Shown: positions 1 to 64,000 of the stretch, piece by piece | How positions within the stretch are numbered: the first letter of the stretch is position 1 | How the letters are laid out: the number at the start of each line of letters is the position of its first letter | Source: Tepidanaerobacter syntrophicus | Lineage (GTDB): Bacteria > Bacillota > Thermosediminibacteria > Thermosediminibacterales > Tepidanaerobacteraceae | DNA length: 64,000 nt | Assembly (NCBI RefSeq): GCF_001485475.2 | Contig: NZ_DF977003.1 | Location: forward strand, 62,001-126,000 | Reading direction: 5' to 3' | Position numbers and translations under genes: made by a program | Notes under the pieces: generated by a model | What the model was told of the DNA's origin: nothing | The model's input: only the letters and a program-made list of their open reading frames with translations | Database searches by the model: none

Positions 1-1
1 C

Positions 2-376
2 ATAATCGAAATCTTGGATACCTTTAATTTTGACACTTACAAAAGTGCGGATAATAAGATAAGATTTACAGTAAATAAGAATAATAAAGATGTGGTAGCA
101 AGTTCGGATTTAGGAAAACTGACCGCATCGGATGTAACTGATACACAAGCCGCCTTAAGCTTTACCGCAACGGTGGTTGATTCAGATATTGCAGGATATA
201 CGCTTTATCGCAATGGTAAAAAGATATCCGGAAATTTTGATGGAATTTTTATAGATGAAAACCTCCAGCCTGATACAATATACTATTATGAAATACGAGG
301 TTTTGACGCTTCCGGGAAAAAGATATTCAGAAGCAATCAAACAACAATCAGAACAAAGGCAAAAGTAATGGAATAA
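2..376 (+). CDS. C-terminal fragment of a fibronectin type III-like protein
   Basis: The reading frame is open from the first bases of the window, so the protein starts upstream and only about the last 124 residues are seen. The last 75 residues (from about TAALSFTATV, through YTLYRNGKKI, to IYYYEIRGFDASGK) have the beta-strand pattern of a fibronectin type III domain, including the Tyr-rich YYYEIRGFD strand. Such domains often end extracellular or surface proteins of Firmicutes. No catalytic motif or anchor is visible in the part present. The function of the whole protein cannot be told. A TTG at position 14 is in frame but has no ribosome binding site and is not a likely start. Confidence 0.6.
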   Translation: MIEILDTFNFDTYKSADNKIRFTVNKNNKDVVASSDLGKLTASDVTDTQAALSFTATVVDSDIAGYTLYRNGKKISGNFDGIFIDENLQPDTIYYYEIRGFDASGKKIFRSNQTTIRTKAKVME

Positions 377-448
377 GGATATTTGAAACTGGTGAATTTT
401 TATGGATTAACAAGGTACTGATATTTCATTATATTTGGAGGCAGCGCT

Positions 449-2041
449 ATGAATATTTTAGTGCTCAATGGCAGCCCGAAGGGGGAGCGAAGCAATACTC
501 TCAAAATAACGAAAGCCTTTTTAAAGGGGCTTTGCAGCAAGCAAAGGCACAATATAGACATTGTGGAAATCAAAACAAAAAACATAGAGCCCTGCCGGGG
601 CTGCTTTACCTGTTGGACAAAAACGCCGGGCAGATGTGTCATTAAAGATGACATGGAAGAGCTTATTAAGCAATATATCAAAGCAGATCTTATCATATGG
701 AGTTTTCCGCTCTATTATTTTGGTATGCCGTCAAAAATCAAGGCTTTTCTTGACCGCATGCTGCCGACAAATTTACCATATATGAGCATAAACGAAGACG
801 GGACAACGGGCCACCCTCCACGTTATGATTTATCACATCAACGCTATGTTCTTATTTCAACTTGCGGATTTTACACTGTAAAAAATAACTATGACGCACT
901 TTTTCGCCAATTTGAGATTATATTTGGGGATAAACTGACGAAAATAATCTGTCCTGAAGGAGAACTTTTTTCTGTGCCTCAGCTTGACGGTAAAACTTCT
1001 GAATATTTATATTATGCAGAACAAGCAGGCAGAGAATTTGCAGAAACAGGGAAGTTTTCTGAGCTCACGCAAAATAAGTTAAATGAACTCATATTGCCGC
1101 CGAAAGTATTCGTTGAAACAGCAGATGCCAGCTGGCAGATTAACGAGCCTGCTAAAAACCGTAACCAAGATGATAAATCTTATAACTATATGCGGCAAAT
1201 GGCTGCAGTATACAACCCGCAAAGCTATGCAAAAGATGCCGTGATTGAATTTCATTTTGCCGACATTAATAAAACATATCAGTTATGGCTCGAAAAAGAA
1301 AAGTGCATCCTGAAAACTGATGATTTTATGCCATATACTACACGAATTGAAACAACATTTGATTTATGGAATAAAATTTCAGAGGGAAAAGCAAACGGTG
1401 CAGCGGCAATGATGAAAAAACAGTGCAGAGTCTTAGGCGATTTTAATACAATGCTCAGAATGAATGATTATTTTGGCACAAAAAAATCTATTCCCAAGGC
1501 TGAACCTAAAACCAATATGAATATCCTTTTAATTCAATGGATAATCTTATGGGTATTACTTCCGATAAATAAAACATGGGCGGGTATTGCGGGGGTTATA
1601 GTATGCTCGATTATTCCGGTTTTAACATACAAATTCAAGCTGACAATATACGACAAAACAAGCATTATAATGGTTTCTGCTTTAAGTGTTTTAGCATTGC
1701 TTAACATAAGTTTAAAACTTATAGTTTGTTTATCCTACCTGCTGTTTGGGTTAATGTGGATTTTATCGTGCCTTGCCAAAATTCCGCTGACAGCCTACTA
1801 TTCAAGTAATGATTATAATGGCGACGAAGCGTTTGCTAATCCGCTGTTTATAAAAACAAACAAGATTCTAACCTTAGCTTGGGGTATGTTATATCTAATT
1901 ATTGCCATATACTCATATTTCTTAATGAGCAGTGCCGTGGCAAAATACATAGGACTAATCAATCTGCTCGCCCCCTTATTAATGGGGCTTTTTACAGCAT
2001 GGTTTGCAAAATGGTATCCTGAAAGAATTGCAAGGGGGTAG
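449..2041 (+). CDS. Flavodoxin-fold NAD(P)H oxidoreductase fused to SCP2-like and membrane domains
   Basis: Residues 1-185 resemble the NADPH-dependent FMN reductase/flavodoxin-like family. The phosphate-binding loop reads NILVLNGSPKGERSNT, followed by a CRGCFTCW motif like that of iron-sulfur flavoproteins and by SFPLYYFGMPSKIKAFLDR. Residues about 262-345 (VIEFHFADI to LGDFNTMLRMNDYFG) look like an SCP2 sterol-carrier-type domain. About 360-530 is hydrophobic with roughly five membrane helices. The start has GGAGGC just upstream. A flavoprotein joined to a lipid-binding-like and a membrane domain suggests electron transfer or reduction at the membrane, but no substrate is evident. The family assignment of the first domain is good; that of the other two is by eye only. 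Confidence 0.75.
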   Translation: MNILVLNGSPKGERSNTLKITKAFLKGLCSKQRHNIDIVEIKTKNIEPCRGCFTCWTKTPGRCVIKDDMEELIKQYIKADLIIWSFPLYYFGMPSKIKAFLDRMLPTNLPYMSINEDGTTGHPPRYDLSHQRYVLISTCGFYTVKNNYDALFRQFEIIFGDKLTKIICPEGELFSVPQLDGKTSEYLYYAEQAGREFAETGKFSELTQNKLNELILPPKVFVETADASWQINEPAKNRNQDDKSYNYMRQMAAVYNPQSYAKDAVIEFHFADINKTYQLWLEKEKCILKTDDFMPYTTRIETTFDLWNKISEGKANGAAAMMKKQCRVLGDFNTMLRMNDYFGTKKSIPKAEPKTNMNILLIQWIILWVLLPINKTWAGIAGVIVCSIIPVLTYKFKLTIYDKTSIIMVSALSVLALLNISLKLIVCLSYLLFGLMWILSCLAKIPLTAYYSSNDYNGDEAFANPLFIKTNKILTLAWGMLYLIIAIYSYFLMSSAVAKYIGLINLLAPLLMGLFTAWFAKWYPERIARG

Positions 2042-2051
2042 GGAGGAATAT

Positions 2052-4112
2052 ATGACAAAGAAATTAGGCATAGTAACCTTTAGTGCAGCTGTCGGCAGAT
2101 CTTACAAGGAAAATCTAGAAAAAGTTTTTGGTGACGATGTAGATATTTTTGATTTTTCTTTTGAGAATAATAATTTTGATAGCCAAAACATCATCAATCA
2201 GATTAAAAACTTGGATACAATTTTAATAAGTACATATTCACAATATGAGATGCTGAGGAATTATCTTACCGATGATTTTAATGTTGTAATAGCAAAGCTT
2301 ACCCTTTCCAAAAAAGGCTATAATATTCTAAAATCCCTAACGGATGTAGACACAGCAATGCTAGTGAATTTGAGTCCGGAGATGGCTGCTGAAACCATAG
2401 GACTCTTATATCAACTGGGCTTTGATTATATTAAATTTATACCCGTTTATCCAAACATGGGAAAAATACCTAATATAGATGTTGCTGTTACTACAGGAGA
2501 AATGCGTTTTGTTCCCCAAAGAGCAAAACGGGTTTATGATTTAGGACATAGATTAATCGATGAAAGCACTATTGTAGAATTGTTTATAAATCTTGGATTG
2601 GAAGAATACTTAGCTAATAAAAGTGTGTCAGAATACTTTGATACTCTTGTGACGTATAACATAGGAGTAGAATATCTTTTAGGCAAGTCAAATGCACTAA
2701 AAAACCAGCTTGATGCTCTTTTGAGTCTTATGGATAAGGGCGTTATATATGCAAATAAGGACAATATAATTGTTTCTTGCAACGGCAATGCTGAAAACAT
2801 TGTTAGAATTAATAAAATTGATATGCTGGGGAAAGCTGCAAATAAAATATTGCCGGAGATTGATTTTTCGGATAAACAAATAAAGGATAAGTTGGTCAAA
2901 ATAAATGGTAAGTATATTAGTTTATCTTGCTATCCAATTTTAGAAAAAGATGGAAAGTATAATGGATCATATGCAATTATAGAGGACTTTCAATCCAAGG
3001 AAGATGCACAGAACAAATTAAGACTTCAGCTTATGAACAAGGGGCATGTGGCAAAATATACCATTGATCAAATCCTAGGAAATAGCTCTGAAATAGAAGA
3101 AGTTCGTAATTTAATCAAGAGAATGGCAAAATCAAAAGCATCGGTATTGATAACAGGTGAAAGCGGTACCGGAAAAGAGCTTGTAGCCCAAGCGATTCAC
3201 AACCTTTCTAATAATAAAGATAAGCACTTTGTTGCTGTAAACTGTGCTTCATTTAATCCTTCCCTTCTTGAAAGCGAACTTTTTGGATACGAAGCAGGGG
3301 CTTTCACCGGGGCATCTAAAAGTGGCAAAAAAGGAATTTTTGAAATGGCTAATAATGGTACATTGTTTTTAGATGAAATCGGAGAGATGCCCATAGAATT
3401 ACAGGCAAAACTCTTAAGAGTAATTGAAGAAAGAGAAATAATGAGAGTAGGCGGCAGTGAAGTTATAAAAGTGGATATGAGGATTATTGCTGCGACAAAT
3501 TTAGATTTAGAGGAACAAATTCAAAAAGGTCTTTTCAGAAAAGATCTTTATTACAGACTTAATGTGCTGCCGATTTATGTTCCGCCTTTAAGAGATAGGA
3601 AAGAAGATATAGAAGTTCTAATTGAATATTTTAAGAACAGCATGCATGGAAACTTTGTGATAACAAAAGAAACTATGAATGCTTTGAAAGAATATAATTG
3701 GGATGGAAATATCCGAGAGCTGATTAATTGCGTAAGGTATCTGGATAATCTGGAAAAATCTAAAATCGAAATAGATGACTTGCCTTATCATATTAGAAGA
3801 AGAATTAGCAATGAAGTCAGGAGAGATTTAAAATTTGATCAATTAGATGAGATACTTGAAGATGAAAAGTGCTTAGTAGTGTTAGAAATACTTCATGAAG
3901 CGTTTCTTAATAGAGAAAAATTAGGAAGGAAGACAATAAGCCAAAAGGCATATAATAAAAGATTCAATCTTTCAGAATATGATGTTAAAAGTGTATTAAA
4001 GAAGTTATCCTATTACGAGCTTACAAATTCATCAAGAGGAAGAGGCGGAAGCACGATTAGTCCAAAGGGGATAGAATTTCTTGAAGCTCTTAAGAAACTA
4101 AATGCCAATTAA
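2052..4112 (+). CDS. Sigma-54-dependent activator with PrpR-type N-terminal domain
   Basis: 686-residue bacterial enhancer-binding protein. About 1-165 resembles the PrpR_N sensory domain, about 190-310 is PAS-like, and about 345-575 is the AAA+ core with Walker A GESGTGKE, the sigma-54 contact loop GAFTGA and a Walker B LFLDEIGEM. The C-terminus is not the usual Fis-type helix-turn-helix. It looks like a winged helix (SQKAYNKRFNLSEYDVKSVL, then STISPKGIEFL). The start at 2052 is chosen because GGGAGGAA lies 4 bases upstream; an in-frame ATG at 2004 lies inside the preceding gene. It very probably drives the sigma-54 promoter at 4255 and so the symporter and lyase genes that follow. Confidence 0.9.
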   Translation: MTKKLGIVTFSAAVGRSYKENLEKVFGDDVDIFDFSFENNNFDSQNIINQIKNLDTILISTYSQYEMLRNYLTDDFNVVIAKLTLSKKGYNILKSLTDVDTAMLVNLSPEMAAETIGLLYQLGFDYIKFIPVYPNMGKIPNIDVAVTTGEMRFVPQRAKRVYDLGHRLIDESTIVELFINLGLEEYLANKSVSEYFDTLVTYNIGVEYLLGKSNALKNQLDALLSLMDKGVIYANKDNIIVSCNGNAENIVRINKIDMLGKAANKILPEIDFSDKQIKDKLVKINGKYISLSCYPILEKDGKYNGSYAIIEDFQSKEDAQNKLRLQLMNKGHVAKYTIDQILGNSSEIEEVRNLIKRMAKSKASVLITGESGTGKELVAQAIHNLSNNKDKHFVAVNCASFNPSLLESELFGYEAGAFTGASKSGKKGIFEMANNGTLFLDEIGEMPIELQAKLLRVIEEREIMRVGGSEVIKVDMRIIAATNLDLEEQIQKGLFRKDLYYRLNVLPIYVPPLRDRKEDIEVLIEYFKNSMHGNFVITKETMNALKEYNWDGNIRELINCVRYLDNLEKSKIEIDDLPYHIRRRISNEVRRDLKFDQLDEILEDEKCLVVLEILHEAFLNREKLGRKTISQKAYNKRFNLSEYDVKSVLKKLSYYELTNSSRGRGGSTISPKGIEFLEALKKLNAN

Positions 4113-4204
4113 TAGGGTTTGCAGGTAAAACTAAAAGACTAATAACCCTGTTCATATTTTATAAAATTGTTTTTTAAACTGTCAAATCTAAAATCTATCT
4201 TTAG

Positions 4205-4228
4205 AACAACAGCCTTCGGGCTGTTGTT
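4205..4228 (+). terminator. Hairpin terminator after the activator gene
   Basis: A perfect 10-bp inverted repeat (AACAACAGCC and GGCTGTTGTT) closes on a C(TTCG)G tetraloop, one of the most stable RNA loops. It lies 93 bp after the activator stop and 27 bp before the sigma-54 promoter. The T tail is short, so efficiency is uncertain, but position and stability fit a terminator insulating the two transcripts. Confidence 0.6.
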
Positions 4229-4254
4229 TGAATATAAAACGCAAAAATTTCTAA

Positions 4255-4270
4255 TGGCACACAACTTGCA
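4255..4270 (+). promoter_or_regulatory. Sigma-54 (-24/-12) promoter for symporter and C-S lyase
   Basis: TGGCAC-N5-TTGCA matches the sigma-54 consensus completely, with the invariant GG and GC separated by exactly 10 bases. It lies 50 bp before the symporter start. The sigma-54 activator gene directly upstream is the expected partner. Confidence 0.9.
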
Positions 4271-4319
4271 TTATTTATAGAAATAAAACTTATTGAAATA
4301 AAACAAGGAGGAATAATTC

Positions 4320-5597
4320 ATGCAAACAGAAAAATCTAAAAAAAGAGGTGCTCTCGGAAGCTATAGGTTTATCATTCTCTTAATTGTTGGAATTGTTACA
4401 GGCTGCATTATTGGATTGATATTTAAAGAGAAGGCAGTAGTATTAAAACCCTTTGGAGAACTATTTCTAAATTTGATGTTTACAGTTGTAGTTCCTCTTG
4501 TCTTTTTTAGCTTGTCAAGTTCGATTGCGAAAATGACAAATATGGAAAGATTAGGAAAAATCTTAAAACACTCGCTTATATTTTTTGTGATCACTGGAAT
4601 CATCGCTTCTATATTTATAATAATAATTTTAACAATTTTCCCTCCTGCTCAAGGAATAAATATTTCTTTAGGAGAATATGAGAAACCAGAAGAAATTAAC
4701 TTTTTGACCCAGATAGTGCAAGCAGTTTCGGTAAATGATTTTAATCTTATACTTTCTAAAAAAGCCATGTTGCCGCTTATAATTTTTTCTATTGCACTTG
4801 GGTATTGCATAAGGTTGGTGATAAAGGACAGCAAAGACAATCCTGTAATTACATTTTTTGACACTATGTCAGAGGCGTTTATGAAGATGATAAATCTTAT
4901 TATGCTTTATGCACCAATAGGCTTAGGAGCTTATTTTGCCGCATTGGTAGGGGACTATGGCACGAACTTGATTGGAGCATACAGTAGAGCCATTATAATG
5001 TTTTTTCCTATTTGCATATTGTATTTTCTAATAGGTTTTACCGCTTATGTCTACTACGCAGCCGGGATGGAAGGTGTTAAAGTTTTCTATAAAAATATAT
5101 TCCCTGCAGTTGTAACATCTCTTGCGACCCAAAGCTCCATTGCAACCTTACCTACTAATCTATCCATAACTAAAAAAATCGGAGTAAAGGATGATATAAG
5201 CAGTATAATTCTTCCATTAGGAGCTACGATTCACATGGACGGCACTGTGCTTACCAGCTTGATGAAAATAGCATTTTTATTTGGGATTTTTGGTTTGGAC
5301 TTTAAGGGAATTGGTGTATGGACAACAGCAACACTTCTTTCTATTTTGACGGGTGTAGTGCTGAGCGGGATTCCAAGCGGAGGAATGATGGGAGATATAA
5401 TGATAGTAAGTTTTTATGGATTTAACCAGGAAGTTCTCCCTATTATTGTAACTATCGGCTTACTTACAGATGCTATCGCGACAATGATAAATTCAACAGG
5501 GGATACTGTAGTATGCATGATGGTAAGTCGAACCGTTGATGGCAAGGATTGGCTTGAAAAAGCAAAATTGCAAAAAGCAGTTGATGTAGTTGAATAA
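4320..5597 (+). CDS. Dicarboxylate/amino acid:cation symporter (DAACS family)
   Basis: 425-residue inner-membrane sodium- or proton-coupled carrier of the GltP/DctA/TcyP family. Typical elements are the many hydrophobic helices, the TQSSIATLPTNL serine-rich re-entrant loop (about 270-282), LPLGATIHMDGT (about 300-311) and the SGGMMGD plus DAIATMINSTGDT segments forming the substrate and cation sites in the last transmembrane regions. AAGGAGGAAT precedes the start. It is first in a two-gene operon with a PLP-dependent lyase 24 bp downstream and is preceded by a sigma-54 promoter. The pairing suggests import of an amino acid that is then cleaved; cystine or a related sulfur amino acid is an inference from the partner gene, not from the carrier itself. 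Confidence 0.9.
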   Translation: MQTEKSKKRGALGSYRFIILLIVGIVTGCIIGLIFKEKAVVLKPFGELFLNLMFTVVVPLVFFSLSSSIAKMTNMERLGKILKHSLIFFVITGIIASIFIIIILTIFPPAQGINISLGEYEKPEEINFLTQIVQAVSVNDFNLILSKKAMLPLIIFSIALGYCIRLVIKDSKDNPVITFFDTMSEAFMKMINLIMLYAPIGLGAYFAALVGDYGTNLIGAYSRAIIMFFPICILYFLIGFTAYVYYAAGMEGVKVFYKNIFPAVVTSLATQSSIATLPTNLSITKKIGVKDDISSIILPLGATIHMDGTVLTSLMKIAFLFGIFGLDFKGIGVWTTATLLSILTGVVLSGIPSGGMMGDIMIVSFYGFNQEVLPIIVTIGLLTDAIATMINSTGDTVVCMMVSRTVDGKDWLEKAKLQKAVDVVE

Positions 5598-5621
5598 TAA
5601 AAAATGGATCGAGGGATTTGA

Positions 5622-6797
5622 ATGTATAATTTTGATGAAATAATTGACAGAAGAAACACAGATTCAGTAAAGTATGATGAAATGGATATAAATTTTGGAA
5701 GAAATGACTTAATGCCATTTTGGGTAGCTGACATGGATATAAAATCACCGGATTTTGTAATATCTACTATAACAAAAAGGGCTCAACACGGGATCTTTGG
5801 ATATACGAGAAGACCGGATCAGTTTTATGATGCTATAGTAAAGTGGTTAAAACTGCGGCATAATCTGGATGCTGCAAAGGAAAATATAGAGTATGCACCC
5901 GGAGTAGTTTTTGCTCTGAACATGATGGTAAGAAAGTTTACGCAGGAAGGAGACAAAGTTATCATACAAACTCCTGTATATTATCCGTTTTTTAATGTAA
6001 TAAAAGGAAGCAATAGACAAATTGTAGAAAATCCACTAGTAGTCAAAGATGGTAAATATACAATGGATTTTGATGACCTAGAGAAGAAGGCATCTGATCC
6101 GGCCTGTAAAATGCTTATATTGTGCAGCCCTCATAATCCAGTTGGGAGAGTTTGGAGCAGGGAAGAGTTAGAGCAGCTTGGAGAAATATGTTTAAAAAAC
6201 GGAGTGCTTGTAGTCTCTGATGAAATCCATTTCGATATTGTATTTAAAAATAGTGCTCACGTACCGTTTGCCAGCATATCCGAAAAATTTAAAATGAATT
6301 CGATAACTTGTACTGCACCTAGCAAAACATTTAATATCGCAGGTCTTCACAGCGCATATTGTATTATATTTGATAATGAGAAAATGAATGCATATAAAAA
6401 AGAGTTAAGTTTATTGGATCTTAACAGGTCAAACGTATTTAGCAGAGTAGTAACTCAGGCTGTATATGAACAGGGGGCAGAGTGGGTAGACGAGCTTATA
6501 GAATATCTTGAGGGCAATGCGAATTTTGTATATGATTATATAAATAAAAACATAAAGGGAATAAGACCCACAAAAATGCAGGGAACTTATCTTATGTGGC
6601 TTGATTGCAGGGGGCTTGGCTTAAATGAAAAAGAAATCGATAAATTATTTGTGGACAAAGCAGGTTTAGCACTTGATAGCGGATACTGGTTCGGAGAAAA
6701 TGGAAGGGGATTTATGAGGCTTAACCTAGGCTGTCCAAGAGCATTGCTTGAGAATGCGATGGAAAAGCTAAAAAAGGCGACCGTGGAAGTGATTTAA
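5622..6797 (+). CDS. MalY/PatB-type PLP-dependent C-S beta-lyase
   Basis: 391-residue class I aminotransferase-fold enzyme whose length and sequence fit the MalY/PatB family of cystathionine/cysteine-S-conjugate beta-lyases. Signatures are the family N-terminus (FDEIIDRRNTDSVKYD, then MPFWVADMDI), SPHNPVGRVW (about 169-178), the SDEIHFDI cofactor-ring Asp (about 199) and the PLP-binding Lys at about 235 in APSKTFNIAG. Predicted to release a thiol, pyruvate and ammonia from cystathionine, cysteine or a related S-conjugate. Cotranscribed with the DAACS symporter under sigma-54 control. MalY-type proteins can also have regulatory roles. The exact substrate is open. Confidence 0.88.
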   Translation: MYNFDEIIDRRNTDSVKYDEMDINFGRNDLMPFWVADMDIKSPDFVISTITKRAQHGIFGYTRRPDQFYDAIVKWLKLRHNLDAAKENIEYAPGVVFALNMMVRKFTQEGDKVIIQTPVYYPFFNVIKGSNRQIVENPLVVKDGKYTMDFDDLEKKASDPACKMLILCSPHNPVGRVWSREELEQLGEICLKNGVLVVSDEIHFDIVFKNSAHVPFASISEKFKMNSITCTAPSKTFNIAGLHSAYCIIFDNEKMNAYKKELSLLDLNRSNVFSRVVTQAVYEQGAEWVDELIEYLEGNANFVYDYINKNIKGIRPTKMQGTYLMWLDCRGLGLNEKEIDKLFVDKAGLALDSGYWFGENGRGFMRLNLGCPRALLENAMEKLKKATVEVI

Positions 6798-6818
6798 CAT
6801 TGTGATACCATTTATATG

Positions 6819-6863
6819 CTTCAAATACCTCTTGAGTTTTGCTTTATCAAGAGGTATTTGAAG
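6819..6863. terminator. Bidirectional hairpin between convergent genes
   Basis: A perfect 17-bp inverted repeat (CTTCAAATACCTCTTGA with its complement) encloses an 11-base loop. It sits between the convergent lyase gene and the hydrolase gene on the other strand. The flanks are AT-rich but have no long T run on either strand. Confidence 0.6.
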
Positions 6864-6969
6864 AACCTATAATTTACTTTACTGTCAAGAAGTTAATTCG
6901 TTACATATAATACTTCTTCTGGCGCCATATCTGTTTTTGCTTTAAAATAATGTTTGTGCAAAATTATAT

Positions 6970-8784
6970 CTATAAATAATCCACTAGAGTATCCTCTATC
7001 GGTTGCAGCCACAAATCTGAAGGAGTATACGGAATTTCAGGTAGCAAGATATAAGAAGGGTGGTCGCTATCTCGATATATTTTATAGCTTGTTGTTGCAT
7101 TCGAAGGAATGACATTCATATTGCCAACCTTACCTATCCAGGTTTCTTTATGACATTCATTAGGGCACATACTGGTAATTTCAAGTTCTAACATATGACC
7201 CTGAGGAATAACAATGGCAGTGGGATTTATTTCGATTACATATTCATTTATTTCTCCGGGTTTTACAGGTATAGAAACCGAATTGTTATGAACAGGTGAA
7301 CCGATAGTTGATTTTTCAACATTTAACGGATGCGATGCCCTAAGCGCTCCATAGCGAGGCAGCGGCATCCGGGAACCATCAGGCAAAACATCATACAGGT
7401 TAACAATGAAATTTGCATCTGTTGTATCTATGGAGGCAAATAAATGTAATTCTATAGGACCTGTAAACTCTTTTTGATGTGGAAAAGGCGATGTTCGGTA
7501 AGTGAGCTTATTTACCTCGGTCGAAACAGACGGTGGCAAATGAGTAAACCCATCAGGCGGAAGATTGCTGTCAGGTTCGCTGTCCCAGCGCAACCTTCCA
7601 AAAGAACGTAGGTACAGCTTTTTCCATTGAGTTCTTGCCAAAGGCCATTCATGCTCATAACGTACGCTTGAATTTATTATACTTATTTTATATAAAGGTT
7701 CATCCATGATTCCTGTGTCAATACCTTTAAGCCACATATCATACCAACGCAGACATTCTTCATTTAATGCACGGTATGGAAGCTCTAAGCCGTCATAACC
7801 CTCTAACACTCCGAGACGCTTTGGACAATTCAGACGTTTGTCATTCATTGCAGAAAAGATAGGTGCGCTCCATCTGCCCATCGGAGACCATGCGCAATGC
7901 AAATAAACCGGGACTTTTACTTTTTCATAAATTTGATTGGCGGATCTTTGACGCCAATATTCTCCGTCTAGTGGATGCAATAAATAGTCAAGAAAGAAAG
8001 TATGATATGTCGGAGGCCAAGTTGTTAAAATTTTAGTAAAATATGAATTTACAGCAATATCCGGATCTTTTAAGCGCTCTGTCATCATTTGCCTTACTTT
8101 TTCCTCGCCATACATTTTTATTGACCAGGGCATGGGCTTATTAGAAGGACAAAGTTCCCAATAAATACTCATATAGGTGGAGCCTACTCCGCCGTAGTAT
8201 CCATGCTGGTAATAGTCATCTACAAAAGAACACGGCATTATACATTTTAAATGTGGTGGCTGTTTTGCAGCAGCTAAAATCTGTATAATACCAAAATAAG
8301 AATAGCCTATCATGCCGACATTGCTGTCACACCAGCTTTGAGCTGCTATCCATTCTATGACATCATAAATATCTTCTTGTTCTTGAGGGTTGTATACGCC
8401 ATAGAATACGCCTTCGGATTTACCAATACCTCGAGGGTCTGGAATAACATAAACATAGCCTCTTGAGACAAAATAATCTATATCGCCAGCTTCAAGACTA
8501 TGATCAAACAGCAATGATTCCGGAGGTATCGCGCCTCTTTTAATGCCTTGTATGGTTTTACCATAAGCAGACCATGCAAGCAGTGCCGGACAAGCCTTAG
8601 CGCCCACTGGCACATAAATATCAGTGCAAAGTCTTGTGCCATCGCGCAAAGTAAGCCAGACATCTTCAATTTTCTGTACCTTGTAAATAGGTTTGGATAA
8701 TTTATCAAGATTTTTGGTATACCTCTTATCCCAGTAATGAGGTAGAACATCAAGACCCAAGTATTCAGACAGAAGTTTTGACAT
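6970..8784 (-). CDS. CocE/NonD-type (peptidase S15-like) hydrolase, paralogue A
   Basis: 604 residues with the CocE/X-Pro dipeptidyl-peptidase S15 layout: an alpha/beta hydrolase domain (DGTRLCTDIYVP, then DPRGIGKSEG), the nucleophile elbow GYSYFG with Ser at about 162, a helical cap, and a C-terminal jelly-roll from about 380 (IELHLFASIDTTDANF). In the family the triad Asp lies in GWxD and the His in GPWxH. Here those positions read AWSP (about 298-301) and LEGYDG (about 327-332), so neither is recognisable. It may be an acyl or peptide hydrolase with a relocated triad or an altered function. It is last in a minus-strand group after the membrane protein (21 bp gap). RBS AGGAGG is present. 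Confidence 0.8.
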   Translation of the reverse strand: MSKLLSEYLGLDVLPHYWDKRYTKNLDKLSKPIYKVQKIEDVWLTLRDGTRLCTDIYVPVGAKACPALLAWSAYGKTIQGIKRGAIPPESLLFDHSLEAGDIDYFVSRGYVYVIPDPRGIGKSEGVFYGVYNPQEQEDIYDVIEWIAAQSWCDSNVGMIGYSYFGIIQILAAAKQPPHLKCIMPCSFVDDYYQHGYYGGVGSTYMSIYWELCPSNKPMPWSIKMYGEEKVRQMMTERLKDPDIAVNSYFTKILTTWPPTYHTFFLDYLLHPLDGEYWRQRSANQIYEKVKVPVYLHCAWSPMGRWSAPIFSAMNDKRLNCPKRLGVLEGYDGLELPYRALNEECLRWYDMWLKGIDTGIMDEPLYKISIINSSVRYEHEWPLARTQWKKLYLRSFGRLRWDSEPDSNLPPDGFTHLPPSVSTEVNKLTYRTSPFPHQKEFTGPIELHLFASIDTTDANFIVNLYDVLPDGSRMPLPRYGALRASHPLNVEKSTIGSPVHNNSVSIPVKPGEINEYVIEINPTAIVIPQGHMLELEITSMCPNECHKETWIGKVGNMNVIPSNATTSYKIYRDSDHPSYILLPEIPYTPSDLWLQPIEDTLVDYL

Positions 8785-8805
8785 AATAATTTCCTCCTAG
8801 CATTA

Positions 8806-10002
8806 TTAAATAAAATTCACCATAATACTTACTATCAAAATTGAAATTGTATTTACTATCAACATAGTTCCGGTATTTAAGATCGGAAAAATCTGCTTTG
8901 CCAAATATTCCTTTTCTGAATCGCTTTCAGCAAGCTTTGCCACGTTTTGTAAAAGCATTTCATTTACAGGAAAACCCATCATACAATTGGCCATCAAGGC
9001 AATTCCACGATATGAACTATAACCAAATAACCTGCCCGCAGCAATTCCGCATAGTATAAGCACTAGCGTAGAAACAGAAAAGACAAAAATTATTGGACCA
9101 AACAATGATAAAATACTATCCAAGGGAGTATTTGCAAGAGTATTTGCCATGAGTCCCATAAGACCCATAAGCAGCAAACCGAAAGAATCAGATTTGTTTA
9201 AAGGTGCCTTATCCAAAAAACCTAATTGAGCAAAAATGAAACCAATGCATAGGGCTATTACATTAGTGTTTAATTTGCATGGTGTAAGAAATTCGGTATA
9301 TAAGTATTTACTAAAAATATTGACAATCATAATAGTTCCAAGATAGTAGGCCGGAGTCTTATATGCAGAAGGGACCTTTTTGCATAAACCATTGATATGA
9401 AGTAAATTTGACCTTTTATTGTTCTCTATAGGATTAAAAGCACATGTTTCGTCTTCGCTGTCATTGTAATTATTTAAAATAATTTTTGCCTCTTTTTTAA
9501 GCGCCCATGTCACAACAGGTACTGAAAAAAGACCTTGAAACATGAAAATCATCCATGGATAGACTGAAAGTTCGGGGTGGGTACTTTTGACGGAATAAGA
9601 TGCAATGGCACAAGAGGCTCCGCTGCCTAAAACTGGACCAGGAGAAAGCAATGATAACTTTTGCCCTAAAATGCCTTTTGTGCAGAGTGCCAAAATGCAT
9701 GTAAGTATTAGCGAACCTAAGATACAAGCTATGGCGTCTGTAGAATGCTCTTTTAGAAAACTGATATCAATCATGGTAGCATTGTGAATAACAAAAACAT
9801 TAAAAGCAATAGTTCCTACGGCGGTCATATTTGAATTTACCACAAAATCTTTAGGGATAATATTTAAAGCAAATCCGATTATGCAAAATATCCCCATAAT
9901 CAGCGGCATTGGCACGAGAGAGTGAAGACGAACTGCCAATGCCTGGGAGGCAAAAACAATAATTAAAAAAATAAAAAAACTCAATTCAAAGGACCAACTC
10001 AT
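8806..10002 (-). CDS. Polytopic membrane protein, putative transporter
   Basis: 398 residues with about ten hydrophobic helices split by a polar loop near 180-215. I do not recognise the family with confidence. The two similar halves, small-residue motifs such as SPGPVLGSGASCAIAS and the late GFPVNEMLLQNVAK segment recall secondary carriers of the GltS/2-hydroxycarboxylate type. It lies between two hydrolase paralogues on the same strand, which suggests it moves the substrate or product of those enzymes. The start at 10002 has a spaced AAAGGAGT upstream. Confidence 0.6.
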   Translation of the reverse strand: MSWSFELSFFIFLIIVFASQALAVRLHSLVPMPLIMGIFCIIGFALNIIPKDFVVNSNMTAVGTIAFNVFVIHNATMIDISFLKEHSTDAIACILGSLILTCILALCTKGILGQKLSLLSPGPVLGSGASCAIASYSVKSTHPELSVYPWMIFMFQGLFSVPVVTWALKKEAKIILNNYNDSEDETCAFNPIENNKRSNLLHINGLCKKVPSAYKTPAYYLGTIMIVNIFSKYLYTEFLTPCKLNTNVIALCIGFIFAQLGFLDKAPLNKSDSFGLLLMGLMGLMANTLANTPLDSILSLFGPIIFVFSVSTLVLILCGIAAGRLFGYSSYRGIALMANCMMGFPVNEMLLQNVAKLAESDSEKEYLAKQIFPILNTGTMLIVNTISILIVSIMVNFI

Positions 10003-10026
10003 TACATGTACTCCTTTGTGCTATAA

Positions 10027-10074
10027 GCGGCGTATCTAAGTATATCTAAGCATGAGATAATGAAGATACGCCGC
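10027..10074 (-). terminator. Intercistronic hairpin between hydrolase B and the membrane protein
   Basis: An 11-bp perfect inverted repeat (GCGGCGTATCT with AGATACGCCGC) has a 26-base loop. It lies in the 87-bp gap downstream of hydrolase B on the minus strand. There is no real T tail, so it may be a partial terminator or mRNA-stabilising structure rather than a full stop. Confidence 0.5.
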
Positions 10075-10089
10075 AATTTAAAGTTATTT

Positions 10090-11934
10090 TTAGTGCGTTC
10101 CGCCGCTTACAGTGCCGGCTGCAACAATATTGTCTTCTACAACTGACTGAAGCCATAATTCATCAGGACTTGAAAGTATATAAGGCATAAGAATGTAGGA
10201 TTGATAATGATTATCCCTGTAAATTTTATAATTGATTGTATTACTGCTTGGAATTGGTCCAAGATGACCCATTTTACCTTGCCAAGCGCCGGCTTGAGGA
10301 GGATAATTGTCCATTGCTTTAATTTCCAGTTCAAGCGAGGTGCCGGGATCGAATACCATGCCTATGGGATTGATTTCTATTACATACTCATTTATTTGGC
10401 CTGGCGTTACTGGGTAGCGCTTTGTGTAATCGTGGACCGGCCTTCCGATTAGACTTTTTTCTTCATCCAGCTTATAGCAGGCTTTAAGATAACCTGCCCT
10501 ACATACAGGCATCCTACTGCCATCTTGCAAAATTTGCCAGACCTTGCAGATAAAATTAGCATCAGTGCTGTCAATAGCAGCAAATAAATGGAGTTCAATC
10601 GGACCGGTAAATTCAGTAGGCTTATTAAAACGATTCGTTCTATACACTAATGATTCTACATCGGTTGTAATATGCGGAGGGCGGTGAGTGAAGCTGTCCG
10701 GAGGAAGATCACTGTCAATTACAGGATCCCAGCGAAGCTGGCCAAATGGGTGCAAGTACAGCTTTTTGTATTCAGTTCTTGCTAGTGGATATTCATACTC
10801 ATACCTATAACCCCTACCCATGATGTTGAGTTTTATAGGAGGTTCTTCAGTAATGCCTGTATCAATTCCCTTCATCCAATGGTCATACCATCGCAGCATT
10901 TCCTCATTCATAAAGCGATAAGGTAATTCCAAGCCGTTATAATCTTCCATCACGCCGCAGCGTTTATACACGCTTAGCTCAGAAGAATTCATGGCGTTAA
11001 ATACTGGCGCAGTCCATCTTCCAGAAGGAGCCCAACCACATTTTAAATATATTGGAACTTTTATTTTGTCATACTTATATTTAACTGAACGGGGGCGCCA
11101 AAAATCATCTTCCTGGGGGTGCAATAAATAATCTAAGTAAAAAGTGTGATATTTAGGCGGCCATACATTGAAAATTTTATTAAAATAAGAGTTTATAGCG
11201 ATATCTGGATCTTTTTGAATTTCACAAATAAGTTCTTTCATTTCTTCTTCAGACATCATTTTGGTTGTCCAAGGTACCGGATTATTAGAAGGGCAAAGTT
11301 CCCAATACATATTCATGTAAGTATTTGCAACTCCCCCGTAGTATCCATGCTGATAATAATCATCTGTGTATGACAAAGGCATAATACATACGAGATGCGG
11401 GGGCTGAAGAGCTGCTACAAGGGCTTGTATAATTCCAAAATATGAATATCCCATTAAAGCAACTTTGCCATTACAATACTTGCAGACAGTACCTGCCCAT
11501 TCCACAGTATCATAACAGTCTTCTTGTTCCTGAGGATTATAGATGCCGAGAAACTCACCTTCAGATTTCCCGATTCCACGGGGATTGGGGATTATAAAAG
11601 TGTAGCCTCGTGTGACAAAAAATTCCATGTCACCTGCTTCGAGACTATGGTCAAAATAATTAGAAGAGCTGGGCAATGAGCCATGCCGCATAACCTGCAT
11701 TTCTTTACCGTAAGCAGACCATGCAACCAAAGCCGGCGCCTGATCGATTTCTGCCGGATGATATATGTCGCAGTATATCTTGCATCCGTCACGAAGTATT
11801 ACAGGTACATCTGCTTCTTTTTTAATACTGTATTCAGGCTTAGAAAGTTTATCTAAGTCTTTCGAATATCGCCTGTCCCAGTAAACTGGACACTTGCTTA
11901 AGCCTGTAATTTCTTTAAACTCCTTTAATTTCAT
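10090..11934 (-). CDS. CocE/NonD-type (peptidase S15-like) hydrolase, paralogue B
   Basis: 614 residues, collinear with and clearly similar to the 6970-8784 product throughout (shared RGIGKSEG, NPQEQED, GYSYFGIIQ, CPSNNP or CPSNKP, and RWYDxWxKGIDTGI). The nucleophile Ser is at about 164 in MGYSYFG. As in its paralogue, the GWxD position reads GWAP and the GPWxH position reads MEDYNG, so the classical S15 Asp and His are absent from their usual places. There is no signal peptide, so it is probably cytoplasmic. It has its own promoter (11971-11999) and is separated from the upstream Crp-family gene by a terminator. Substrate unknown; ester or peptide hydrolysis is inferred from the fold. Confidence 0.8.
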   Translation of the reverse strand: MKLKEFKEITGLSKCPVYWDRRYSKDLDKLSKPEYSIKKEADVPVILRDGCKIYCDIYHPAEIDQAPALVAWSAYGKEMQVMRHGSLPSSSNYFDHSLEAGDMEFFVTRGYTFIIPNPRGIGKSEGEFLGIYNPQEQEDCYDTVEWAGTVCKYCNGKVALMGYSYFGIIQALVAALQPPHLVCIMPLSYTDDYYQHGYYGGVANTYMNMYWELCPSNNPVPWTTKMMSEEEMKELICEIQKDPDIAINSYFNKIFNVWPPKYHTFYLDYLLHPQEDDFWRPRSVKYKYDKIKVPIYLKCGWAPSGRWTAPVFNAMNSSELSVYKRCGVMEDYNGLELPYRFMNEEMLRWYDHWMKGIDTGITEEPPIKLNIMGRGYRYEYEYPLARTEYKKLYLHPFGQLRWDPVIDSDLPPDSFTHRPPHITTDVESLVYRTNRFNKPTEFTGPIELHLFAAIDSTDANFICKVWQILQDGSRMPVCRAGYLKACYKLDEEKSLIGRPVHDYTKRYPVTPGQINEYVIEINPIGMVFDPGTSLELEIKAMDNYPPQAGAWQGKMGHLGPIPSSNTINYKIYRDNHYQSYILMPYILSSPDELWLQSVVEDNIVAAGTVSGGTH

Positions 11935-11970
11935 TGTAACTATGCCTCCATGAAGATATTTTATAAAACT

Positions 11971-11999
11971 ATTATAGCTGTTGGATTAGGTGTCGTCAG
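11971..11999 (-). promoter_or_regulatory. Sigma-A-type promoter of hydrolase B
   Basis: On the minus strand, CTGACG (11999-11994), a 17-bp spacer and a perfect TATAAT (11976-11971) lie about 40 bp before the start codon. Inverted half-sites TGTCG (11991-11995) and CGACA (12009-12013) straddle the region just upstream of -35 and could bind a regulator. Confidence 0.55.
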
Positions 12000-12034
12000 T
12001 CAGATATGCGACATAAGTCGGAATGTTATAAAAA

Positions 12035-12067
12035 AAGTATCTCCTTTTAAAAAATTAAGAGATACTT
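12035..12067 (-). terminator. Rho-independent terminator of the Crp-family gene
   Basis: A 9-bp stem (AAGTATCTC with GAGATACTT) has a 15-base loop. On the minus strand it is followed by a run of seven T, directly after the regulator gene. A-rich flanks on the other side also let it work in reverse. Confidence 0.7.
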
Positions 12068-12102
12068 AAAAAAATTAAATGTTCAATTTGAAATATCGGA
12101 AA

Positions 12103-12843
12103 TTATTTTAATTCACTATCGACAATGACATCCATCAGCGCGTCACGATTTTTAACACTTATACTTCCACGCGATGTTAAAATCCAACCTTGCTTACGCC
12201 ACTGCCCTAGTATGCTTGCCACTGTTTGCCGTGCCATTCCGGACGATGCTGCAAGTTCGTCTTGAGTAACATTTATCTTTATATTATCGCCTTCGGTATC
12301 TTTGTCATTTGCTAGTTGAATTATCGTAAAAGCAAGCCTGCCTTCAGCGTCTAAGTGCATAGCATTTACAAATTTTTCACATGAATTATTTAAACGGTCT
12401 ATCAACTGGCTAATGATATGCTGTAAAATCTTAGGCGTGCTCCATGCCAATTCCAAAAATTTTTCCTTAGAAAATGAATAGAGAGTGCTGTTTTCCATGG
12501 CAACCGCAGTGCAAGTGTAAGGTTCATCAATCAGCATGCCCATTTCACCAATATAATCGCAAGCCTTTCTGGTTTTTACTATAATATCAACACTTGAACC
12601 ATATCTAACAAATTCAGCTATGGAACCTTTTCGTATAATATACATCCAATTAGATGGTTCGCCCTTTTGGAAAATGATACTTCCTTTTCTAAAATGGTGA
12701 ACCTGGCTATTTTCGGCCGCTCTTTTTAAATTTTTAAGTTCAACACCTTCAAATATTGGCGTTTTTGCTATAAAAACTGCAATTTCTTCATTTTTTAGTT
12801 TTTTATCAAAGCCATTTGCAAGCGATGGGAAATTATATTCCAA
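12103..12843 (-). CDS. Crp/Fnr-family transcription regulator
   Basis: 246 residues. About 25-150 is a cyclic-nucleotide-binding-type beta roll (FRKGSIIFQKGEPSNWMYII, then YIGEMGMLIDEPYTCTAVA). It is followed by a long dimer helix and a Crp-type helix-turn-helix at about 195-235 (TQDELAASSGMARQTVASIL). The cAMP phosphate-cassette Arg-Ser is not obvious, and no N-terminal Fe-S cysteines are seen, so the signal is unknown. It is divergent from the APC permease and upstream of the hydrolase group, so both are plausible targets. The intergenic inverted repeat at 12931 is a candidate site. Confidence 0.88.
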   Translation of the reverse strand: MEYNFPSLANGFDKKLKNEEIAVFIAKTPIFEGVELKNLKRAAENSQVHHFRKGSIIFQKGEPSNWMYIIRKGSIAEFVRYGSSVDIIVKTRKACDYIGEMGMLIDEPYTCTAVAMENSTLYSFSKEKFLELAWSTPKILQHIISQLIDRLNNSCEKFVNAMHLDAEGRLAFTIIQLANDKDTEGDNIKINVTQDELAASSGMARQTVASILGQWRKQGWILTSRGSISVKNRDALMDVIVDSELK

Positions 12844-12930
12844 TCATACACCTCCTCCCCTAACCAATCCCGAAGAATACCAACTTAAAAATTATCTATA
12901 AACATCATATCATACACTAAAAAATTTTCA

Positions 12931-12949
12931 ATTGAGCAATCTTCTCAAT
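12931..12949. promoter_or_regulatory. Candidate operator, inverted repeat ATTGAG-N7-CTCAAT
   Basis: Six-base inverted arms around a 7-base spacer lie in the 212-bp gap between the divergent Crp-family gene and the permease. The half-site resembles Fnr/Crp sites loosely, but the spacing is unusual. Confidence 0.35.
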
Positions 12950-12979
12950 AATGTTAAATTTTATATTATTGTCTCCTAG

Positions 12980-13007
12980 CTGACAGATGTAAAATACTAA
13001 GTATTAT
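12980..13007 (+). promoter_or_regulatory. Possible sigma-A promoter of the APC permease
   Basis: CTGACA (12980-12985), a 16-bp spacer and TATTAT (13002-13007) lie about 50 bp before the GTG start. The match is moderate. Confidence 0.4.
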
Positions 13008-13055
13008 AAAATAAAAATAAATTATCCGTAAATTATTAAAGGGGGAGTGAATAGT

Positions 13056-14438
13056 GTGAATGAAGTAAAGAAGATGTCACTTTTTTCCTGTGTGATGATG
13101 GGCATAGGCAGTATAATTGGCGCTAGCATATTTGCGACAACGCCTATAGCAATTAAGATCATAGGTGGTAATGGAATTGTCTTGGGATTTATCTTAGCTG
13201 CTATTTTTGTTTTTCTAAAAACGCTTCCTGAAATGGTGCTAATTTCTGTTCTGCCAGCAAATGGGGCATCTTATATGCATCTTACTCGTCTTGTTCATCC
13301 ATATTTGGGAATTATCCATGCATTCAATCAGTTAGCTATTGGCCCTATGAAAGTTGCTACGATGGCACTTACATTTTCAACCTATTTTGCAATGCTCTTT
13401 CCGTCAATACCCGAGGTTCTGATAGCGGTTGTTATTACGATAATTTTCACAATTATTACTTGCTATGGTATCCAAATATCTGCATGGGTCCAAAATGTAT
13501 GTGTATTTGTGCTTTTGGCGGCAATCGGCACTTATATTTTCGGTGGTTGGGGCCATACAGTGGTATCTCTTAAGGAGGTTATTACATCAACATTTGAACT
13601 TACCAAAATGTGGGCGGCTATGGGTATTATGCATGGCAGTTTGATAGGAGCTAACGCTCTTATGTATATTGCCGATGAAATTGAAAACCCAGGCAAAAAT
13701 ATCCCTATAGCTTTTTTAATAAGCACATTTTTAACAGCTATTATTTATGCATCTATGGCTTATGTAACAATTGGCGTGATGCCAGATTTTTATAAAATTG
13801 ATAACCTGGCAACTGTCGCAGGCAAATTTATGAGTCCTGGCATGCTGACATTCTTTATAGCGGGTGGAGCTCTCTTAGCAGTTGTAACGAGTATTAATTC
13901 ATGTATTTTAATGTTTTCACGTTCCCATTTTGCTGCTGCAAGAGACGGCTTATTCCCTGAAAGCATTATGAAGCTTAATAAATACAATGCTCCGGCAAAT
14001 TCTATTTGGTTAAATTCTCTTATTGCAATTTTGGCAATGGTTTTCGGTTTTAATTTAACCGATGTGATCAATATAACATCCATACCCGGATTGCTGCTTA
14101 GTCCAATTATATTCGCTTCGATTTTTATGCTGCCGAAGTATTTTCCAAATTCATACAAGACATCTTTTCTAAGGATTCCTCATTGGATAAACTGTGTAAT
14201 TGTTTTTGTTGCCTCGGCTCTTTGTCTCGTCATGGGAAGCTCTGTTTTGGCTCAAATGAAACCTAAGAATTATCTGCTCATGGTGGGATTTTATATTGCT
14301 GCTGGTACTTATACTTACTTCAGGATTAGATATCTTAAAAATAAAGGCGTAGATATGGTTCAAAACATGAAAACGCCATATCAGCCGTGGCTTGTTCGCG
14401 AAGAAGCCGCTAAAAAAGAGCTAGCTAACAAAAACTAG
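13056..14438 (+). CDS. APC-superfamily amino acid permease
   Basis: About 460 residues with roughly 12 membrane helices. The N-terminal helix-1 motif GIGSIIGASIFATTP is typical of amino acid-polyamine-organocation carriers; the helix-6 region reads LIGANALMYIADEIENPGKNIP. GTG at 13056 is chosen because GGGGGAG lies 8 bases upstream; the GTG at 13047 overlaps that RBS. It sits divergent from the Crp-family gene. With the neighbouring hydrolases it suggests import and processing of an amino acid derivative or peptide, but the substrate cannot be read from the sequence. Confidence 0.88.
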   Translation: MNEVKKMSLFSCVMMGIGSIIGASIFATTPIAIKIIGGNGIVLGFILAAIFVFLKTLPEMVLISVLPANGASYMHLTRLVHPYLGIIHAFNQLAIGPMKVATMALTFSTYFAMLFPSIPEVLIAVVITIIFTIITCYGIQISAWVQNVCVFVLLAAIGTYIFGGWGHTVVSLKEVITSTFELTKMWAAMGIMHGSLIGANALMYIADEIENPGKNIPIAFLISTFLTAIIYASMAYVTIGVMPDFYKIDNLATVAGKFMSPGMLTFFIAGGALLAVVTSINSCILMFSRSHFAAARDGLFPESIMKLNKYNAPANSIWLNSLIAILAMVFGFNLTDVINITSIPGLLLSPIIFASIFMLPKYFPNSYKTSFLRIPHWINCVIVFVASALCLVMGSSVLAQMKPKNYLLMVGFYIAAGTYTYFRIRYLKNKGVDMVQNMKTPYQPWLVREEAAKKELANKN

Positions 14439-14536
14439 TCAAATCGTGCCTAAATACATTTTGTAAGGCTAACAAGCTAACATGAAAAGGTGACGAAGCA
14501 GCCAAATTTAAAGCTTTATGTGATAAAGAAAGTAAA

Positions 14537-14580
14537 ATAAAACCCTCCCCAACTAATAAAAATTTAAGGGAGGGTTTTAT
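14537..14580. terminator. Bidirectional terminator, permease / anti-sigma gene
   Basis: A 13-bp perfect stem (ATAAAACCCTCCC with its complement) has an 18-base loop between convergent genes. On the minus strand the stem ends in TTTTAT and is followed by a T-rich stretch; on the plus strand the stem itself ends in TTTTAT. Confidence 0.75.
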
Positions 14581-14599
14581 GGTTAGAGGTATTGCAAAA

Positions 14600-15574
14600 T
14601 TATTTTATAGATTCTGCAATTTTTATAAGTTCATCTTTGGCAATTTCGCCTCTGCCTACCAGCATATAAATTACGCCATTATATTCCCAGTCAAGATTAC
14701 TATCATCATACAGGACGGCGTCTACACCGTTTATTTTTAATTCTTCAATCTTAACCGCATCTGTCACATATCCTGCATCTTCCTCGGCAACTCTCTGCTG
14801 CATGTAGATAAATTTCCCCGTTTCTTCATTTGCAAAATACAGTCCTACGACTTTGCTATTTTCTACGACGCCATTTTCGTCTTTAAAAAATTCTGCCTCT
14901 GTAAATTTATAACCTTCAGGTAAATAACTTGGAAGCTTGATATCAAAACAGGTATAATTATTTAATTGGTTGGGGTCTTTTATTATCAGACACTCGTCGG
15001 CCCTAGCCTTCTCGTGCTCGCTTTTAGTTACTATATCTCCATCTGAATCAATGTAAGCGATTCTTTCGCCATCAACGGTATATATTTCGTCGGCATGTTC
15101 AGTTGAAAGCACTTCTAATGGATTGCCATCCTTATCAAAAATCTTGCCTTTTAATTTATCGGGGACAGGCACTGATTTTATGTCAGAAGGTTCACTTTCT
15201 AGAATTGTTATATGTCCAAGGGATATAGTCCTTACTATCTTGTCAACTACTCCTTGGGCAAAAGATGTTTGCATCAAGGAAAATCCCAAAACACATACAA
15301 GCGCAAATGACGCAACTTTAGTGACAATACTTTTAGTTTTATTTGACTTTTTCAAAGTATCTTCTCTCCCTTTTTGTTCATTAATATTTCTCAAAACTCT
15401 TTCAAAGACTTTTTGTTTATCGCTGTCCTTGCTAAAATCCTTATCTGCCATTGTTTTACCCAATTCCAAAAGCTTAATGTATTCTTCAGATTGCTTACTG
15501 TCTAATCGCTTTATGCCCTTTAAATAAGCATCTATGTCCGTAGAAAACATGTCTTCAAGTCTCTTTTTCTCCAA
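14600..15574 (-). CDS. Anti-sigma factor-like membrane protein (DUF4367 type)
   Basis: 324 residues. An N-terminal cytoplasmic helical region of about 85 residues precedes one membrane helix at about 90-112 (TKVASFALVCVLGFSLMQTSFA). An extracytoplasmic part follows, with a C-terminal segment (LPSYLPEGYKF, then YDDSNLDWEYNGVIYMLVG) typical of DUF4367. It starts with TTG 2 bp after the stop of the sigma-factor gene, so the two are translationally coupled. Predicted to hold the ECF sigma factor at the membrane until an envelope signal arrives. Confidence 0.75.
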   Translation of the reverse strand: MEKKRLEDMFSTDIDAYLKGIKRLDSKQSEEYIKLLELGKTMADKDFSKDSDKQKVFERVLRNINEQKGREDTLKKSNKTKSIVTKVASFALVCVLGFSLMQTSFAQGVVDKIVRTISLGHITILESEPSDIKSVPVPDKLKGKIFDKDGNPLEVLSTEHADEIYTVDGERIAYIDSDGDIVTKSEHEKARADECLIIKDPNQLNNYTCFDIKLPSYLPEGYKFTEAEFFKDENGVVENSKVVGLYFANEETGKFIYMQQRVAEEDAGYVTDAVKIEELKINGVDAVLYDDSNLDWEYNGVIYMLVGRGEIAKDELIKIAESIK

Positions 15575-15576
15575 GA

Positions 15577-16137
15577 TTATCCCATCCTTTCTAATTCTTT
15601 TTTCAATTTCTTCATAGTGCGAAAAAGTATCACCCCGACATTGTTTTCTGTAAGACCTAACACCTTTGAAATTTCTACATTTTTTAAACCTGCACCGAAT
15701 TTAAGTGCTACTATGCTTCTTTCTCTTTCATCTAAAATACTTAGGGCCTTTAAAAGTTCATCATTGGTTTCAGCTATTTCCACAATATCTTCAGGAGTTT
15801 TTTTCTTTGATATTAAATTCTTGATTGAATCAATAGGTAAGAATTTACGGTTTTGCAGGTTCCTGAAATAATCATTTACTGTATTTCTGGCTATAGCAAA
15901 TAGCCATACTTCGAAAGGAGATTTAGTTTCATCATAGGTATTTATCTTAATCATTACTTTTTCAAATATTTGGCTGGTTAAATCTTCTGCCGTATAGTAT
16001 TGATTTACTCGATAGTATACGAAGTTAAACACCTTTTTGTAATAAGTTTCAAAAATATAGGTAAATTCTTTTTCCATGTCTAATAATTCCGGAATTTCTC
16101 TTTTAGATTGAGCATCGATTAAAGCGAGCTTCGGCAA
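15577..16137 (-). CDS. ECF-type sigma-70 family factor
   Basis: 186 residues. Region 2 spans about 22-95 (FETYYKKVFNFVYYRVNQYYTAEDLTSQIFEKV, read in two parts, then FEVWLFAIARNTVNDYFR). Region 4 spans about 125-180 (LDERERSIVALKFGAGL, then ISKVLGLTENNVGVILFRTM). The TTG start at 16137 is supported by GGAGGAGGAG 8 bases upstream; an internal ATG at residue 21 is the alternative. It forms an operon with the membrane anti-sigma-like gene. The divergent 315-bp gap contains a 16-bp palindrome near its start. Confidence 0.88.
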   Translation of the reverse strand: MPKLALIDAQSKREIPELLDMEKEFTYIFETYYKKVFNFVYYRVNQYYTAEDLTSQIFEKVMIKINTYDETKSPFEVWLFAIARNTVNDYFRNLQNRKFLPIDSIKNLISKKKTPEDIVEIAETNDELLKALSILDERERSIVALKFGAGLKNVEISKVLGLTENNVGVILFRTMKKLKKELERMG

Positions 16138-16452
16138 ATTTTTGTTCTCCTCCTCCCAATCAATTTTTACTTAGCTAAGTAAGTCTTTCTATATGTTAAT
16201 ACGAATAATATTTAATTTCATTACAAAAAGAAAATAATTTGTTGGCAAAGATTGCAACTCAAAGCACGGCATCGATGAAAATGATATATTAAAAATGACG
16301 TAAGGCATGATATATAAAACTAAGCTTTATACTGAAATTGCAACCTATATCGATATAAAAATATAGATTGTTTTCGATTTTATGTCACAAAACCGTTATT
16401 TGAATTGTTATAAGGGTACAGTCGACTGATAAAAAGTGAAAGGAGATAATGG
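16138..16452. promoter_or_regulatory. Divergent intergenic region between two ECF systems
   Basis: This 315-bp stretch has no ORF of note. It holds a perfect 16-bp palindrome TTACTTAGCTAAGTAA at 16167-16182, about 30 bp before the minus-strand sigma gene, and a 12-bp palindrome TATATCGATATA at 16346-16357. Both divergent sigma genes must have promoters here, but I see no convincing -35/-10 pair or the AAC/CGTC pattern of a known ECF group. Confidence 0.4.
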
Positions 16453-16989
16453 ATGAGTGATACAGATCTGGGACAGCGGTTTGCCGCCGGTGGAGAGGAT
16501 GAGCTGGAAGAAGTAATCAATCTCTATGGTGAAAAACTTCTTCGCTATGCAACTGCCATCCTGTGTGATTACCATGAAGCGGAAAACGTGGTGCAGGATG
16601 TTTTTCTTTCAGCTTATCAAAACCGTAAAGCTTTTGACGGCAAAAATCTTTCCGCATGGTTGTATAAAATTACATATAATCGCAGTCTAAACCAACTAAA
16701 AAAGCGTAGAATTTTATGTTTTAGTGAAATCCGTGCCCAAGCAGTTTCGCCTATAGATGATACAAGTCTAAGTGACGAGACACTTTGTGCCCTACGGCGA
16801 CTTAAACCAAAAGAACGGGCCCTGCTTTATGGGCGGATAATGGAAGAATTGAGCTATGAAGAACTTTCCCAACTGTTAGGGTGTTCTCCTACTGCTTTGC
16901 GCAAGCGATACGAGCGGGCAAAAAATAAGCTGGCGGCCTACCTGACCGCCGGGCAATATGGAAAGGAGACAAAACATGAGTACATTTGA
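16453..16989 (+). CDS. ECF-type sigma-70 family factor (second system)
   Basis: 178 residues. Region 2 is at about 15-85 (LYGEKLLRYATAILCDYHEAENVVQDVF in outline, then LSAWLYKITYNRSLNQLKKR). Region 4 is at about 110-160 (LKPKERALLYGRIMEELSYEE, then LLGCSPTALRKRYERAKNKL). AAAGGAGA precedes the ATG. Its end overlaps the next gene by 14 bases, so sigma and anti-sigma are coupled. Base composition is visibly richer in G and C than most of the window, suggesting separate ancestry from the neighbouring ECF pair. Confidence 0.87.
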   Translation: MSDTDLGQRFAAGGEDELEEVINLYGEKLLRYATAILCDYHEAENVVQDVFLSAYQNRKAFDGKNLSAWLYKITYNRSLNQLKKRRILCFSEIRAQAVSPIDDTSLSDETLCALRRLKPKERALLYGRIMEELSYEELSQLLGCSPTALRKRYERAKNKLAAYLTAGQYGKETKHEYI

Positions 16990-18454
16990 TAAGAACGAAC
17001 AAGATATACATGATGCACTTTCGCAAATCACTGTTGATGAAAGCAAGCTTGCCGAACAGGTTAAAAGGCGATTGAATGAAGAAGCTTCTAACACCATACA
17101 GCGCCGAATGCGCCAGCCTATGACTGCAGCTATAGCGGTAGTTATGTCAGTGATGCTGTTTGTCACGGTGGCAGTTGCAGCTCAGGGTGGTTTTGATTGG
17201 TTTATCAAAAGATTCAACCCATCCTTTGGCGAGATTGCAGAACCTGTTGAGGCATATTGTGAAGATCAGGGAATCCGTATGGAAGTCATTGGCGCACAAA
17301 AGTATGACAATATGGCGGTTGTTTATCTGTCGCTTCAAGATATAAGCGGACAAAACCGACTGACTGAGCAAACCGATTTCCAGGACGGGTTTACCGTGAA
17401 AATGAATACGCAGGCGCAAGAGGAAGCAAAGGGCCAAACAGACGAAATTGTCGCCAGCTTCGGCTATGGGCAAAAAATGCTCTACTTTGACGAGGAAACC
17501 AATACCATATATTATGAATTCACTATTACAGCCGATGCGGATTCACCGCTGTCCGATCCGTTGGAATTAGGCAGCTTTCTTATATATTTTGATAAAAGGT
17601 CATATGAGGAGCCGATTTCTATATCCCTGTCGGACATTAAGGAGGCTGAAACTGTATCCATACGCAGAGGCCAGATTTGGGGCGGCTCAGACTTGCCGGA
17701 CGACCTCGTTTGGGGCAGGGGCAGCTCAGACTTACCGGACGACCTTGACGAACTGACAACGGTCCTTGCTCCCGGCAATTATGCTCCCATGCCCCACGGG
17801 GAAGCCGACCAATGGATTTCAAACATTGGTATTATCGATGGAAAACTGCATGTTCAGACAGGCAAGCTTCTTCATAAAGAGTTCGGCAGCACAGACCCCA
17901 ATCTAAATCTTAAAACCCCAGACGGTTACTTCATTAACCCGGACTATGTATTGGATCTTTACGGCGATAAGGACTGCCGCCTGCTAGACTTGGAAGAAAG
18001 CGACTACGGGGATGCGGCATATAGATACGAAGAAGCTATCTTTTCTATAGACACCGAGGAACTTGATGGCTATAACCTTTGCTATGCCGGCTCGGTTTAT
18101 TCCGGTGTAAAAGGCCGGTGGAAGGTAGCTGTAAATCTGAGTGACACAAGCCGCAAGATGCGCATCATTACAAATGATATTCCTGTTGAAGGCCATCTCT
18201 TTGAGCATATGACCCTTAGTCCTTTGGGACTTCAAGTCATCGGTTCCTATACTGGGGAAGAGTGTATGGCAAGCGGAATGTCTATGGCAGTTGAGACTGC
18301 CGATGGCGTTATTCCACTACATGGCGGCGGGGGAAGTCTTAATTCCCAAAAAAAGACCTTTAATTTGCACTGGAACACAGAAGCTCCGCTTGACGTTGCC
18401 ACAGTTACTGCTGTCATTATAAACGACACCCGTATTCCGGTTCAATCAAACTAA
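16976..18454 (+). CDS. Anti-sigma factor-like membrane protein (DUF4179 type)
   Basis: About 492 residues. A short acidic cytoplasmic N-terminus precedes one membrane helix at about 45-65 (MTAAIAVVMSVMLFVTVAVA), and the rest is extracytoplasmic. The region following the helix (GFDWFIKRFNPSFGEIAEPV) is typical of DUF4179 proteins paired with ECF sigma factors. Start 16976 is chosen because AAAGGAGA lies 6 bases upstream; the in-frame ATG at 16958 precedes that RBS. A 39-bp tandem repeat inside the gene gives two copies of SDLPDDL 13 residues apart. Predicted to inhibit the sigma factor encoded just before it. Confidence 0.78.
   Translation: MSTFDKNEQDIHDALSQITVDESKLAEQVKRRLNEEASNTIQRRMRQPMTAAIAVVMSVMLFVTVAVAAQGGFDWFIKRFNPSFGEIAEPVEAYCEDQGIRMEVIGAQKYDNMAVVYLSLQDISGQNRLTEQTDFQDGFTVKMNTQAQEEAKGQTDEIVASFGYGQKMLYFDEETNTIYYEFTITADADSPLSDPLELGSFLIYFDKRSYEEPISISLSDIKEAETVSIRRGQIWGGSDLPDDLVWGRGSSDLPDDLDELTTVLAPGNYAPMPHGEADQWISNIGIIDGKLHVQTGKLLHKEFGSTDPNLNLKTPDGYFINPDYVLDLYGDKDCRLLDLEESDYGDAAYRYEEAIFSIDTEELDGYNLCYAGSVYSGVKGRWKVAVNLSDTSRKMRIITNDIPVEGHLFEHMTLSPLGLQVIGSYTGEECMASGMSMAVETADGVIPLHGGGGSLNSQKKTFNLHWNTEAPLDVATVTAVIINDTRIPVQSN
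17673..17747 (+). repeat. 39-bp imperfect tandem repeat in the DUF4179 gene
   Basis: The stretch containing CTCAGACTTGCCGGACGACC at 17686 recurs with one change at 17725, a period of 39 bp (13 codons). It encodes the repeated SDLPDDL with a Trp-Gly-rich linker. It keeps the frame. Confidence 0.75.
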
Positions 18455-18605
18455 AATGTACGGGGAAAATTGTAGTTTGCTTGACGGTATAAGAAATGAA
18501 TAATATTATATAACTACATTGACTATAAAGAACGCTGGCTTGCGACAGACGGATTTGTGCGAAAGTTAATGGTAAATCCGGGCATTATTAAAGGGAGGCT
18601 GTGTT

Positions 18606-19061
18606 ATGAAACTGGCAGAGGCGTTAATATTAAGATCAGATTTGCAAAAGAGAATAGAACAACTTAAAAATAGGTTAAGAAATAATGTAATGGTTCAAGA
18701 AGGCGAAAAGCCAAGTGAAGAACCGGAAGTTCTATTAGAGGAATTGGATGATTGCCTATTAGAATTGACAGATATTATTAAACGAATAAATAAGACAAAC
18801 AATGCAACAAAGTTTAACAAAGAATGGACTTTAGCGGACGCATTAGCGGAAAGAGATAAACTGTGGGAAAAAAGATTAGTTTTATCACATATAACTGAGG
18901 CAGCCAGTGTAAAGCAAGATAGATATTCCAGAACTGAAATTAAATATATTAGTGTGGTAAATGTAAAAGAACTGCAAAAACAAATAGATAAATTGTCAAA
19001 AGAGTATAGAGAGCTTGATACTAAAATTCAAGGATTGAATTGGACTATAGACTTAATCTAA
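18606..19061 (+). CDS. DIP1984-family protein (septicolysin-like)
   Basis: 151 residues, almost all helical and probably coiled coil. The N-terminus MKLAEALILRSDLQKRIEQL, the early EGEKPSEEPEVLLEELD motif and the ending ELDTKIQGLNWTIDL match the DIP1984/septicolysin family, whose molecular function is not established as far as I know. GGGAGGC precedes the ATG. No membrane helix or secretion signal is present. It is followed within about 15-60 bp by a candidate structured RNA with a tRNA-like T arm and a terminator, probably on the same transcript. Confidence 0.82.
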   Translation: MKLAEALILRSDLQKRIEQLKNRLRNNVMVQEGEKPSEEPEVLLEELDDCLLELTDIIKRINKTNNATKFNKEWTLADALAERDKLWEKRLVLSHITEAASVKQDRYSRTEIKYISVVNVKELQKQIDKLSKEYRELDTKIQGLNWTIDLI

Positions 19062-19074
19062 ACAAAGTCGGTAG

Positions 19075-19330
19075 CTGTAAATTATAAAGGTGAGTACAAA
19101 CCTTATAACTAGGTCAAAGTTATACTGCTGGTGGCTTTGGGGCAAAGCCGGTGGTTCGATTCCACATATAACAACTTAAGCCCATAAATGTTACACCAGT
19201 ACAAATAGATTGTTATTGTTACTACCATGTACTAATTTATAATTTAAAGCGAGGGTGGGTAAGGGGAATCTAGAGCATCAGATGTTCTATTAGAGCTGTA
19301 AACGAATTGTTTGTTCGTTTATGGCTTTTT
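19075..19330 (+). ncRNA. Candidate structured RNA with a tRNA-like T arm
   Basis: The gap after the DIP1984 gene contains several hairpins and ends in a strong terminator. At 19119-19172 there is a tRNA-like unit. GTTATA (19119-19124) pairs with TATAAC (19167-19172) like an acceptor stem. GGCTTTG/CAAAGCC (19133-19149) forms an arm. GTGG-TTCGATT-CCAC (19151-19165) is a perfect tRNA T arm with the canonical 7-base loop. There is no D arm, anticodon loop or CCA. The GTTATA strand can instead pair with TATAAC at 19104-19109. It may be a noncoding RNA (a Y-RNA-like molecule is one idea) or a 3' UTR element. Ends are approximate. Confidence 0.4.
19294..19330 (+). terminator. Rho-independent terminator after the candidate RNA
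   Basis: A 13-bp stem with two G-T pairs (AGCTGTAAACGAA with TTCGTTTATGGCT) has a 7-base loop, followed by TTTT and further T-rich sequence. It ends the transcript coming from the DIP1984 gene and RNA. Confidence 0.8.
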
Positions 19331-19413
19331 TATTTCAAAATCATGGACAAAATCGAGGCTTTGAAAGAAAAAAACCATATATCTATAAATGTCATCTTTT
19401 AAAATAAGAGCAG

Positions 19414-19594
19414 ATGCATATACTTTTTTGTTCTACAATTTACAAAGGCGATGACGATAGCTATGAAGCTAAACTGCTTTACAAGGATTACAAGGCGTCA
19501 ATGCTTAAAATAGCCAATGCCTTTTAAGGGATAAAGGCCTGGCAGAAAATGCAGCACATCAACTGTTCATAGAGGTCTTAAAAAATTTACCCTA
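19414..19594 (+). pseudogene. Decayed ECF sigma factor remnant (region 2)
   Basis: The first frame from ATG 19414 gives TIYKGDDDSYEAKLLYKDYK and SMLKIANAF, then a stop at 19525. A one-base shift continues as RDKGLAENAAHQLFIEVLKNLP before a stop at 19592. Joined, the two match sigma-70 region 2 of ECF factors (helix, KDxxLAEDAVxxxFIxVxKNL). Region 4 is missing. It is a frameshifted, truncated fragment. The rest of the 694-bp gap (19331-19413 and 19595-19755) shows nothing else I can name. Confidence 0.6.
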
Positions 19595-19755
19595 ATTTTA
19601 AATTTTAAAGGATGCAGCTGATACTGAAAATAAATTCTATAATTATAATCAGTTTACTTGATACTAAATTTCTGGTAGTTTTGCAGGATTTTTACTATTA
19701 ATATAGAATACTTAAATAAGTGTTAATAATAAAATTGATATGGAGGTAAAAATTT

Positions 19756-21684
19756 ATGAGTTCATTTGATTGCTTATTAAAACCCATAAGGATTAACAGA
19801 ATGGAGCTTAAAAACAGAATAGTTATGCCACCTATGGGTACAATACTTGCTAATGAAGACAATAGTGTATCGGAAAGAAATATAGAGTATTATGCAGCAC
19901 GAGCAAGAGGTGGTGCTGCTTTGATTGAAACTGAAGTAACGGAAATAGACTCGTACACAGCAGATCCGGGGATGTTAGGCATATACGATGATAGGCTGAT
20001 TCCGGGATGGGAGAAACTTGCAAAAAGGATACATAAAGAAGGTTCTAAACTATGTGTCCAATTACATCATCCCGGGCGCCAAGCATCTTATCAGGGCATT
20101 AAACCGCCGAAGGCGCCATCTAAGATATCATGCCCCCTTTGCCAAGATATTCCTTCGGTAATGACAGAAGAAGAAATATACCAAGCAATAGACAACTATG
20201 CGCAAGGAGCAAGGAGGGCAAAGGAAGCAGGACTAGATGCTGTAGAAATACATGGGGCACATGGCTATTTAATCGCTCAGTTTATGTCGGCTTATTCAAA
20301 CAGGAGAAGTGATAAATGGGGCGGTGATCTTGAAGGCAGGATGAGGTTTGCAATAGAGATAATAAAAGCTGTCAGAAAAGAAGTGGGACCGGATTTTCCC
20401 ATTATATTTAGATATTCTGCAGATGAAAGAGTGTGGGGAGGCAGAAAAGTAGCTGAATCTGTAGCGATTGCGCCTATGCTAGTAGAAGCTGGAGCAGATT
20501 GTCTTAGCATATCTACCGGAGTCTATGACAATCTATTTTCATATCTCATAGCTCCAATGGGAGTTGAGCCGGGACTTAATGTGGAAGCTGCCGCTAAAAT
20601 CAAAAAAGCTGTAAATGTGCCGGTAATCGTTGTAGGAAAGTTAAATGATCCGTATATAGCAGAAAGTGTATTGGAAAACAATAAAGCTGATATTATTGCT
20701 ATTGGCAGGGGCTTGATTTGCGATCCTGAATTGCCAAATAAGATTAAAGATGGAAAAATCGATGATATACGCTGGTGTATATCTTGCAATCAAGGCTGCA
20801 TAGATAAACTTTTAATGACGGGCGGAGGAGTTTCCTGCCTTATGAATCCGGAAGCAGGAAGAGAGGCTGAAATAAAGAGAGAAAAGGTTGAAAATCCTAA
20901 AAAAGTTCTTATTGCAGGGGGCGGACCTGCCGGCCTTGAAGCAGCTCTTACGGCATCATCTAAAGGTCATGAAGTTATCCTTTGCGAAAAATCAGGAGAA
21001 CTAGGAGGCCAATTCCTTCTTGCATGCGTGCCTCCGGGTAAACAGGAAATATCCCGCGGATTAAAATATTTTGTAACTCAGGTTGAAAAAAGCAATATAG
21101 ATGTGAGGCTGAATACTGAGGTTACTAAAGATTTGGTAAAAGAATTAAAACCAGACGCAGTAATAGTAGCCACTGGCGGCAAACCTCTAATACCAAACAT
21201 CCCCGGAATTGATAAAGAAAATGTTGTGACTGCCAAGGATGTGTTGGAATTTAACAAAGTAGCAGGTAAAAATGTTTTGGTAATAGGCGGTGGAATTGTT
21301 GGTTGTGAAACAACTGATTTATTACTAGAGTATGGACGTAAGGTTACGATTGTGGAAATGTTAGATGACATAGCAAAAGATATTGGTCTTGGTCCTAAAT
21401 ACTTCTTAATGGACAGATTTTTCCATCATGGAGTAAACATAATCACTAATTCACCAGTTAAGGAGATAACACAGGATGGTGCAATAATCGAGACTCCTGA
21501 AGGAGAAAAGACGCTTTCAGGATTTGACACAATAATTATAGCAGTAGGAACATCGCCGGTAAATGAACTTGCTGAGGCAATAAAGGGTGTAGTAGATGAG
21601 GTATATGTTGTAGGAGATGCTAAAAAGCCTAGAAAAGCATTGGAAGCTATAGCGGAAGGTTATGAAGCAGCTATAAATCTATAG
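19756..21684 (+). CDS. Old Yellow Enzyme-type NADH:flavin oxidoreductase (2,4-dienoyl-CoA reductase/BaiC-like)
   Basis: 642 residues with the FadH-type three-part layout. About 1-330 is an FMN-binding TIM barrel (LKNRIVMPPMGT, then HGAHGYLIAQFMS with the active-site region, and IAIGRGLICDPELP). About 335-355 carries the [4Fe-4S] cysteines (CISCNQGCIDK, then C in SCLMNPEAG). About 380-642 is the FAD/NAD(P)-binding part with GGGPAGLEAA and a second GGGIVGCETTD dinucleotide loop. Predicted to reduce an enoate, dienoyl-CoA or enone in the cytoplasm. It is monocistronic with a terminator after it. GGAGG precedes the ATG. Substrate unknown. Confidence 0.9.
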   Translation: MSSFDCLLKPIRINRMELKNRIVMPPMGTILANEDNSVSERNIEYYAARARGGAALIETEVTEIDSYTADPGMLGIYDDRLIPGWEKLAKRIHKEGSKLCVQLHHPGRQASYQGIKPPKAPSKISCPLCQDIPSVMTEEEIYQAIDNYAQGARRAKEAGLDAVEIHGAHGYLIAQFMSAYSNRRSDKWGGDLEGRMRFAIEIIKAVRKEVGPDFPIIFRYSADERVWGGRKVAESVAIAPMLVEAGADCLSISTGVYDNLFSYLIAPMGVEPGLNVEAAAKIKKAVNVPVIVVGKLNDPYIAESVLENNKADIIAIGRGLICDPELPNKIKDGKIDDIRWCISCNQGCIDKLLMTGGGVSCLMNPEAGREAEIKREKVENPKKVLIAGGGPAGLEAALTASSKGHEVILCEKSGELGGQFLLACVPPGKQEISRGLKYFVTQVEKSNIDVRLNTEVTKDLVKELKPDAVIVATGGKPLIPNIPGIDKENVVTAKDVLEFNKVAGKNVLVIGGGIVGCETTDLLLEYGRKVTIVEMLDDIAKDIGLGPKYFLMDRFFHHGVNIITNSPVKEITQDGAIIETPEGEKTLSGFDTIIIAVGTSPVNELAEAIKGVVDEVYVVGDAKKPRKALEAIAEGYEAAINL

Positions 21685-21708
21685 GTTTTTAAGAGAAGTT
21701 GAAATTAA

Positions 21709-21759
21709 TAAATGCTTGGCGGTTATATAAGTGCGTGCCTGCCAAGCATTTATTTTTTT
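21709..21759 (+). terminator. Rho-independent terminator of the OYE-family gene
   Basis: A 12-bp perfect stem (TAAATGCTTGGC with its complement) has a 20-base loop, followed by seven T. Confidence 0.88.
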
Positions 21760-21792
21760 CACACAATCTGCCGGATATGTTATAATAACATA
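21758..21792 (+). promoter_or_regulatory. Promoter with palindrome over -10, upstream of the DUF6391-like gene
   Basis: TTCACA (21758-21763), a 17-bp spacer and TATAAT (21781-21786) are present. The -10 box lies inside a 17-bp palindrome TATGTTAT-A-ATAACATA (21776-21792), a good place for a repressor, although the AT-rich content means chance cannot be ruled out. Confidence 0.5.
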
Positions 21793-21818
21793 AGATAAAT
21801 CGCAAGGAGGTTGTTCCG

Positions 21819-22502
21819 ATGCTCATATCACTGCTGATATTTTTAATGTTAGCCATACTTTTTCCTTATTTGCTTTTGCCGATGCTGATTTTTCTTGGAA
21901 TAGGCTTTTTATTTTTGCTTCCATATGTTATTGTTTTTAACTCTTTCTATAATATAATTACGATTCCGTGGCAAATTATAAAGATTGCTACAGATCGAAG
22001 AGTCAGAAAAAATCATAGTTTGGAGCACGCAACCATAAATGTGCTTGAGCAGCGATATGGAAGACCTCTGCAAGCCGGCGGACTTGCATATTCTAACGGT
22101 TTTTCCCTTTCGGGGCCGGATCTTCCGCCTATTTATGAAGTCATGAGCGCTGTAAAGGAAGCTCAATTCCGTATGATAAATGGAGAAACAGATCTGGCTA
22201 TACATCCAAGGTGTGGAACCTCCATTGCCGCAGCCAATTTCTTATTTTCTCTAGCCTTTATAATCGTGCTTTTTTATGGACATCATTTGTCTTTGATAAA
22301 CGTTATCTTGGCCTTTTTGCTCGCAAATATACTGGCAAAGCCTTTTGGTCGAGTTTTGCAAAAATATTTTACAACATATCCCAAAGTTGACGATGTGGCG
22401 ATACAAGACATATATGTGCAATCGCCTTATGGAAATTCTCCGTTTACAATCATATTTACTCCAACTCGTTCCTATTTTATAAAGACATATCAGGCTAAGT
22501 AA
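21819..22502 (+). CDS. DUF6391-like membrane protein
   Basis: 227 residues. Two N-terminal hydrophobic helices (about 1-50) are followed by a cytoplasmic segment with NHSLEHATINVLEQRYG (about 67-83), whose HxLEHAT pattern I associate with DUF6391. A second hydrophobic region at about 140-180 follows, then a short tail. The paired His residues could bind a metal, but no activity is known. AAGGAGG precedes the ATG. It is not obviously in an operon with the GatCAB genes, which have their own promoter 36 bp downstream of its stop. Confidence 0.6.
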   Translation: MLISLLIFLMLAILFPYLLLPMLIFLGIGFLFLLPYVIVFNSFYNIITIPWQIIKIATDRRVRKNHSLEHATINVLEQRYGRPLQAGGLAYSNGFSLSGPDLPPIYEVMSAVKEAQFRMINGETDLAIHPRCGTSIAAANFLFSLAFIIVLFYGHHLSLINVILAFLLANILAKPFGRVLQKYFTTYPKVDDVAIQDIYVQSPYGNSPFTIIFTPTRSYFIKTYQAK

Positions 22503-22517
22503 GTTCACGAAAAATTT

Positions 22518-22567
22518 CTTGCAAGAGTAAAGGTACATTGTATGCTAGCTTGCAAGTATGATAAAAT
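22518..22567 (+). promoter_or_regulatory. gatCAB promoter with two CTTGCAAG palindromes
   Basis: TTGTAT (22538-22543), an 18-bp spacer and TAAAAT (22562-22567) form a plausible promoter. The 8-bp palindrome CTTGCAAG occurs at 22518-22525 and again at 22549-22556, 31 bp (about three helical turns) apart, the second one inside the promoter spacer. Confidence 0.45.
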
Positions 22568-22609
22568 ATAAAATACATTCTAAAGCAAACAATATAAGAG
22601 GTGAGAGCA

Positions 22610-22900
22610 GTGTTTATTGATGATGAAACAATTTCAAGTATGGCAGATGTAGCCCACATTTTTTTATCTCAAGAAGAGAGAAATAAAATTGCAGAAGAGT
22701 TTGATTCGTTGCAACAATCTTTTGAAACACTAAGTAAACTAGATATTCAGGAAGTTGAACCGACAGTTTATCCGATAACAGACAAAAATGTTTTCAGAGA
22801 AGATACTATATGGGACAGCCTTTCTGTTGATAAGGCCTTAGCGAATGCACCAGAAAAAGATAAGGGATTTTTCCTAGTGCCAAGAATTATAGAAGAATAA
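22610..22900 (+). CDS. gatC: Aspartyl/glutamyl-tRNA(Asn/Gln) amidotransferase subunit C
   Basis: About 97 residues, usual for GatC, the small chaperone-like subunit wrapped around GatA. It shows the typical opening (VAHIFLSQEERNKIAEEFD), LDIQEVEPTVYP in the middle, and an end with FFLVPRIIE. GTG at 22610 fits AGGTGAG 5-6 bases upstream; GTG 22601 lies in that RBS. It is first gene of gatCAB. Together these convert misacylated Glu-tRNA(Gln) or Asp-tRNA(Asn) to Gln-tRNA or Asn-tRNA in the cytoplasm. Confidence 0.9.
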   Translation: MFIDDETISSMADVAHIFLSQEERNKIAEEFDSLQQSFETLSKLDIQEVEPTVYPITDKNVFREDTIWDSLSVDKALANAPEKDKGFFLVPRIIEE

Positions 22901-22925
22901 GTTACATATGATCGGGGGTAATGTT

Positions 22926-24389
22926 TTGAAACTTCATGAACTTACTATTAAAAAAGCAAATGAGCTTTTAAAGAAAAAAGAAATAACAGCTCAAGAACTG
23001 ACAGAAGATATATTAAATAGAATAGATGAATGCGAGAGCAAAATTGGGGCATATGTTACGATTGACAAAGAAGGGGCTTTAAAATCAGCTAAATCGACAG
23101 ATGAAAAAGCTGATTTTACAGATCCTCTAGCGGGAATTCCCATGTCGGCAAAAGACAATATATGTACAAAAAACTTAAAGACCACATGCTGCTCAAGGAT
23201 GCTGGAAAATTTTGTGCCTCCATATGACGCTACTGTAATTTCTAAACTAAGAGAGAGGAATGCTATAATTTTAGGAAAAACTAACATGGATGAATTTGCA
23301 ATCGGTTCATCTACTCAGACTTCGTTTTTCCATACAACACAAAATCCATGGGATTTATCACGAGTGCCTGGTGGTTCTTCCGGTGGCTCGGCAGCTGCAG
23401 TGGCAAGCGATGAGTGCATTTATGCTTTGGGCTCAGACACCGGAGGATCGGTAAGACAACCCGCTTCTTACTGTGGAGTTGTTGGCCTTAAACCTACTTA
23501 CGGCAGAGTTTCAAGATTTGGAGTTGCATCCCTTGCGGCAACAATGGATACTATAGGACCGATTACAAAAAATGTGACAGATTGCGCCATTGTACTTTCT
23601 GCGATTGCAGGGCAAGATAGTTTTGATCCTACTTCATCTGATATTCCGGTAGATAACTATCTGCAAAAGCTCAAGAATGATGTAAAGGGTTTAAAAATAG
23701 GCATTCCAAAAGAACTCTTATACCATGAAGCAGTTAGTAAAGACGTAAAAGATGCTGTTTTAAATGCGATTAAAGTTTATGAAGATCTTGGATGTATATG
23801 CGAAGAAATAAGCCTGAAAAATGCTGAGTACGCCATGAGCGCCTATCTTGTAACTTTGGCCGCTGAAGCGAGCTCGGAACTCGGCCAGTATGATGGTATA
23901 AGGTATGGATATAGAACATCTAGCGATTATCAGGACTTAAAAGATTTTTATAAAAAAACTAGAGGCGAGGGCTTTGGTTTTGATGTAAAATGGCATATTA
24001 TTCTCGGAACTTATCTGTCAGACGAAAAATATTATGACAAGTACTACTTAAAAGCTCAAAAAATAAGGACAATTATAAAGAAAGATTTTGACGAAGCATT
24101 TAAAAAATATGATTTTTTAATAACTCCCACAACTCCTACTACGGCATTTAAGATAGGCGAAAGCTCTGATGATCCTTTTAAAATGCATATGAATGACCTG
24201 TGTGTTTCAATAGTAAATCTTGCAGGTCTGCCGGCTATATCTCTACCCTGCGGATTTTCCAAAGGGCTTCCTGTAGGTCTTCAAATTATAGGGAAAGCAT
24301 TTGATGAGGCAGGAATATTGCAAGTAGCCTATGCATTTGAACAAAATAATGATTATCACACAAGGCGTATCAAGGAGAGGATGGTTTGA
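22926..24389 (+). CDS. gatA: Glutamyl-tRNA(Gln) amidotransferase subunit A
   Basis: About 487 residues of the amidase-signature family. The Ser-cis-Ser-Lys triad is visible: Lys in MSAKDNICT (about 73), the Gly/Ser-rich VPGGSSGGSAAAVA (about 145-158), and the nucleophile region GSDTGGSVRQPASYCG (about 167-182). It hydrolyses glutamine and passes ammonia to GatB. TTG at 22926 follows GGGGGT 6 bases upstream. The ATG at 22908 in the same frame is possible but precedes that RBS. It is in operon with gatC and gatB (3-bp gap). Confidence 0.93.
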   Translation: MKLHELTIKKANELLKKKEITAQELTEDILNRIDECESKIGAYVTIDKEGALKSAKSTDEKADFTDPLAGIPMSAKDNICTKNLKTTCCSRMLENFVPPYDATVISKLRERNAIILGKTNMDEFAIGSSTQTSFFHTTQNPWDLSRVPGGSSGGSAAAVASDECIYALGSDTGGSVRQPASYCGVVGLKPTYGRVSRFGVASLAATMDTIGPITKNVTDCAIVLSAIAGQDSFDPTSSDIPVDNYLQKLKNDVKGLKIGIPKELLYHEAVSKDVKDAVLNAIKVYEDLGCICEEISLKNAEYAMSAYLVTLAAEASSELGQYDGIRYGYRTSSDYQDLKDFYKKTRGEGFGFDVKWHIILGTYLSDEKYYDKYYLKAQKIRTIIKKDFDEAFKKYDFLITPTTPTTAFKIGESSDDPFKMHMNDLCVSIVNLAGLPAISLPCGFSKGLPVGLQIIGKAFDEAGILQVAYAFEQNNDYHTRRIKERMV

Positions 24390-24392
24390 GCG

Positions 24393-25817
24393 ATGAAATA
24401 TGAAAGCGTAATAGGTCTTGAGGTGCATGTTGAACTTTTTACAAAAACAAAAATATTTTGTGGATGCAGCACTGAATTTGCAGCAGATCCAAATACCCAC
24501 TGCTGTCCCATTTGCCTTGGGATGCCCGGAGCACTTCCACTTATGAATAAAAGCGTTGTTGAGTTTGCGACTAAAGCAGGACTTGCGTTAAATTGCCAGA
24601 TAGCAGATTTTTCCAGGTTTGACAGGAAAAACTACTTTTATCCTGACCTTCCAAAAGCCTACCAGATATCTCAGTTCTACATACCTCTTGCGCGAAACGG
24701 CTATGTAGAAATTGAGCCTAATGGCCAAAAAAAGCGAGTCGGCATAAGAATAATGCACATGGAAGAAGACGCAGGCAAACTGGTTCATGAAGAAGGCGGA
24801 TCTTATTCCCATTTAGATTTAAACAGAGCAGGAATGCCTCTAATAGAAATAGTATCAGAACCTGATATGCGTTCTGCAGAAGAAGCATGGCTTTATTTAA
24901 ACAATTTAAGGACTATACTTCAATATATAGAAGTTTCAGACTGCAAAATCGAAGAAGGTTCCATGAGATGCGATATTAATATTTCTCTTAGACCTGAAGG
25001 CTCAGAACAACTGGGAACAAGAGTTGAGGTGAAAAACTTAGGTTCACTGAGAGCTGTTAGGAGAGCTATTGAATTTGAAGAAAAACGCCAGAGAGATATT
25101 TTAGAAAACGGTGGTACAATCGATGGCGAAACCCGCCGATGGGACGAGGCGCAAGGAATCACGATTTTTATGCGTGGTAAGGGAAGCAATCGTTATTCTC
25201 CAGAGCCAAATCTTTCCCCAATTATTATCAGTGATGAATGGAAAGAAGATATACGAAACCATATTCCGGAACTTCCTAATGTAAAAAAGGAGCGGTTTAT
25301 TAAAGAATACGGCCTTCCGGAATACGATGCCTCTATAATTACTGCATCTAAAATCCTGGCGAATTTTTATGAGGAAACTGTAAAATATTATCATGATCCT
25401 AAAATAATCAGCAACTGGATAATGGTTGAATTAATGAACGTTTTGAATGAAACCGGCGAAGGAATAAAAGACCTGAAATTTACACCGAAACAACTTGCCG
25501 ATATGCTAATAATGATTGATAAGGGTATTATAAGCGGCAAAATAGCCAAAGATGTTTTTAGAGAGATGTTTAAAACAGGCAAAAACCCTGAAGAAATAGT
25601 AAAGGAAAAAAATCTTATACAGATTTCCGATGAGGCAGAACTTGAAAATATAGCAAAAAAGGTCATTGAAAACAACCCCAAATCTGTTGAGGATTACAAA
25701 AACGGAAAAGAAAAAGCAATGTCATTTCTTGTGGGCCAAATAATGAAAGAGACAAAAGGAAAAGCAAATCCCCAGATGGTAAACTCGATACTTACAAGAT
25801 TGCTTAAAGAAATTTAA
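24393..25817 (+). CDS. gatB: Aspartyl/glutamyl-tRNA amidotransferase subunit B
   Basis: 474 residues. The GatB catalytic domain opens with YESVIGLEVHVEL and has CPICLGMPGALP, RKNYFYPDLPKAYQISQ and HMEEDAGKL, including the metal-binding Cys and the His/Glu residues of the kinase-transamidase site. The C-terminal GatB/YqeY tail domain is at about 330-474. It binds the misacylated tRNA, activates the side chain with ATP and accepts ammonia from GatA. It is the last gene of the operon and is followed by a clear terminator. Confidence 0.95.
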   Translation: MKYESVIGLEVHVELFTKTKIFCGCSTEFAADPNTHCCPICLGMPGALPLMNKSVVEFATKAGLALNCQIADFSRFDRKNYFYPDLPKAYQISQFYIPLARNGYVEIEPNGQKKRVGIRIMHMEEDAGKLVHEEGGSYSHLDLNRAGMPLIEIVSEPDMRSAEEAWLYLNNLRTILQYIEVSDCKIEEGSMRCDINISLRPEGSEQLGTRVEVKNLGSLRAVRRAIEFEEKRQRDILENGGTIDGETRRWDEAQGITIFMRGKGSNRYSPEPNLSPIIISDEWKEDIRNHIPELPNVKKERFIKEYGLPEYDASIITASKILANFYEETVKYYHDPKIISNWIMVELMNVLNETGEGIKDLKFTPKQLADMLIMIDKGIISGKIAKDVFREMFKTGKNPEEIVKEKNLIQISDEAELENIAKKVIENNPKSVEDYKNGKEKAMSFLVGQIMKETKGKANPQMVNSILTRLLKEI

Positions 25818-25836
25818 TAAGCTCTAATAGTTTTTT

Positions 25837-25868
25837 AATAAGCTGCTTTAAAAAAGCAGCTTATTTTT
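25837..25868 (+). terminator. Rho-independent terminator of gatCAB
   Basis: A 12-bp stem (AATAAGCTGCTT with AAGCAGCTTATT) has a 5-base loop, followed by further T residues. Confidence 0.88.
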
Positions 25869-25876
25869 GCTGTAAC

Positions 25877-26579
25877 TAGAATACCACGGGCTATGCCCGT
25901 GGTATTCTAAAAAGCTTACAGCTATGAGTAGAAAAAACACCTCCATCTGATAAAATAAAGCGGGTTTGCCAACAACAAAATTAAATCAAGAGAGGTAATA
26001 TCTGTTATGGATAATAATACTCTCACACATACAAAATGGAATTGCAAATATCATATAGTATTTGCACCAAAGTATAGAAGGCAAATAATCTACGGAAAAA
26101 TATTGAGGAAACTATGTGAATATAAAGGGGTAGAAATAATAGAAGCAAATGCCTGCCCCGATCATATACACATGTTAGTATCGATACCACCTAAGCTAAG
26201 CGTATCAAGCTTTATGGGATGCCTAAAAGGTAAAAGTTCATTGATGATATTCGACAGACATGCAAATTTAAAGTACAGATACGGTAACAGACAATTCTGG
26301 TGCAAAGGATATTATGTAAATACCGCTAGTAGAAATAAAAGGCGATAGAGGAATATATAAGAAATCAAATACAGTAAGACATAGCATCAGATCAAATAAG
26401 TTTAAAGGAATACATAGACCCGTTTAGGGGTGAGGCGGTAAACAAAAACAAGAAAAAATAACCCCTTTAGGGGTAGTTTGAAAAAATCATGCGGTTGGCA
26501 GATTATTCAATGAGCCTTAAGGCTCTGCCAGTAAATGTCCTTACAGGGCTAGAGCAAACCACCCGTTAAACGGGTGGTT
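25877..26579 (+). mobile_element. IS200/IS605-family insertion sequence, inactive copy
   Basis: The element is bounded by the subterminal hairpins expected of this family instead of terminal inverted repeats. The left one (25877-25909) has a 14-bp stem and a 5-base loop. The right one (26557-26579) has a 9-bp stem with loop TTAAA. Further small hairpins lie at 26459-26475 and 26512-26525. It carries only a tnpA gene, now broken, and no tnpB. It sits just after the gatB terminator and before the sigma-54 promoter of the catabolic island. Exact cleavage sites cannot be set by eye. Confidence 0.8.
26007..26461 (+). pseudogene. tnpA: IS200-type TnpA transposase, frameshifted
   Basis: The first 110 residues are a normal Y1 (HUH) transposase: WNCKYHIVFAPKYRRQIIYG, the HUH-type PDHIHMLV metal site and FWCKGYYVNTASRNK. 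The frame then breaks near 26340 and stops at 26346. The lost C-terminus continues one frame over as IEEYIRNQIQ, a stop at 26375, then DIASDQISLKEYIDPFRG. The catalytic Tyr helix (EEYIRNQ) lies beyond the frameshift, so this copy cannot make active TnpA. Confidence 0.85.
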
Positions 26580-26705
26580 ATGATCAAATAGATAATTTTT
26601 GGTGTTCTGTTTAAAAATAAAACATCTGTTGCATATTAGAACACTATATAAAAAATTTAATGCTTTAATTAGCAGAATACAAATATTTTGAAATTTTGCT
26701 TACAT

Positions 26706-26721
26706 TGGCATCATTTTTGCA
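26706..26721 (+). promoter_or_regulatory. Sigma-54 promoter upstream of the first SDR operon
   Basis: TGGCAT-N5-TTGCA has GG and GC separated by 10 bases, about 165 bp before the SDR start. A TGTTGCATAT sequence at 26627, similar to the TGTAGCA repeats near the second promoter, lies about 75 bp upstream and may be part of an enhancer. Confidence 0.82.
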
Positions 26722-26886
26722 TGCATAATTAATAAGTAGCAAAATAATTTTAACCAAAACTACATTATTAATCGACATTAGTGTCTAAAATACGATAGGT
26801 GGTTCAATTTTTTAATAAAGCCGGGACAGATTCTTTAATGACTATTGAGTTTTAAATTATCCAAAATAATAATAAGGGGGATAAAA

Positions 26887-27663
26887 ATGTTATTAAGTAA
26901 TAAGGTGATTATAATCACTGGAGGAGGCAGCGGTATGGGGAAAGCTGCATCTGAATTATTCGCAAAGGAAGGAGCAAAAGTTGTAATAGCAGATTACCAA
27001 GAAGTATACAAGAGACCAATAGGAAAGGAAGTAGCGGAAAACATACAAGAAAAAGGTTATGAAGCAAGATACATCGAAACAGACGTTTCTAAAGAAGATG
27101 AAGTTAAAAATCTTATAAATGAAGTAATAAATCTTTATGGAAGAATAGACGTTTTATATAACAATGCAAGCCATGGTTACTCTTCACCGTACACAATGGC
27201 TGATATCCTAAATACACCTCTGACTGACTGGTCAAAAATTTTAGAATTGAATTTAACTAGTATTTTTCTGTGCTGCAAGTATACTATTCCTCATATGCTT
27301 CAAAATGGAAAAGGCTCTATAATTAATTGCTCATCTATAAATGGACTTGTAGCTATGCCTGGAGCCGATGCTTATACAGCTGCGAAAGGAGGGGTTATTT
27401 CGCTTACCCGCGTTTTAGCATCTGACTATGGCCCGAAGAACATAAGAGTCAATTGCATATGTCCTGGAGCAATCAATACTCCAATGATTGCCGGAGCTAT
27501 AGCAAATCCAGAAGTGCAAAAATACTTTCAAACATCGACACCATTAGGTCGACTGGGAGAACCAGAAGAAGTTGCTAAACTTGCCCTATTTCTTGCATCT
27601 GATGATTCATCGTATTTGACAGGAGCTATAATACCGGTTGACGGTGGCTGGACAGCTCGATAA
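26887..27663 (+). CDS. SDR-family oxidoreductase (first of three)
   Basis: About 258 residues of the classical short-chain dehydrogenase type. The cofactor loop TGGGSGMGKA is at about 11-20, NNAS at about 91, and the catalytic Ser-Tyr-Lys is INCSS then YTAAK. An acidic residue after beta-2 (IADYQE) fits NAD(H) preference. Start 26887 is chosen because AAGGGGGAT lies just upstream; an in-frame ATG at 26845 has no RBS. It is first gene after a sigma-54 promoter and probably cotranscribed with the next SDR. Predicted to oxidise a secondary alcohol or reduce the ketone in the island's pathway. Confidence 0.85.
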   Translation: MLLSNKVIIITGGGSGMGKAASELFAKEGAKVVIADYQEVYKRPIGKEVAENIQEKGYEARYIETDVSKEDEVKNLINEVINLYGRIDVLYNNASHGYSSPYTMADILNTPLTDWSKILELNLTSIFLCCKYTIPHMLQNGKGSIINCSSINGLVAMPGADAYTAAKGGVISLTRVLASDYGPKNIRVNCICPGAINTPMIAGAIANPEVQKYFQTSTPLGRLGEPEEVAKLALFLASDDSSYLTGAIIPVDGGWTAR

Positions 27664-27731
27664 TGAATTACTATGTAGTATTTTATAGGTTTTGAGCTTT
27701 AAAACTAAATAAGATACAAGGAGAAAAGATC

Positions 27732-28574
27732 ATGTATAATATGAAAGGTAAAGTAGCATTAGTCACAGGGGCTGCTCGAGGTATAGGAAAAGCGTGCGCT
27801 CTACGACTTGCAAAAGAAGGGGTAGATGTTGCCGTATTAGATATTTGTTCAAAAATTAAGGAAAATCCTCAATGGGTGCCACCTAAACTTGAAGATCTTA
27901 AAGAAGTTGAGGGAGAAATAAAAAAATTAGGATGCAAATCTCTTGCGATTACTGCAGATGTAAGGAATACCAATCAAACTTTTAATGCTGTTGAACGAGT
28001 GGTTAAAGAATTTAGTAGATTAGATATTTTGGTAAATTGTGCCGGAGTTGGATTTCTCAATTTTTTAGATGATGTTGATGAAATTGCAGATTGGGACACC
28101 ACTATGGATGTAGATTTAAAAGGAACATTTTTTATGTGTAAAGCGGCTGCACCGATAATGAGACAACAAAAATATGGCAAAATCGTAAATATCGCTTCTA
28201 TTGCAGGTGTAACAGGTTCAGAAACCCTATTTCCATATTCAGCTGCAAAAGCAGGGGTAATTAATGCAACTCAAGGTCTTGCGAGAGCACTTGGACCTTA
28301 TGGAATAAATGTAAATGCGGTTAATCCCGGACTTGTCTGGACGCCAATGTGGCAAGTGACTGATAAATGGCTAGCAGAGCATATACCGCCATTCAAAGAT
28401 GAACTATATGTACCTAAGAAAGTATACGATGCTTCTGTTATGGCGTCAACGGCCCTTAAAAGGCCTACCACTACTGAACATATAGCAAATGTCGTGGCCT
28501 TCTTAGCTTCTGATGAAGCTAGTGAAATAACTGGCCAGAATATCAATGTTGATGGTGGAATTGAATACCACTAA
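27732..28574 (+). CDS. SDR-family oxidoreductase (second) with insertion after beta-2
   Basis: 280 residues. Cofactor loop TGAARGIGKA, NCAG, catalytic VNIASIAG and YSAAK. Between beta-2 and alpha-C it carries about 20 extra residues (ICSKIKENPQWVPPKLEDLK), a feature seen in some SDRs that bind cofactors tightly or use special acceptors; here that is only a hint. C-terminal substrate loop WQVTDKWLAEHIPPFKDE. AAGGAG precedes the ATG. It is the second gene of the sigma-54 operon, 68 bp after the first, and is followed by a hairpin terminator. Confidence 0.83.
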   Translation: MYNMKGKVALVTGAARGIGKACALRLAKEGVDVAVLDICSKIKENPQWVPPKLEDLKEVEGEIKKLGCKSLAITADVRNTNQTFNAVERVVKEFSRLDILVNCAGVGFLNFLDDVDEIADWDTTMDVDLKGTFFMCKAAAPIMRQQKYGKIVNIASIAGVTGSETLFPYSAAKAGVINATQGLARALGPYGINVNAVNPGLVWTPMWQVTDKWLAEHIPPFKDELYVPKKVYDASVMASTALKRPTTTEHIANVVAFLASDEASEITGQNINVDGGIEYH

Positions 28575-28610
28575 CAGTTTGTAAAAAAACCTCATAAAGG
28601 CAACCATATT

Positions 28611-28670
28611 ATATGTTCCTATAGAAAAACAGCTTAGACAAAAAGCTAGTTATCTTGGGAACATATTTTC
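28611..28670 (+). terminator. Hairpin terminator after the two SDR genes
   Basis: A 9-bp outer stem (ATATGTTCC with GGAACATAT) encloses a smaller AGCTT/AAGCT hairpin and is followed by TTTCTATTTT. The remaining gap to the activator (28671-28874) is AT-rich and shows no convincing promoter. Confidence 0.6.
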
Positions 28671-28874
28671 TATTTTAAATAACATTTATTATTGGGCTTC
28701 TTAAAGCGGTTAAATACAAACAATCAAAAAAATTGTATTCAATAATATAAATATAAAAATACAGTAACAAGCAGGAATATTTATAGAAATATAGAATTCT
28801 TAAATAATAGCTATTGATACTTATAATCTTTACTTAAAATATTTAATAATAATAGTAAATTTAGGAGGGAAAGT

Positions 28875-30857
28875 ATGGAACTGCTTCCAGATGAGCTTAA
28901 ACCTATTTGGAAGGATTTTATCAATGGGAGCGAAAAGAATATCAAGAAAGTGAGGACAGTGATAAGAGAATCTTGGTTGCGCTGCAAAAAAGCAGGAGTT
29001 AATCCATATCAAAAATTAGTAGAAAATATTATAAATACTGATAATTTAAAAAGTATAAAGCAAAAAAATAAATACTGGTTGGAAATTGCCAGGCCGGTTA
29101 TGCAAACGTTATATAACTTTGTAATGAGTTCAGGATTTATAATCAGTATTTCTGACAATAACGGTATTTTGTTAGAAATGATAGGAGACCCTGACATAGT
29201 CAAAGATATTGCAAATGGTAATTTTATACCTGGAGCTGATTGGAGCGAAATTAGTGCAGGAACTAATGGCATTGGGACGGTGCTTATTACAAATAAACCT
29301 TTACAAATTTTTAGTTTTGAGCATTATTGTATTTGCTCCCATAAATGGACTTGTTCTGCTGCTCCTATTCATGATCCTGACGGTCAAATAATCGGAGTAC
29401 TAGATATGACCGGACGTTATGAGAATGTGCACCCCCATACATTAGGAATGGTTGTGGCGGGAGCAGATGCAGTGGAACGTCAGATTACTATGCAAAAAAT
29501 ATGGCTGGAACGCAATCGCACTAATAGATTGTGCGAAGCTTTAATGGAATCCATTTCAGAGGGTATAATTGCTACAAATGCAGACGGCAAAATTATTCAT
29601 ATAAATCAAGTAGCAGCCCAAATATTAAAAGTTCAAGCCGAAAGTGAGATAGGAAAAGATATTAATGAAGTTTTTAAATGCAATGGAAAAGATTGCAAAA
29701 GCATCTTAAATAAAAATAAATACATTACCGATGAAGAAATCGATATAAGCAATGAACACAGTAACACAAAGGCAGTAGTGACAACGCGGCCTATTAGAGA
29801 TAATGAAGGACACCATGAAGGCAATGTTATGATAGTTAACAAAATATCTCGCGCGAGGCAATTAGCGCAGCGCATGAGCGGTGCTACAGCTAAAGTCACC
29901 TTTGAGGATTTATTGGGGAATTCTCCAAAATTTAAAGAGTGCTTACACATTGCTAATATAGCAGCTTCTAGCGATTCTACAGTGCTTCTTTTAGGAGAAA
30001 GCGGTACCGGGAAAGATGTTTTAGCACAAGCAATTCATAATGCCAGTTGTCGAGCAAAAGGTCCGTTTGTGGTGCTAAATTGCGGAGCAGTTCCAAAAGA
30101 TCTGATTGGTAGCGAACTTTTTGGATATGTCGAAGGAGCTTTTACAGGGGCAAGACGTGGTGGTAATCCAGGAAAGTTTGAACTCGCTGAAACTGGGACT
30201 ATTTTCTTAGATGAAATAGGGGATATGCCGCCTGAATTGCAGTCAAATTTATTAAGAGTAATTGAACAAAAGACTATAACCCGTATAGGAGGAAATTCCG
30301 TAATACCTGTAAATGTGAGGATTATTGCTGCTACGAATCGTGATTTAATAAAAGAAGTTAAACTTGGTAATTTTAGAGAAGATTTGTTTTTCAGATTAAA
30401 TGTTATAACCATAAATCTTGTTCCTTTAAGAGAACGCTTAGAAGATCTTGAACTACTTTTTTTGCATTTCTTAAAAAAGAAAGAAAAACAGATGGGAAAG
30501 AAAATATATGAAATTGATGAGAGAATATGGAATATTTTAAAGTGTCATTCATGGCCTGGAAATGTAAGAGAACTTCAAAATGTAGTGGAGAGAGCAATAA
30601 ATATGTGCGATGGTTCTAAGCTGAAACTAGAGCATTTACCTGCATATTTGAGTGAACAGACAAACACTTCTTTAAATAAAGAAAATAGTGAGCCCATAGC
30701 AATTTATGAAAAACAATTGATTATGAAACTTTTAAAAAATAAAAAGGGGAATATAAGCCAAGTAGCTAAAGAGTTGGGAGTTGCAAGATCGACACTATAT
30801 CGCAAAATGTCAAAATATGGTTTGATCGAAGAAAAAAAGGTGTATAGAGAATTGTAG
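28875..30857 (+). CDS. AcoR-like sigma-54-dependent activator
   Basis: 660 residues. About 60-200 is a GAF-type sensor (SEISAGTNGIGTVL, then HKWTCSAAPIHDPDG) as in AcoR/acetoin activators. About 215-320 is a PAS domain. About 345-575 is the AAA+ core with GESGTGKD, GAFTGA and TIFLDEIGDMP. About 610-655 is a Fis-type helix-turn-helix (GNISQVAKELGVARSTLYRK). AGGAGGGAA precedes the ATG. It lies between two sigma-54 promoters, one upstream of the SDR pair and one 118 bp after its stop, so it is the probable activator of the whole island. The inducer is unknown; the acetoin-dehydrogenase-like genes downstream agree with the AcoR type. Confidence 0.92.
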   Translation: MELLPDELKPIWKDFINGSEKNIKKVRTVIRESWLRCKKAGVNPYQKLVENIINTDNLKSIKQKNKYWLEIARPVMQTLYNFVMSSGFIISISDNNGILLEMIGDPDIVKDIANGNFIPGADWSEISAGTNGIGTVLITNKPLQIFSFEHYCICSHKWTCSAAPIHDPDGQIIGVLDMTGRYENVHPHTLGMVVAGADAVERQITMQKIWLERNRTNRLCEALMESISEGIIATNADGKIIHINQVAAQILKVQAESEIGKDINEVFKCNGKDCKSILNKNKYITDEEIDISNEHSNTKAVVTTRPIRDNEGHHEGNVMIVNKISRARQLAQRMSGATAKVTFEDLLGNSPKFKECLHIANIAASSDSTVLLLGESGTGKDVLAQAIHNASCRAKGPFVVLNCGAVPKDLIGSELFGYVEGAFTGARRGGNPGKFELAETGTIFLDEIGDMPPELQSNLLRVIEQKTITRIGGNSVIPVNVRIIAATNRDLIKEVKLGNFREDLFFRLNVITINLVPLRERLEDLELLFLHFLKKKEKQMGKKIYEIDERIWNILKCHSWPGNVRELQNVVERAINMCDGSKLKLEHLPAYLSEQTNTSLNKENSEPIAIYEKQLIMKLLKNKKGNISQVAKELGVARSTLYRKMSKYGLIEEKKVYREL

Positions 30858-30891
30858 CATATGTTGTGTAGCACAATAGAACAATGTAGCA
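30853..30891 (+). promoter_or_regulatory. Candidate enhancer: three TGTAGCA repeats
   Basis: TGTAGCA occurs at 30853-30859, 30867-30873 and 30885-30891, about 85-120 bp upstream of the sigma-54 promoter. The middle copy is within a TTGTG-TAG-CACAA palindrome (30864-30876). The first copy overlaps the activator stop codon. Distance and repetition fit activator binding sites. Confidence 0.5.
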
Positions 30892-30899
30892 ATTTAATA

Positions 30900-30967
30900 C
30901 ATGAATTATTAAGTTAAAATACGAGGAAAGTATATACTTTCCTCGTATTTTAACTTAATAATTCATG
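30900..30967. repeat. 68-bp perfect palindrome
   Basis: Every base from 30900 pairs with its partner up to 30967, giving 34-bp arms with no spacer, centred on GTATATAC. It lies between the activator stop and enhancer-like repeats on one side and the sigma-54 promoter 8 bp away on the other. As RNA it would form a very long hairpin; no T tail follows. It may be a terminator, a structural element or a binding site. Confidence 0.9.
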
Positions 30968-30974
30968 AGTTCAT

Positions 30975-30990
30975 TGGCACAAATTTTGCT
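30975..30990 (+). promoter_or_regulatory. Sigma-54 promoter of the main catabolic operon
   Basis: TGGCAC-N5-TTGCT, GG to GC spacing 10, lies 48 bp before the third SDR gene. It follows the 68-bp palindrome and the TGTAGCA repeats. Probably drives at least the genes from 31038 to 38841, which have only small gaps. Confidence 0.9.
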
Positions 30991-31037
30991 TATTAAAATT
31001 ATTAGACAAATACTAATAAGAAAAGGAAACGATAAAA

Positions 31038-31805
31038 ATGACATCAAAATTTAATTTGGAAAATAAAGTAGCCATAGTTACAGGTGGTAGTCGAGGGATT
31101 GGAAAAGCCATTTCGTTGGGATTAGCAGAAGCAGGAGCTGATGTAGTACCTGTTAGCCGGACAAAGGCAGCCGTTGACGAAGTGTGCAACCTAATAGAAA
31201 ACCTGGGAAGAAGAACTTTGTCAATAACTACCGATGTAAGTGATGAAAGTAGCGTTAAATTCATGATAGAAAAAGTAATTAAAACTTTTGATAAAATAGA
31301 TATATTAATAAACGGAGCAGGAATAAGCCCTATCTTAAAGAGTGCAGAAAAAACATCACTAGAGGAATGGAACCAAATTATAAATACTAATCTTACAGGA
31401 GTGTTTATATGTTCTAATGAAGTCGGAAAAATAATGATTGACAAGAATGTTAGCGGAACAATAATCAATATTGCTTCTGTGGGTGGGAAAGTAGGCCTTT
31501 TACGTCAAGCTGCTTATTGTGCTGCAAAAGGAGGAGTGATTCAACTTACAAAGGTGCTTGCACTAGATTGGGTTAAATATGGGATTAGAGTAAATGCTAT
31601 AGCACCCGGCTATGTGAAAACAGACTTGACAGCCGGAGTCATGAATTCAGAAAAAATATATAATGATTTAATATCAAAAACACCAATGAGTAGGTTTGGC
31701 GAACCTGAAGAAATAACTGGAGCAGCTATATATCTTGCGTCAGATGAAGCTTCTTATGTGACTGGTGAAGTCATTACTGTCGACGGAGGATATACAGTGT
31801 GGTGA
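31038..31805 (+). CDS. SDR-family oxidoreductase (third), FabG-like
   Basis: 255 residues, classical SDR. Cofactor loop TGGSRGIGKA (about 14-23), NGAG, catalytic INIASVGG and YCAAK, and end motif YVTGEVITVDGGYTVW. The residues after beta-2 (VSRTKAAVDE) include an Arg and could allow NADP(H). AAAAGGAAA is the RBS. First gene after the second sigma-54 promoter, with thiolase and 3-hydroxyacyl-CoA dehydrogenase following. It may oxidise a hydroxy substrate or hydroxyacyl-CoA in the pathway. Confidence 0.85.
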   Translation: MTSKFNLENKVAIVTGGSRGIGKAISLGLAEAGADVVPVSRTKAAVDEVCNLIENLGRRTLSITTDVSDESSVKFMIEKVIKTFDKIDILINGAGISPILKSAEKTSLEEWNQIINTNLTGVFICSNEVGKIMIDKNVSGTIINIASVGGKVGLLRQAAYCAAKGGVIQLTKVLALDWVKYGIRVNAIAPGYVKTDLTAGVMNSEKIYNDLISKTPMSRFGEPEEITGAAIYLASDEASYVTGEVITVDGGYTVW

Positions 31806-31821
31806 CATTAGGAGGCAAAAT

Positions 31822-33000
31822 ATGAGGGAAGCATATATATTAGAGGGCTTGAGAACACCAATTGGCAGATATGGCGGTAGCTTAAAAAGTTTTTCGGCGA
31901 CTGATCTGGGGAGCATAGTTATCAAAAACTTGCTTATAAAATCACAAATAGACCCAAAAAATGTAGAAGAAGTAATAATGGGTTGCACTTGTCAAAATGG
32001 TGAAAACGCATATGCTAGTCGCACTGCGGCTCTAAAAGCAGGACTACCAGTATCGTCGTCGGCTCTTACTGTAAATAGATTATGTGGTTCAGGGTTAGAC
32101 TCTATAAATATAGCTGCTCAAAAAGTAATTCTGGGAATAAATGAGCTATGCGTGGCAGGCGGCATGGAGAGCATGAGCAATGTACCATATTTGCTTTATG
32201 AAGCAAGATGGGGAGCACGACTTAACGATGTAATTTTAAAAGATGGTTTAATTGCAGTGCTCACTGACCCTATACTAGGGTATCATATGGGAGTTACAGC
32301 AGAAAACTTGGCAAAAGAGTATAGCATTGAACGAGAAGAACAAGATGCGACAGCATATGAAAGCCATATGAAAGCTTTAAAAGCTTTGAAAGATGGCTTT
32401 TTTAAAGATCAAATCATTCCGATAGAATTAAAGAATTACAATAAAAATTTAATCATTGGTGATGACGAGTGTCCAAGACCAGATACCAGCATAGAAACTC
32501 TTTCAAAACTTAAACCAGCTTTTGATAAAAACGGAACAGTAACGGCGGGAAATTCTTCTCCATTAAACGATGCCGCTGCAGCAGTTGTGATAGCAAGTGA
32601 GGAGCAAAGTATAAAATTAAATATAAAGCCAAAAGCTAAAATTAGAGGTTTTACAGTTGAAGGTGTTGAGCCATCGATGATGGGGCTGGGGCCCGTTAAA
32701 GCTACTCAAAAAGTCTTAAAACAAACAGGAATAAAACTTGATGATATTGATGTAATTGAATGTAATGAAGCTTTTGCAGCTCAATATTTAGCTTGTTCCA
32801 AAATTCTTAAATGGGATATGAATAAAGTTAATCCGAACGGGGGAGCAATAGCTTTAGGCCATCCGCTCGGGGCTACTGGCGGAATATTAATGGTGAAAGC
32901 TTTGTGGGAGCTAGAAAGGATTCAGAAGAAATTTGCCTTAATTACTATGTGTATAGGAGGAGGACAAGGCATTGCAACTTTGATAGAAAGGGTAATTTGA
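31822..33000 (+). CDS. Thiolase (acetyl-CoA C-acetyltransferase type)
   Basis: 392 residues. All catalytic motifs are present: nucleophile Cys at about 88 in NRLCGSG, CNEAFAAQ, GGAIALGHPLGATG with the active His, and CIGGGQG with the second Cys. It cleaves acetoacetyl-CoA or another 3-oxoacyl-CoA with CoA to give acetyl-CoA. Start 31822 is preceded by AGGAGGC; the in-frame ATG at 31765 lies inside the preceding SDR gene. With the dehydrogenase and crotonase downstream it completes a beta-oxidation spiral. Confidence 0.93.
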   Translation: MREAYILEGLRTPIGRYGGSLKSFSATDLGSIVIKNLLIKSQIDPKNVEEVIMGCTCQNGENAYASRTAALKAGLPVSSSALTVNRLCGSGLDSINIAAQKVILGINELCVAGGMESMSNVPYLLYEARWGARLNDVILKDGLIAVLTDPILGYHMGVTAENLAKEYSIEREEQDATAYESHMKALKALKDGFFKDQIIPIELKNYNKNLIIGDDECPRPDTSIETLSKLKPAFDKNGTVTAGNSSPLNDAAAAVVIASEEQSIKLNIKPKAKIRGFTVEGVEPSMMGLGPVKATQKVLKQTGIKLDDIDVIECNEAFAAQYLACSKILKWDMNKVNPNGGAIALGHPLGATGGILMVKALWELERIQKKFALITMCIGGGQGIATLIERVI

Positions 33001-33014
33001 AGGGAGATTAAAAA

Positions 33015-33875
33015 ATGTTCGTTTTAATTATAGGTGCAGGCACCATGGGTTCCGGTATTGCTTACACTGCTGCTGAAGCAGATAACAAAGTCTATTTATA
33101 TGATATAAAAGCTGAAATAGTTCAAAATGCACTAAAAAATATAGAACACTTATTGGATGAAAAAATCTCAAAGGGGAAAATTGATCCAGTAAAGAAAAAT
33201 GGAATTTTAGGCAATATTAATCCAGCGTATGATTTGGACAATATACAGCCGAGAGTTGATTTAGTAATAGAAGCTGCGGCAGAGAATCTAATGATAAAAA
33301 AAGATATCTTTAAAAAAATAGATAACATTTTTCCAGAACAAACAATTTTTACTACAAATACGTCAGCTTTAAGTGTAACAGAAATTGCTAATACCACCAA
33401 AAGACCAGAAAAAGTTGCAGGAATGCATTTTTTCAATCCGGCACCAGTAATGGCTTTAATAGAAATAGTTAAGGGAGCCCGCACATCGCCGGACACTATA
33501 AATTTTATAAAAGATTTTGCTGAAAAGATTGGAAAAACTCCTATTATAGTAAATGAAACTCCGGGATTTGTAGTCAATAGAATATTAGTGCCTATGATCA
33601 ACGAAGCTGTTTATGCATTAATGGAAAATGTAGCAGATGCAGAAGACATTGATAAAGGTATGAAATTAGGTGCCGGACATCCGATAGGGCCATTGTCGCT
33701 GGCTGATATGATAGGCCTAGATATATGTTTGGCAGTTATGGAAACGTTCTACACCGAATTTGGCGATTCAAAATATCGACCTTGTCCCCTTCTTCGGAAA
33801 ATGGTCAGGGCTGGTTATCTTGGAAGAAAAACAGGAAAAGGATTCTTCGATTATTCACAAAAGCAATATATTTAA
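33015..33875 (+). CDS. 3-hydroxyacyl-CoA (3-hydroxybutyryl-CoA) dehydrogenase
   Basis: 286 residues, the usual length of the short monofunctional form. N-terminal NAD-binding loop GAGTMGSGIA (about 6-15), Asp at the end of beta-2 (YDIK), catalytic His in GMHFFNPAPVM, and the C-terminal domain with GFVVNRILVPMINEA and GHPIGPLSLADMIGLD. Oxidises (S)-3-hydroxybutyryl-CoA to acetoacetyl-CoA with NAD+. It lies 14 bp after thiolase in the sigma-54 operon and completes the conversion of crotonyl-CoA to acetyl-CoA with crotonase and thiolase. Confidence 0.92.
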   Translation: MFVLIIGAGTMGSGIAYTAAEADNKVYLYDIKAEIVQNALKNIEHLLDEKISKGKIDPVKKNGILGNINPAYDLDNIQPRVDLVIEAAAENLMIKKDIFKKIDNIFPEQTIFTTNTSALSVTEIANTTKRPEKVAGMHFFNPAPVMALIEIVKGARTSPDTINFIKDFAEKIGKTPIIVNETPGFVVNRILVPMINEAVYALMENVADAEDIDKGMKLGAGHPIGPLSLADMIGLDICLAVMETFYTEFGDSKYRPCPLLRKMVRAGYLGRKTGKGFFDYSQKQYI

Positions 33876-33904
33876 AAAAGAAATAAATTTAGGAGGTTTC
33901 CTTA

Positions 33905-35356
33905 ATGACATTAAAAAATGGAAATTCTTATCGAGAAAGCTTAAAAGAGCTAAATCCAGAAGTTTTCTATCTTGGTAAAAAGATAGATGACAGACTAGGA
34001 TATCCGAGCTTTTTACCACATATAAATAGTGCAGCTCTCACTTATGAATTAGCAAACATGCCTGAATATGAAGAATTACTAACAGCTACATCACATCTGA
34101 CAGGTAAAAAAATTAATCGCTTTACTCATATACATCAGAGCACGGATGATCTTGTAAAAAAAGTAAAGGCCCTAAGACTTCTAGGCCAAAAAACAGGGGC
34201 TTGCTTTCAAAGATGTGTAGGGTGGGATGCACTAAATGCCACATATACAGTCACATATGAAATAGACAAAAAAAATGGTACAAATTATCACAAAAAATTT
34301 AAAGAATATCTGTTATATGTACAAGAAAATGATTTAATGATAGCTGGTGCAATGACTGATCCAAAAGGTGACAGAAGCTTAAAGCCTAGTCAACAAAAAG
34401 ATCCTGATCTATTTTTGCATGTTGTAGAAAAAAATGATAAGGGAATTATCGTTAGAGGAGCGAAAGCCCATCAAACAGGGATAATAAATTCACATGAACT
34501 TTTAGCAATGCCTACTCTGGCTATGGGTGAGGAAGACAAAGATTATGCCCTAGCTTTTGCTATTCCGGTTGACACCAAGGGGATAATTCATATTTTCGGA
34601 AGACAAACCAATGATACCCGCCGATTAGAAGAGGGTACAATGGATAAAGGTAATTATAAATATGGGATAGTCGGGGGCGAAGCCCTTACAATATTTAACG
34701 ACGTATTTGTTCCATGGGAACGCGTATTTATGTGCGGTGAATGGGAATGGACAGGTTTGTTTGTAGAAAGGTTTGCTTCGTATCATAGACAAAATTATGG
34801 TGGGTGCAAAACTGGCGTAAGCGATGTGATAATAGGCAGCGCAGTGGCTGCTGCAGAGTATAATGGAGTAGCTAGTGCATCTCATATAAAAGATAAGATA
34901 GCCGAAATGGTTAATATGACAGAAACTTTATATTCTTGTTCCATTGCTTGTTCGGATCAAGGGCACGAAACAGATTCCGGTGCATATATAGTGAATCCAC
35001 TTTTGGCTAATGTGACAAAACTAAATGTAACACGTTATATATATGAGATATGCCGATTGTGCCATGATATTGCAGGCGGCTTAGTTGCTACTCTTCCATC
35101 AGAGGCGGATTTAAACAATCCACAACTAAAGTATTTAATAGAAAAATATTTAAAAGGCGTAGATAATATACCTACAGAAAATAGAATGAGAATTTTTAGA
35201 TTAATCGAAAATATGACAGGTGGTACTGCTTTAGTAGAGTCTATGCATGGCGCAGGATCGCCTCAAGCTCAAAAAATAATGATTTTAAAGCAAGCAAATC
35301 TTAAAATGAAGAAAAAGTTGGCAGAAGATTTGGCAGGCATTGAAAAAGAAAAATGA
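33905..35356 (+). CDS. abfD: 4-hydroxybutyryl-CoA dehydratase / vinylacetyl-CoA isomerase family enzyme
   Basis: 483 residues, the length of AbfD. The [4Fe-4S] ligands known from the clostridial enzyme are all here with correct spacing: Cys100 and Cys104 (CFQRC) and His294 with Cys301 (HRQNYGGC). This separates it from the flavin monooxygenases of the same superfamily (HpaB), which lack the cluster. Flavin-site segments AHQTGIINSHELL and FGRQTNDTRR are present. It would convert 4-hydroxybutyryl-CoA to crotonyl-CoA by a ketyl-radical route using FAD and the cluster, or act on a close relative. AGGAGG precedes the ATG. Its stop overlaps the next gene (ATGA). No 4-hydroxybutyrate dehydrogenase or CoA transferase lies nearby, so the natural substrate may differ. 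Confidence 0.88.
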   Translation: MTLKNGNSYRESLKELNPEVFYLGKKIDDRLGYPSFLPHINSAALTYELANMPEYEELLTATSHLTGKKINRFTHIHQSTDDLVKKVKALRLLGQKTGACFQRCVGWDALNATYTVTYEIDKKNGTNYHKKFKEYLLYVQENDLMIAGAMTDPKGDRSLKPSQQKDPDLFLHVVEKNDKGIIVRGAKAHQTGIINSHELLAMPTLAMGEEDKDYALAFAIPVDTKGIIHIFGRQTNDTRRLEEGTMDKGNYKYGIVGGEALTIFNDVFVPWERVFMCGEWEWTGLFVERFASYHRQNYGGCKTGVSDVIIGSAVAAAEYNGVASASHIKDKIAEMVNMTETLYSCSIACSDQGHETDSGAYIVNPLLANVTKLNVTRYIYEICRLCHDIAGGLVATLPSEADLNNPQLKYLIEKYLKGVDNIPTENRMRIFRLIENMTGGTALVESMHGAGSPQAQKIMILKQANLKMKKKLAEDLAGIEKEK

Positions 35357-35670
35357 TAAAAGCTATTGGCATAAAATGTTGTGGAGGATGCAACTCAGAA
35401 GTTGATATAGAAGAAACTTTTAAGAAGATACAGGATATTTTAGAAAAATTACACTTAACTATTGCATTTGATCTTTCTAAAGTCGATGGCTTAGTAATAT
35501 TAAATGGTTGTAGTACTGCGTGCATCAAAGCAGAAGATTTTTCTCAAATAAAAAATTTAATAATTATAAATGGCAAAAACTCAAACTTTAAAGTACTGTT
35601 TGAAGACGAAATTATGTTGCTAGTAGCTCAAGAACTTACAAAGGTGGGAAAACAATGGAGGAACGGTTGA
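35353..35670 (+). CDS. Small Cys-rich protein, unknown function
   Basis: 105 residues. I do not recognise it. The N-terminus has KCCGGCN (Cys 9, 10 and 13) and the middle has NGCSTAC (Cys 53 and 57), five cysteines that could hold an iron-sulfur cluster or zinc. The predicted order is alternating strands and helices. It overlaps the dehydratase stop by four bases and the crotonase start by 16 bases, so it is translated with both. A role in assembling, protecting or reducing the dehydratase cluster is an inference from position alone. Confidence 0.75.
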   Translation: MIKAIGIKCCGGCNSEVDIEETFKKIQDILEKLHLTIAFDLSKVDGLVILNGCSTACIKAEDFSQIKNLIIINGKNSNFKVLFEDEIMLLVAQELTKVGKQWRNG

Positions 35671-36440
35671 TTATCAAAGAAAATCTATCTCCGAATGTAT
35701 TATTAATAAAATTTAATCGTCCGAAGTATTTAAATGCTATAAATAAACAGCTGTTAAAGCAATTATACGAAGAACTATTAAAGATAAAATCTGAAAAGCA
35801 AATAAGTAGTATTATTATAACCGGAGAAGGAGAAAAAGCTTTTATAGCCGGAGCAGACATAAATGAAATTGTAAATATGACATGCTCAGAAGCTAAAGCT
35901 TTTTCGATGTTCGGCCAAGCAGTATTTGATTTTATAGAAAATTATGATAAACCAATTATAGCTGCAATAAATGGCTTTGCTCTTGGAGGAGGATTGGAAC
36001 TAGCCCTTTCTTGCGATATAAGAATAGCTTCAGAAAAGGCTAAATTTAGTTTTCCAGAGATTAATTTAGGAATAATGCCGGGCTTTGGAGGAACTCAAAG
36101 GTTAACAAAAATTATAGGTATAGCTAAAGCCAAGGAAATGATATATACAGGAAAAATGATTAATGCTTATGATGCCGAAAAAATAGGCTTAGTAAATTAT
36201 GTTGTCAAAGATAATGAATTAATAGAGAATGTTAAGAATTTTGCACAAGACTTAGCTTTAAAAAGCAAATTTGCCCTTAAACTAGCTAAAGAAAGTATTA
36301 ATAAAAGCATCGAAACTTCAGAGGGCGCAGGGATGACATTAGAATCAAGTGCATTTAGCTTGTGCTTTTCAACAAAAAATCAAAAAGAAGGAATGCTAGC
36401 TTTTTTAGAAAAACGTAACCCAAAATTTGTAAATGAGTAA
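35655..36440 (+). CDS. Enoyl-CoA hydratase (crotonase family)
   Basis: 261 residues. Crotonase fold with oxyanion-hole segments AFIAGADINEI and GFALGGGLELALSCDIRIA. Both catalytic Glu of true hydratases are present (GGGLELALSCD and FPEINLGIMPGFGGTQRL), as in mitochondrial enoyl-CoA hydratase. Predicted to hydrate crotonyl-CoA to 3-hydroxybutyryl-CoA, the step between the AbfD-type dehydratase and the 3-hydroxyacyl-CoA dehydrogenase. Its start lies inside the preceding gene. Confidence 0.92.
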   Translation: MEERLIIKENLSPNVLLIKFNRPKYLNAINKQLLKQLYEELLKIKSEKQISSIIITGEGEKAFIAGADINEIVNMTCSEAKAFSMFGQAVFDFIENYDKPIIAAINGFALGGGLELALSCDIRIASEKAKFSFPEINLGIMPGFGGTQRLTKIIGIAKAKEMIYTGKMINAYDAEKIGLVNYVVKDNELIENVKNFAQDLALKSKFALKLAKESINKSIETSEGAGMTLESSAFSLCFSTKNQKEGMLAFLEKRNPKFVNE

Positions 36441-36521
36441 ACAAAATATGGTTAGCGAATATCTTATAAAAATGAAAAAGGAAAGGAGGCTAAATACTCC
36501 CTTATGAAGGAGTAAACACAC

Positions 36522-37748
36522 ATGGATAATAAAAATAAAGAGACAATTTCTAACTACAGATGGATTGTTGAACTATTCATAGTATTTGGAACAGCCATGA
36601 TGAGTGCCCTATGGCTTGCTCCATCTCCGCTATTGCCGACCATTATTAAAGATTTATCAATTAACCTTGCACAAGCAGGCATGATTATTTCAATTATGCC
36701 TTTATGTGTGGCGCTTTTTTCTACCTTAGCAAGTTTTCTAATAGAAAAGTTTGGAGCAAAAATTGCTTTTGCGATAGCACTTTTACTGATAGGAACGGGT
36801 GGAGCTTTAGCAATCTTGGTTACAGCATATAGCAACTTTTTACTAACTCGTCTGATTTTAGGCATAGGATATGCGATGATGACAGCAATACCCGGAGTTT
36901 TGATAATGACATGGTTTCCTGATAATGAAAAACCATTTATAAATACTATTAACTCATGCTTGACTTATGTAGGTATGACACTAGCGTTTTCTCTGACACT
37001 TCCTCTTACCTATAGATTTGGAAGCTGGCAGAAAGCCCTTGCTACCTATGGTTTTGCTGCTATTACCCTAGCCCTTCTATGGCTTGCATTTGGACGAGAA
37101 AAGGTAATCGAAACAAGCGAAAGACCCAATATTGAAGAGAAAAAGCATGAAAGCGCTCTTAGGTCTGCGATTAAAAAAAGAGAAGTTTGGTATCTTGCGA
37201 TAGCACTTTTTGGCGGTATGTGGGAGTTTCAGTTTTTTACTACATTTTTACCTACATTTTACCAACAATATCGACAATTAAATGCCGTTGCTGCAAGCAG
37301 CATTACAAGCTTGATAACTATTTCCGGTATAATCGGAGGTCTTGTCTGTGGTTTGCTGATGAGTATCATCGGAAAAAGAAAGATTTTTACATGGCCACTT
37401 CATACTGCCATTCTTTTTGGCTTATTGGGGTCTATAAGCTTTAAACCAGGCATAATGTTATACATTTCAGTAATATTAGTGGGGTTTGGAGCTGCCGGAT
37501 GGACGCCGGCATTACTTACGATACCGATGGAACTTAAGGGAATGACACCGAGTATGTTAGGAGGAGCCTATGCATTTATATTTGGGCTAGGCAATGCCGC
37601 AGCTTTTTTATCACCGGTAGTCGGCGGATGGCTAGCTTCTCGTATAGGGTTAAATACAACTTTATTCATATTTGCTTTTTCACAAATTTTACCTATAGTG
37701 TTTACTTTTTTACTTCCGGAAACAGGTCCTAGGGGGATAAAAAAATAG
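36522..37748 (+). CDS. Major facilitator superfamily transporter
   Basis: 408 residues, 12 predicted membrane helices in two halves with a polar central loop (about 195-220, ERPNIEEKKHES). The N-terminal half has WLAPSPLLPTIIKDL and the loop after helix 2 FLIEKFGAKIAFAIAL, as in CynX/NimT and similar carriers. It lies within the sigma-54 catabolic operon between crotonase and the alcohol dehydrogenase, so it most likely imports the pathway substrate. The spacer upstream contains repeated GGAG/CTCC segments but has a usable GAAGGAG. Confidence 0.85.
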   Translation: MDNKNKETISNYRWIVELFIVFGTAMMSALWLAPSPLLPTIIKDLSINLAQAGMIISIMPLCVALFSTLASFLIEKFGAKIAFAIALLLIGTGGALAILVTAYSNFLLTRLILGIGYAMMTAIPGVLIMTWFPDNEKPFINTINSCLTYVGMTLAFSLTLPLTYRFGSWQKALATYGFAAITLALLWLAFGREKVIETSERPNIEEKKHESALRSAIKKREVWYLAIALFGGMWEFQFFTTFLPTFYQQYRQLNAVAASSITSLITISGIIGGLVCGLLMSIIGKRKIFTWPLHTAILFGLLGSISFKPGIMLYISVILVGFGAAGWTPALLTIPMELKGMTPSMLGGAYAFIFGLGNAAAFLSPVVGGWLASRIGLNTTLFIFAFSQILPIVFTFLLPETGPRGIKK

Positions 37749-37788
37749 AAGCGGATCTCTTAATATATTGAAGGAGGTTATTAATATA

Positions 37789-38841
37789 ATGAAAATGAAA
37801 GCTGCTGTTTACTATAAACCTTTGGACATTAGGGTTGAGAATATAGAAGTGCCAGATATTGGCCCAAATGATATTTTAATTAAAGTAAAATATTGTGGGA
37901 TATGCGGTTCTGACGTTCATAGTTATAAATTAGGTTTATACATTAAACCAGGTCAAATAATGGGGCATGAATATTGTGGCGAAATTGTGAAAGTTGGAGA
38001 GAATGTCAAGAATTTGGAGGTAGGAGAGCGAGTTTTTGCTTCTGAAGCCGAACTTTGTGGGGAGTGTTATTGGTGTAAGAGACAAATGTATGCAATGTGC
38101 CCTCACTTATTTGAAGCCTGCACAGGATACGGAAAACCCGGCGCATATGCAGAATATATAAAAATTGGAAACGCAAGTTTAGATGTAAATGTTTTCAAAA
38201 TTCCGGATGAACTTGACGATATCACAGCTGCCACTATTGAACCAACAAGTGTAGCAGCTAATGCCGTATTGATAACCGAACCTCAAAAAGATGATAAAGT
38301 GGTTATTTTAGGAGCTGGGTTTATAGGCAATGTCATACTTCAAATATTTAAATCTGTCCCAGTGGGGAAAATAGTAGTGAGTGAAGTATCGCCACTAAGA
38401 CTTGATGCAGCAAAGAAAAAAGGTGCTGATGCAATTATTAATGCAAATACAGAAAGTGTCTTAGAGCGATGCAAAGAGGAGGTGGGGATTGGCCCTTATC
38501 ATTTCAATGTTGGAGCCATGGCTGATGTAGTAGTGGAGGCTGCCGGCGTGCCATCTACCATAAGAGATTCACTGGAAATAGTTAGAAGTGGCGGAACTAT
38601 TTCAATTGTAGCACTTGCAGAAAAAGAAACACCTATAAATACTACAAAAATTGTGCACAAAGCTCCTAAAATATTAGGCGCTTTTGGCGGCAGCGCTCCA
38701 GTAGCAATTAATTACTTAAAAGAAAAGAAAGCAACTACTCAAGATCTAATAACCCATGTTTTCTCATTAGACAACATTCAAGAAGCCTTCGAAGTGCAAT
38801 CAGATGCCTATAAATCCATAAAGGTTATGGTTAAACCATAA
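37789..38841 (+). CDS. Zinc-dependent medium-chain alcohol dehydrogenase
   Basis: About 350 residues, MDR family close to sorbitol, threonine and 2,3-butanediol dehydrogenases. Catalytic zinc ligands are Cys in CGICGSDVHSY, His-Glu in GHEYCGE and Glu in ATIEPTSVAA. Structural zinc cysteines are in CGECYWCKRQMYAMC. The NAD loop reads LGAGFIGNVI. Start 37789 follows AAGGAGGT by 10 bases; the TTG at 37768 overlaps that RBS. Predicted to oxidise a secondary alcohol or diol with NAD+. Its place before acetoin-dehydrogenase-like genes recalls butanediol/acetoin pathways. Confidence 0.88.
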   Translation: MKMKAAVYYKPLDIRVENIEVPDIGPNDILIKVKYCGICGSDVHSYKLGLYIKPGQIMGHEYCGEIVKVGENVKNLEVGERVFASEAELCGECYWCKRQMYAMCPHLFEACTGYGKPGAYAEYIKIGNASLDVNVFKIPDELDDITAATIEPTSVAANAVLITEPQKDDKVVILGAGFIGNVILQIFKSVPVGKIVVSEVSPLRLDAAKKKGADAIINANTESVLERCKEEVGIGPYHFNVGAMADVVVEAAGVPSTIRDSLEIVRSGGTISIVALAEKETPINTTKIVHKAPKILGAFGGSAPVAINYLKEKKATTQDLITHVFSLDNIQEAFEVQSDAYKSIKVMVKP

Positions 38842-38991
38842 AGAACTCAATCGTGAACATGGATATCTATAGATGTTCTTTCTTAGTTTTATTGAAATAT
38901 TATCTTCATCATGTTCTAAGACGCGTATATTTTTATACCTAAAATGATAGAGATAATAAATAAAAGATTAAAATAAATAGGAGGTTTTAAA

Positions 38992-39996
38992 ATGTCTAAA
39001 GTAGTAGAACCGATTGAAGACTGGGGTAAATACCCGAAGGACTTTGTGTTGAATATCTATAAAACATTGGTTCTTGAAAGAAGCGTTGATGATGCAATTT
39101 TAGGATTAATTAAAGAAGGTCGAACCGGCTCTCATCATCCTGGCAAAGGCGAAGAGGCACCGGCGGCCGGGGTTATGCCCACGTTAAGAAAAGATGATTA
39201 TGTTTACTATCATCATCGTGGAGTAAATACTCAAGTTGCAAGAGGAATGTCATTAGTCGATATTTTCGGCGATTTTTTAGGAACAATGGCTGGAAGCACA
39301 AGGGGCTTTGGAGCAGGAATAATTCACATGATTGAACCAAGCCTCGGGATGCTTGGCCAAAGTGGTACATTAGGAGGCTGTTTTCCACTGGCTACCGGTA
39401 CTGGAATATCTATTCAATTCCGAAAAACAGACCAAGTTGTGGCAGTGTTTTTTGGAGATGGCACAGCAAACCGTGGAACATGGCAAGAATCAATAAATGT
39501 GTGCAGTTATAGGAAGTTGCCCGTTATTTTCATATTACAAAATAACGGATATGCAATGTCTGTGAGTGAAAAAAACGTTTCCGCAAGAAAAGAATATCTT
39601 GCTGACAGAGCCGAGGGATTCGGGGTGCCTGGATATGTTGTAAAGGATGGTAACAATCCTTTAACAATATACGAAACGATGAAAGAATGTGTAGATAGAG
39701 CAAGACGTGGTGACGGACCATCGATGATCCAAGTGGATACGTATAGACATTATGGGCATTTTGTAGGAGACGATGGCATAAGCTATAGAGATCCAAAAGA
39801 GGTGGAGGAATGGATTAAACGGGATCCATTAAAAATTTCTTATGATCGCTTATTTGCGGCAGGATATATTACTCAAAAAGAAGCTGAAGAAATAAAGGCC
39901 GAAGCTGTTAAAAAAATAAAAGAGGCAATTGATATTGCTGCTGCTGCACCACAGCCTGGCAAGGAGAGAATATTCCAAGGATTGTTTGCAGAATAA
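38992..39996 (+). CDS. 2-oxoacid/acetoin dehydrogenase E1 component, alpha subunit
   Basis: 334 residues. The TPP-binding motif starts at GDGTANRGTWQES and ends in ILQNNGYAMS (about 160-190), as in E1 alpha of acetoin and branched-chain or pyruvate dehydrogenases. GSHHPGKGEEA and YYHHRGVNTQVARG form the active site. AcoA-type proteins are of this length. It works with the beta subunit and E2 below to transfer an acyl group from a ketonic substrate to lipoate. The 150-bp gap before it has an inverted GAACAT/ATGTTC pair but no sigma-54 motif, so it may or may not be part of the upstream operon. Confidence 0.9.
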   Translation: MSKVVEPIEDWGKYPKDFVLNIYKTLVLERSVDDAILGLIKEGRTGSHHPGKGEEAPAAGVMPTLRKDDYVYYHHRGVNTQVARGMSLVDIFGDFLGTMAGSTRGFGAGIIHMIEPSLGMLGQSGTLGGCFPLATGTGISIQFRKTDQVVAVFFGDGTANRGTWQESINVCSYRKLPVIFILQNNGYAMSVSEKNVSARKEYLADRAEGFGVPGYVVKDGNNPLTIYETMKECVDRARRGDGPSMIQVDTYRHYGHFVGDDGISYRDPKEVEEWIKRDPLKISYDRLFAAGYITQKEAEEIKAEAVKKIKEAIDIAAAAPQPGKERIFQGLFAE

Positions 39997-40050
39997 AGTC
40001 AATTTTAAAATTTTTAAGCTAAACTATTAAATTTTTAGGAGGTTATATAG

Positions 40051-41031
40051 ATGACTCGAAAAATAACCGGTGGTCAAGCCATAAATGAGGCTTTAAAAGA
40101 AGAGATGAGAAGGGATCCAACCGTTGTTTGCTATGGAGAAGATATAAAAATAATCGGGGACCTTTATGGTACAACAAAAGGATTAATAGATGAATTTGGA
40201 GAAGAACGAGTGTTTGAATTTCCGATTTCTGAAATGGCATTGGTGGGCAGCGGTGTAGGTATGGCTATTTCAGGGATGCACCCAGTTATTGATCTGATGT
40301 ATGCAGATTTTTTCCAGTGTGCAATGGATGAAATCTGGGCTAAAATGGCAAAATGGAGATATATGCATGGGGGACGCATAAATGTTCCTATGGTATTGAG
40401 AATGCCATCAGGTCTTTCGGGAGGAGCTGGTCCTGAGCATTCACAATGTCCGGAAGCTTTATTTTTAGGTTGTCCAGGATTAAAAATAGCTGTTCCCTCT
40501 ACGCCTTATGAGCTAAAAGGACTGCTAAAAACCGCAATAAGAGATCAAAATCCTGTTCTATTTTTTGAACCAAAAAGCTTGTATTTTAGCGAAGGAGAGG
40601 TTCCAGAGGAAGAATACCTAATTCCTTTTGGCAAGGCAGATATTAAGAAAAAAGGGCAAGATGTTACAGTTGTGGCAACGTGTGAAATGGTATCAAAAAG
40701 CATGAAAGCTGCTGAAAAGCTGGCAGAAGAAGGTATTGATATCGAAGTGATTGACCCAAGGACACTTTATCCTTTAGATAAAAATACAATCCTTGATTCT
40801 GTGAAAAAGACCGGAAGGCTTGTAACAGTGTATCAAGCGCCAAAAACGGGTGGATTCGGTTCAGAAGTTGCCGCTATTGTAGCTGAAGAAGCCTTATTTG
40901 ATCTGAAAGCACCTATTAAACGAGTAGGAGGAGAAGATGTGCCAATTCCAGCTCACATAGTTTTGGAGCAGATGGCAATTCCTCAAGTTGAAGATATTAT
41001 TGAGGGCGTAAAAGATGTTATGAGATACTAG
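40051..41031 (+). CDS. 2-oxoacid/acetoin dehydrogenase E1 component, beta subunit
   Basis: 326 residues, transketolase-type pyrimidine-binding and C-terminal domains. Signatures include GEDIKIIGDLYGTTKGL, EFPISEMALVGSGVGMA, GGAGPEHSQCPEAL and the C-terminal IDPRTLYPLD. Pairs with the alpha subunit 54 bp upstream. AGGAGG precedes the ATG. Together they decarboxylate a 2-oxoacid or cleave an acyloin; the AcoR-like activator of the island favours the second, without proof. Confidence 0.91.
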   Translation: MTRKITGGQAINEALKEEMRRDPTVVCYGEDIKIIGDLYGTTKGLIDEFGEERVFEFPISEMALVGSGVGMAISGMHPVIDLMYADFFQCAMDEIWAKMAKWRYMHGGRINVPMVLRMPSGLSGGAGPEHSQCPEALFLGCPGLKIAVPSTPYELKGLLKTAIRDQNPVLFFEPKSLYFSEGEVPEEEYLIPFGKADIKKKGQDVTVVATCEMVSKSMKAAEKLAEEGIDIEVIDPRTLYPLDKNTILDSVKKTGRLVTVYQAPKTGGFGSEVAAIVAEEALFDLKAPIKRVGGEDVPIPAHIVLEQMAIPQVEDIIEGVKDVMRY

Positions 41032-41075
41032 GCATTGCACTTTATATCTAAGAAAGTGAAGGGGATGAGATATAT

Positions 41076-42245
41076 ATGAATGTCCTCAAGCTACCCGCCT
41101 TTGGCATGTCAGCTAGAAGAGGAAAAATTGTTGAGTGGTTAGTAAAAGAGGGAGATACAGTTAAAGCCAATGAGCCATTATATAATATGGAAAGTGAAAA
41201 ATCCAGCATAACTGTTGAAGCCCCGTATGATTTAATAGTAAGAAAAATAATCCATCAAGAAGGAGATTTTGATGTCGGAACACCTATTGCAATAGTTTCA
41301 CTGCCGGACGAAGAATTTGACGAACAAGAGCTGAATAAGTTATTATCAGAAATATTAAATGATACAACAAAAGATACCTTGGGAGAAAAGACTGAAAAAG
41401 CAAAAGATACAATACCTAAAGATATTAGGAATATTAAAGCTACACCTTTTGCTCGCAAATTAGCAACTGAATTAAAAGTGAATTTAGAAAACGTTATAGG
41501 AACTGGACCCGATGGTCTAATTACAGATAGAGATGTAAAAAAATATATAGAGGAATTTAAAGAAAAGGAAAATTATCAATTAATAAGACTAACTGGTTTT
41601 GCAAAGATATCCGCAGAACATCTTACTGAAAGCTGGAAAAATATTCCTCATATTGTACAATTTATGGAAGTGAACGCAAATAGCTTAGTTAATGCTAGAG
41701 AAAAACTGATAAGCGAAATGAAATTTTCATATACTGATCTCTTGATAAAATTAGTTGCTATTACGTTAGAAAAACATCCCAAACTAAATGCTACCATGGA
41801 AAAAGAAAATGAGATAAAAAATTGGAAAAAAATAAATATTTCGGTAGCAATAGAGACTCCTTATGGTTTAACTGTTCCGGTAATAAAGAATGCTGATGAA
41901 AGGTCACTACAGGAAATTCACAAAGAAATAGAAAGGCTAGCTGAAAAATCAAGACAAAACAAACTGGCTCCGAGTGATATAAGCGGAGGAACTTTTACTA
42001 TATCTAATCTTGGCACGTATGGAGCAGAATTGGGCTTTCCAATAATTAATGCGCCTCAAGTAGCTCTTCTTTATATTGGTGCTATAAGACAAAAGCCGTG
42101 GATAGTAGATGGAAAAATTGATATAGCAATGATTATTAGTTTGTCACTAGCTTGTTACCACCGAGCCATAGATGGAGCAGTAGCTGCACGTTTTGCTAAA
42201 GATTTAAGAGAGGTAATAGAAAATGCTGAAACTTATTTATTGTAG
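41076..42245 (+). CDS. Dihydrolipoamide acyltransferase (E2)
   Basis: 389 residues. Lipoyl domain at about 1-78 with the attachment Lys42 in ESEKSS. Peripheral subunit-binding domain at about 112-150 (TPFARKLATELKVNL, then DRDVKKYI). Catalytic acyltransferase domain at about 165-389 with the HRAIDG (HxxxDG) motif near 359. It passes the acyl group from lipoate to CoA, making acyl-CoA without a ligase. No E3 (dihydrolipoyl dehydrogenase) gene follows in this window; E3 must come from elsewhere. It is the last gene of the island, followed by a terminator. Confidence 0.91.
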   Translation: MNVLKLPAFGMSARRGKIVEWLVKEGDTVKANEPLYNMESEKSSITVEAPYDLIVRKIIHQEGDFDVGTPIAIVSLPDEEFDEQELNKLLSEILNDTTKDTLGEKTEKAKDTIPKDIRNIKATPFARKLATELKVNLENVIGTGPDGLITDRDVKKYIEEFKEKENYQLIRLTGFAKISAEHLTESWKNIPHIVQFMEVNANSLVNAREKLISEMKFSYTDLLIKLVAITLEKHPKLNATMEKENEIKNWKKINISVAIETPYGLTVPVIKNADERSLQEIHKEIERLAEKSRQNKLAPSDISGGTFTISNLGTYGAELGFPIINAPQVALLYIGAIRQKPWIVDGKIDIAMIISLSLACYHRAIDGAVAARFAKDLREVIENAETYLL

Positions 42246-42283
42246 TTAACAGAGTAACAATTACAAACTAAATTTTGCGTTTT

Positions 42284-42312
42284 TTGGGAACTTAACTAAG
42301 TTCCCAATTTTT
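42284..42312 (+). terminator. Rho-independent terminator of the catabolic island
   Basis: An 11-bp perfect stem (TTGGGAACTTA with TAAGTTCCCAA) has a 2-base spacer and is followed by five T. It lies about 40 bp after the E2 stop. Confidence 0.9.
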
Positions 42313-42465
42313 GTATGCGCATCAAACGTATCCAAGAAAGTTTTGGCAAAATATCAATAGTAAACCAAGAAAAAAATTAAAAGGATTTTCTAGATATTTA
42401 TCGAATATATAGAATAAGGGTTTTAATAAGATGCTACAAAAAATTTAATTTCAGGAGGGGATTTA

Positions 42466-44124
42466 ATATTAAAGAAAAGCCTGGTAGTATTACTTGTTTT
42501 GCTGTTAGCTATTACAACCTTAGCCGGATGCGGTGGCGAAAAGCCAGCCGAAGAAGGCACCACACAGCCACAGCAAAGCGAAAGCAAAATTTTGCGAGTA
42601 GGCGTTATGTCTAATCCGCCAAAGCTTGATCCGGTTTTTGCAACAGACACTTCTTCTGCAAGGGTTATTTATCAGATATTTGAAACATTAGTAGACTATG
42701 ACAATGATGGAAAAGTACAGCCGCTTTTAGCGGAGTCTTGGGACATTTCTGAAGATGGCACAGAATATATATTTCACCTAAGAAAAGGCGTCAAGTTTCA
42801 TGACTCAATTGAAGGCAAACCAACAGCTAACGGAGGCAGAGAAGTAACTGCCGATGATTGGATTTGGACATTTAACTACATATTAAATCCAGATACAAAT
42901 TCACCAAGGGCTTATTTCCTTGATATGATTAAAGGTTATCAGGACTATCAAGACAAAAAAACAGAACAAATTGCGGGAATTACCAAGATTGACGATTATA
43001 CTTTAAAAATCGAAATTGATTATCCCTTTGCTCCGTTTTTGAGCGTTTTGGCGTATAATACTTTCAATGTTCTTCCCAAAGAAGACGTAGAAAAATATGG
43101 CACAGAACAATTTAATTTCCATCCCGTAGGAACAGGACCATTCAAATTTGAACAATGGGTCCAAGATGATAAAATCGTTCTTTCCAAAAACGAAAATTAT
43201 TGGGCAAAGGACAAAGATGGCAACCAACTACCGTATCTTGACGGTGTAGAATTTGGTATTGTTACTGATTTGGCAATGCAGTGGACGGAATTTGGATTGG
43301 GCAACTTTGATATAATTGAAGAAGTAGACGATCCGTATTATGAAGAAGCCAAGAAAATGCCAAATTTCATTGAGAGAGCAGAGCTCGGAACATACTATTA
43401 CGGATTTAACTTGACAATGGCTCCTTTTAAAGATAACAAGCCACTTAGACAGGCTTTCAACTATGCAATTGACAGAGAAGGCCTTATAAACATGGTTATG
43501 AACGGCAGAGCACTTCCGGCAAGCGGGCCGCTGCCTCCGGGAATGATGGGTTATGATGAAAATATCCAACCGAAATACACATATGATGTTGAGAAAGCCA
43601 AATCACTTTTGAAAGATGCCGGCTATCCCAATGGAATAAAGGTTGAACTGGTTTACAATACCAGCGAAGGCCATAAGCGAATAGCCGAAGCCCTTCAAGC
43701 CCAATTTAAACAGGTGGGCATTGATGTTGCATTAAAGAACGTAGACTGGGGAGCATTGTTAGATGCTGCAGACAGACTGGAAATTCCATTTTTTAGAATG
43801 GGATGGGTTGCCGATTATCCGGATCCGGATAACTTCTTATATGTTTTGCTTCATTCAAATAACATCGGACCTAATGGCAACTATACAGGTTTTAGCAATA
43901 AGCAATTCGATGACCTAACTTTAAGAGCCAGAAAAGAAACAGACCCTGCGGTTCGTGAAAAACTATATAAAGAGGCTGAAGCGATAGCTCGCGAGGAGGC
44001 ACCGTGGCTCTTTATATATCACTATACCACTCATGGTCTGGCTCAGCCATACGTTAAAAATATGAGAGTGCCTTTCTTTGGAGCATATTCACTTAAATAC
44101 ACCGAGCTTGACATACAAAAATAA
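42466..44124 (+). CDS. Peptide/oligopeptide ABC transporter substrate-binding lipoprotein
   Basis: About 553 residues of the SBP_bac_5 family. A lipoprotein signal (KKSLVVLLVLLLA core with lipobox LAGC) anchors it outside the membrane. Family segments include ILRVGVMSNPPKLDPVF, AESWDISEDGTEYIFHLRKG, FHPVGTGPFKFEQW and PLRQAFNYAIDREGLI. The complete signal peptide reads back to an ATA codon at 42466, placed 5 bases after AGGAGGGG. No ATG, GTG or TTG gives the charged N-region; the first ordinary start, TTG 42499, would cut the signal in half. It is first gene of a five-gene Dpp/Opp operon. Confidence 0.88.
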   Translation: MLKKSLVVLLVLLLAITTLAGCGGEKPAEEGTTQPQQSESKILRVGVMSNPPKLDPVFATDTSSARVIYQIFETLVDYDNDGKVQPLLAESWDISEDGTEYIFHLRKGVKFHDSIEGKPTANGGREVTADDWIWTFNYILNPDTNSPRAYFLDMIKGYQDYQDKKTEQIAGITKIDDYTLKIEIDYPFAPFLSVLAYNTFNVLPKEDVEKYGTEQFNFHPVGTGPFKFEQWVQDDKIVLSKNENYWAKDKDGNQLPYLDGVEFGIVTDLAMQWTEFGLGNFDIIEEVDDPYYEEAKKMPNFIERAELGTYYYGFNLTMAPFKDNKPLRQAFNYAIDREGLINMVMNGRALPASGPLPPGMMGYDENIQPKYTYDVEKAKSLLKDAGYPNGIKVELVYNTSEGHKRIAEALQAQFKQVGIDVALKNVDWGALLDAADRLEIPFFRMGWVADYPDPDNFLYVLLHSNNIGPNGNYTGFSNKQFDDLTLRARKETDPAVREKLYKEAEAIAREEAPWLFIYHYTTHGLAQPYVKNMRVPFFGAYSLKYTELDIQK

Positions 44125-44135
44125 AAGTTTTACCA

Positions 44136-44163
44136 TATGGCTTCCTTAAATAAGGAAGCCATA
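44136..44163 (+). other. Intercistronic hairpin after the binding-protein gene
   Basis: A 13-bp perfect stem (arms TATGGCTTCCTTA and complement) has a 2-base spacer. It lies 11 bp after the substrate-binding protein stop and before the permease. There is no T tail, so it more likely protects the 3' end of the binding-protein mRNA or lowers downstream expression than stops transcription fully. Confidence 0.7.
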
Positions 44164-44205
44164 CACAAATTCTTCGAAAGTATCGTAAAAGGAGGGAAAG
44201 GGGAT

Positions 44206-45132
44206 TTGCTAAACTATGTTATAAGAAGGCTTGTAGGAGCAATTCCTGTACTGATAGGCGTAATTGCTGTAGTGTTTATACTTACCACGATTGTTCCAGG
44301 AGACCCAGCCAGAATTATGATGGGGCAAAGGGGTAATCCTGAAACTATAGCAAAAATAAGGCATGAAATGGGGCTGGACAAACCTTTGCCTGTCCAATTT
44401 TTCGACTTTATGAAAAATGCCCTTACTCTCAATCTTGGACGTTCATATAGAAATAATATGACAGTAGTGGAGGCAATAGCAACGCGAATACCGGTGACTT
44501 TTAAGCTGGCATTTTTTGCTATAATTATAGCCGTTGCCGTAGGCGTGCCTCTGGGAATTATCTCTGCTGTAAAGCAGTATTCGTGGATTGATTATGGGGC
44601 GATGTTCTTTGCGATTCTTGGTATATCTGCGCCTGTGTTTTGGGTGGCTCTGCTTTCTGTGGTGCTTTTCTGTGTGATACTTGGTTGGATTCCTGGGACC
44701 GGCACCGGAAACGGCGAGCTTATTTATTATGTTTTGCCATCAATTGTTCTAGGACTTAGACCTGCAGCTCTCATTGCAAGGCTTACCCGTTCGAGCATGC
44801 TGGAGATAATAAGACAAGATTATATCCGCACTGCAAGAGCTAAGGGTTTATCTGAACGGGTTGTTATAATGAAACACGCACTGCGCAATGCTTTAATTCC
44901 CGTTGTAACTGTAATCGGTATTGAAGTTGCAAGTCTTTTGAGCGGTGTGGTCATCACAGAACAGATATTTTCATTGCCTGGCCTTGGAAGACTTAGCGTA
45001 GAGGCGCTGACAAATCGGGATTTTCCGGTTATAAGAGGCGTGGTTCTATTCATGGCTTTTATCTTTGTTTTAGCCAACCTTATAGTAGACCTTTCCTATC
45101 CATTTTTTGATCCAAGAATTAAATACGATTGA
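44206..45132 (+). CDS. dppB: Peptide ABC transporter permease, DppB type
   Basis: About 308 residues, six membrane helices. Standard DppB/OppB start (NYVIRRLVGAIPVLIGV), FILTTIVPGDPARIMMG, and the ABC-coupling EAA loop near RTARAKGLSERVVIMKHALRN in outline. TTG at 44206 is chosen because AAAGGAGGG lies 9 bases upstream and the family starts exactly here. An upstream in-frame ATG (44137) lies within the intercistronic hairpin. It forms the translocation channel with the next gene product. Confidence 0.9.
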   Translation: MLNYVIRRLVGAIPVLIGVIAVVFILTTIVPGDPARIMMGQRGNPETIAKIRHEMGLDKPLPVQFFDFMKNALTLNLGRSYRNNMTVVEAIATRIPVTFKLAFFAIIIAVAVGVPLGIISAVKQYSWIDYGAMFFAILGISAPVFWVALLSVVLFCVILGWIPGTGTGNGELIYYVLPSIVLGLRPAALIARLTRSSMLEIIRQDYIRTARAKGLSERVVIMKHALRNALIPVVTVIGIEVASLLSGVVITEQIFSLPGLGRLSVEALTNRDFPVIRGVVLFMAFIFVLANLIVDLSYPFFDPRIKYD

Positions 45133-45146
45133 TCGGAGGTAGAATC

Positions 45147-46064
45147 ATGGAAATGAAAGCAGAAAATAAGCAAAAAGAAACAAAACCTAATCAAAAAATG
45201 GAAGGCCGCAGTCTTTGGGCAGATGGGTGGAGTAGACTTAAAAGAAATAAGCTTGCTATGTTTGGTATGTGGCTCATTATAATTATTTGTCTTGCTGCGA
45301 TTTTTGCACCCTATATAACACGATATGATCCTTACGAACAATTTATTTGGACAGAAGGCCCCTCTGCAAGACTTTGCCCACCCTGTGCTAAGTATTGGTT
45401 TGGAACTGATGTATACGGAAGAGATATTTACACAAGAGTAATTTATGGCGCACGAATTTCACTGCAGATAGGCTTTGCGGCTACGGCCATATCAGTTGTC
45501 ATAGGAGTTGCACTTGGAAGCATTGCCGGTTATTATGGTGGCTTCATTGACGATTTTATAACATGGCTGACAAATGTAATATTTGCATTTCCATTTTTGC
45601 TGTTTGTTTTGGCTCTTGTAGCCTATCTGCCTCCAAGTCTGCCTCTTTTGTATATGGCTATTGGTATAGTTTCGTGGGCGTCTTTTGCCAGAGTTGCCAG
45701 AAGCCAGGTTATTCAAGTAAAAGAGATGGAGTTCGTGGAAGCTGCAACAGCCATGGGGGGAAAAGACAGCAGGATTTTGCTAAAACATATATTGCCCAAC
45801 ATTTTGGCACCTATTATAGTTCAAACGACTTTAGAAATAGGAAGCATAATTATGCTCGAATCGTCTCTTAGCTTTTTGGGATTCGGTATCCAACCCCCTA
45901 AACCTGCCTGGGGATATATGATTAGCGAAGGCAAGCAATATTTTCTTTCAGGCCAGTGGTGGTGGTCTGTATTTCCGGGTTTAGCTATAATGCTACTAGT
46001 GTTGGGCTTTAATCTTTTTGGCGACGGCTTAAGGGATGCTCTAGATCCCCGGCTTAAGCAGTAA
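45147..46064 (+). CDS. dppC: Peptide ABC transporter permease, DppC type
   Basis: About 305 residues. A polar N-terminus, then [20 protein letters not shown] and the DppC signature [20 protein letters not shown], with the EAA loop at [21 protein letters not shown] in outline and the ending [16 protein letters not shown]. Start 45147 follows CGGAGGT by 6 bases; a TTG at 45129 overlaps the dppB stop. It is cotranscribed with the other dpp genes. Confidence 0.92.
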
Positions 46065-46075
46065 GGAGGCGAATT

Positions 46076-47074
46076 ATGTCTAAAAACTTAGTTGAAGTAA
46101 AAAACCTCAAAACATATTTTTTTACTGAGGATGGAGTTGTTCCTGCTGTTGACGGTGTAGACTTTTCCATAAAAGAGGGAGAAACGCTTGGAATAGTAGG
46201 TGAGTCAGGCTGCGGTAAAAGTGTAACATCTCTTTCGATTTTGCGTCTTGTTCCCAGCCCTCCGGGCAAGATTGTGGATGGTGAAATTTTATTCAGAGGA
46301 GAGAATCTTCTTAAAAAATCTGAATCCGAAATGCGCAAAATTCGGGGAAATGATATATCGATGATATTTCAAGAGCCAATGACATCACTTAATCCTGTTT
46401 TTACAGTAGGCGAGCAGATAGCAGAAGCAATTGAATTACATCAAGGCCTAGATAAAAAACAGGCAATGGATAAAGCTGTGGAAATGTTAAAATTGGTTGG
46501 GATACCCTCGGCCGAAAAACGGGTCTATGATTTTCCACACCAGATGAGTGGCGGCATGAGGCAAAGAGTGATGATTGCAATGGCTCTTTCATGTAATCCG
46601 TCTCTTCTTATAGCGGATGAGCCCACAACAGCTTTAGATGTGACCATTCAGGCACAGATACTGGAGTTGATGAAGGACCTAAAGAAAAAACTTAATACTT
46701 CTATCATGCTCATAACTCATGACCTGGGCGTAGTAGCAGAAATGGCGGAGAATGTACTTGTTATGTATGCAGGGAAAGTTGTGGAATATGCAGATGTCAG
46801 AACTATTTTCAAGGAACCGAAACATCCTTACACAATAGGCCTTATGGAGTCGATCCCAAGGCTAGATCAGCCCAGAGAAAAACTTTACGTCATTGAAGGA
46901 ACGGTGCCAAATCCTTTTGACATGCCAAAAGGATGCAGATTTCACCCGCGCTGCCCTGAAGCGAAAGATATATGTGTAAACCGTGAGCCGGCATTAATTA
47001 GCAGCAATAATCATCAGGTGAGCTGCTGGAAATACAGCGACCAGTGGGAAGGGGGCGAGGATATTGGAATCTAA
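46076..47074 (+). CDS. dppD: Peptide ABC transporter ATPase, DppD type
   Basis: 332 residues. Walker [10 protein letters not shown]-loop [10 protein letters not shown], signature [15 protein letters not shown], Walker [13 protein letters not shown], and H-loop ITHDLGV. The C-terminal oligopeptide-type extension includes [15 protein letters not shown], whose cysteines are typical of DppD/OppD and may bind an Fe-S cluster. AAGGAGG precedes the ATG. Energises peptide uptake together with DppF, whose start overlaps its end by 11 bases. Confidence 0.94.
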
Positions 47075-48038
47075 AAACGATAGACTCCTTGAAGTTAAGG
47101 GATTAAAAAAGTATTTTCCGATTACAGGCGGCTTGCTGCGAAAGACAGTGGGATATGTTAAGGCAGTAGACGGTGTGGACCTTTTTATAAAGCGAGCAGA
47201 AACTTTGGGCCTTGTCGGCGAGTCCGGCTGTGGCAAATCAACGTTGGGTAGAGCTATCTTACGGCTTATTGATGCAACTGAAGGGGAGATTACATACAAT
47301 GGCCAAAACATACTGGAGCTGACAAAAGAAGAAATGCGGGAACTACGAAAAAAAATGCAGATTATATTTCAAGATCCCTATGCCTCGCTTAACCCGCGAA
47401 TGACTGTAGGTGATATCGTAGGAGAGCCTATGGATATTTTTGGGCTTGCAAAAGGCCGAGAAAAAGAAGAAAGGATACTCGAGCTTTTAAATATTGTAGG
47501 TCTGGATGTCCAGCATATACGGCGATATCCTCATGAGTTTTCTGGCGGGCAGCGCCAAAGGATAGGAATAGCCAGAGCCCTTGCTGTAAATCCGGAAATT
47601 ATTATTTGTGATGAGCCGGTTTCTGCTCTTGATGTTTCTGTAAGATCACAAGTATTGAATCTTATGCAAGAACTACAGCAAAAATTTCAACTAACTTATT
47701 TATTTATATCCCACGATTTAAGCGTAGTAAAACACATAAGCGATAGGGTGTGCGTGATGTACCTGGGGAAAATAGTTGAAGTTTCGGAGAAAAACGAACT
47801 TTATTCAAATCCACTCCACCCTTATACTAAAGCACTTCTTTCTGCAATACCTATTCCTGATCCGGAAGCAAAAAGAGAAAGGATTATTTTGGAAGGTGAC
47901 GTGCCAACGCCGATAAATCCGCCGACTGGCTGTAGATTCCATACCCGCTGCCAGTATGCTATGCCTGTGTGCAGCCAGCAAGAGCCAATTTTAAAAGATA
48001 TCGGTAATGAACATTTTGTTGCATGCCATTTATATTAA
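47064..48038 (+). CDS. dppF: Peptide ABC transporter ATPase, DppF type
   Basis: 324 residues. Walker [11 protein letters not shown]-loop [14 protein letters not shown], signature [15 protein letters not shown], Walker [13 protein letters not shown]-loop ISHDLSV, and the C-terminal [15 protein letters not shown]. The TTG start at 47064 has GGGCGAGG upstream and overlaps dppD. It is the last gene of the transporter operon. Confidence 0.93.
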
Positions 48039-48087
48039 TTTTACCAAGTTTACTATTTATTGTTGAAAGGCAAATGCTACATATGCT

Positions 48088-48140
48088 AAAATCAGGTCAT
48101 CAGGTAATGATTGCTTTGTATTGCTTGATGGCCTTAATTT
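48088..48140 (+). repeat. Imperfect inverted repeat upstream of the DUF1015 gene
   Basis: AAATCAGGTCATCA...GTAAT and ATTGC...TGATGGCCTTAATTT form a long, interrupted stem in the 142-bp gap after dppF. It may be a weak terminator or leader structure. A TTGACA about 15-25 bp later could be a -35 box, but no -10 fits before the start. Confidence 0.4.
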
Positions 48141-48180
48141 GTAGTTTGACAAAACCAATCTTGACACCGGGGGGGATATT

Positions 48181-49431
48181 ATGGCAGTAATAAGACCGTT
48201 TCGAGCATTAAGACCTACAAAAGATAAAGTGGCACAGGTTGCGGCGTTGCCGTATGATGTGGTTACAACCGAGGAAGCAAAAAAGCTAGTTAAAGACAAC
48301 AACTATTCTTTTTTGCATGTGGATAAACCGGAAATCGATTTCGACGAACCTGTCGATCCGTATGATGTTAGGGTTTACAAAAAAGCCGGCGAAAAATTGT
48401 CACAGATGATTAAGGAAGGAGTATATAAAAGAGATAAAAATCCCTGTATTTATATTTATCAATTGACTAGAGATGAAAAAATCCAACAAGGGATAGTGGC
48501 TTGCACCTCGATAGACGATTATGTAAACAATGTTATAAAGAAGCATGAAAACACACTTCAAGCGAAAGAACAGGACAGAATAAACCATGTAAAATATACT
48601 AAAGCCCATACCGGGCCGATTATGATGTTTTATCAGGAAGACCCACAGATAAGCAATGAAATAAAATCATGGATTTTAAATCATAAACCGATTTATGATT
48701 TTGTTTCAGTTGACAACGTAAAGCAAACTGTTTGGATTGTAGATGATGAAACTACTATCAAAAAATTGACTGAAATGTTTTCTAAAGTAAGCTCACTATA
48801 TATAGCTGATGGACACCACAGGGCGGCTGCAGCTGTAAAGGTTGGATTAGAAATGAGGCAAAGCAATCCTAATCATACCGGCGACGAAGAGTATAATTAC
48901 TTTCTTTCAGTAATTTTCCCGGATAAACAGCTCACTATTATGGAATATAATCGAGTAATAAAGGACTTAAACGGTTTTAGTGAAAAAGAATTGCTGGAGA
49001 AAATCGAAGGAAATTTTGAGCTGGTTTATGAAGGAAAAGATCCTTTTAAACCAAGGGCCAAGCATTTTTTTGGAATGTATATAAACGGAAAATGGTATGG
49101 ACTTAGGGTAAGAGAAAATAGCTTTGATGAAAATGATCCCGTAGGAAGCCTTGATGTGTCTATACTGCAAAATCTTGTAGTATCACCTATTTTTGGAATT
49201 ACAAACCCAAGAGAAGATAACAGAATTGATTTTGTCGGAGGCGTAAAAGGCATAGATGAATTAGCGAGACTCGTTGACAGCAGAAAGGCAAGTATTGCCT
49301 TTTCGCTGTATCCAACACCTATCGACGATCTTATAAAAATTGCGGATATGGGTTTGATAATGCCGCCAAAGTCTACTTGGTTTGAGCCCAAACTGCAAAG
49401 CGGAATATTCATCCATTCTTTAGAAGACTAA
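48181..49431 (+). CDS. DUF1015 family protein
   Basis: 416 residues spanning the whole DUF1015 family. Typical segments are the N-terminus IRPFRALRPTKDKVAQVAAL and PYDVV, YIYQLTRDEKIQQGIVACT, and the conserved IADGHHRAAAA (about 218-228), which looks like a catalytic or ligand-binding His pair. No membrane segment or signal. These cytosolic proteins are common in anaerobic Firmicutes, and I know of no settled function. A G-rich RBS precedes the ATG. The ApbE gene follows 5-10 bp later, so they may be cotranscribed. Confidence 0.88.
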   Translation: MAVIRPFRALRPTKDKVAQVAALPYDVVTTEEAKKLVKDNNYSFLHVDKPEIDFDEPVDPYDVRVYKKAGEKLSQMIKEGVYKRDKNPCIYIYQLTRDEKIQQGIVACTSIDDYVNNVIKKHENTLQAKEQDRINHVKYTKAHTGPIMMFYQEDPQISNEIKSWILNHKPIYDFVSVDNVKQTVWIVDDETTIKKLTEMFSKVSSLYIADGHHRAAAAVKVGLEMRQSNPNHTGDEEYNYFLSVIFPDKQLTIMEYNRVIKDLNGFSEKELLEKIEGNFELVYEGKDPFKPRAKHFFGMYINGKWYGLRVRENSFDENDPVGSLDVSILQNLVVSPIFGITNPREDNRIDFVGGVKGIDELARLVDSRKASIAFSLYPTPIDDLIKIADMGLIMPPKSTWFEPKLQSGIFIHSLED

Positions 49432-49570
49432 AAGGGAGGAATCCACTGCGAAACACAATATCGGTAAAGCAAAATCAAAATTTATTCTCTTAATTTTTAT
49501 ATGTACGCTTTGCGCCTGCGCCTGCCAAAATAACCAAGAAGGCGAGAAAGTAATCGAAAAAACAAATTTT

Positions 49571-50503
49571 ATGCTTGATACAATAATCAAAATCGAGGCA
49601 TTTGGGCCAAATGCGTCTTCTAGCATTGATGAGGTATTTGCCAGAATTGGCGATATCGAAAGTAAGATGACAGTAAATGCTGATTCTAGTGAAATAATTG
49701 AAGTAAATAAACGAGCTGGAAAGGAATCTTACAAGGTAAGCCCTGACACATTTTATGTAGTTAAAAAAGGGCTGGAATATTCTCGGTTATCCCAGGGGAA
49801 ATTTGATATAACAATCGGGCCTTTGGTAAAATTATGGGGAATAGGAACTGACAAAGCTCGCATTCCTAGACCTGATGAAATAGAAAAAGCTCTAGAATTG
49901 GTAGATTACACCCAAGTGCTACTGGATGAAAAGAGCAACTCAATTTTTTTAAAAAAAGAAGGAATGGCTCTAGATTTAGGAGCAATTGCAAAAGGTTATG
50001 CCGCCGATGAAGCGGCACGAATTTTAAGAGAAAACGGAGTAAAAAGCGGTTTAATTGATTTGGGAGGAAATATCTATGCTCTAGGGGAAAAACCGGATGG
50101 AAAGCTGTGGAAGATAGGAGTGCAAAATCCTTTTGAACCACGCGGAAGCAGTTTTGCAACCTTAGAAGTCGCTGATAAAACATTGGTTACCTCAGGGATA
50201 TATGAAAGATATTTTGAAGAAAACGGAAAAAGATATCATCATATTTTAGACACAGCAACAGGTTTTCCTGTAGAAAACGGTCTTGCAAGTGTAACAATTA
50301 TATCGGAAAGCTCAATAGATGCAGATGCTATGTCAACTATGGTATTTTCTATGGGTTTAGATTTAGGAACAAAATTTATTGAAAGGCAAAAAGGTATAGA
50401 AGCAATTTTTGTAACGACTGACCGTAAGGTATATGCAACTTCGGGAGTTAAAAATTATAATTTTAAGATAATAGATAAAACTTTCGGACAAGAAGATATT
50501 TAG
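49571..50503 (+). CDS. apbE: FAD:protein FMN transferase, lipoprotein form
   Basis: The coordinates begin at the first ordinary start, but the protein probably starts near 49445-49460. In frame just upstream lie a basic region, the hydrophobic FILLIFICTL and lipobox-like CACAC, a lipoprotein signal as in many ApbE proteins. That stretch has GGGAGGA at 49434 but no ATG, GTG or TTG. ApbE core: DTIIKIEAFG, LWGIGTDKARIP, DLGAIAKGYAADEAA (about 138-152), GLIDLGGNIYALG, and the C-terminal HHILDTATGFPV followed by DADAMSTMVFSMG with the metal-binding Asp residues. It attaches FMN by phosphoester bond to Thr in periplasmic-side flavoproteins. RnfD and RnfG, encoded downstream, are obvious targets. 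Confidence 0.9.
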   Translation: MLDTIIKIEAFGPNASSSIDEVFARIGDIESKMTVNADSSEIIEVNKRAGKESYKVSPDTFYVVKKGLEYSRLSQGKFDITIGPLVKLWGIGTDKARIPRPDEIEKALELVDYTQVLLDEKSNSIFLKKEGMALDLGAIAKGYAADEAARILRENGVKSGLIDLGGNIYALGEKPDGKLWKIGVQNPFEPRGSSFATLEVADKTLVTSGIYERYFEENGKRYHHILDTATGFPVENGLASVTIISESSIDADAMSTMVFSMGLDLGTKFIERQKGIEAIFVTTDRKVYATSGVKNYNFKIIDKTFGQEDI

Positions 50504-50507
50504 CATA

Positions 50508-50525
50508 TTGTTAAATTTTTAACAA
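50508..50525 (+). promoter_or_regulatory. Rex operator, perfect match
   Basis: TTGTTAA-ATTT-TTAACAA is an 18-bp palindrome equal to the Rex consensus for Firmicutes. It lies 97 bp before the rex start codon and right after apbE, pointing to autoregulation of the rex-hyd locus by the NADH/NAD+ ratio. Confidence 0.88.
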
Positions 50526-50546
50526 ACATTTGACAATAATATAACA

Positions 50547-50564
50547 TTGTGACTTATTTCACTT
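50547..50564 (+). promoter_or_regulatory. Second, weaker Rex-like site
   Basis: TTGTGAC-TTAT-TTCACTT matches 11 of 14 fixed positions of TTGTGAA-N4-TTCACAA. It lies 21 bp after the perfect site. A candidate extended -10 (TGCTAAAAT, 50591-50599) follows. Confidence 0.45.
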
Positions 50565-50622
50565 TTTCTATTGTAAAATCAAATACGTTATGCTAAAATA
50601 ATTGCGAAGGAGCGTTTGAAAG

Positions 50623-51252
50623 ATGATTAAAAAAGCCAAAATTCCAGACGCCACAATTGGACGTTTATCATTATATTCAAGATATCTGATAGAAGCTTAT
50701 GAAAAAGGAGTAACGACTGTTTCGTCTCAGAGTATTGCAGATGCCACAGGTGTAACTCCTGCCCAAGTGCGAAAAGACTTAGCGTATTTTGGGGAATTTG
50801 GAACAAGAGGCGTAGGATATAATTCTAAAGAACTTTACATGCATATAATGAAAATCTTAGGCCTTGACAAGCGTTGGCCTGTGGCAATCATAGGAGCCGG
50901 GAATTTAGGCAGAGCGCTTTCTCAGTATAAAGGTTTTCATGAACGAGGTTTTGACATATCATGCATTTTTGATAATGATCCTAAGAAAATAGGCAAAAAA
51001 CTTTCCAATATAAATATTTATCATTTAGATGTTTTAGAAGAAAAGGTAAAAGAATTTAAAATCGAACTTGGCATTATTGCGGTTCCGGCACAAGCAGCTC
51101 AAGAAGTTGCAGACAAATTGGTAAAAGCCGGCATAAGAGGAATAATGAATTTTGCTCCTATAAATATTACGGTGCCTGATAATATTGTATTAAGGAGGGT
51201 AGATTTATCTGCTCAACTTGAATATTTGACCTACTATTTGGAGGAAATTTAA
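50623..51252 (+). CDS. rex: Redox-sensing transcriptional repressor Rex
   Basis: 209 residues, usual Rex length. N-terminal winged helix (about 5-80: IPDATIGRLSLYSRYL, then VSSQSIADATGVTPAQVRKDLAYF). Rossmann domain with AIIGAGNLGRALSQY (about 88-102). C-terminal swap helix ending LEYLTYYLEE. It binds NADH and leaves DNA when NADH is high, releasing fermentative and hydrogenase genes. A perfect Rex site lies upstream. The next gene starts at the last base of the stop codon. Confidence 0.95.
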   Translation: MIKKAKIPDATIGRLSLYSRYLIEAYEKGVTTVSSQSIADATGVTPAQVRKDLAYFGEFGTRGVGYNSKELYMHIMKILGLDKRWPVAIIGAGNLGRALSQYKGFHERGFDISCIFDNDPKKIGKKLSNINIYHLDVLEEKVKEFKIELGIIAVPAQAAQEVADKLVKAGIRGIMNFAPINITVPDNIVLRRVDLSAQLEYLTYYLEEI

Positions 51253-52061
51253 TGAAGCTGTCAGAAATAAAAGAGCTCCTTCAGGCTAATGTATTGTGGG
51301 GAGAAGAATTTTTAGAAGCTGAAGTTACCAGCGCGTGCGGTGCTGATCTGATGAGCGATATTCTTGCAGATACTAAAACAAATGCTTTGCTTCTTACGGG
51401 ACTTACTCATAGACAGATTATCCAGACAGCTGTAATGAGCGATTTTGTGGCGATTATGTTCGTCAGGGGCAAGGTTCCGCCAGCTGATGTTATAAGTCTT
51501 GCAAAACAGGTTAAAATTCCCCTTTTAAATACAAAGCTGCCGCTGTATGAAGCATGCGGCATTTTATATGAAGCCGGCTTAAGACAGCGTGTAGATGAAC
51601 GAAGGGCCGCAGAAAACGCGAAAGCTAAAGAAAAAGAGCGGTCACAGACTATGAGACTCGTTTACAGTATATCCGGTAATGACTTTAACAATGCAGGCAG
51701 GGCTACAGAACAAGCAAAAATGATTTTAAAGCAGCTTGGCATAGATTCTGCTATCGCACGGAAAGTCTCAATTGCTGCATATGAAGCTGAAATGAATATA
51801 GTGATACACGCATATAAAGGACAGCTAGTTTTTGAAATTACACCTTCATACATCGAAATAGTTGCAGAAGATGAAGGACCGGGTATACCAGACATCCAAA
51901 AGGCTATGGAAGAAGGTTACTCTACTGCTCCTGCACATATAAGAGAATTAGGCTTTGGAGCTGGAATGGGTTTACCAAATATGAAAAAATTCTCAGATGT
52001 ATTTGAGATAGATTCAGTTGTTGGAAAGGGCACAAAGGTCAGAATGGTTGTTTACCTATAG
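51252..52061 (+). CDS. DRTGG-like domain fused to a HATPase (RsbW-like) domain
   Basis: 269 residues. About 1-115 resembles the DRTGG domain (LTGLTHRQIIQTAVMSDFVA, then LYEACGILYEAGL). About 135-269 is a GHKL ATP-binding domain of the anti-sigma/RsbW type: N-box-like YEAEMNIVIHAYKG, ATP-lid GPGIPDIQKAMEEGYST and GAGMGLPNMKKFSD. It is a possible protein kinase or switch protein. It overlaps rex by one base and precedes the [FeFe]-hydrogenase-like gene, a conserved arrangement next to HydABC in clostridia. Signalling about redox or hydrogen state is inferred from context. Confidence 0.82.
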   Translation: MKLSEIKELLQANVLWGEEFLEAEVTSACGADLMSDILADTKTNALLLTGLTHRQIIQTAVMSDFVAIMFVRGKVPPADVISLAKQVKIPLLNTKLPLYEACGILYEAGLRQRVDERRAAENAKAKEKERSQTMRLVYSISGNDFNNAGRATEQAKMILKQLGIDSAIARKVSIAAYEAEMNIVIHAYKGQLVFEITPSYIEIVAEDEGPGIPDIQKAMEEGYSTAPAHIRELGFGAGMGLPNMKKFSDVFEIDSVVGKGTKVRMVVYL

Positions 52062-52085
52062 TGTGGCTGAAAGTTGGTGATATCG

Positions 52086-53423
52086 TTGCAACAAGAGTAC
52101 TATCACTCTGTTACTCTTAATGTTGATAAATGCAAGGGCTGCACAAATTGTATAAAGGGGTGTCCGACGGAAGCGATAAGAGTTAGAAAAGGAAAGGCAC
52201 ATATTTTGGAGAATAAGTGCATTGATTGCGGCGAGTGCATAAGGATATGTCCTAACGGTGCAAAATATGCAATTACAGATAATTTATCTAAATTAAAAGA
52301 GTTTAAATTTAATGTTGCACTTCCCGCCCCCAGCTTTTTTGGACAATTTAAAAAAGAAGCTTCTATAAAAAGCATTATTTTCGCTCTCAAGAAAATCGGT
52401 TTTGATGAAGTCTACCAGGTTCCTTTAGCAGCGGAGGAAGTTTCGATTGCAATTCGTGAGTATATTAATACGCACAAAGAAATGCGGCCGCTTATTTCAT
52501 CATCCTGTCCTGCTGTTTTACGGCTTATACAGGTGAGATTTCCGGAACTTATAAAAAATATAATGCCGGTGAAACCTCCTATGGAAATTGCCGCACAAAG
52601 AGCGAAGGAAATTATAATCGAAAAAATGGGATTGAGGCCCGAAGAAATTGGCGCCTTCTTTATAAGCCCATGCCCTGCTAAAGTTACTGCAGTAAGGCAG
52701 CCGTTAGGATTAAATAAATCGTCGGTAGACGGAGTAATCTCAATATCAGAGATTTTTGGAGACATAGTAAAAAATCTGGGAGATGATGAAGAAGAACAGG
52801 CATCAATATTCGGTGAAGCTTCCGGCCTTGGAATTGGCTGGGGCAGAGCAGGAGGAGAAAATTTAGCAATTGGCGGAGATAATTATCTGGCAGTAGATGG
52901 TATACACAACTGCATTGGAGTGCTAGAAGAAATTGAGATGAACAAACTCCCTGACATAGATTACATTGAATGCCAGGCGTGCATAGGCGGCTGCATAGGC
53001 GGCGCACTTGCAGTTGAAAGCCAATATATTGCGCGAGTCAAGATACGACGTTTGTCAGAAAAACTGGGCACCAAAAGCCCAATTAAGAAAGAAAAGGTAA
53101 TCGAAGATTTTCGTAAGGGTTATTTCGACTTAGAAAATGCAATTTTACCAAAGCCTTCAATGAAATTGGATGATGATTTGTCAGAGGCTATCCGCAAGAT
53201 GGAGCTTTTAGAAAAAACTGTAAAGGATTTGCCGGGCCTTGATTGCGGAAGCTGTGGCTCTCCAAACTGCAGGGCACTGGCTGAAGATATTGTAAAAGGA
53301 CAAGCGAATGAGGAAGATTGTATATTTAAACTGCGAGACAGAGTAAAGCAGCTGGCCGGCGAGATGTATGATCTTGCACAAAAGCTGCCTCCAACCTTAG
53401 ATGCAAAGGAAAGGCAGGAGTGA
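52086..53423 (+). CDS. [FeFe]-hydrogenase-like iron-sulfur protein, probable sensor
   Basis: About 445 residues. Two [4Fe-4S] motifs at the N-terminus (CKGCTNCIKGCP and CIDCGECIRICP), a hydrogenase large-subunit domain, and a C-terminal Fe-S domain (CGSCGSPNCRALAEDI, then a further Cys). The three H-cluster motifs are altered: SSSCPAV for TSC(C/S)PGW, SPCPAK for MPCxxK, and CQACIGGCIGGA for MACxxGCxxGGG. Cysteines for the cubane remain, but the proton-transfer region is changed, as in group C/D sensory types. So it is probably a redox or H2 sensor, not a bulk catalyst. TTG 52086 follows GGTGA at 5 bases; TTG 52074 in frame is an alternative. Confidence 0.82.
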   Translation: MQQEYYHSVTLNVDKCKGCTNCIKGCPTEAIRVRKGKAHILENKCIDCGECIRICPNGAKYAITDNLSKLKEFKFNVALPAPSFFGQFKKEASIKSIIFALKKIGFDEVYQVPLAAEEVSIAIREYINTHKEMRPLISSSCPAVLRLIQVRFPELIKNIMPVKPPMEIAAQRAKEIIIEKMGLRPEEIGAFFISPCPAKVTAVRQPLGLNKSSVDGVISISEIFGDIVKNLGDDEEEQASIFGEASGLGIGWGRAGGENLAIGGDNYLAVDGIHNCIGVLEEIEMNKLPDIDYIECQACIGGCIGGALAVESQYIARVKIRRLSEKLGTKSPIKKEKVIEDFRKGYFDLENAILPKPSMKLDDDLSEAIRKMELLEKTVKDLPGLDCGSCGSPNCRALAEDIVKGQANEEDCIFKLRDRVKQLAGEMYDLAQKLPPTLDAKERQE

Positions 53424-53430
53424 AATATAA

Positions 53431-53772
53431 ATGGATTTAAAAACTATGCAAGATTTACTCGCGCTAAAGTTAGTTACAAAAATCACAAACCTCGATAGAA
53501 AAGTTAAAGGCGGGTACGCTTCAGACCTTTTAAGCTGGGTCATGGCCCATGCTAAAGAAGATGAGGTTTGGATAACGATTCAAAGCCATCAGAATATAGT
53601 AGCAGTAGCCTCACTCTTAAATCTTGCGGCAATAATTGTTGCCGAAAGTGTAACCGTAGGCGAAGATACCATAAAAAAGGCCGAAGCCGAAAATATTGCA
53701 ATATATTCCAGCGAAAAATCGATTTTTGAGCTCTGTGGTATACTGTATAATTTATTGTTATCGGAGACTTAG
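53431..53772 (+). CDS. DRTGG domain protein
   Basis: 113 residues, a single DRTGG-like domain (DLLSWVMAHAKEDEVWITIQ, then NIAIYSSEKSIFELCGILYN). The same type of domain is fused to the ATPase encoded at 51252, so the two may interact. The DRTGG family often accompanies CBS and PTA proteins and probably binds a small ligand; its role is unknown. It starts 8 bp after the hydrogenase-like gene and ends 3 bp before the PHP gene. Confidence 0.8.
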   Translation: MDLKTMQDLLALKLVTKITNLDRKVKGGYASDLLSWVMAHAKEDEVWITIQSHQNIVAVASLLNLAAIIVAESVTVGEDTIKKAEAENIAIYSSEKSIFELCGILYNLLLSET

Positions 53773-53775
53773 GCA

Positions 53776-54519
53776 ATGCTTAAAGAATTTGGCGCAGATC
53801 TTCATATTCATACCTGTTTGTCACCGTGCGCCGATGACGAGATGATTCCCGTAAACATCTTAAATATGGCAAAACTGCTTGGCACTAAAATAATAGGAAT
53901 ATGCGATCACAATTCAGCTAAGAATATTCAAGCAATAATAGACTTGGCTAGTGGCTATGATATTTTAGTGGTGCCGGGTATGGAAGTGCAGAGCGTGGAA
54001 GAAGTTCATCTGCTGTGTTTTTTTGAAAAAATGCAAACACTTTTAAAGTGGCAAGAATGCGTATACGGTTCTCTGCCTTCTATAAAAAATAGGCCTGAGT
54101 ATTTTGGCCATCAGTGGATAGTAGACGGCCAAGGCAATATTTTAGATGAAGAATGTCGGATGCTGCTTGCATCAACTTCTTTTACGGTAGAAGATATTTC
54201 TAAAATGGTGGCAGAGCTTGGTGGACTGCTTATCCCTGCTCATGTAGATAGAGGTAGCTACAGCATAATAAGTCAGCTTGGTTTTATACCTGAAAGCCTA
54301 AGAATTGACGGAGTAGAATTTTCCAGGATGATCTCCAAAAATGATTTTATAACTAAATTTCCGGGCCTTGAGAGGTACACCTTGATTACATCTTCTGATG
54401 CTCATAGATTAAAAGACATGGTTTATCAAAAAACTTTTTTCCATATAGAATCTTTAAATTATGCCGAAGTTGTTATGGCTCTTAAGGGTTTGGAAGGGAG
54501 GAAGGTAGTAGTAACTTAG
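53776..54519 (+). CDS. PHP-domain metal-dependent phosphoesterase-like protein
   Basis: 247 residues. PHP motifs: ADLHIHTCLSPCADDEM (about 5-21, metal-binding HxH), IIGICDHNSAKN (motif II, about 38-49), VPGMEVQSVEEVHLL (motif III), LIPAHVDRGSYS and the last SSDAHRLKDM. Predicted metal-dependent phosphatase or nuclease acting on a small molecule or nucleic acid. It is part of the conserved rex-hyd gene set. Substrate unknown. Confidence 0.85.
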   Translation: MLKEFGADLHIHTCLSPCADDEMIPVNILNMAKLLGTKIIGICDHNSAKNIQAIIDLASGYDILVVPGMEVQSVEEVHLLCFFEKMQTLLKWQECVYGSLPSIKNRPEYFGHQWIVDGQGNILDEECRMLLASTSFTVEDISKMVAELGGLLIPAHVDRGSYSIISQLGFIPESLRIDGVEFSRMISKNDFITKFPGLERYTLITSSDAHRLKDMVYQKTFFHIESLNYAEVVMALKGLEGRKVVVT

Positions 54520-54548
54520 GTAGATATAAATGCATATGCTTATTCATA

Positions 54549-54566
54549 TTGTGAAAGAACTCATTA
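54549..54566 (+). promoter_or_regulatory. Weak Rex-like site before hydC
   Basis: TTGTGAA-AGAA-CTCATTA matches the left half-site fully and four of seven bases of the right half-site. It lies 32 bp before hydC. A single good half-site makes this tentative. Confidence 0.3.
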
Positions 54567-54597
54567 TAACATTTAAAGCGAAGGAGAGGAAGAAATA

Positions 54598-55086
54598 ATG
54601 TCAGTAGTTTTAAATCAGCAACAAGAGTTTGCTGAAAAACTAAAGCAAGTAGAAGTAATGTTGGAAAAATACAAAGGTAAAAGAGGTACTCTATTACAAG
54701 CACTGCAAGAAGCTCAAAATATCGTCGGATATTTACCGATGGAAGTTCAAAAGATGGTTTCAGAGGCACTAAATATTACATTAAGTGAAGTCTACAGTAC
54801 TGTTACCTTCTATTCGTTTTTCAGTTTAAAACCAAAAGGAAAATACCAAATAAGAACATGCCTTGGAACAGCTTGCTATGTAAGGGGAGCAGAGAAAGTC
54901 CTCGATAGGTTAAAAACCGAGCTTGGTATCGATGTAGGAGATACTACAGATGATGGAAAGTTTTCCCTTAATTCCTGCCGCTGCATAGGCGCCTGCGGAC
55001 TTGCCCCTGCTATGATTATCAATGATGAAGTTTATGGAAGAATGACCCCTGATAAAGTTCCGGATATCTTAAAGAGATTTGAGTAA
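54598..55086 (+). CDS. hydC: Hydrogenase subunit HydC (NuoE-like, 2Fe-2S)
   Basis: 162 residues. Helical N-terminus, then a thioredoxin-like [2Fe-2S] domain with ligands in TCLGTACYVRG (two Cys, spacing 4) and SCRCIGACGLAP (two Cys). It is the NuoE-like small subunit of the trimeric HydABC hydrogenase, which in characterised bacteria couples NADH and reduced ferredoxin oxidation to hydrogen formation. GCGAAGGAGAGG precedes the ATG. It is the first structural gene of hydC-x-x-hydB-hydA. Confidence 0.92.
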   Translation: MSVVLNQQQEFAEKLKQVEVMLEKYKGKRGTLLQALQEAQNIVGYLPMEVQKMVSEALNITLSEVYSTVTFYSFFSLKPKGKYQIRTCLGTACYVRGAEKVLDRLKTELGIDVGDTTDDGKFSLNSCRCIGACGLAPAMIINDEVYGRMTPDKVPDILKRFE

Positions 55087-55088
55087 TC

Positions 55089-55637
55089 ATGCAAGAACTT
55101 TCGCTGCATATCTTAGATATTGCTCAAAATTCAATAGCAGCAAAAGCATCCCTTGTGGAAATTGAAATTGAAGAAGACAAAAAGAAAGATTTATTAACTA
55201 TCAAGATCAAAGACAACGGAACAGGTATGGACGAAGAAACATCTCGCAAAGTGTCAGACCCGTTTTTTACTACGAGGACAACTCGAAAAGTAGGAATGGG
55301 CATCCCTCTTTTTGCACAAGCTGCCCAAAGCTGCGGAGGAGATTTAAAGATCTACTCTAAAAAAGGTAAAGGAACAACAATTGAAGCCACATTTATATTA
55401 AGCCATATTGACAGAGCTCCCTTGGGAAGTATGTCAGATACGATGGTGTCGCTTGTTGCATCACACCCGGAAATTGACTTTGTATACAGACATAAAGTGC
55501 AAGATAAGGAATTTGTTTTTGATACTCGCGAGATAAAAAAGATACTACATGAAGTGCCTATAAATAATCCGCTGGTTCTCGACTGGATAAAAAAATTCAT
55601 CGAGAGCGGCTTGAAGGAAATTGATGGAGGTGCGTAA
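55089..55637 (+). CDS. GHKL-type ATP-binding protein in the hyd operon
   Basis: 182 residues. N-terminal part is a HATPase domain: ELSLHILDIAQNSIAAKASL (N-box), IKDNGTGMDEETSRKVSDPF (G1) and TTRKVGMGIPLFAQAAQSCGG in outline (ATP-lid and G2). The C-terminal part is specific to this family. No phospho-accepting His domain is seen, so it is not a full sensor kinase. Found between hydC and hydB in many clostridia; regulation of the hydrogenase is inferred. Its end overlaps the upstream RBS region of the next gene. Confidence 0.85.
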   Translation: MQELSLHILDIAQNSIAAKASLVEIEIEEDKKKDLLTIKIKDNGTGMDEETSRKVSDPFFTTRTTRKVGMGIPLFAQAAQSCGGDLKIYSKKGKGTTIEATFILSHIDRAPLGSMSDTMVSLVASHPEIDFVYRHKVQDKEFVFDTREIKKILHEVPINNPLVLDWIKKFIESGLKEIDGGA

Positions 55638-55638
55638 A

Positions 55639-56013
55639 ATGCCAGTAATCAAGTCGATAGAGGAGCTTGAAAAGATTAGAGAGCAAGCAAAAGATATGAT
55701 AAATCTAAGAGTGGACAATGAAACAAAGACCCGTATAGTAGTGGGCATGGGAACTTGCGGTATCGCCGCCGGTGCAAGAGCTGTCATGCTTGCGATCTTA
55801 GATGAATTAAAGAAGAGGAATATAGATAACGTAATTGTTACTGAAACCGGCTGCATAGGTCTTTGCCAGTATGAGCCATTAGTAGATGTCATTCAACCCG
55901 GTAAGCCAAAGGTGACATACGTCAATATGACGCCAGAAAAGGCAAGAGAGGTTGTAGTAAAGCATATAATAAATAATCAAGTTGTTGATGAATATGTAGT
56001 GCCAAATGTATAA
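55639..56013 (+). CDS. (2Fe-2S) ferredoxin-domain protein
   Basis: About 124 residues. Thioredoxin-like [2Fe-2S] ferredoxin with ligands in GMGTCGIAAGA and TETGCIGLCQYEP, the same fold as the N-terminus of HydB. Start 55639 follows GGAGGT; the ATG at 55621 lies within the preceding gene. An electron carrier or accessory subunit in the hyd operon. Confidence 0.88.
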   Translation: MPVIKSIEELEKIREQAKDMINLRVDNETKTRIVVGMGTCGIAAGARAVMLAILDELKKRNIDNVIVTETGCIGLCQYEPLVDVIQPGKPKVTYVNMTPEKAREVVVKHIINNQVVDEYVVPNV

Positions 56014-56043
56014 CAGATGGGATAACTTAAGGAGGTTATAGAA

Positions 56044-57837
56044 ATGGAAATATACAGAGCCCATGTCCTTGTGTGTAAAGGAACCGGGTGCACAGCTTCC
56101 GGCAGCGAAGCAGTCCTGGATGCTTTTGAAAAAGAAATAGAAAAAAAGGGTCTTTCAAAAGAAGTTAAGGTGGTTCAAACAGGCTGCCTTGGTCTTTGTG
56201 AACTTGGACCAAATGTACTAATTTATCCTGAAGGAAGTTATTACTGCACAGTCAAACCCGAAGATGTTCCTGAAATTGTTGAAGAGCATTTGCTTAAAGG
56301 CCGCATAGTAGAACGCCTTTTATATAAAGAACCTGATACCAAAGAACGTTTCCGCTCACTGATGGATATCGATTTTTACAAGAAGCAAAAACGTATAGCT
56401 CTTAGACACTGCGGGCTTATAAATCCTGAAATAATTGAAGAGTATATAGCAAATGACGGTTATGCTGCTTTAGCCAAAGCACTGACTCAAATGAAACCGC
56501 AGGAAGTAATTGATGAAATTAAAAAATCGGGTTTAAGAGGTCGTGGAGGCGGTGGATTCCCCACAGGTAACAAGTGGCAGTTTGCTGCAAATGCTGAAGG
56601 AGATATAAAGTACGTAGTATGCAACGCTGATGAAGGAGATCCCGGTGCCTTTATGGACCGCAGCGTTTTGGAAGGAGATCCCCATACTATATTGGAAGCG
56701 ATGGAAATTGCAGGTTATGCCATTGGTGCAAGCGAAGGCTATATATATGTAAGAGCTGAATACCCTATAGCTGTAAAACGATTGGAAATAGCAATTGAAC
56801 AGGCTAGAAACCATGGACTTTTAGGGGAAAATATCCTTGGAACCGGCTTTAATTTTGATATCTTCTTAAGACTAGGCTCAGGAGCTTTTGTATGTGGAGA
56901 AGAAACAGCACTTTTGGCTTCAGTCGAGGGGCGCCGTGGAGAGCCAAGACCAAGACCGCCATTTCCTGCAAACAAGGGACTTTGGGGTAAGCCTACAATA
57001 ATAAATAATGTAGAAACTTTTGCTAATGTGCCTGAAATTATATTAAAAGGTGCTGACTGGTTTTCAAGCATCGGCTCAGAAAAGAGCAAAGGAACTAAGG
57101 TATTTGCAGTGGGAGGAAAAATCAACCATACAGGCCTTGTAGAAATCCCGATGGGAACACCACTGAGAGAGGTAATATACGATATCTGCGGAGGCATTGC
57201 CAACAACAAAAAATTCAAGGCTGTCCAGACTGGCGGACCTTCGGGCGGCTGTCTGCCGGCATCCTTGCTGGATATGCCAATTGAATATGACACTCTTGTA
57301 CAAGCAGGTTCTATGATGGGCTCCGGCGGTATGATAGTCATGGATGAAGATAACTGCATGGTAGATATAGCAAAATTCTTCTTAACCTTTACCCAGGAAG
57401 AATCTTGTGGGAAATGCCCGCCGTGCAGAATCGGTACCAAAAGAATGCTTGAAATCTTAGAAAGAATAACAAACGGTGAAGGAAGAGAAGGAGATATTGA
57501 GCTTTTAGAAAATCTGGCAAACAGCGTTAAAGCTTCAGCTTTATGTGGCCTTGGCCAGACAGCTCCCAATCCTGTGCTTTCTACAATAAGATATTTTAGA
57601 GATGAATATGAGGCACATATAAAGGATAAAAAATGCCCGGCCGGTGCTTGCAAGGCTTTAATACATTATGAAGTTGTGCCTGAAAAATGCAAGAGCTGCG
57701 GTGTTTGCGCAAAGGTATGCCCGGCAGGTGCGATCAGCGGTGAAAGAAAGCAGCCATATAAAATAGATACGGATAAATGCATAAAATGCAACAGCTGTTT
57801 TGACAGATGCCCATTTGACGCCATTGTCAAGATATAG
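56044..57837 (+). CDS. hydB: Hydrogenase subunit HydB (NuoF-like flavoprotein)
   Basis: 597 residues. [2Fe-2S] thioredoxin-like domain at 1-100 (CKGTGCTASGS, then TGCLGLCELGPN). NuoF core at about 140-440 with GLRGRGGGGFPTGNKW and NADEGDPGAFMDR for FMN/NADH binding. SLBB region, then the [4Fe-4S] site ESCGKCPPCRIGT near 460. Two [4Fe-4S] motifs end the protein (CKSCGVCAKVCP, CIKCNSCFDRCP). It is the NAD(P)H-oxidising flavin subunit and the probable site of electron bifurcation/confurcation in HydABC. Confidence 0.95.
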   Translation: MEIYRAHVLVCKGTGCTASGSEAVLDAFEKEIEKKGLSKEVKVVQTGCLGLCELGPNVLIYPEGSYYCTVKPEDVPEIVEEHLLKGRIVERLLYKEPDTKERFRSLMDIDFYKKQKRIALRHCGLINPEIIEEYIANDGYAALAKALTQMKPQEVIDEIKKSGLRGRGGGGFPTGNKWQFAANAEGDIKYVVCNADEGDPGAFMDRSVLEGDPHTILEAMEIAGYAIGASEGYIYVRAEYPIAVKRLEIAIEQARNHGLLGENILGTGFNFDIFLRLGSGAFVCGEETALLASVEGRRGEPRPRPPFPANKGLWGKPTIINNVETFANVPEIILKGADWFSSIGSEKSKGTKVFAVGGKINHTGLVEIPMGTPLREVIYDICGGIANNKKFKAVQTGGPSGGCLPASLLDMPIEYDTLVQAGSMMGSGGMIVMDEDNCMVDIAKFFLTFTQEESCGKCPPCRIGTKRMLEILERITNGEGREGDIELLENLANSVKASALCGLGQTAPNPVLSTIRYFRDEYEAHIKDKKCPAGACKALIHYEVVPEKCKSCGVCAKVCPAGAISGERKQPYKIDTDKCIKCNSCFDRCPFDAIVKI

Positions 57838-57854
57838 CGGAAGGAGAGAAAAAC

Positions 57855-59609
57855 ATGGGTGATATGGTAACATTAACTATAGACGGAGTAAAAGTGGAAG
57901 TTTCCAAAGATGCTACAGTGCTTGAAGCCGCAAGAAAAGCTGGAATCAGAATTCCGACGCTCTGCTTTTTAAAAGGAGTAAACCAAATAGGAGCTTGCCG
58001 CATGTGTGTTGTAGAGGTAAAAGGCGGCAAGGCGCTGCAGACCGCTTGCGTTTTACCGGTTTCAGAAGGCATGGAAGTTATTACTAACTCTCCTGCAGTA
58101 AGAGAATCAAGAAAGGTGACTTTGGAACTTTTACTTTCAGATCATAATTTGGAATGTCCCACATGCATAAGAAATCTAAACTGTGAGCTGCAAAAGCTTT
58201 CAGAAGAATTAGGCATAAAGTCTCTTAGATATCCCGGAGAAAAAAGCAAGTCTCAATATGACGATTTCTCACCTTCAATAGTAAGAGATACATCAAAATG
58301 CATATTATGTCGCAGGTGTGTAAGCACATGCCATGATGTGCAAAGTGTAGGTGTAATATCGCCTAACTACAGAGGGTTCAATACGGTAATTGCTCCGGTA
58401 TACGATATGAGTTTAAATGATGTCCCCTGCACTAACTGCGGTCAGTGTATAACAGCTTGCCCGGTTGGAGCTTTAAAGGAAAAAGATGATACAGATAGAG
58501 TATGGCAGGCTTTAGCCGATCCGGAAAAATTTGTCGTAGTTCAAACCGCTCCTGCAATAAGGGTATCTCTAGGAGAAGAATTCGGCAAAAAGCGTGGAGC
58601 AATTGTAACAAATAAAATGCCTGCTGCCCTCAGAAGGCTTGGCTTTGACAAGGTATTCGATACGGATTTTTCGGCTGACCTTACAATTATGGAAGAAGGA
58701 TCTGAGTTTTTAGACAGGCTCCAAAACGGGGGTAAACTTCCCCTTATAACTTCCTGCAGTCCGGGGTGGATAAAATTCTGTGAGCATTATTATCCGGAAT
58801 TTCTTGAAAATGTTTCGACATGCAAATCTCCACAGCAGATGTTTGGAGCTCTGGTAAAAACGTACTATGCTGAAAAAATCGGAATAGACCCTGCAAAGAT
58901 CTTTTCAGTATCTATAATGCCCTGCACTGCCAAAAAATACGAGTGCCAGCGTCCCGAGATGTTCTCTAGCGGATATCAGGACGTAGATGCGGTCCTGACT
59001 ACTCGGGAAATTTCAAGGATGCTAAAGGAAGCAGGAATAAATCTTAATACTCTTCCCGATGAGGATTTTGACGAGCCTCTTGGAATATCCACCGGCGCAG
59101 GCGCTATATTCGGTGCAACCGGCGGTGTTATGGAAGCTGCCTTAAGAACCGTATATGAGATTGTTACCAAGAAAGAGCTAAAAAACATAGATTTTACTCA
59201 GGTAAGAGGAGTAGAAGGCGTTAAAGAAGCGACAATCGACATAGACGGACTCAAAGTAAACGTAGCTGTTGCCCACGGTCTTTCAAATGCAAGAGCCGTA
59301 CTTGAAAGAGTTAAAAATGGCGAAGCCAACTATCACTTTATCGAGATAATGGCATGCCCCGGCGGCTGCGTTGGCGGAGGCGGACAGCCGATACTAAGTT
59401 CAGACGAGCGCTGGGAGATAGATTATAGGGAAGAAAGGGCAAAAGCAATATATGAGGTAGATCGGAATATGCCCCTTAGAAAATCCCATGAAAATCCTGC
59501 AATTAAAGCTGTCTATGAAGAGTTTTTAGGCAAACCCCTTGGCGAAAAATCTCATGAGCTGCTTCACACTCATTATGTAAAACGCGAGCTCTATCCCGTT
59601 ATGAAATAA
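57855..59609 (+). CDS. hydA: [FeFe]-hydrogenase catalytic subunit HydA
   Basis: 584 residues. N-terminal [2Fe-2S] domain (GACRMCVVEV, ACVLP), then the His/Cys [4Fe-4S] site (SDHNLECPTCIRNLNC) and two [4Fe-4S] motifs (CILCRRCVSTC, CTNCGQCITACP). H-cluster motifs are TSCSPGW, MPCTAKKYE and MACPGGCVGGGGQP, all normal for HydABC-type enzymes. It lacks an extended C-terminal [2Fe-2S] domain. It makes or consumes H2 in the cytoplasm together with HydB and HydC. AGGAGAG precedes the ATG. It is the last gene before a terminator. Confidence 0.95.
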   Translation: MGDMVTLTIDGVKVEVSKDATVLEAARKAGIRIPTLCFLKGVNQIGACRMCVVEVKGGKALQTACVLPVSEGMEVITNSPAVRESRKVTLELLLSDHNLECPTCIRNLNCELQKLSEELGIKSLRYPGEKSKSQYDDFSPSIVRDTSKCILCRRCVSTCHDVQSVGVISPNYRGFNTVIAPVYDMSLNDVPCTNCGQCITACPVGALKEKDDTDRVWQALADPEKFVVVQTAPAIRVSLGEEFGKKRGAIVTNKMPAALRRLGFDKVFDTDFSADLTIMEEGSEFLDRLQNGGKLPLITSCSPGWIKFCEHYYPEFLENVSTCKSPQQMFGALVKTYYAEKIGIDPAKIFSVSIMPCTAKKYECQRPEMFSSGYQDVDAVLTTREISRMLKEAGINLNTLPDEDFDEPLGISTGAGAIFGATGGVMEAALRTVYEIVTKKELKNIDFTQVRGVEGVKEATIDIDGLKVNVAVAHGLSNARAVLERVKNGEANYHFIEIMACPGGCVGGGGQPILSSDERWEIDYREERAKAIYEVDRNMPLRKSHENPAIKAVYEEFLGKPLGEKSHELLHTHYVKRELYPVMK

Positions 59610-59658
59610 TAAGAAAAGACGTAAACCAAATCTTTAAATCTCATAAATTAAATATATT

Positions 59659-59711
59659 AGTGGAAAGCGAAAGCTTGGAGAATAAGAAAAGCCCGCTTTC
59701 CACTTTCTTTT
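59659..59711 (+). terminator. Rho-independent terminator of the hyd operon
   Basis: An 11-bp perfect stem (AGTGGAAAGCG with its complement) has a 24-base loop, followed by TTCTTTT. Confidence 0.82.
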
Positions 59712-59757
59712 AATAAAATTTTAGCTAGACTATGGCGGAAACTAAAATTGCTGTTCC

Positions 59758-59786
59758 TTGAATAGATTGTATTTCTGGTATATAAT
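59758..59786 (+). promoter_or_regulatory. Sigma-A promoter of the formate/nitrite channel
   Basis: TTGAAT (59758-59763), a 17-bp spacer and a perfect TATAAT (59781-59786) lie 59 bp before the start. Confidence 0.65.
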
Positions 59787-59844
59787 TTAACCGTCGTTTT
59801 CATTTTTTAAATAAAACAAAAATAACAGCGGAGGTGTGAAAAAA

Positions 59845-60663
59845 ATGAATAATTTCTTAAGTCCAAAAGAAATAGCAGAGGCATTTGACAATGTGTCTGT
59901 GGGTAAAGCAAAAAATTCACTGGTAAATTTAATTATTTTAGGAATTTTAGCAGGAGCTTATATTGCCTTTGCAGGTTTTGCATCACAAATGATATCCTAT
60001 GGTATAACAAATCCCGGCCTTGCAAAGTTTGCAAGCGGAGCAGTTTTTCCAACCGGTCTTATATTAGTAGTAATTTGCGGAGCCGAACTTTTTACAGGAA
60101 ATAACCTTATGATAATAGGCCTTATGGATAAAAAAATCAGCTTGGAACAGCTTTTAAGAAATTGGATTACGGTTTACATATCAAATTTTATAGGTTCAGT
60201 AATTATTGCATACCTGATAAGCTGCAGCGGCTTACTTGACAGTGGCGGTCAGCTTTTAGGAGCTACCGTAATTAAAACAGCAATAACAAAAGCATCATTA
60301 CCTTTTAGCCAGGCCCTTGTTAGAGGAATTTTATGTAATATAATGGTGGTGCTTGCTGTATGGATGGCTACTGCCGCAAAAGATATCGCAGGCAAAATTT
60401 GCGCTATTTGGTTTCCTATTATGCTCTTTGTGATGTCAGGCTTTGAGCACAGCGTGGCCAATATGTATTTTATACCTGCCGGAATTTTTGCCGCCTCAAA
60501 TGCGGCCTATCTTGAAGTAGGCAAGATTGATCCGTCTTCAATAGGTGTTTTGAACGCGGGGGGTCTTTTTTCAAATTTAATTCCTGTTACCATAGGCAAT
60601 ATATTAGGAGGAGCTATTGTAATAGGAATTGCTTATTGGTATGTATACAGACGTAATTCTTAA
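59845..60663 (+). CDS. Formate/nitrite transporter (FNT) family channel
   Basis: About 272 residues with six membrane helices in the FNT fold. Family motifs: FLSPKEIAEAFDNVSVGKA at the start, GAYIAFAGFASQM, the FTGNNLMI re-entrant loop with the gating region (about 87-95), GILCNIMVVLAVWMA and FEHSVANMYFIP, containing the central His. Pentameric channel for formate, nitrite or hydrosulfide; formate export is likely in this fermenting organism, but selectivity cannot be read here. ATG 59845 is favoured over GTG 59836, which touches the GGAGG RBS. Confidence 0.88.
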   Translation: MNNFLSPKEIAEAFDNVSVGKAKNSLVNLIILGILAGAYIAFAGFASQMISYGITNPGLAKFASGAVFPTGLILVVICGAELFTGNNLMIIGLMDKKISLEQLLRNWITVYISNFIGSVIIAYLISCSGLLDSGGQLLGATVIKTAITKASLPFSQALVRGILCNIMVVLAVWMATAAKDIAGKICAIWFPIMLFVMSGFEHSVANMYFIPAGIFAASNAAYLEVGKIDPSSIGVLNAGGLFSNLIPVTIGNILGGAIVIGIAYWYVYRRNS

Positions 60664-60749
60664 ATCGCCATAATATTATTTTTAAATGAAGGTTTTTAGT
60701 AAAACTTGTCGAATAATAACTAGGTTAGCTCAAAGAAGGAGGCGAAAGA

Positions 60750-62075
60750 ATGGTTAAGACCTTTAACGGTGGTATACATCCACCATACAATAAAGAATTG
60801 ACCAAAAATAAACCTATAAAGGAAGCTGTTTTACCCAGCAAGGTTATACTCCCTATGGGTATGCATGTAGGTGCTCCCTGTGAGCCGCTGGTAAAAGTTG
60901 GAGATATGGTAAAGAAAGGCCAAAAAATAGGAGATTCCAAAGCCTTTGTTTCGGTGCCGGTTCATGCCAGCATTTCAGGGAAGGTAATTGCAGTAGAGCC
61001 TAGATTATGGCCGGGCGGAGGTTTAATGATGTCCGTTGTTATCGAATCTGACGGGAAAGACGAGGCCTATGAGGATATTAACCCTCCTAAACCGTTAGAT
61101 AAGCTGACGCCAGAAGAGATAAAAAGTATAATACGCGAAGCCGGCATGGCGGGACTAGGAGGCGCAGGTTTTCCCACACATGTTAAACTTGCGGTACCGC
61201 CGGAAAAAAATATAGATACAATCATTGTAAATGCTGCAGAGTGCGAACCTTACATCACAGCAGACCACAGGCTGTTACTAGAACATCCGGAAGATGTGGT
61301 TTTAGGCCTTAAGGCCATTATGAAAGCAGTCAATGTGAACAAAGGAATTATAGCAATAGAAGACAATAAAATAGATGCGTTAGACGGTATAAACCGAGCC
61401 ATCGCCGGAAGCGAAGGGATTCAAGTTATAATTTTAGCTACAAAGTACCCTCAAGGCGGCGAAAAACAACTTATACAAGCTGTAACTGATAGAGAAGTTC
61501 CCTCTGGCGGCCTGCCTATGGATGTAGGAGTAATAGTTAACAATGCCGGCACGTGTGCGGCTATTGCAAAAGTGCTAAAAACCGGTATGCCTCTTATTGA
61601 AAGAATAACCACGGTAACCGGTTCAGGGATAAACGAGCCGAGCAATCTTTTGATAAGAATAGGCACACCCCTTATTGATATTATAGAACAGTGTGGCGGC
61701 TTTAAAGGCACTCCCGGCAAGGTTTTAATGGGTGGCCCGATGATGGGCCTGGCCCAGTCTACACTGGATGTTCCGGCCATAAAGGGCACCTCCGGCATAT
61801 TGGTTTTAGAAAAATCAGATGTAAAGCTTTTTGAACCATCGACCTGTATTAATTGTGCGCGCTGCGTAGATGCTTGTCCCATAAACCTTTTACCTACAAG
61901 ACTTGCTAAATTCTCGGAAAAAGGCAGATGGAAGGACGCTGAAGACTACCACGCAATGGATTGTATAGAATGCGGTTGCTGTGCATATGTATGTCCGGCA
62001 CATATACCGCTGACACAACATATAAGGATTGCAAAGAATACTATAACAGCTTTAAGGAAGAAAAATAAGAAGTAG
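60750..62075 (+). CDS. rnfC: Rnf complex subunit RnfC
   Basis: 441 residues. N-terminal barrel-sandwich segment (VPVHASISGKVIAVEPR), NuoF-like FMN/NADH-binding core (GMAGLGGAGFPTHVKL, NAAECEPYITADH), SLBB domain, and two C-terminal [4Fe-4S] motifs CINCARCVDACP and CIECGCCAYVCP. It is the peripheral NADH-facing subunit of the Rnf ferredoxin:NAD+ oxidoreductase. GAAGGAGG precedes the ATG. First gene of rnfCDGE(AB). Confidence 0.95.
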   Translation: MVKTFNGGIHPPYNKELTKNKPIKEAVLPSKVILPMGMHVGAPCEPLVKVGDMVKKGQKIGDSKAFVSVPVHASISGKVIAVEPRLWPGGGLMMSVVIESDGKDEAYEDINPPKPLDKLTPEEIKSIIREAGMAGLGGAGFPTHVKLAVPPEKNIDTIIVNAAECEPYITADHRLLLEHPEDVVLGLKAIMKAVNVNKGIIAIEDNKIDALDGINRAIAGSEGIQVIILATKYPQGGEKQLIQAVTDREVPSGGLPMDVGVIVNNAGTCAAIAKVLKTGMPLIERITTVTGSGINEPSNLLIRIGTPLIDIIEQCGGFKGTPGKVLMGGPMMGLAQSTLDVPAIKGTSGILVLEKSDVKLFEPSTCINCARCVDACPINLLPTRLAKFSEKGRWKDAEDYHAMDCIECGCCAYVCPAHIPLTQHIRIAKNTITALRKKNKK

Positions 62076-62108
62076 ATTTTTTCTGACAAGATAGGAGGTA
62101 GCTGTATA

Positions 62109-63032
62109 ATGGAGGACTATAATTTGATTGTAACGTCTTCTCCTCATATACATTCAGGAGAAAGCACGTCAAAGATAATGTTAACAGTAGCCGCAGCTTT
62201 GTTACTGCCCACCATTGGAAGCATATATTTCTTTGGACCTAGGGCTTTAGCTCTTGTGATAGTAAGCAGCGTGGCTGCGGTAATAACGGAAGCCATTTTT
62301 CAAAAACTTAGAAACAGACCCATCACTATTAAAGATGGAAGTGCTCTGGTAACAGGAATGCTTCTGGCCCTTAATCTACCACCGGGACTGCCTTACTGGA
62401 TGGCAGCAGTAGGTGCTGTGGTAGCTATATCTTTAGGCAAACAAATTTACGGTGGAATAGGAGCCAATCCGTTTAATCCCGCCCTTATAGGCAGAGTATT
62501 TTTGATGGTATCATTCACAGGCCCGATGACCACATGGATAAATCCCGTAGACGGGACAACTGGGGCGACACCCCTTTCGCTGATGAAAATGCAGGGAGTA
62601 TCAACAGATTATATGAAACTATTCCTAGGAAATGTAGGCGGATCATTAGGAGAGACATCAGCATTACTTATTATTATCGGAGGTCTGTTTTTGATATTTA
62701 AAGGTTATGCAGATTGGAGAATACCCGCAAGCTATTTAGGCACAGTTGCGGTCTTATCTCTTATTCTAGGCAGGGATCCTATTTTTCATTTACTTGCAGG
62801 CGGCCTTATGCTAGGGGCATTCTTTATGGCAACAGATATGGTTACAACACCTATTACAAAGAAAGGCAAAATAATCTTTGGTATTGGAGCAGGGTTTTTT
62901 ACAGTTTTGATAAGATTTTTCGGCGGGTATCCGGAGGGCGTGTCGTTTTCTATTCTCCTTATGAACGCCTTTACACCGATAATCAATAGATTTACCGTCC
63001 CTAGAATCTATGGTGAGGTGAAAGCCAAATGA
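62109..63032 (+). CDS. rnfD: Rnf complex subunit RnfD
   Basis: 307 residues, about ten membrane helices of the NqrB/RnfD family. It contains GANPFNPALIGRVFLM and the covalent FMN site in GTTGATPLSLM, with the Thr of the S/TGAT motif. It forms the ion-translocating membrane part. Overlaps rnfG by 4 bases. Needs ApbE for flavin attachment, and an apbE gene lies 12 kb upstream. Confidence 0.95.
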   Translation: MEDYNLIVTSSPHIHSGESTSKIMLTVAAALLLPTIGSIYFFGPRALALVIVSSVAAVITEAIFQKLRNRPITIKDGSALVTGMLLALNLPPGLPYWMAAVGAVVAISLGKQIYGGIGANPFNPALIGRVFLMVSFTGPMTTWINPVDGTTGATPLSLMKMQGVSTDYMKLFLGNVGGSLGETSALLIIIGGLFLIFKGYADWRIPASYLGTVAVLSLILGRDPIFHLLAGGLMLGAFFMATDMVTTPITKKGKIIFGIGAGFFTVLIRFFGGYPEGVSFSILLMNAFTPIINRFTVPRIYGEVKAK

Positions 63033-63571
63033 ACCAATATGTAAAAATGATAGTAGTGCTTCTTGTTATTTCGTGCGCATCTGGGGCGGTTCTAGCCTTG
63101 TCTTACGCAGTTACTAATCCGAAAATTCAACAGCAGGAACTACAAAAGTTGCAAGAATCAGTGCTTAAGGTAATTCCAGGTGCAACCAAAATGGAAGAGG
63201 TGCAAAAAGACGGAATTACAGTATATATTGGACTTGATGATCAAGGAAACAAGAAGGGGATAGCATTTCCTGCGTCAGGCTCCGGCTTTAATGGTGTAAT
63301 TGAGCTTATGGTGGGATATAATCCTACTGAAGGCAAGCTTACAGGTGTTGAAGTGCTGTCTATGAGCGAGACACCGGGTCTTGGCGCAAAAATCACGGAA
63401 GAGTCTTTTACGGGACAATTTAATGGCAAGTCGGTTAAAGACCAATTTATAGTCAAACAAGATGTACAGGCGATTTCGGGTGCCACAATATCCTCTACCG
63501 CGGTAACAAAGGCAATAAAGGCCTCGCTAGATGAAATAGTAAAACTGTACCCCGTAGGAGGTGATTTTTAG
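63029..63571 (+). CDS. rnfG: Rnf complex subunit RnfG
   Basis: 180 residues. One N-terminal membrane helix (IVVLLVISCASGAVLALSYA), then an extracytoplasmic FMN-binding domain. The covalent FMN site is SGATISST near 152, with Thr expected to carry the flavin. YNPTEGKLTGVEVLSMSETP and GLGAKITE are typical of RnfG/NqrC. Transfers electrons between the periplasmic-side flavins of the Rnf complex. Confidence 0.94.
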   Translation: MNQYVKMIVVLLVISCASGAVLALSYAVTNPKIQQQELQKLQESVLKVIPGATKMEEVQKDGITVYIGLDDQGNKKGIAFPASGSGFNGVIELMVGYNPTEGKLTGVEVLSMSETPGLGAKITEESFTGQFNGKSVKDQFIVKQDVQAISGATISSTAVTKAIKASLDEIVKLYPVGGDF

Positions 63572-63573
63572 TT

Positions 63574-64000
63574 ATGCAGCTAATAAAGGATTTTGTAAAT
63601 GGTATTTGGAACGAAAATCCAATATTTCGAATAGTTATAGGTATATGTTCAGCACTTGCAGTAACTACTTCAGCAAACAACGGTATTGCAATGGGAATGG
63701 CTCTTACTTTTGTGCTGACATGTTCAAGTATATTAATATCACTGCTCAGAAACATAATTCCTTCAAAGGTCAGGATTCCGTGTTATGTTATAGTAATAGC
63801 TACTTTTACTACCGTGGTCGACCTTTTTATGAAAGGATACTTTCCTGCATTATACAATGTCATGGGAATATTTATCCCTCTAATAGTGGTTAACTGTATT
63901 GTCCTTGCACGAGCAGAAGCGTTTGCTTCAAAAGTAGGCCCTCTTAGAGCAACTGCTGACGCACTTGGCATGGGCTTAGGCTACACATGGGCAATTACTC
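63574..64000 (+). CDS. rnfE: Rnf complex subunit RnfE, cut by the window end
   Basis: About 142 residues are visible from ATG 63574, with TAGGAGGTGA 10 bases upstream. Sequence MQLIKDFVNGIWNENPIFRI, then GICSALAVTTSANNGIAMG, SLLRNIIPSKVRIPCY, and NCIVLARAEAFASK, matches RnfE/NqrD, a membrane subunit with a membrane-embedded cluster-binding Cys (in the VNCIVLARAEA segment). The rest and, by normal gene order, rnfA and rnfB lie past the window. Confidence 0.94.
   Translation, partial: MQLIKDFVNGIWNENPIFRIVIGICSALAVTTSANNGIAMGMALTFVLTCSSILISLLRNIIPSKVRIPCYVIVIATFTTVVDLFMKGYFPALYNVMGIFIPLIVVNCIVLARAEAFASKVGPLRATADALGMGLGYTWAIT

Follow-up and report, generated by a model that had tools for sequence, protein, structure and literature searches.

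Comparative sequence analysis of DUF6847 (DIP1984 family) loci identifies a conserved pseudoknotted RNA in at least six bacterial phyla

Results

The DUF6847 gene of Tepidanaerobacter syntrophicus

The window, i.e. the whole stretch of DNA that was analysed, comprises 64,000 nt of Tepidanaerobacter syntrophicus NZ_DF977003.1; coordinates without a locus name are window positions. The locus contains a DUF6847 gene, a structured RNA and an intrinsic terminator:

18481..18509, + strand: candidate sigma-70-like promoter (TTGACG-17-TATTAT) upstream of the DUF6847 gene, weak and from a consensus scan only
18606..19061, + strand: DUF6847 / DIP1984 family gene, coding for a predicted four-helix protein of 151 aa
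19066..19267, + strand: structured RNA of about 200 nt as modelled (R1, see below), directly 3' of the stop codon; R1 score 161 bits
19292..19328, + strand: intrinsic terminator that ends the gene-RNA unit, as the first-pass annotation of this DNA had proposed

The same annotation had placed the gene in the DIP1984 family, and this was borne out by profile searches: the product matched PF20935 (DUF6847) with an E value of 1.6e-58 and 197 bits (cut-off 27) and NF038048 with 205 bits (cut-off 70). No function is on record for the family. The AlphaFold model of the window protein (mean pLDDT 93.5) has four helices, and a Foldseek search with this model matched nothing except 3KDQ (E 5e-12, TM 0.93), the solved structure of a Corynebacterium diphtheriae relative, to which no function has been assigned. 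Twelve residues, mostly polar, were invariant among 42 diverse homologues (E5, L7, R10, D12, R23, E38, N62, N65, R135, D138, Q142 and N145). Given the order of the helices in the model, one end of the bundle would be expected to bring together the invariant residues close to the beginning of helix 1 and to the ends of helices 2 and 4. DUF6847 proteins are near-neutral and not basic (median net charge -1, pI 6.1).

The promoter consensus scan performed near chance level, with 6 sites found and 4.1 expected. Upstream of the DUF6847 gene, the regions 14600-16137 (-) and 16453-18454 (+) carry two sigma-factor-like genes, each followed by a possible anti-sigma factor gene; Pfam confirmed the 16453 sigma factor only.

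Extent and parts of the RNA

DUF6847 loci were taken from Bacillota, Actinomycetota, Bacteroidota, Chloroflexota, Cyanobacteriota, Pseudomonadota and a few other groups, and a homologous RNA was found 3' of the DUF6847 genes in all the phyla named. The analysis used a plain MAFFT alignment of 50 sequences (A2) and a covariance model of the RNA (R1), from which the loop pseudoknot was left out. The parts of the window RNA are:

19070..19074, + strand: GGTAG, 5' flank of the closing helix; near-invariant columns in A2
19074..19098, + strand: 5' strand of closing helix P1; a G-A internal loop at 19089-19090 is conserved
19101..19103, + strand: strand S1 (CCT) of an H-type pseudoknot; partner AGG at 19111-19113
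19104..19110, + strand: hairpin strand S2 (TATAACT); partner AGTTATA at 19117-19123
19133..19149, + strand: hairpin GGCTTT-GGGGC-AAAGCC, whose loop GGGC (19140-19143) pairs with GCCC 19180-19183 as a pseudoknot
19151..19165, + strand: T-arm-like hairpin GTGG-TTCGATT-CCAC, an optional module
19180..19183, + strand: GCCC, 3' side of the loop pseudoknot, covarying with the hairpin loop
19189..19227, + strand: conserved, largely unpaired segment TGTTACA..GTACAA..TTGTTACTACCA, with AC and ACC invariant in A2
19228..19250, + strand: 3' strand of P1, with covariation
19251..19267, + strand: conserved G-rich tail GAGGGTGGGTAAGGGGA, 3' end of the modelled RNA; GAGGGNGGGNNNGGGG near-invariant

Nearly all loci showed a common order of elements 3' of the DUF6847 stop codon: GGTAG, a helix strand ending near GCGAGTAC, the pseudoknot region, the GGGGC-loop hairpin, often the T arm, GCCCAG, the GTNACA...GTNACNACC segment, the second helix strand and GAGGGTGGGNANGGGGA. 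The median distance from the stop codon to GGTA was 11 nt. The structured element noticed in the first-pass annotation is therefore part of a real RNA, but one larger than described there, reaching from GGTAG at 19070 to the end of the G-rich tail at 19267. Within the 19189-19227 segment, no covarying helix was found.

GGTAG and the G-rich tail are absent together in the versions from Prevotellaceae, Acinetobacter and Saprospiraceae; the loci that lack both and keep P1 are L054, L058, L064, L067, L081, L095 and L097. To judge from the sequences, this joint loss suggests that the two flanks act together, and for the same reason they may interact at the base of P1, which they flank, perhaps via a G-quadruplex. 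A long-range GGTAG/CTACC pair was rejected, being without covariation and geometrically awkward across P1.

Covariation of the fold

RNAalifold, run on A2 without hints, returned one helix of 13 pairs in P1, with compensatory changes in 13/13. In our complete structure 33 of the 36 pairs had changes on both sides, and its covariation score was 0.428; slid partners scored 0.08-0.14 and shuffles 0.20. The P1 closing helices were 92-95% paired across the alignment. An unguided column-pair test ranked the P1 pairs at the top, followed by the pairs between hairpin loop and GCCC and by those of the T stem.

For the H-type pseudoknot, changes on both sides were seen in 3/3 pairs of S1, and a per-sequence search showed its strands to vary together (CCC/GGG, TCTC/GAGA, GGGC/GCCC, CGC/GCG). 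That search gave at least 10 pairs in 51% of the sequences and in 10% of the shuffles; its score counts any pseudoknot in the region, and we take it as no more than supporting evidence. The stems of the S2 hairpin covary in homologues (CCAACT/AGTTGG, CCTACT/AGTAGG, CCCGGCT/AGCCGGG, GGACCGG/CCGGTCC). The loop pseudoknot was paired in 89-91% of cells, with changes on both sides in 3/4 pairs, also on the R1 alignment (90%); loop and partner change together among GGGC/GCCC, GAGC/GCTC, GGAC/GTCC, GGGA/TCCC, GGGT/ACCC, GAGT/ACTC and GAGA/TCTC.

The minimum-energy fold of the window RNA includes P1, the S2 hairpin and the T arm. The folding energy on its own is ordinary (z = +0.76); the case for RNA structure rests on comparison. 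By this comparative analysis the fold is conserved and covarying across at least six bacterial phyla.

The T arm and the tRNA-like reading

The first-pass annotation had drawn attention to the T arm GTGG-TTCGATT-CCAC, and this hairpin is real and well beyond what chance would give: a canonical T loop (UUCRANYC) closing a stem of 4 bp or more was found downstream of 34 of 99 non-redundant DUF6847 loci and in 16/4950 shuffled sequences (0.3%), and the T stem covaries. The T arm occurs in Bacillota, Streptomyces and others and is missing from many homologues. Hairpins with GNRA loops (GCAA, GAGA) replace it in the Curtobacterium/Frondihabitans clade, and other homologues have nothing at this place. 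T loops and GNRA loops are known tertiary-docking motifs. Since this applies to both, we would read the T arm as an interchangeable docking hairpin and not as tRNA mimicry.

The "strong arm" of the first-pass annotation corresponds to the hairpin at 19133-19149. The acceptor-like GTTATA/TATAAC pair of the annotation exists in the window sequence but is not conserved in homologues: by eye it was seen only in the window sequence and close relatives, while homologues pair GTTATA upstream, in S2. The second, upstream partner of GTTATA that the annotation had also recorded proved to be the correct one (19104-19110 with 19117-19123). The reading as an acceptor stem was rejected, as it is not conserved and GTTATA belongs to the S2 hairpin. 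A D arm and an anticodon arm are absent, and ARAGORN found no tRNA and no tmRNA. With Rfam 15 no family matched the window at gathering thresholds; at permissive E-values, eight homologous loci gave three weak matches, outside the element and far below threshold.

Linkage of the RNA to the DUF6847 gene

The RNA and the DUF6847 gene are linked. The conservation and covariation of the RNA beside DIP1984 homologues, a check that the first-pass annotation had asked for, were both found, and the RNA was tied to the gene. R1 located the RNA, on the right strand and in the right place, at 44 of the 47 DUF6847 loci held out from model building; it missed L123 and also L058 and L067, in both of which the elements can be recognised by inspection. 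Full-length RNA matches occurred in 13 of 199 Bacillota genomes, and these were the 13 with strong DUF6847 matches. In the 398-genome Bacillota sample the RNA was present in 24/24 genomes with strong DUF6847 matches; in G220, one of these, a contig end interrupts the gene. Copy number agreed as well, two genomes with two DUF6847 genes carrying two RNAs. The three genomes with good RNA matches among 149 Actinomycetota were all DUF6847 carriers, and the whole-genome scans gave zero full-length RNA copies in genomes without DUF6847.

Three other Bacillota genomes of the 199 had short weak R1 matches, all in coding sequence. A short mini-element based on weak matches (L137-L140) was rejected: L137, L138 and L139 are coding sequence. 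L140:1501-1568 represents a leftover 3' piece of the RNA; an intact unit lies about 13 kb away in the same genome (G028). L026 was rejected as a case of RNA with a truncated gene, since a contig end cuts the gene.

Exceptions to the linkage were found at single loci. At L123 an actinobacterial DUF6847 gene lies in a longer open frame and no RNA was detectable. At L019:2920-3111 a second RNA copy (21.9 bits) lies about 780 nt after the first, without a DUF6847 gene of its own; it sits behind an ORF that resembles, by eye, an AbiEi-type regulator. At L096:4001-4678, on the Mycobacterium avium plasmid pS2b, the DUF6847 frame is broken and the RNA is intact at 107 bits.

Distribution and neighbourhood

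The gene-RNA unit is spread on plasmids and chromosomes, with agreeing copy numbers and no conserved third partner among the neighbours checked. DUF6847 is sporadic, occurring in 25/398 Bacillota genomes, and is present on 371 plasmid records, mainly of Acinetobacter. In the Acinetobacter plasmids a single pdif site follows the RNA by about 80 bases, with gene and RNA both to the same side of it. The neighbours of the unit are unrelated ordinary genes: no conserved neighbouring gene was found in the 15 loci listed, for which ten neighbour proteins were scanned. A phage origin was rejected, no relatives having been found in viral contigs (single-sequence query, five phage records only).

The gene of Acinetobacter plasmids has been called septicolysin and treated as a virulence factor (PMC5559437). 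The Acinetobacter copies analysed here (L095, L097, L106) were found by similarity to the window protein, and their NCBI name is DIP1984 family. No cytolysin domain was found in the window homologue, which matched only PF20935 and NF038048 above cut-offs. Since profile and fold evidence give no support to it, the septicolysin virulence label of the plasmid copies appears to be a misannotation.

Discussion

On the strength of the conserved fold, the strict linkage and the stand-alone mobility, we consider it rather probable that the DUF6847 gene and the pseudoknotted RNA of about 200 nt constitute a single mobile cassette of two parts that function jointly, likely as a ribonucleoprotein. Gene and RNA would probably be transcribed together, up to the terminator. 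The RNA would fold into a compact body consisting of P1, the H-type pseudoknot, the GGGC-loop hairpin paired with GCCC, and an optional docking hairpin with a T loop or a GNRA loop, the T arm thus acting as a tertiary-docking module. Once folded, the RNA would cooperate with DUF6847, a ribonucleoprotein being the most likely form of this, and the cassette may have an accessory role (stress, stability or defence-like). The exceptions L123 (gene without RNA), L019 (RNA without its own gene) and L096 (broken frame) count against the cassette, and the near-neutral charge of DUF6847, not typical of a general RNA binder, counts against the ribonucleoprotein. We suggest, more tentatively, that the cassette could be an undescribed RNA-protein machine, spread horizontally over at least six phyla, with a double-pseudoknot core, possibly interacting flanks and a dedicated four-helix protein.

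Linkage alone would also fit a cis-acting 3'-UTR element, in which the RNA would affect nothing but the mRNA that carries it, through stability, translation or autoregulation by protein or ligand. This main rival agrees with an RNA that always lies on the same strand, ahead of the terminator and a median of 11 nt past the stop codon, and that is essentially never separated from the gene. With about 200 conserved nt, two covarying pseudoknots and a docking hairpin that can be exchanged, the RNA would be unusually elaborate for such an element, and the extra copy without gene at L019 and the intact copy beside a broken frame at L096 also speak against it; we regard it as rather unlikely, and to be taken seriously. 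An addiction or defence pair, with the RNA restraining a toxic DUF6847 in the functional manner of type III toxin-antitoxin systems, would explain a sporadic, plasmid-borne, stand-alone unit of protein and RNA that lies beside pdif sites in Acinetobacter plasmids. We think it improbable: the RNA is single and downstream instead of forming upstream tandem repeats, the four-helix protein has no toxin-like fold match, and the PADLOC defence library gave one weak coiled-coil-like match to DUF6847 and no convincing family.

The first-pass annotation had proposed a tRNA mimic or a Y-RNA-like RNA, and about a third of the loci do have a canonical T loop and stem. This proposal did not hold up and now seems very improbable. 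The RNA lacks a conserved acceptor, a D arm and an anticodon arm, its T arm is dispensable and in one clade gives way to a GNRA hairpin, Rfam and ARAGORN were negative, and the core of the RNA consists of a long helix and two pseudoknots. That the element is a degenerate tRNA, or hairpins brought together by chance, would agree with the ordinary folding energy (z +0.76), but conservation and covariation across phyla already refute this reading, and it has next to no chance of being correct.

With this RNA there is now a specific molecular partner to test for DUF6847, which has a solved structure without function. The RNA itself adds a structured family that Rfam 15 does not contain and that is present in many phyla, and the septicolysin label of the Acinetobacter plasmid copies is put in question. 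The family may have been overlooked because 14 well-known control genomes contain no DUF6847 protein. In the literature searched, outside subscription journals and preprints, DIP1984 was mentioned in a single paper without any RNA, and DUF6847 and 3KDQ were absent; a prior description in subscription journals or preprints is possible.

In both sequence and fold the window gene clearly belongs to the DUF6847 family (PF20935, NF038048, 3KDQ), to which the sources searched assign no structured RNA partner. Among RNAs of other kinds, tmRNA shares the T loop and the pseudoknots, whereas the present RNA has no acceptor or alanine identity and no tag reading frame, and ARAGORN was negative. The bacterial Y RNA YrlA with Ro60/Rsr is likewise linked to a protein and has a T-loop hairpin resembling that of tRNA; here there is no Ro60, no conserved acceptor or D arm, an optional T arm and two pseudoknots. 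No Ro60 (TROVE) was found among the ten neighbour proteins scanned, DUF6847 itself is not Ro60, and no Y RNA family in Rfam matched. The type III toxin-antitoxin systems ToxIN, CptIN and TenpIN also combine a protein with a pseudoknotted RNA on mobile elements, but their RNAs are upstream repeats, whereas the present one is downstream and single-copy, and DUF6847 is all-helical, without a ToxN-type fold. OLE/OapA, GOLLD, ROOL and raiA resemble the present RNA as large conserved RNAs of unknown biochemical role, and differ in size, architecture and protein, with no match at Rfam thresholds. OLE RNA adjoins the gene of its protein partner OapA, a further likeness to the arrangement described here. 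That a structured RNA can have a protein of its own is already known in general; what appears new is the RNA family and its pairing with DUF6847.

Follow-up and report, generated by a model that had tools for sequence, protein, structure and literature searches.

Gene content and boundaries of the island

The window, i.e., the whole 64,000-nucleotide stretch of DNA analyzed here, comes from Tepidanaerobacter syntrophicus, a heat-loving bacterium of anaerobic digesters. It contains 14 catabolic and regulatory genes, all on the plus strand and at the positions given in an earlier note on this DNA, and the Pfam and NCBIfam annotation was consistent with the names proposed there. Since many NCBIfam equivalog scores were below the cut-off, the names hold at the family level. 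SDR1 (26887 to 27663 from an ATG; listed from the TTG at 26845) contains the Pfam domain adh_short_C2, and its nearest solved chains are SDRs, including dihydroanticapsin and 2,3-butanediol dehydrogenases. The best model for SDR2 (27732 to 28574) is a mycofactocin-coupled SDR subfamily, below the cut-off. Downstream of an activator gene lie SDR3 (31038 to 31805), whose best models are gluconate 5-dehydrogenase types, also below the cut-off, and an AbfD-like dehydratase gene followed by that of a small cysteine protein. Pfam/NCBIfam profiles further identified a BktB-like thiolase (31813 to 33000), a 3-hydroxybutyryl-CoA dehydrogenase type (33015 to 33875), a crotonase of the short-chain enoyl-CoA hydratase type (35655 to 36440), and a Zn-dependent alcohol dehydrogenase (37792 to 38841 from an ATG; listed from the TTG at 37768). 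The MFS transporter (36522 to 37748) had a D-galactonate transporter as its best model, far below the cut-off. Genes for E1 alpha, E1 beta, and E2 complete the set.

The "island" of the earlier note is a literal insertion, acquired between gatB and oppA (25820 to 42380, ends approximate), as judged from synteny, spacer homology, and GC3. In five of six same-family relatives (G001, G002, G007, G011, and G005), gatB is directly followed by oppA, the exception (G004) being without oppA after gatB; in the window ~16.5 kb separates the two genes, and the block stops just past E2. Homology to the five gatB-oppA spacers stops at positions 25783 to 25805 and restarts at 42378 to 42454. The GC3 of the 14 genes is 0.215 to 0.299, versus a mean of 0.330 for the 37 other window ORFs of at least 150 amino acids (P = 2e-6), and the values for E1 alpha, E1 beta, and E2 (0.299, 0.275, and 0.215) are within the island's range. 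Because of the gatB-oppA adjacency in relatives and the uniformly low GC3, the AbfD part and the E1/E2 genes look like a single insertion. The AbfD-like gene was absent from the two other searched genomes of the genus. At the left edge of the island there is an inverted-repeat hairpin (25877 to 25909, two 15-nt arms). The same edge carries a plus-strand IS200/IS605-family transposase gene (26007 to 26348; NCBIfam NF033573, 128 bits, above the cut-off), which was missing from the earlier list of genes.

Putative promoters and activator

Sigma-54-like sites were located on the plus strand for both of the promoters that had been proposed. P2, upstream of SDR3 (30975 to 30990), is an exact match to TGGYRYRNNNNTTGCW and ends ~48 bp upstream of the SDR3 ATG, and P1, upstream of SDR1 (26706 to 26721), has one mismatch to the consensus and ends ~165 bp upstream of the SDR1 ATG. 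In the whole window, 15 such sites with at most one mismatch were found, three of them exact, versus 7.3 expected, and none of 100 shuffles reached 15. Just upstream of P2 is a perfect palindrome (30900 to 30967; two 34-bp arms, no spacer), a candidate terminator of the activator gene or a candidate activator site.

A hairpin scan identified an intrinsic-terminator-like hairpin 3' of E2 (42284 to 42307, plus strand). Between 31038 and 42245 it gave five plus-strand hits, every one intragenic, and one minus-strand hit, in the crotonase-MFS spacer; single hits are weak evidence, because the scanned region had 11 hits and the shuffles 9.9. The layout from P2 to the terminator-like hairpin would allow one 11-gene unit, SDR3 through E2, and a separate promoter could be located in the 150-bp gap preceding E1 alpha.

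The activator (28875 to 30857) contains GAF, PAS, Sigma54_activat (AAA+), and Fis-type helix-turn-helix (HTH_8) domains, all above the cut-off, i.e., the sensor, AAA+ sigma-54, and Fis HTH layout of AcoR/DhaR-type enhancer-binding proteins. Its homologues lie near AbfD-like genes in 22 of 40 loci at any identity and in 7 at 45% identity or more. The best ones (51 to 52%; L003, L077, and L078) adjoin AbfD genes, and weaker ones (40 to 44%; L093, L094, and L156) adjoin E1 genes. The earlier description as AcoR-like thus stands for the domains but is poor evidence for acetoin, because the closest homologues are beside AbfD.

A short-loop clade of AbfD-like dehydratases

The AbfD-like protein (33905 to 35356) is a putative 4-hydroxyacyl-CoA dehydratase/isomerase of the HpaB/AbfD family (605 bits to 1U8V, the 4-hydroxybutyryl-CoA dehydratase AbfD of Clostridium aminobutyricum). 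R90, C99, Q101, C103, T190, E257, H292, Y296, C299, and K300 are identical in all 53 aligned rows, 1U8V included, at least four of the rows being repeats. C99, C103, H292, and C299 are the [4Fe-4S] ligands and R90, Q101, T190, E257, Y296, K300, and E455 the catalytic and FAD-site residues of AbfD; the E455 equivalent was read off the alignment as the E of ESMHGAG (VESMHGAG in the window). The aligned positions show the enzyme to keep the Fe-S ligands and the tested catalytic residues.

AbfD is usually taken as a marker of 4-hydroxybutyrate metabolism, in fermentation and in archaeal CO2-fixation cycles. The island could accordingly be read as a classical 4-hydroxybutyrate (or vinylacetate) fermentation in a new neighborhood, with the enzyme acting on 4-hydroxybutyryl-CoA, the unit yielding two acetyl-CoA, and the remaining genes accessory. 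Membership in the same family, the 10 counted Fe-S and catalytic positions, and 57% identity to the C. aminobutyricum enzyme agree with this reading, and C4 chemistry fits the 3-hydroxybutyryl-CoA dehydrogenase, crotonase, and thiolase. However, the protein is four residues shorter in the loop AVGYxTES that precedes Glu455 in 1U8V and 6VJR. The same gap is shared by all 21 remaining members of its clade (22 rows; SH-aLRT, 99), which is distinct from C. aminobutyricum AbfD. The clade was seen in Clostridia, in another phylum (probably Desulfobacterota), in one Dehalococcoidia metagenome-assembled genome (MAG), and in two Archaeoglobi MAGs. Moreover, none of the island's 14 genes encodes a 4-hydroxybutyrate CoA-transferase. 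Together with the neighborhoods described below, these differences make the classical fermentation unlikely.

The next gene (35353 to 35670) encodes a 105-residue CxxC...CxxxC protein with no Pfam or NCBIfam matches. It is a conserved neighbor of AbfD-family genes: a protein with this motif lies at most 2.5 kb from AbfD at 19/40 loci, compared with one occurrence elsewhere in 443 kb. Its four cysteines are invariant across five aligned rows.

Neighborhoods of AbfD genes in relatives

The AbfD loci compared (101 in total) comprised a first set of 40 (21 short-loop, 19 long-loop), 36 of them from the window's phylum, and a second set of 61 (37 and 24), probably Desulfobacterota. Neighbors were labeled by BLAST against reference ORFs, whose names came from manual reading and, in part, from HMM matches. 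A same-strand SDR within 8 kb was found at 14/21 short-loop versus 1/19 long-loop loci in the first set (P = 6e-5), 17/37 versus 3/24 in the second (P = 0.011), and 31/58 versus 4/43 canonical long-loop loci in both (P = 2e-6); all P values for neighbors overstate the evidence, given the way in which neighbors were labeled and the relatedness among the loci. SDR3 is of the type found near short-loop genes, and we propose that it is a 4-oxoacyl-CoA/4-hydroxyacyl-CoA oxidoreductase. CoA-transferase neighbors were rarer in the short-loop group (5/58 versus 15/43; P = 0.002), the difference in the first set alone (5/21 versus 9/19) not being significant. Near short-loop genes, a 4-hydroxybutyrate CoA-transferase is less frequent than an SDR and diverse acyl-CoA generators. 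The presumed source of the acyl-CoA differs between loci, being a ligase in some, a CoA-transferase in others, and a 2-oxoacid:ferredoxin oxidoreductase in relatives from the Clostridia.

In the first set, 11 of 40 loci had a decarboxylating generator of the acyl-CoA (2-oxoacid:ferredoxin oxidoreductase) and 14 a CoA-transferase, and none had both (P = 0.004; with 15 by ORF count, P = 0.003). Among the 36 first-set loci belonging to the phylum of the window, 10 such generators were seen versus ~1.4 expected from background density. The ferredoxin oxidoreductase pattern was not reproduced by the second set (2/61), nor is it short-loop specific (7/21 versus 4/19). These clusters (L002/L076, L136, L138, L141, L142, and L080) share in part the SDR, thiolase, 3-hydroxybutyryl-CoA dehydrogenase, crotonase, and AbfD genes of the island and likewise have a 2-oxo-acid-type acyl-CoA generator, and the L002 AbfD is 81% identical to that of the island. 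However, their enzyme is ferredoxin linked, whereas the E1/E2 of the island is NAD linked. A literature search, at the level of search results, gave no description of clusters combining AbfD with 2-oxoacid:ferredoxin oxidoreductase.

Some ferredoxin oxidoreductase AbfD loci also carry an FAA_hydrolase protein (L136), an ILVD_EDD dehydratase (L084), or a DapA-family protein (L090), and L144, without the oxidoreductase, has a galactarate/altronate dehydratase. Like the gluconate 5-dehydrogenase-type models of SDR3, these would suit a sugar-acid or hydroxyproline breakdown via 2,5-dioxopentanoate, reduced to 5-hydroxy-2-oxopentanoate and oxidatively decarboxylated by E1/E2 to 4-hydroxybutyryl-CoA for AbfD. 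Yet no sugar-acid dehydratase is present in the island, and L084, L090, and L144 are long-loop members, and we consider this route very improbable.

The E1/E2 genes and their possible link to AbfD

The loop GHFVGDD of E1 alpha (38992 to 39996) points to the acetoin dehydrogenase (AcoA) type rather than the PDH/BCKDH type, but the protein is divergent and forms a long branch of unsure placement (44% identity to the closest match among the sampled genomes), so that its substrate class is unsure. E1 beta (40051 to 41031) and E2 (41076 to 42245; lipoyl, E3-binding, and acyltransferase Pfam domains, all above the cut-off) follow. With AcoABC the complex shares the order E1 alpha, E1 beta, and E2, the E1 alpha loop GHFxGD, which is also that of the genome's own aco E1, and an upstream Zn-alcohol dehydrogenase gene, as in L095. 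In contrast to AcoABC, it sits among AbfD and beta-oxidation genes, and no E3 or AcoX-like gene was found in the island. A canonical aco operon (L156) elsewhere in the genome contains E1/E2, an activator, E3, and an AcoX-like gene, the last two named by reading.

The earlier suggestion that E1/E2 feeds the AbfD branch is plausible by analogy, because clostridial relatives have a decarboxylating generator near AbfD, never with a CoA-transferase; E1/E2 would be a further acyl-CoA source for an AbfD-type enzyme. Against it, no E1 was found near AbfD in either compared set (0/40 and 0/61), and the two are together only in this genome, which comes close to the complete lack of co-occurrence that the earlier note had named as a refutation. 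At the cut-offs used, 8 of 398 genomes in the phylum sample had both AbfD and E1, on different contigs in the other seven. Similarly, the reported lack of a CoA-transferase or ligase applies to the 14 genes of the island, but the genome has one PF13336 CoA-transferase (C8:162490-163836) in a search for that family and a PaaK-like ligase on C7 (37% to the reference used).

These observations bear on a doubtful but sizable alternative, in which two independent cassettes share the island and operon: AbfD and beta-oxidation genes for a 4-hydroxy/4-oxo acid, activated by a CoA-transferase or ligase encoded outside the island, and Zn-alcohol dehydrogenase-E1-E2 genes converting a vicinal diol or acyloin, e.g., 2,3-butanediol/acetoin, directly to acetyl-CoA. 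In addition to the E1 alpha loop and the lack of E1 near AbfD elsewhere in the compared sets, this is favored by the C8 CoA-transferase, which is 56% identical to one located 4.4 kb from a short-loop AbfD (G052), by the C7 ligase, and by Zn-alcohol dehydrogenase genes near E1 alpha. One lies upstream of and adjoins E1 alpha in L095, without AbfD (34% identity to that of the window), and others are within ~4 kb in L094 (26%) and L154 (32%). However, the existing aco operon would make a second acetoin enzyme redundant, the insertion boundary and terminator-like hairpin enclose both parts, no aldehyde dehydrogenase for the aldehyde from acyloin cleavage is present among the island's genes, and no aldehyde:ferredoxin oxidoreductase was found in the genome.

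Proposed pathway

The gene set is real, its joining of an AbfD-type dehydratase and an acetoin dehydrogenase-like enzyme looks like a new combination, and the probable role of the island is the degradation of an unusual hydroxy- or keto-compound, with acetyl-CoA as the product. The reading that we favor, at slightly below an even chance, is an acquired sigma-54-controlled catabolic island in which E1/E2 makes a 4-oxo- or 4-hydroxyacyl-CoA for SDR3 and the short-loop AbfD. After uptake by the MFS carrier, an alcohol or keto compound would be oxidized by SDR1, SDR2, and the Zn-alcohol dehydrogenase, giving a 2-oxo acid or an alpha-ketol. Oxidative cleavage of this product by the TPP/lipoyl E1/E2, relying on an E3 encoded outside the island, would yield a 4-oxoacyl- or 4-hydroxyacyl-CoA. 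E1/E2 would thereby take the place of the enzymes that may provide the acyl-CoA in related clusters, namely, a CoA-transferase, a ligase, or a 2-oxoacid:ferredoxin oxidoreductase. SDR3 would reduce the 4-oxo group where needed, the AbfD would remove the 4-hydroxyl to give a 2-enoyl-CoA, and the crotonase, 3-hydroxyacyl-CoA dehydrogenase, and thiolase would yield acetyl-CoA and a second acyl-CoA. Of the substrates suggested earlier, an acyloin remains suitable for E1/E2, with a 2-oxo acid fitting equally well, and no support was found for a cyclic compound.

As outlined in published accounts of the aerobic lvaABCDEFG levulinate pathway of Pseudomonas putida, a ligase and then an SDR lead to 4-hydroxyvaleryl-CoA, and the regulator is annotated as sigma-54 dependent, a regulator type shared with the island (PMC6692424, PMC9399607). 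There, too, an SDR acts on a 4-oxoacyl-CoA and the 4-hydroxyacyl-CoA is converted for beta-oxidation, as proposed for the island, and the small clusters L195 and L206 (SDR, ligase, small cysteine protein, and AbfD) parallel this route as far as those accounts describe it (PMC6692424, PMC9399607). Lva, however, uses the kinase LvaA/LvaB, the acyl-CoA dehydrogenase-like LvaC, and the ligase LvaE, whereas the island has an AbfD-type dehydratase, and none of its 14 genes is annotated as a kinase, an acyl-CoA dehydrogenase, or a ligase.

More tentatively, 4-oxo/4-hydroxy acids may be degraded anaerobically by an undescribed route that mirrors the aerobic levulinate pathway. In this route, short-loop AbfD enzymes of Bacteria and Archaea would dehydrate 4-hydroxyacyl-CoAs longer than C4 (e.g., 4-hydroxyvaleryl-CoA) after reduction by the partner SDR; in the T. 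syntrophicus variant, a keto precursor would be converted directly to the acyl-CoA by E1/E2. T. syntrophicus is available as a cultured type strain, so growth tests offer a direct handle. If the short-loop clade does differ in function, as its altered active-site loop and its different neighbors suggest, many AbfD annotations would need a second look, and anaerobes would hold a widespread, so far unassigned hydroxy/keto-acid pathway.

Gene content and predicted transcription of the island

The observation that gave rise to this analysis is sound, and the island between gatB and oppA is real. All 14 genes named in the earlier note were found on the + strand (26.8 to 42.2 kb), and family searches matched the names at the family level. 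In order, they encode two short-chain dehydrogenases (SDR1 and SDR2), an activator, SDR3, thiolase, 3-hydroxybutyryl-CoA dehydrogenase (HBDH), a dehydratase of the 4-hydroxybutyryl-CoA dehydratase (AbfD) family, a small Cys protein, crotonase, an MFS carrier, a Zn-alcohol dehydrogenase (Zn-ADH), and E1 alpha, E1 beta, and E2 of an acetoin-dehydrogenase-like complex. Both of the sigma-54 promoters reported were also recovered as sites: one matches exactly the consensus used (P2; 30975 to 30990; 48 bp upstream of SDR3), and the other has a single mismatch (26706 to 26721; 165 bp upstream of the SDR1 ATG). The window contains 15 sigma-54-type sites with at most one mismatch versus 7.3 expected. 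Two more exact sites lie outside the island (4255 to 4270 and 20773 to 20788).

Directly 3' of E2 lies a 10-pair hairpin with Ts after it (42284 to 42307), and the same scan identified one 3' of gatB (25837 to 25865). Since P2 lies upstream and this hairpin follows E2, and since the five + strand matches of the terminator scan from SDR3 to E2 are all within genes, the 11 genes from SDR3 to E2 can be read as a single transcript. A secondary promoter could be present in the 150-bp gap upstream of E1 alpha. The DNA between the activator gene and P2 includes a perfect palindrome (30900 to 30967) whose two 34-bp arms abut directly; the window has a single copy of it.

The island as an insertion

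The assembly comprises 2,427,925 bases in 9 contigs; the Tepidanaerobacter syntrophicus JL genome has been reported as 2,427,925 bp in 9 scaffolds (PMC4751323). gatB was located in six relatives, and the DNA 3' of it was read in each. In five of them (G001 and G002 of the same genus and G007, G011, and G005 of the family), oppA directly follows gatB, and in the sixth (G004), no oppA was seen behind gatB. In the window, ~16.5 kb separates the two genes. The window loses its homology with the five gatB-oppA spacers at 25783 to 25805, shortly ahead of the gatB stop codon, and regains it at 42378 to 42454; therefore, the block starts near the end of gatB and finishes between the E2 terminator and oppA. 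The left edge carries an IS200/IS605-type transposase gene (26007 to 26348; 113 amino acids versus a 126-position model) and a hairpin with 15-nt arms (25877 to 25909). The GC3 values of the 14 catabolic and regulatory genes are 0.215 to 0.299, versus a mean of 0.330 in the 37 other window ORFs (P = 2e-6), and those of E1 alpha (0.299), E1 beta (0.275), and E2 (0.215) are inside the island range. The simplest reading of these sequence features is that a single acquisition brought in the AbfD part and the E1/E2 genes together, with assembly in two steps being a possible alternative.

A short-loop clade of AbfD-type dehydratases

The window dehydratase matched AbfD of Clostridium aminobutyricum (1U8V) with 605 bits (57% identity) and vinylacetyl-CoA isomerase (6VJR) with 548 bits (54% identity). 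In the residue numbering of the AbfD literature, all 53 aligned rows (at least 4 of them repeats) share the Fe-S ligands C99, C103, H292, and C299, as well as R90, Q101, T190, E257, Y296, and K300. Right before the catalytic Glu455, the window protein lacks four residues, having a four-position gap and LVES in place of AVGYRTES. The same gap was present in 21 of 40 relatives in a first set of loci and in 37 of 61 rows of a second set; we refer to these proteins as short-loop and to the canonical type as long-loop. In a tree of 50 rows constructed by a quick method, the 22 classed gap-bearing rows formed one clade (SH-aLRT, 99), separate from 1U8V and 6VJR, with members from Clostridia, a deltaproteobacterial metagenome-assembled genome (MAG), a Dehalococcoidia MAG, and two Archaeoglobi MAGs.

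Neighbours were counted on the same strand within 8 kb of AbfD; in the first set, SDRs were counted at ≥35% identity to those of the island. This set comprised 40 loci (36 in the phylum of the window) and left out stretches of <7 kb, the distant loci L010 to L016 (34% identity), and AbfD matches of ≤380 amino acids (L009). The second set came from 345 genomes in the same phylum as G414, presumably Desulfobacterota, as the Desulfobacteraceae MAG locus L009 belongs to G414. An AbfD match at an E value of 1e-180 was found in 66 of these genomes, and 60 of the 61 best-scoring places gave 61 rows, the remaining place falling inside the stretch of L208. The loci are related to one another, so that the P values below overstate the associations, and several contigs end near AbfD.

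An SDR gene was near AbfD in 14/21 short-loop versus 1/19 long-loop loci of the first set (P = 6e-5; the same by the ORF and tblastn counts), in 17/37 versus 3/24 rows of the second (tblastn count; P = 0.011), and in 31/58 versus 4/43 when pooled (P = 2e-6). An ORF-based count of the second set gave 14/33 versus 3/20 (P = 0.067; one unclassed row), longer spurious ORFs having masked AbfD in seven stretches; the tblastn count covers all 61 rows and is the main one. CoA-transferase genes showed the opposite distribution (second set, 0/37 short-loop versus 6/24 long-loop, P = 0.002; pooled, 5/58 versus 15/43, P = 0.002). Ligase genes were found in 16/37 versus 5/24 rows of the second set (P = 0.1) and in 20/58 versus 5/43 when pooled (P = 0.01). 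Small short-loop clusters consist of an SDR, a ligase, the small Cys protein, and AbfD (L195 and L206).

The small Cys protein

The small protein (35353 to 35670) has a CxxC motif (CGGCN, CGNCN, or CGHCN), and its homologues are mostly 87 to 146 amino acids long; a second pair, CxxxC, is present in five aligned rows. Of the 40 loci, 19 have such a gene at a distance of ≤2.5 kb from an AbfD-family gene, against one occurrence elsewhere in 443 kb; it accompanies both AbfD types in Bacteria and Archaea (besides the window, L004 to L006, L008, L077, L079 to L082, L087, L091, L135 to L139, L148, L151, and L152). No Pfam model matched the protein, and one homologue, that in L081, matched Rdx weakly (E value, 0.14). 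An AlphaFold model from 5 rows had a mean pLDDT of 70, and a Foldseek search with it against PDB returned nothing under an E value of 0.001. The protein may help AbfD to mature or act as its redox partner.

The E1/E2 complex and its joining to AbfD

E1 alpha has a GHFxGD loop like that of E1 in the canonical aco operon of the same genome (L156; E1/E2 with E3, an activator, and an AcoX-like gene). It did not pair with the BCKDH chain in a tree, but its branch was long. The island was rejected as a canonical acetoin operon, as the genome has one elsewhere and no E1 of the sampled genomes exceeds 44% identity to E1 alpha. The genome holds three other E1/E2 sets (L155, L156, and L157; several names by reading). 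The L155 set (4835 to 15307; contig C5) has PTS-like genes for sugar-alcohol transport and a homoserine-dehydrogenase-like protein as neighbours (by reading). Its E1 carries a GHSKSD loop, and E1 proteins of this type were also found in further sampled genomes from the family, order, and class of T. syntrophicus.

Among 398 genomes of the phylum, AbfD (E value, 1e-150) was found in 42, E1 alpha (E value, 1e-60) in 56, and both in 8; in the 7 co-holding genomes other than T. syntrophicus, the two are on different contigs. No E1 gene was near AbfD in the 40 loci of the first set or the 61 rows of the second; a 28% E1 beta-like match in L081 belongs to a 674-amino-acid protein, probably DXP synthase by its length, and was kept out of this count. 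Within the sampled genomes, this island is therefore the only place where E1/E2 is joined to AbfD. In the open-licence literature, we found no paper linking AbfD with acetoin dehydrogenase or with ketoglutaric semialdehyde, and only two archaeal genome papers that bring up AbfD together with 2-oxoacids, crotonyl-CoA, and gene clusters.

The earlier proposal that E1/E2 supplies the acyl-CoA for the AbfD branch is plausible by analogy, since other acyl-CoA generators fill the same role, although none of the 101 compared rows repeats the arrangement. These generators include the 2-oxoacid oxidoreductases of clostridial AbfD loci, whose chemistry is similar but uses ferredoxin. In the first set, a 2-oxoacid:ferredoxin oxidoreductase was near AbfD in 11/40 loci and a CoA-transferase in 14/40 (15 by the ORF count), never together (P = 0.004; 0.003 with the count of 15). 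The density of POR_N proteins in 25 first-set genomes, 2.2 per Mb, predicts ~1.4 of 36 loci by chance versus 10 observed. The kinds vary (PorA/PorB-like in L076 and L141, VorB-like in L084, and, in L089, a pair named IorA/IorB by reading), and they occur with both loop types (first set, 7/21 short-loop versus 4/19 long-loop; pooled, 8/58 versus 5/43, P = 1). The pattern was not repeated in the second set (2/61). The main rival explanation is that a CoA-transferase on contig C8 or a PaaK-like ligase on contig C7, both present in the genome, could activate the free acid, making E1/E2 unnecessary for the AbfD branch.

Proposed route and substrates

If E1/E2 does feed AbfD, a keto precursor would be converted by it to a 4-oxo- or 4-hydroxyacyl-CoA, which would pass through SDR3 to the short-loop AbfD, and the product would proceed to crotonase, HBDH, and thiolase. 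As to the putative E1 substrate, the AcoA-like loop speaks for an alpha-ketol. A 2-oxo acid is favoured by the ferredoxin-oxidoreductase analogy, by the absence of aldehyde dehydrogenases from the island genes, and by the lack in the genome of an aldehyde:ferredoxin oxidoreductase, a candidate sink for an acyloin-derived aldehyde. The suggestion of a cyclic substrate was dropped, as none of the 14 genes encodes a ring-opening hydrolase. Solved-structure searches with SDR1 to SDR3 and Zn-ADH fixed no substrate, that with Zn-ADH giving nothing under an E value of 1e-45.

A route to vinylacetyl-CoA from 2-oxopent-4-enoate was rejected, as MhpE/MhpF-like genes were near IorAB and AbfD in one long-loop locus alone (L089). 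At this locus (4400 to 14622; by reading), the MhpE/MhpF-like genes for an aldolase and an acylating aldehyde dehydrogenase stand in a row with IorAB-like genes, a long-loop AbfD, an acyl-CoA dehydrogenase, and EtfBA-like genes, a possible route from pyruvate and an aldehyde to crotonyl- or butyryl-CoA. PanB-type genes near AbfD in L138 and L150 (by reading) formed no consistent pattern. L138 (5593 to 18525) has two AbfD-family genes, 67% and 39% identical to that of the window, as well as a ferredoxin oxidoreductase, a carbon-nitrogen hydrolase, and a PanB-like protein (by reading).

The partners of short-loop AbfD parallel the order of the aerobic levulinate pathway (ligase, SDR, and removal of the 4-hydroxyl; PMC6692424, PMC9399607). 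There, LvaE forms levulinyl-CoA, the SDR LvaD forms 4-hydroxyvaleryl-CoA, and LvaA/LvaB are thought to phosphorylate the latter and LvaC to take it further to 3-hydroxyvaleryl-CoA; LvaR, annotated as sigma-54 dependent, controls the lva operon. In the open-licence literature, no paper combining levulinate and 4-hydroxyvaleryl-CoA with an anaerobic setting was found, and anaerobic levulinate degradation was not named in any of the eight papers listed for it. From the partners and the loop of the short-loop proteins, we infer that in anaerobes these may take off the 4-hydroxyl in one reaction. The short-loop AbfD clade with its SDR partner, upheld in a second set of genomes, is the broader finding.
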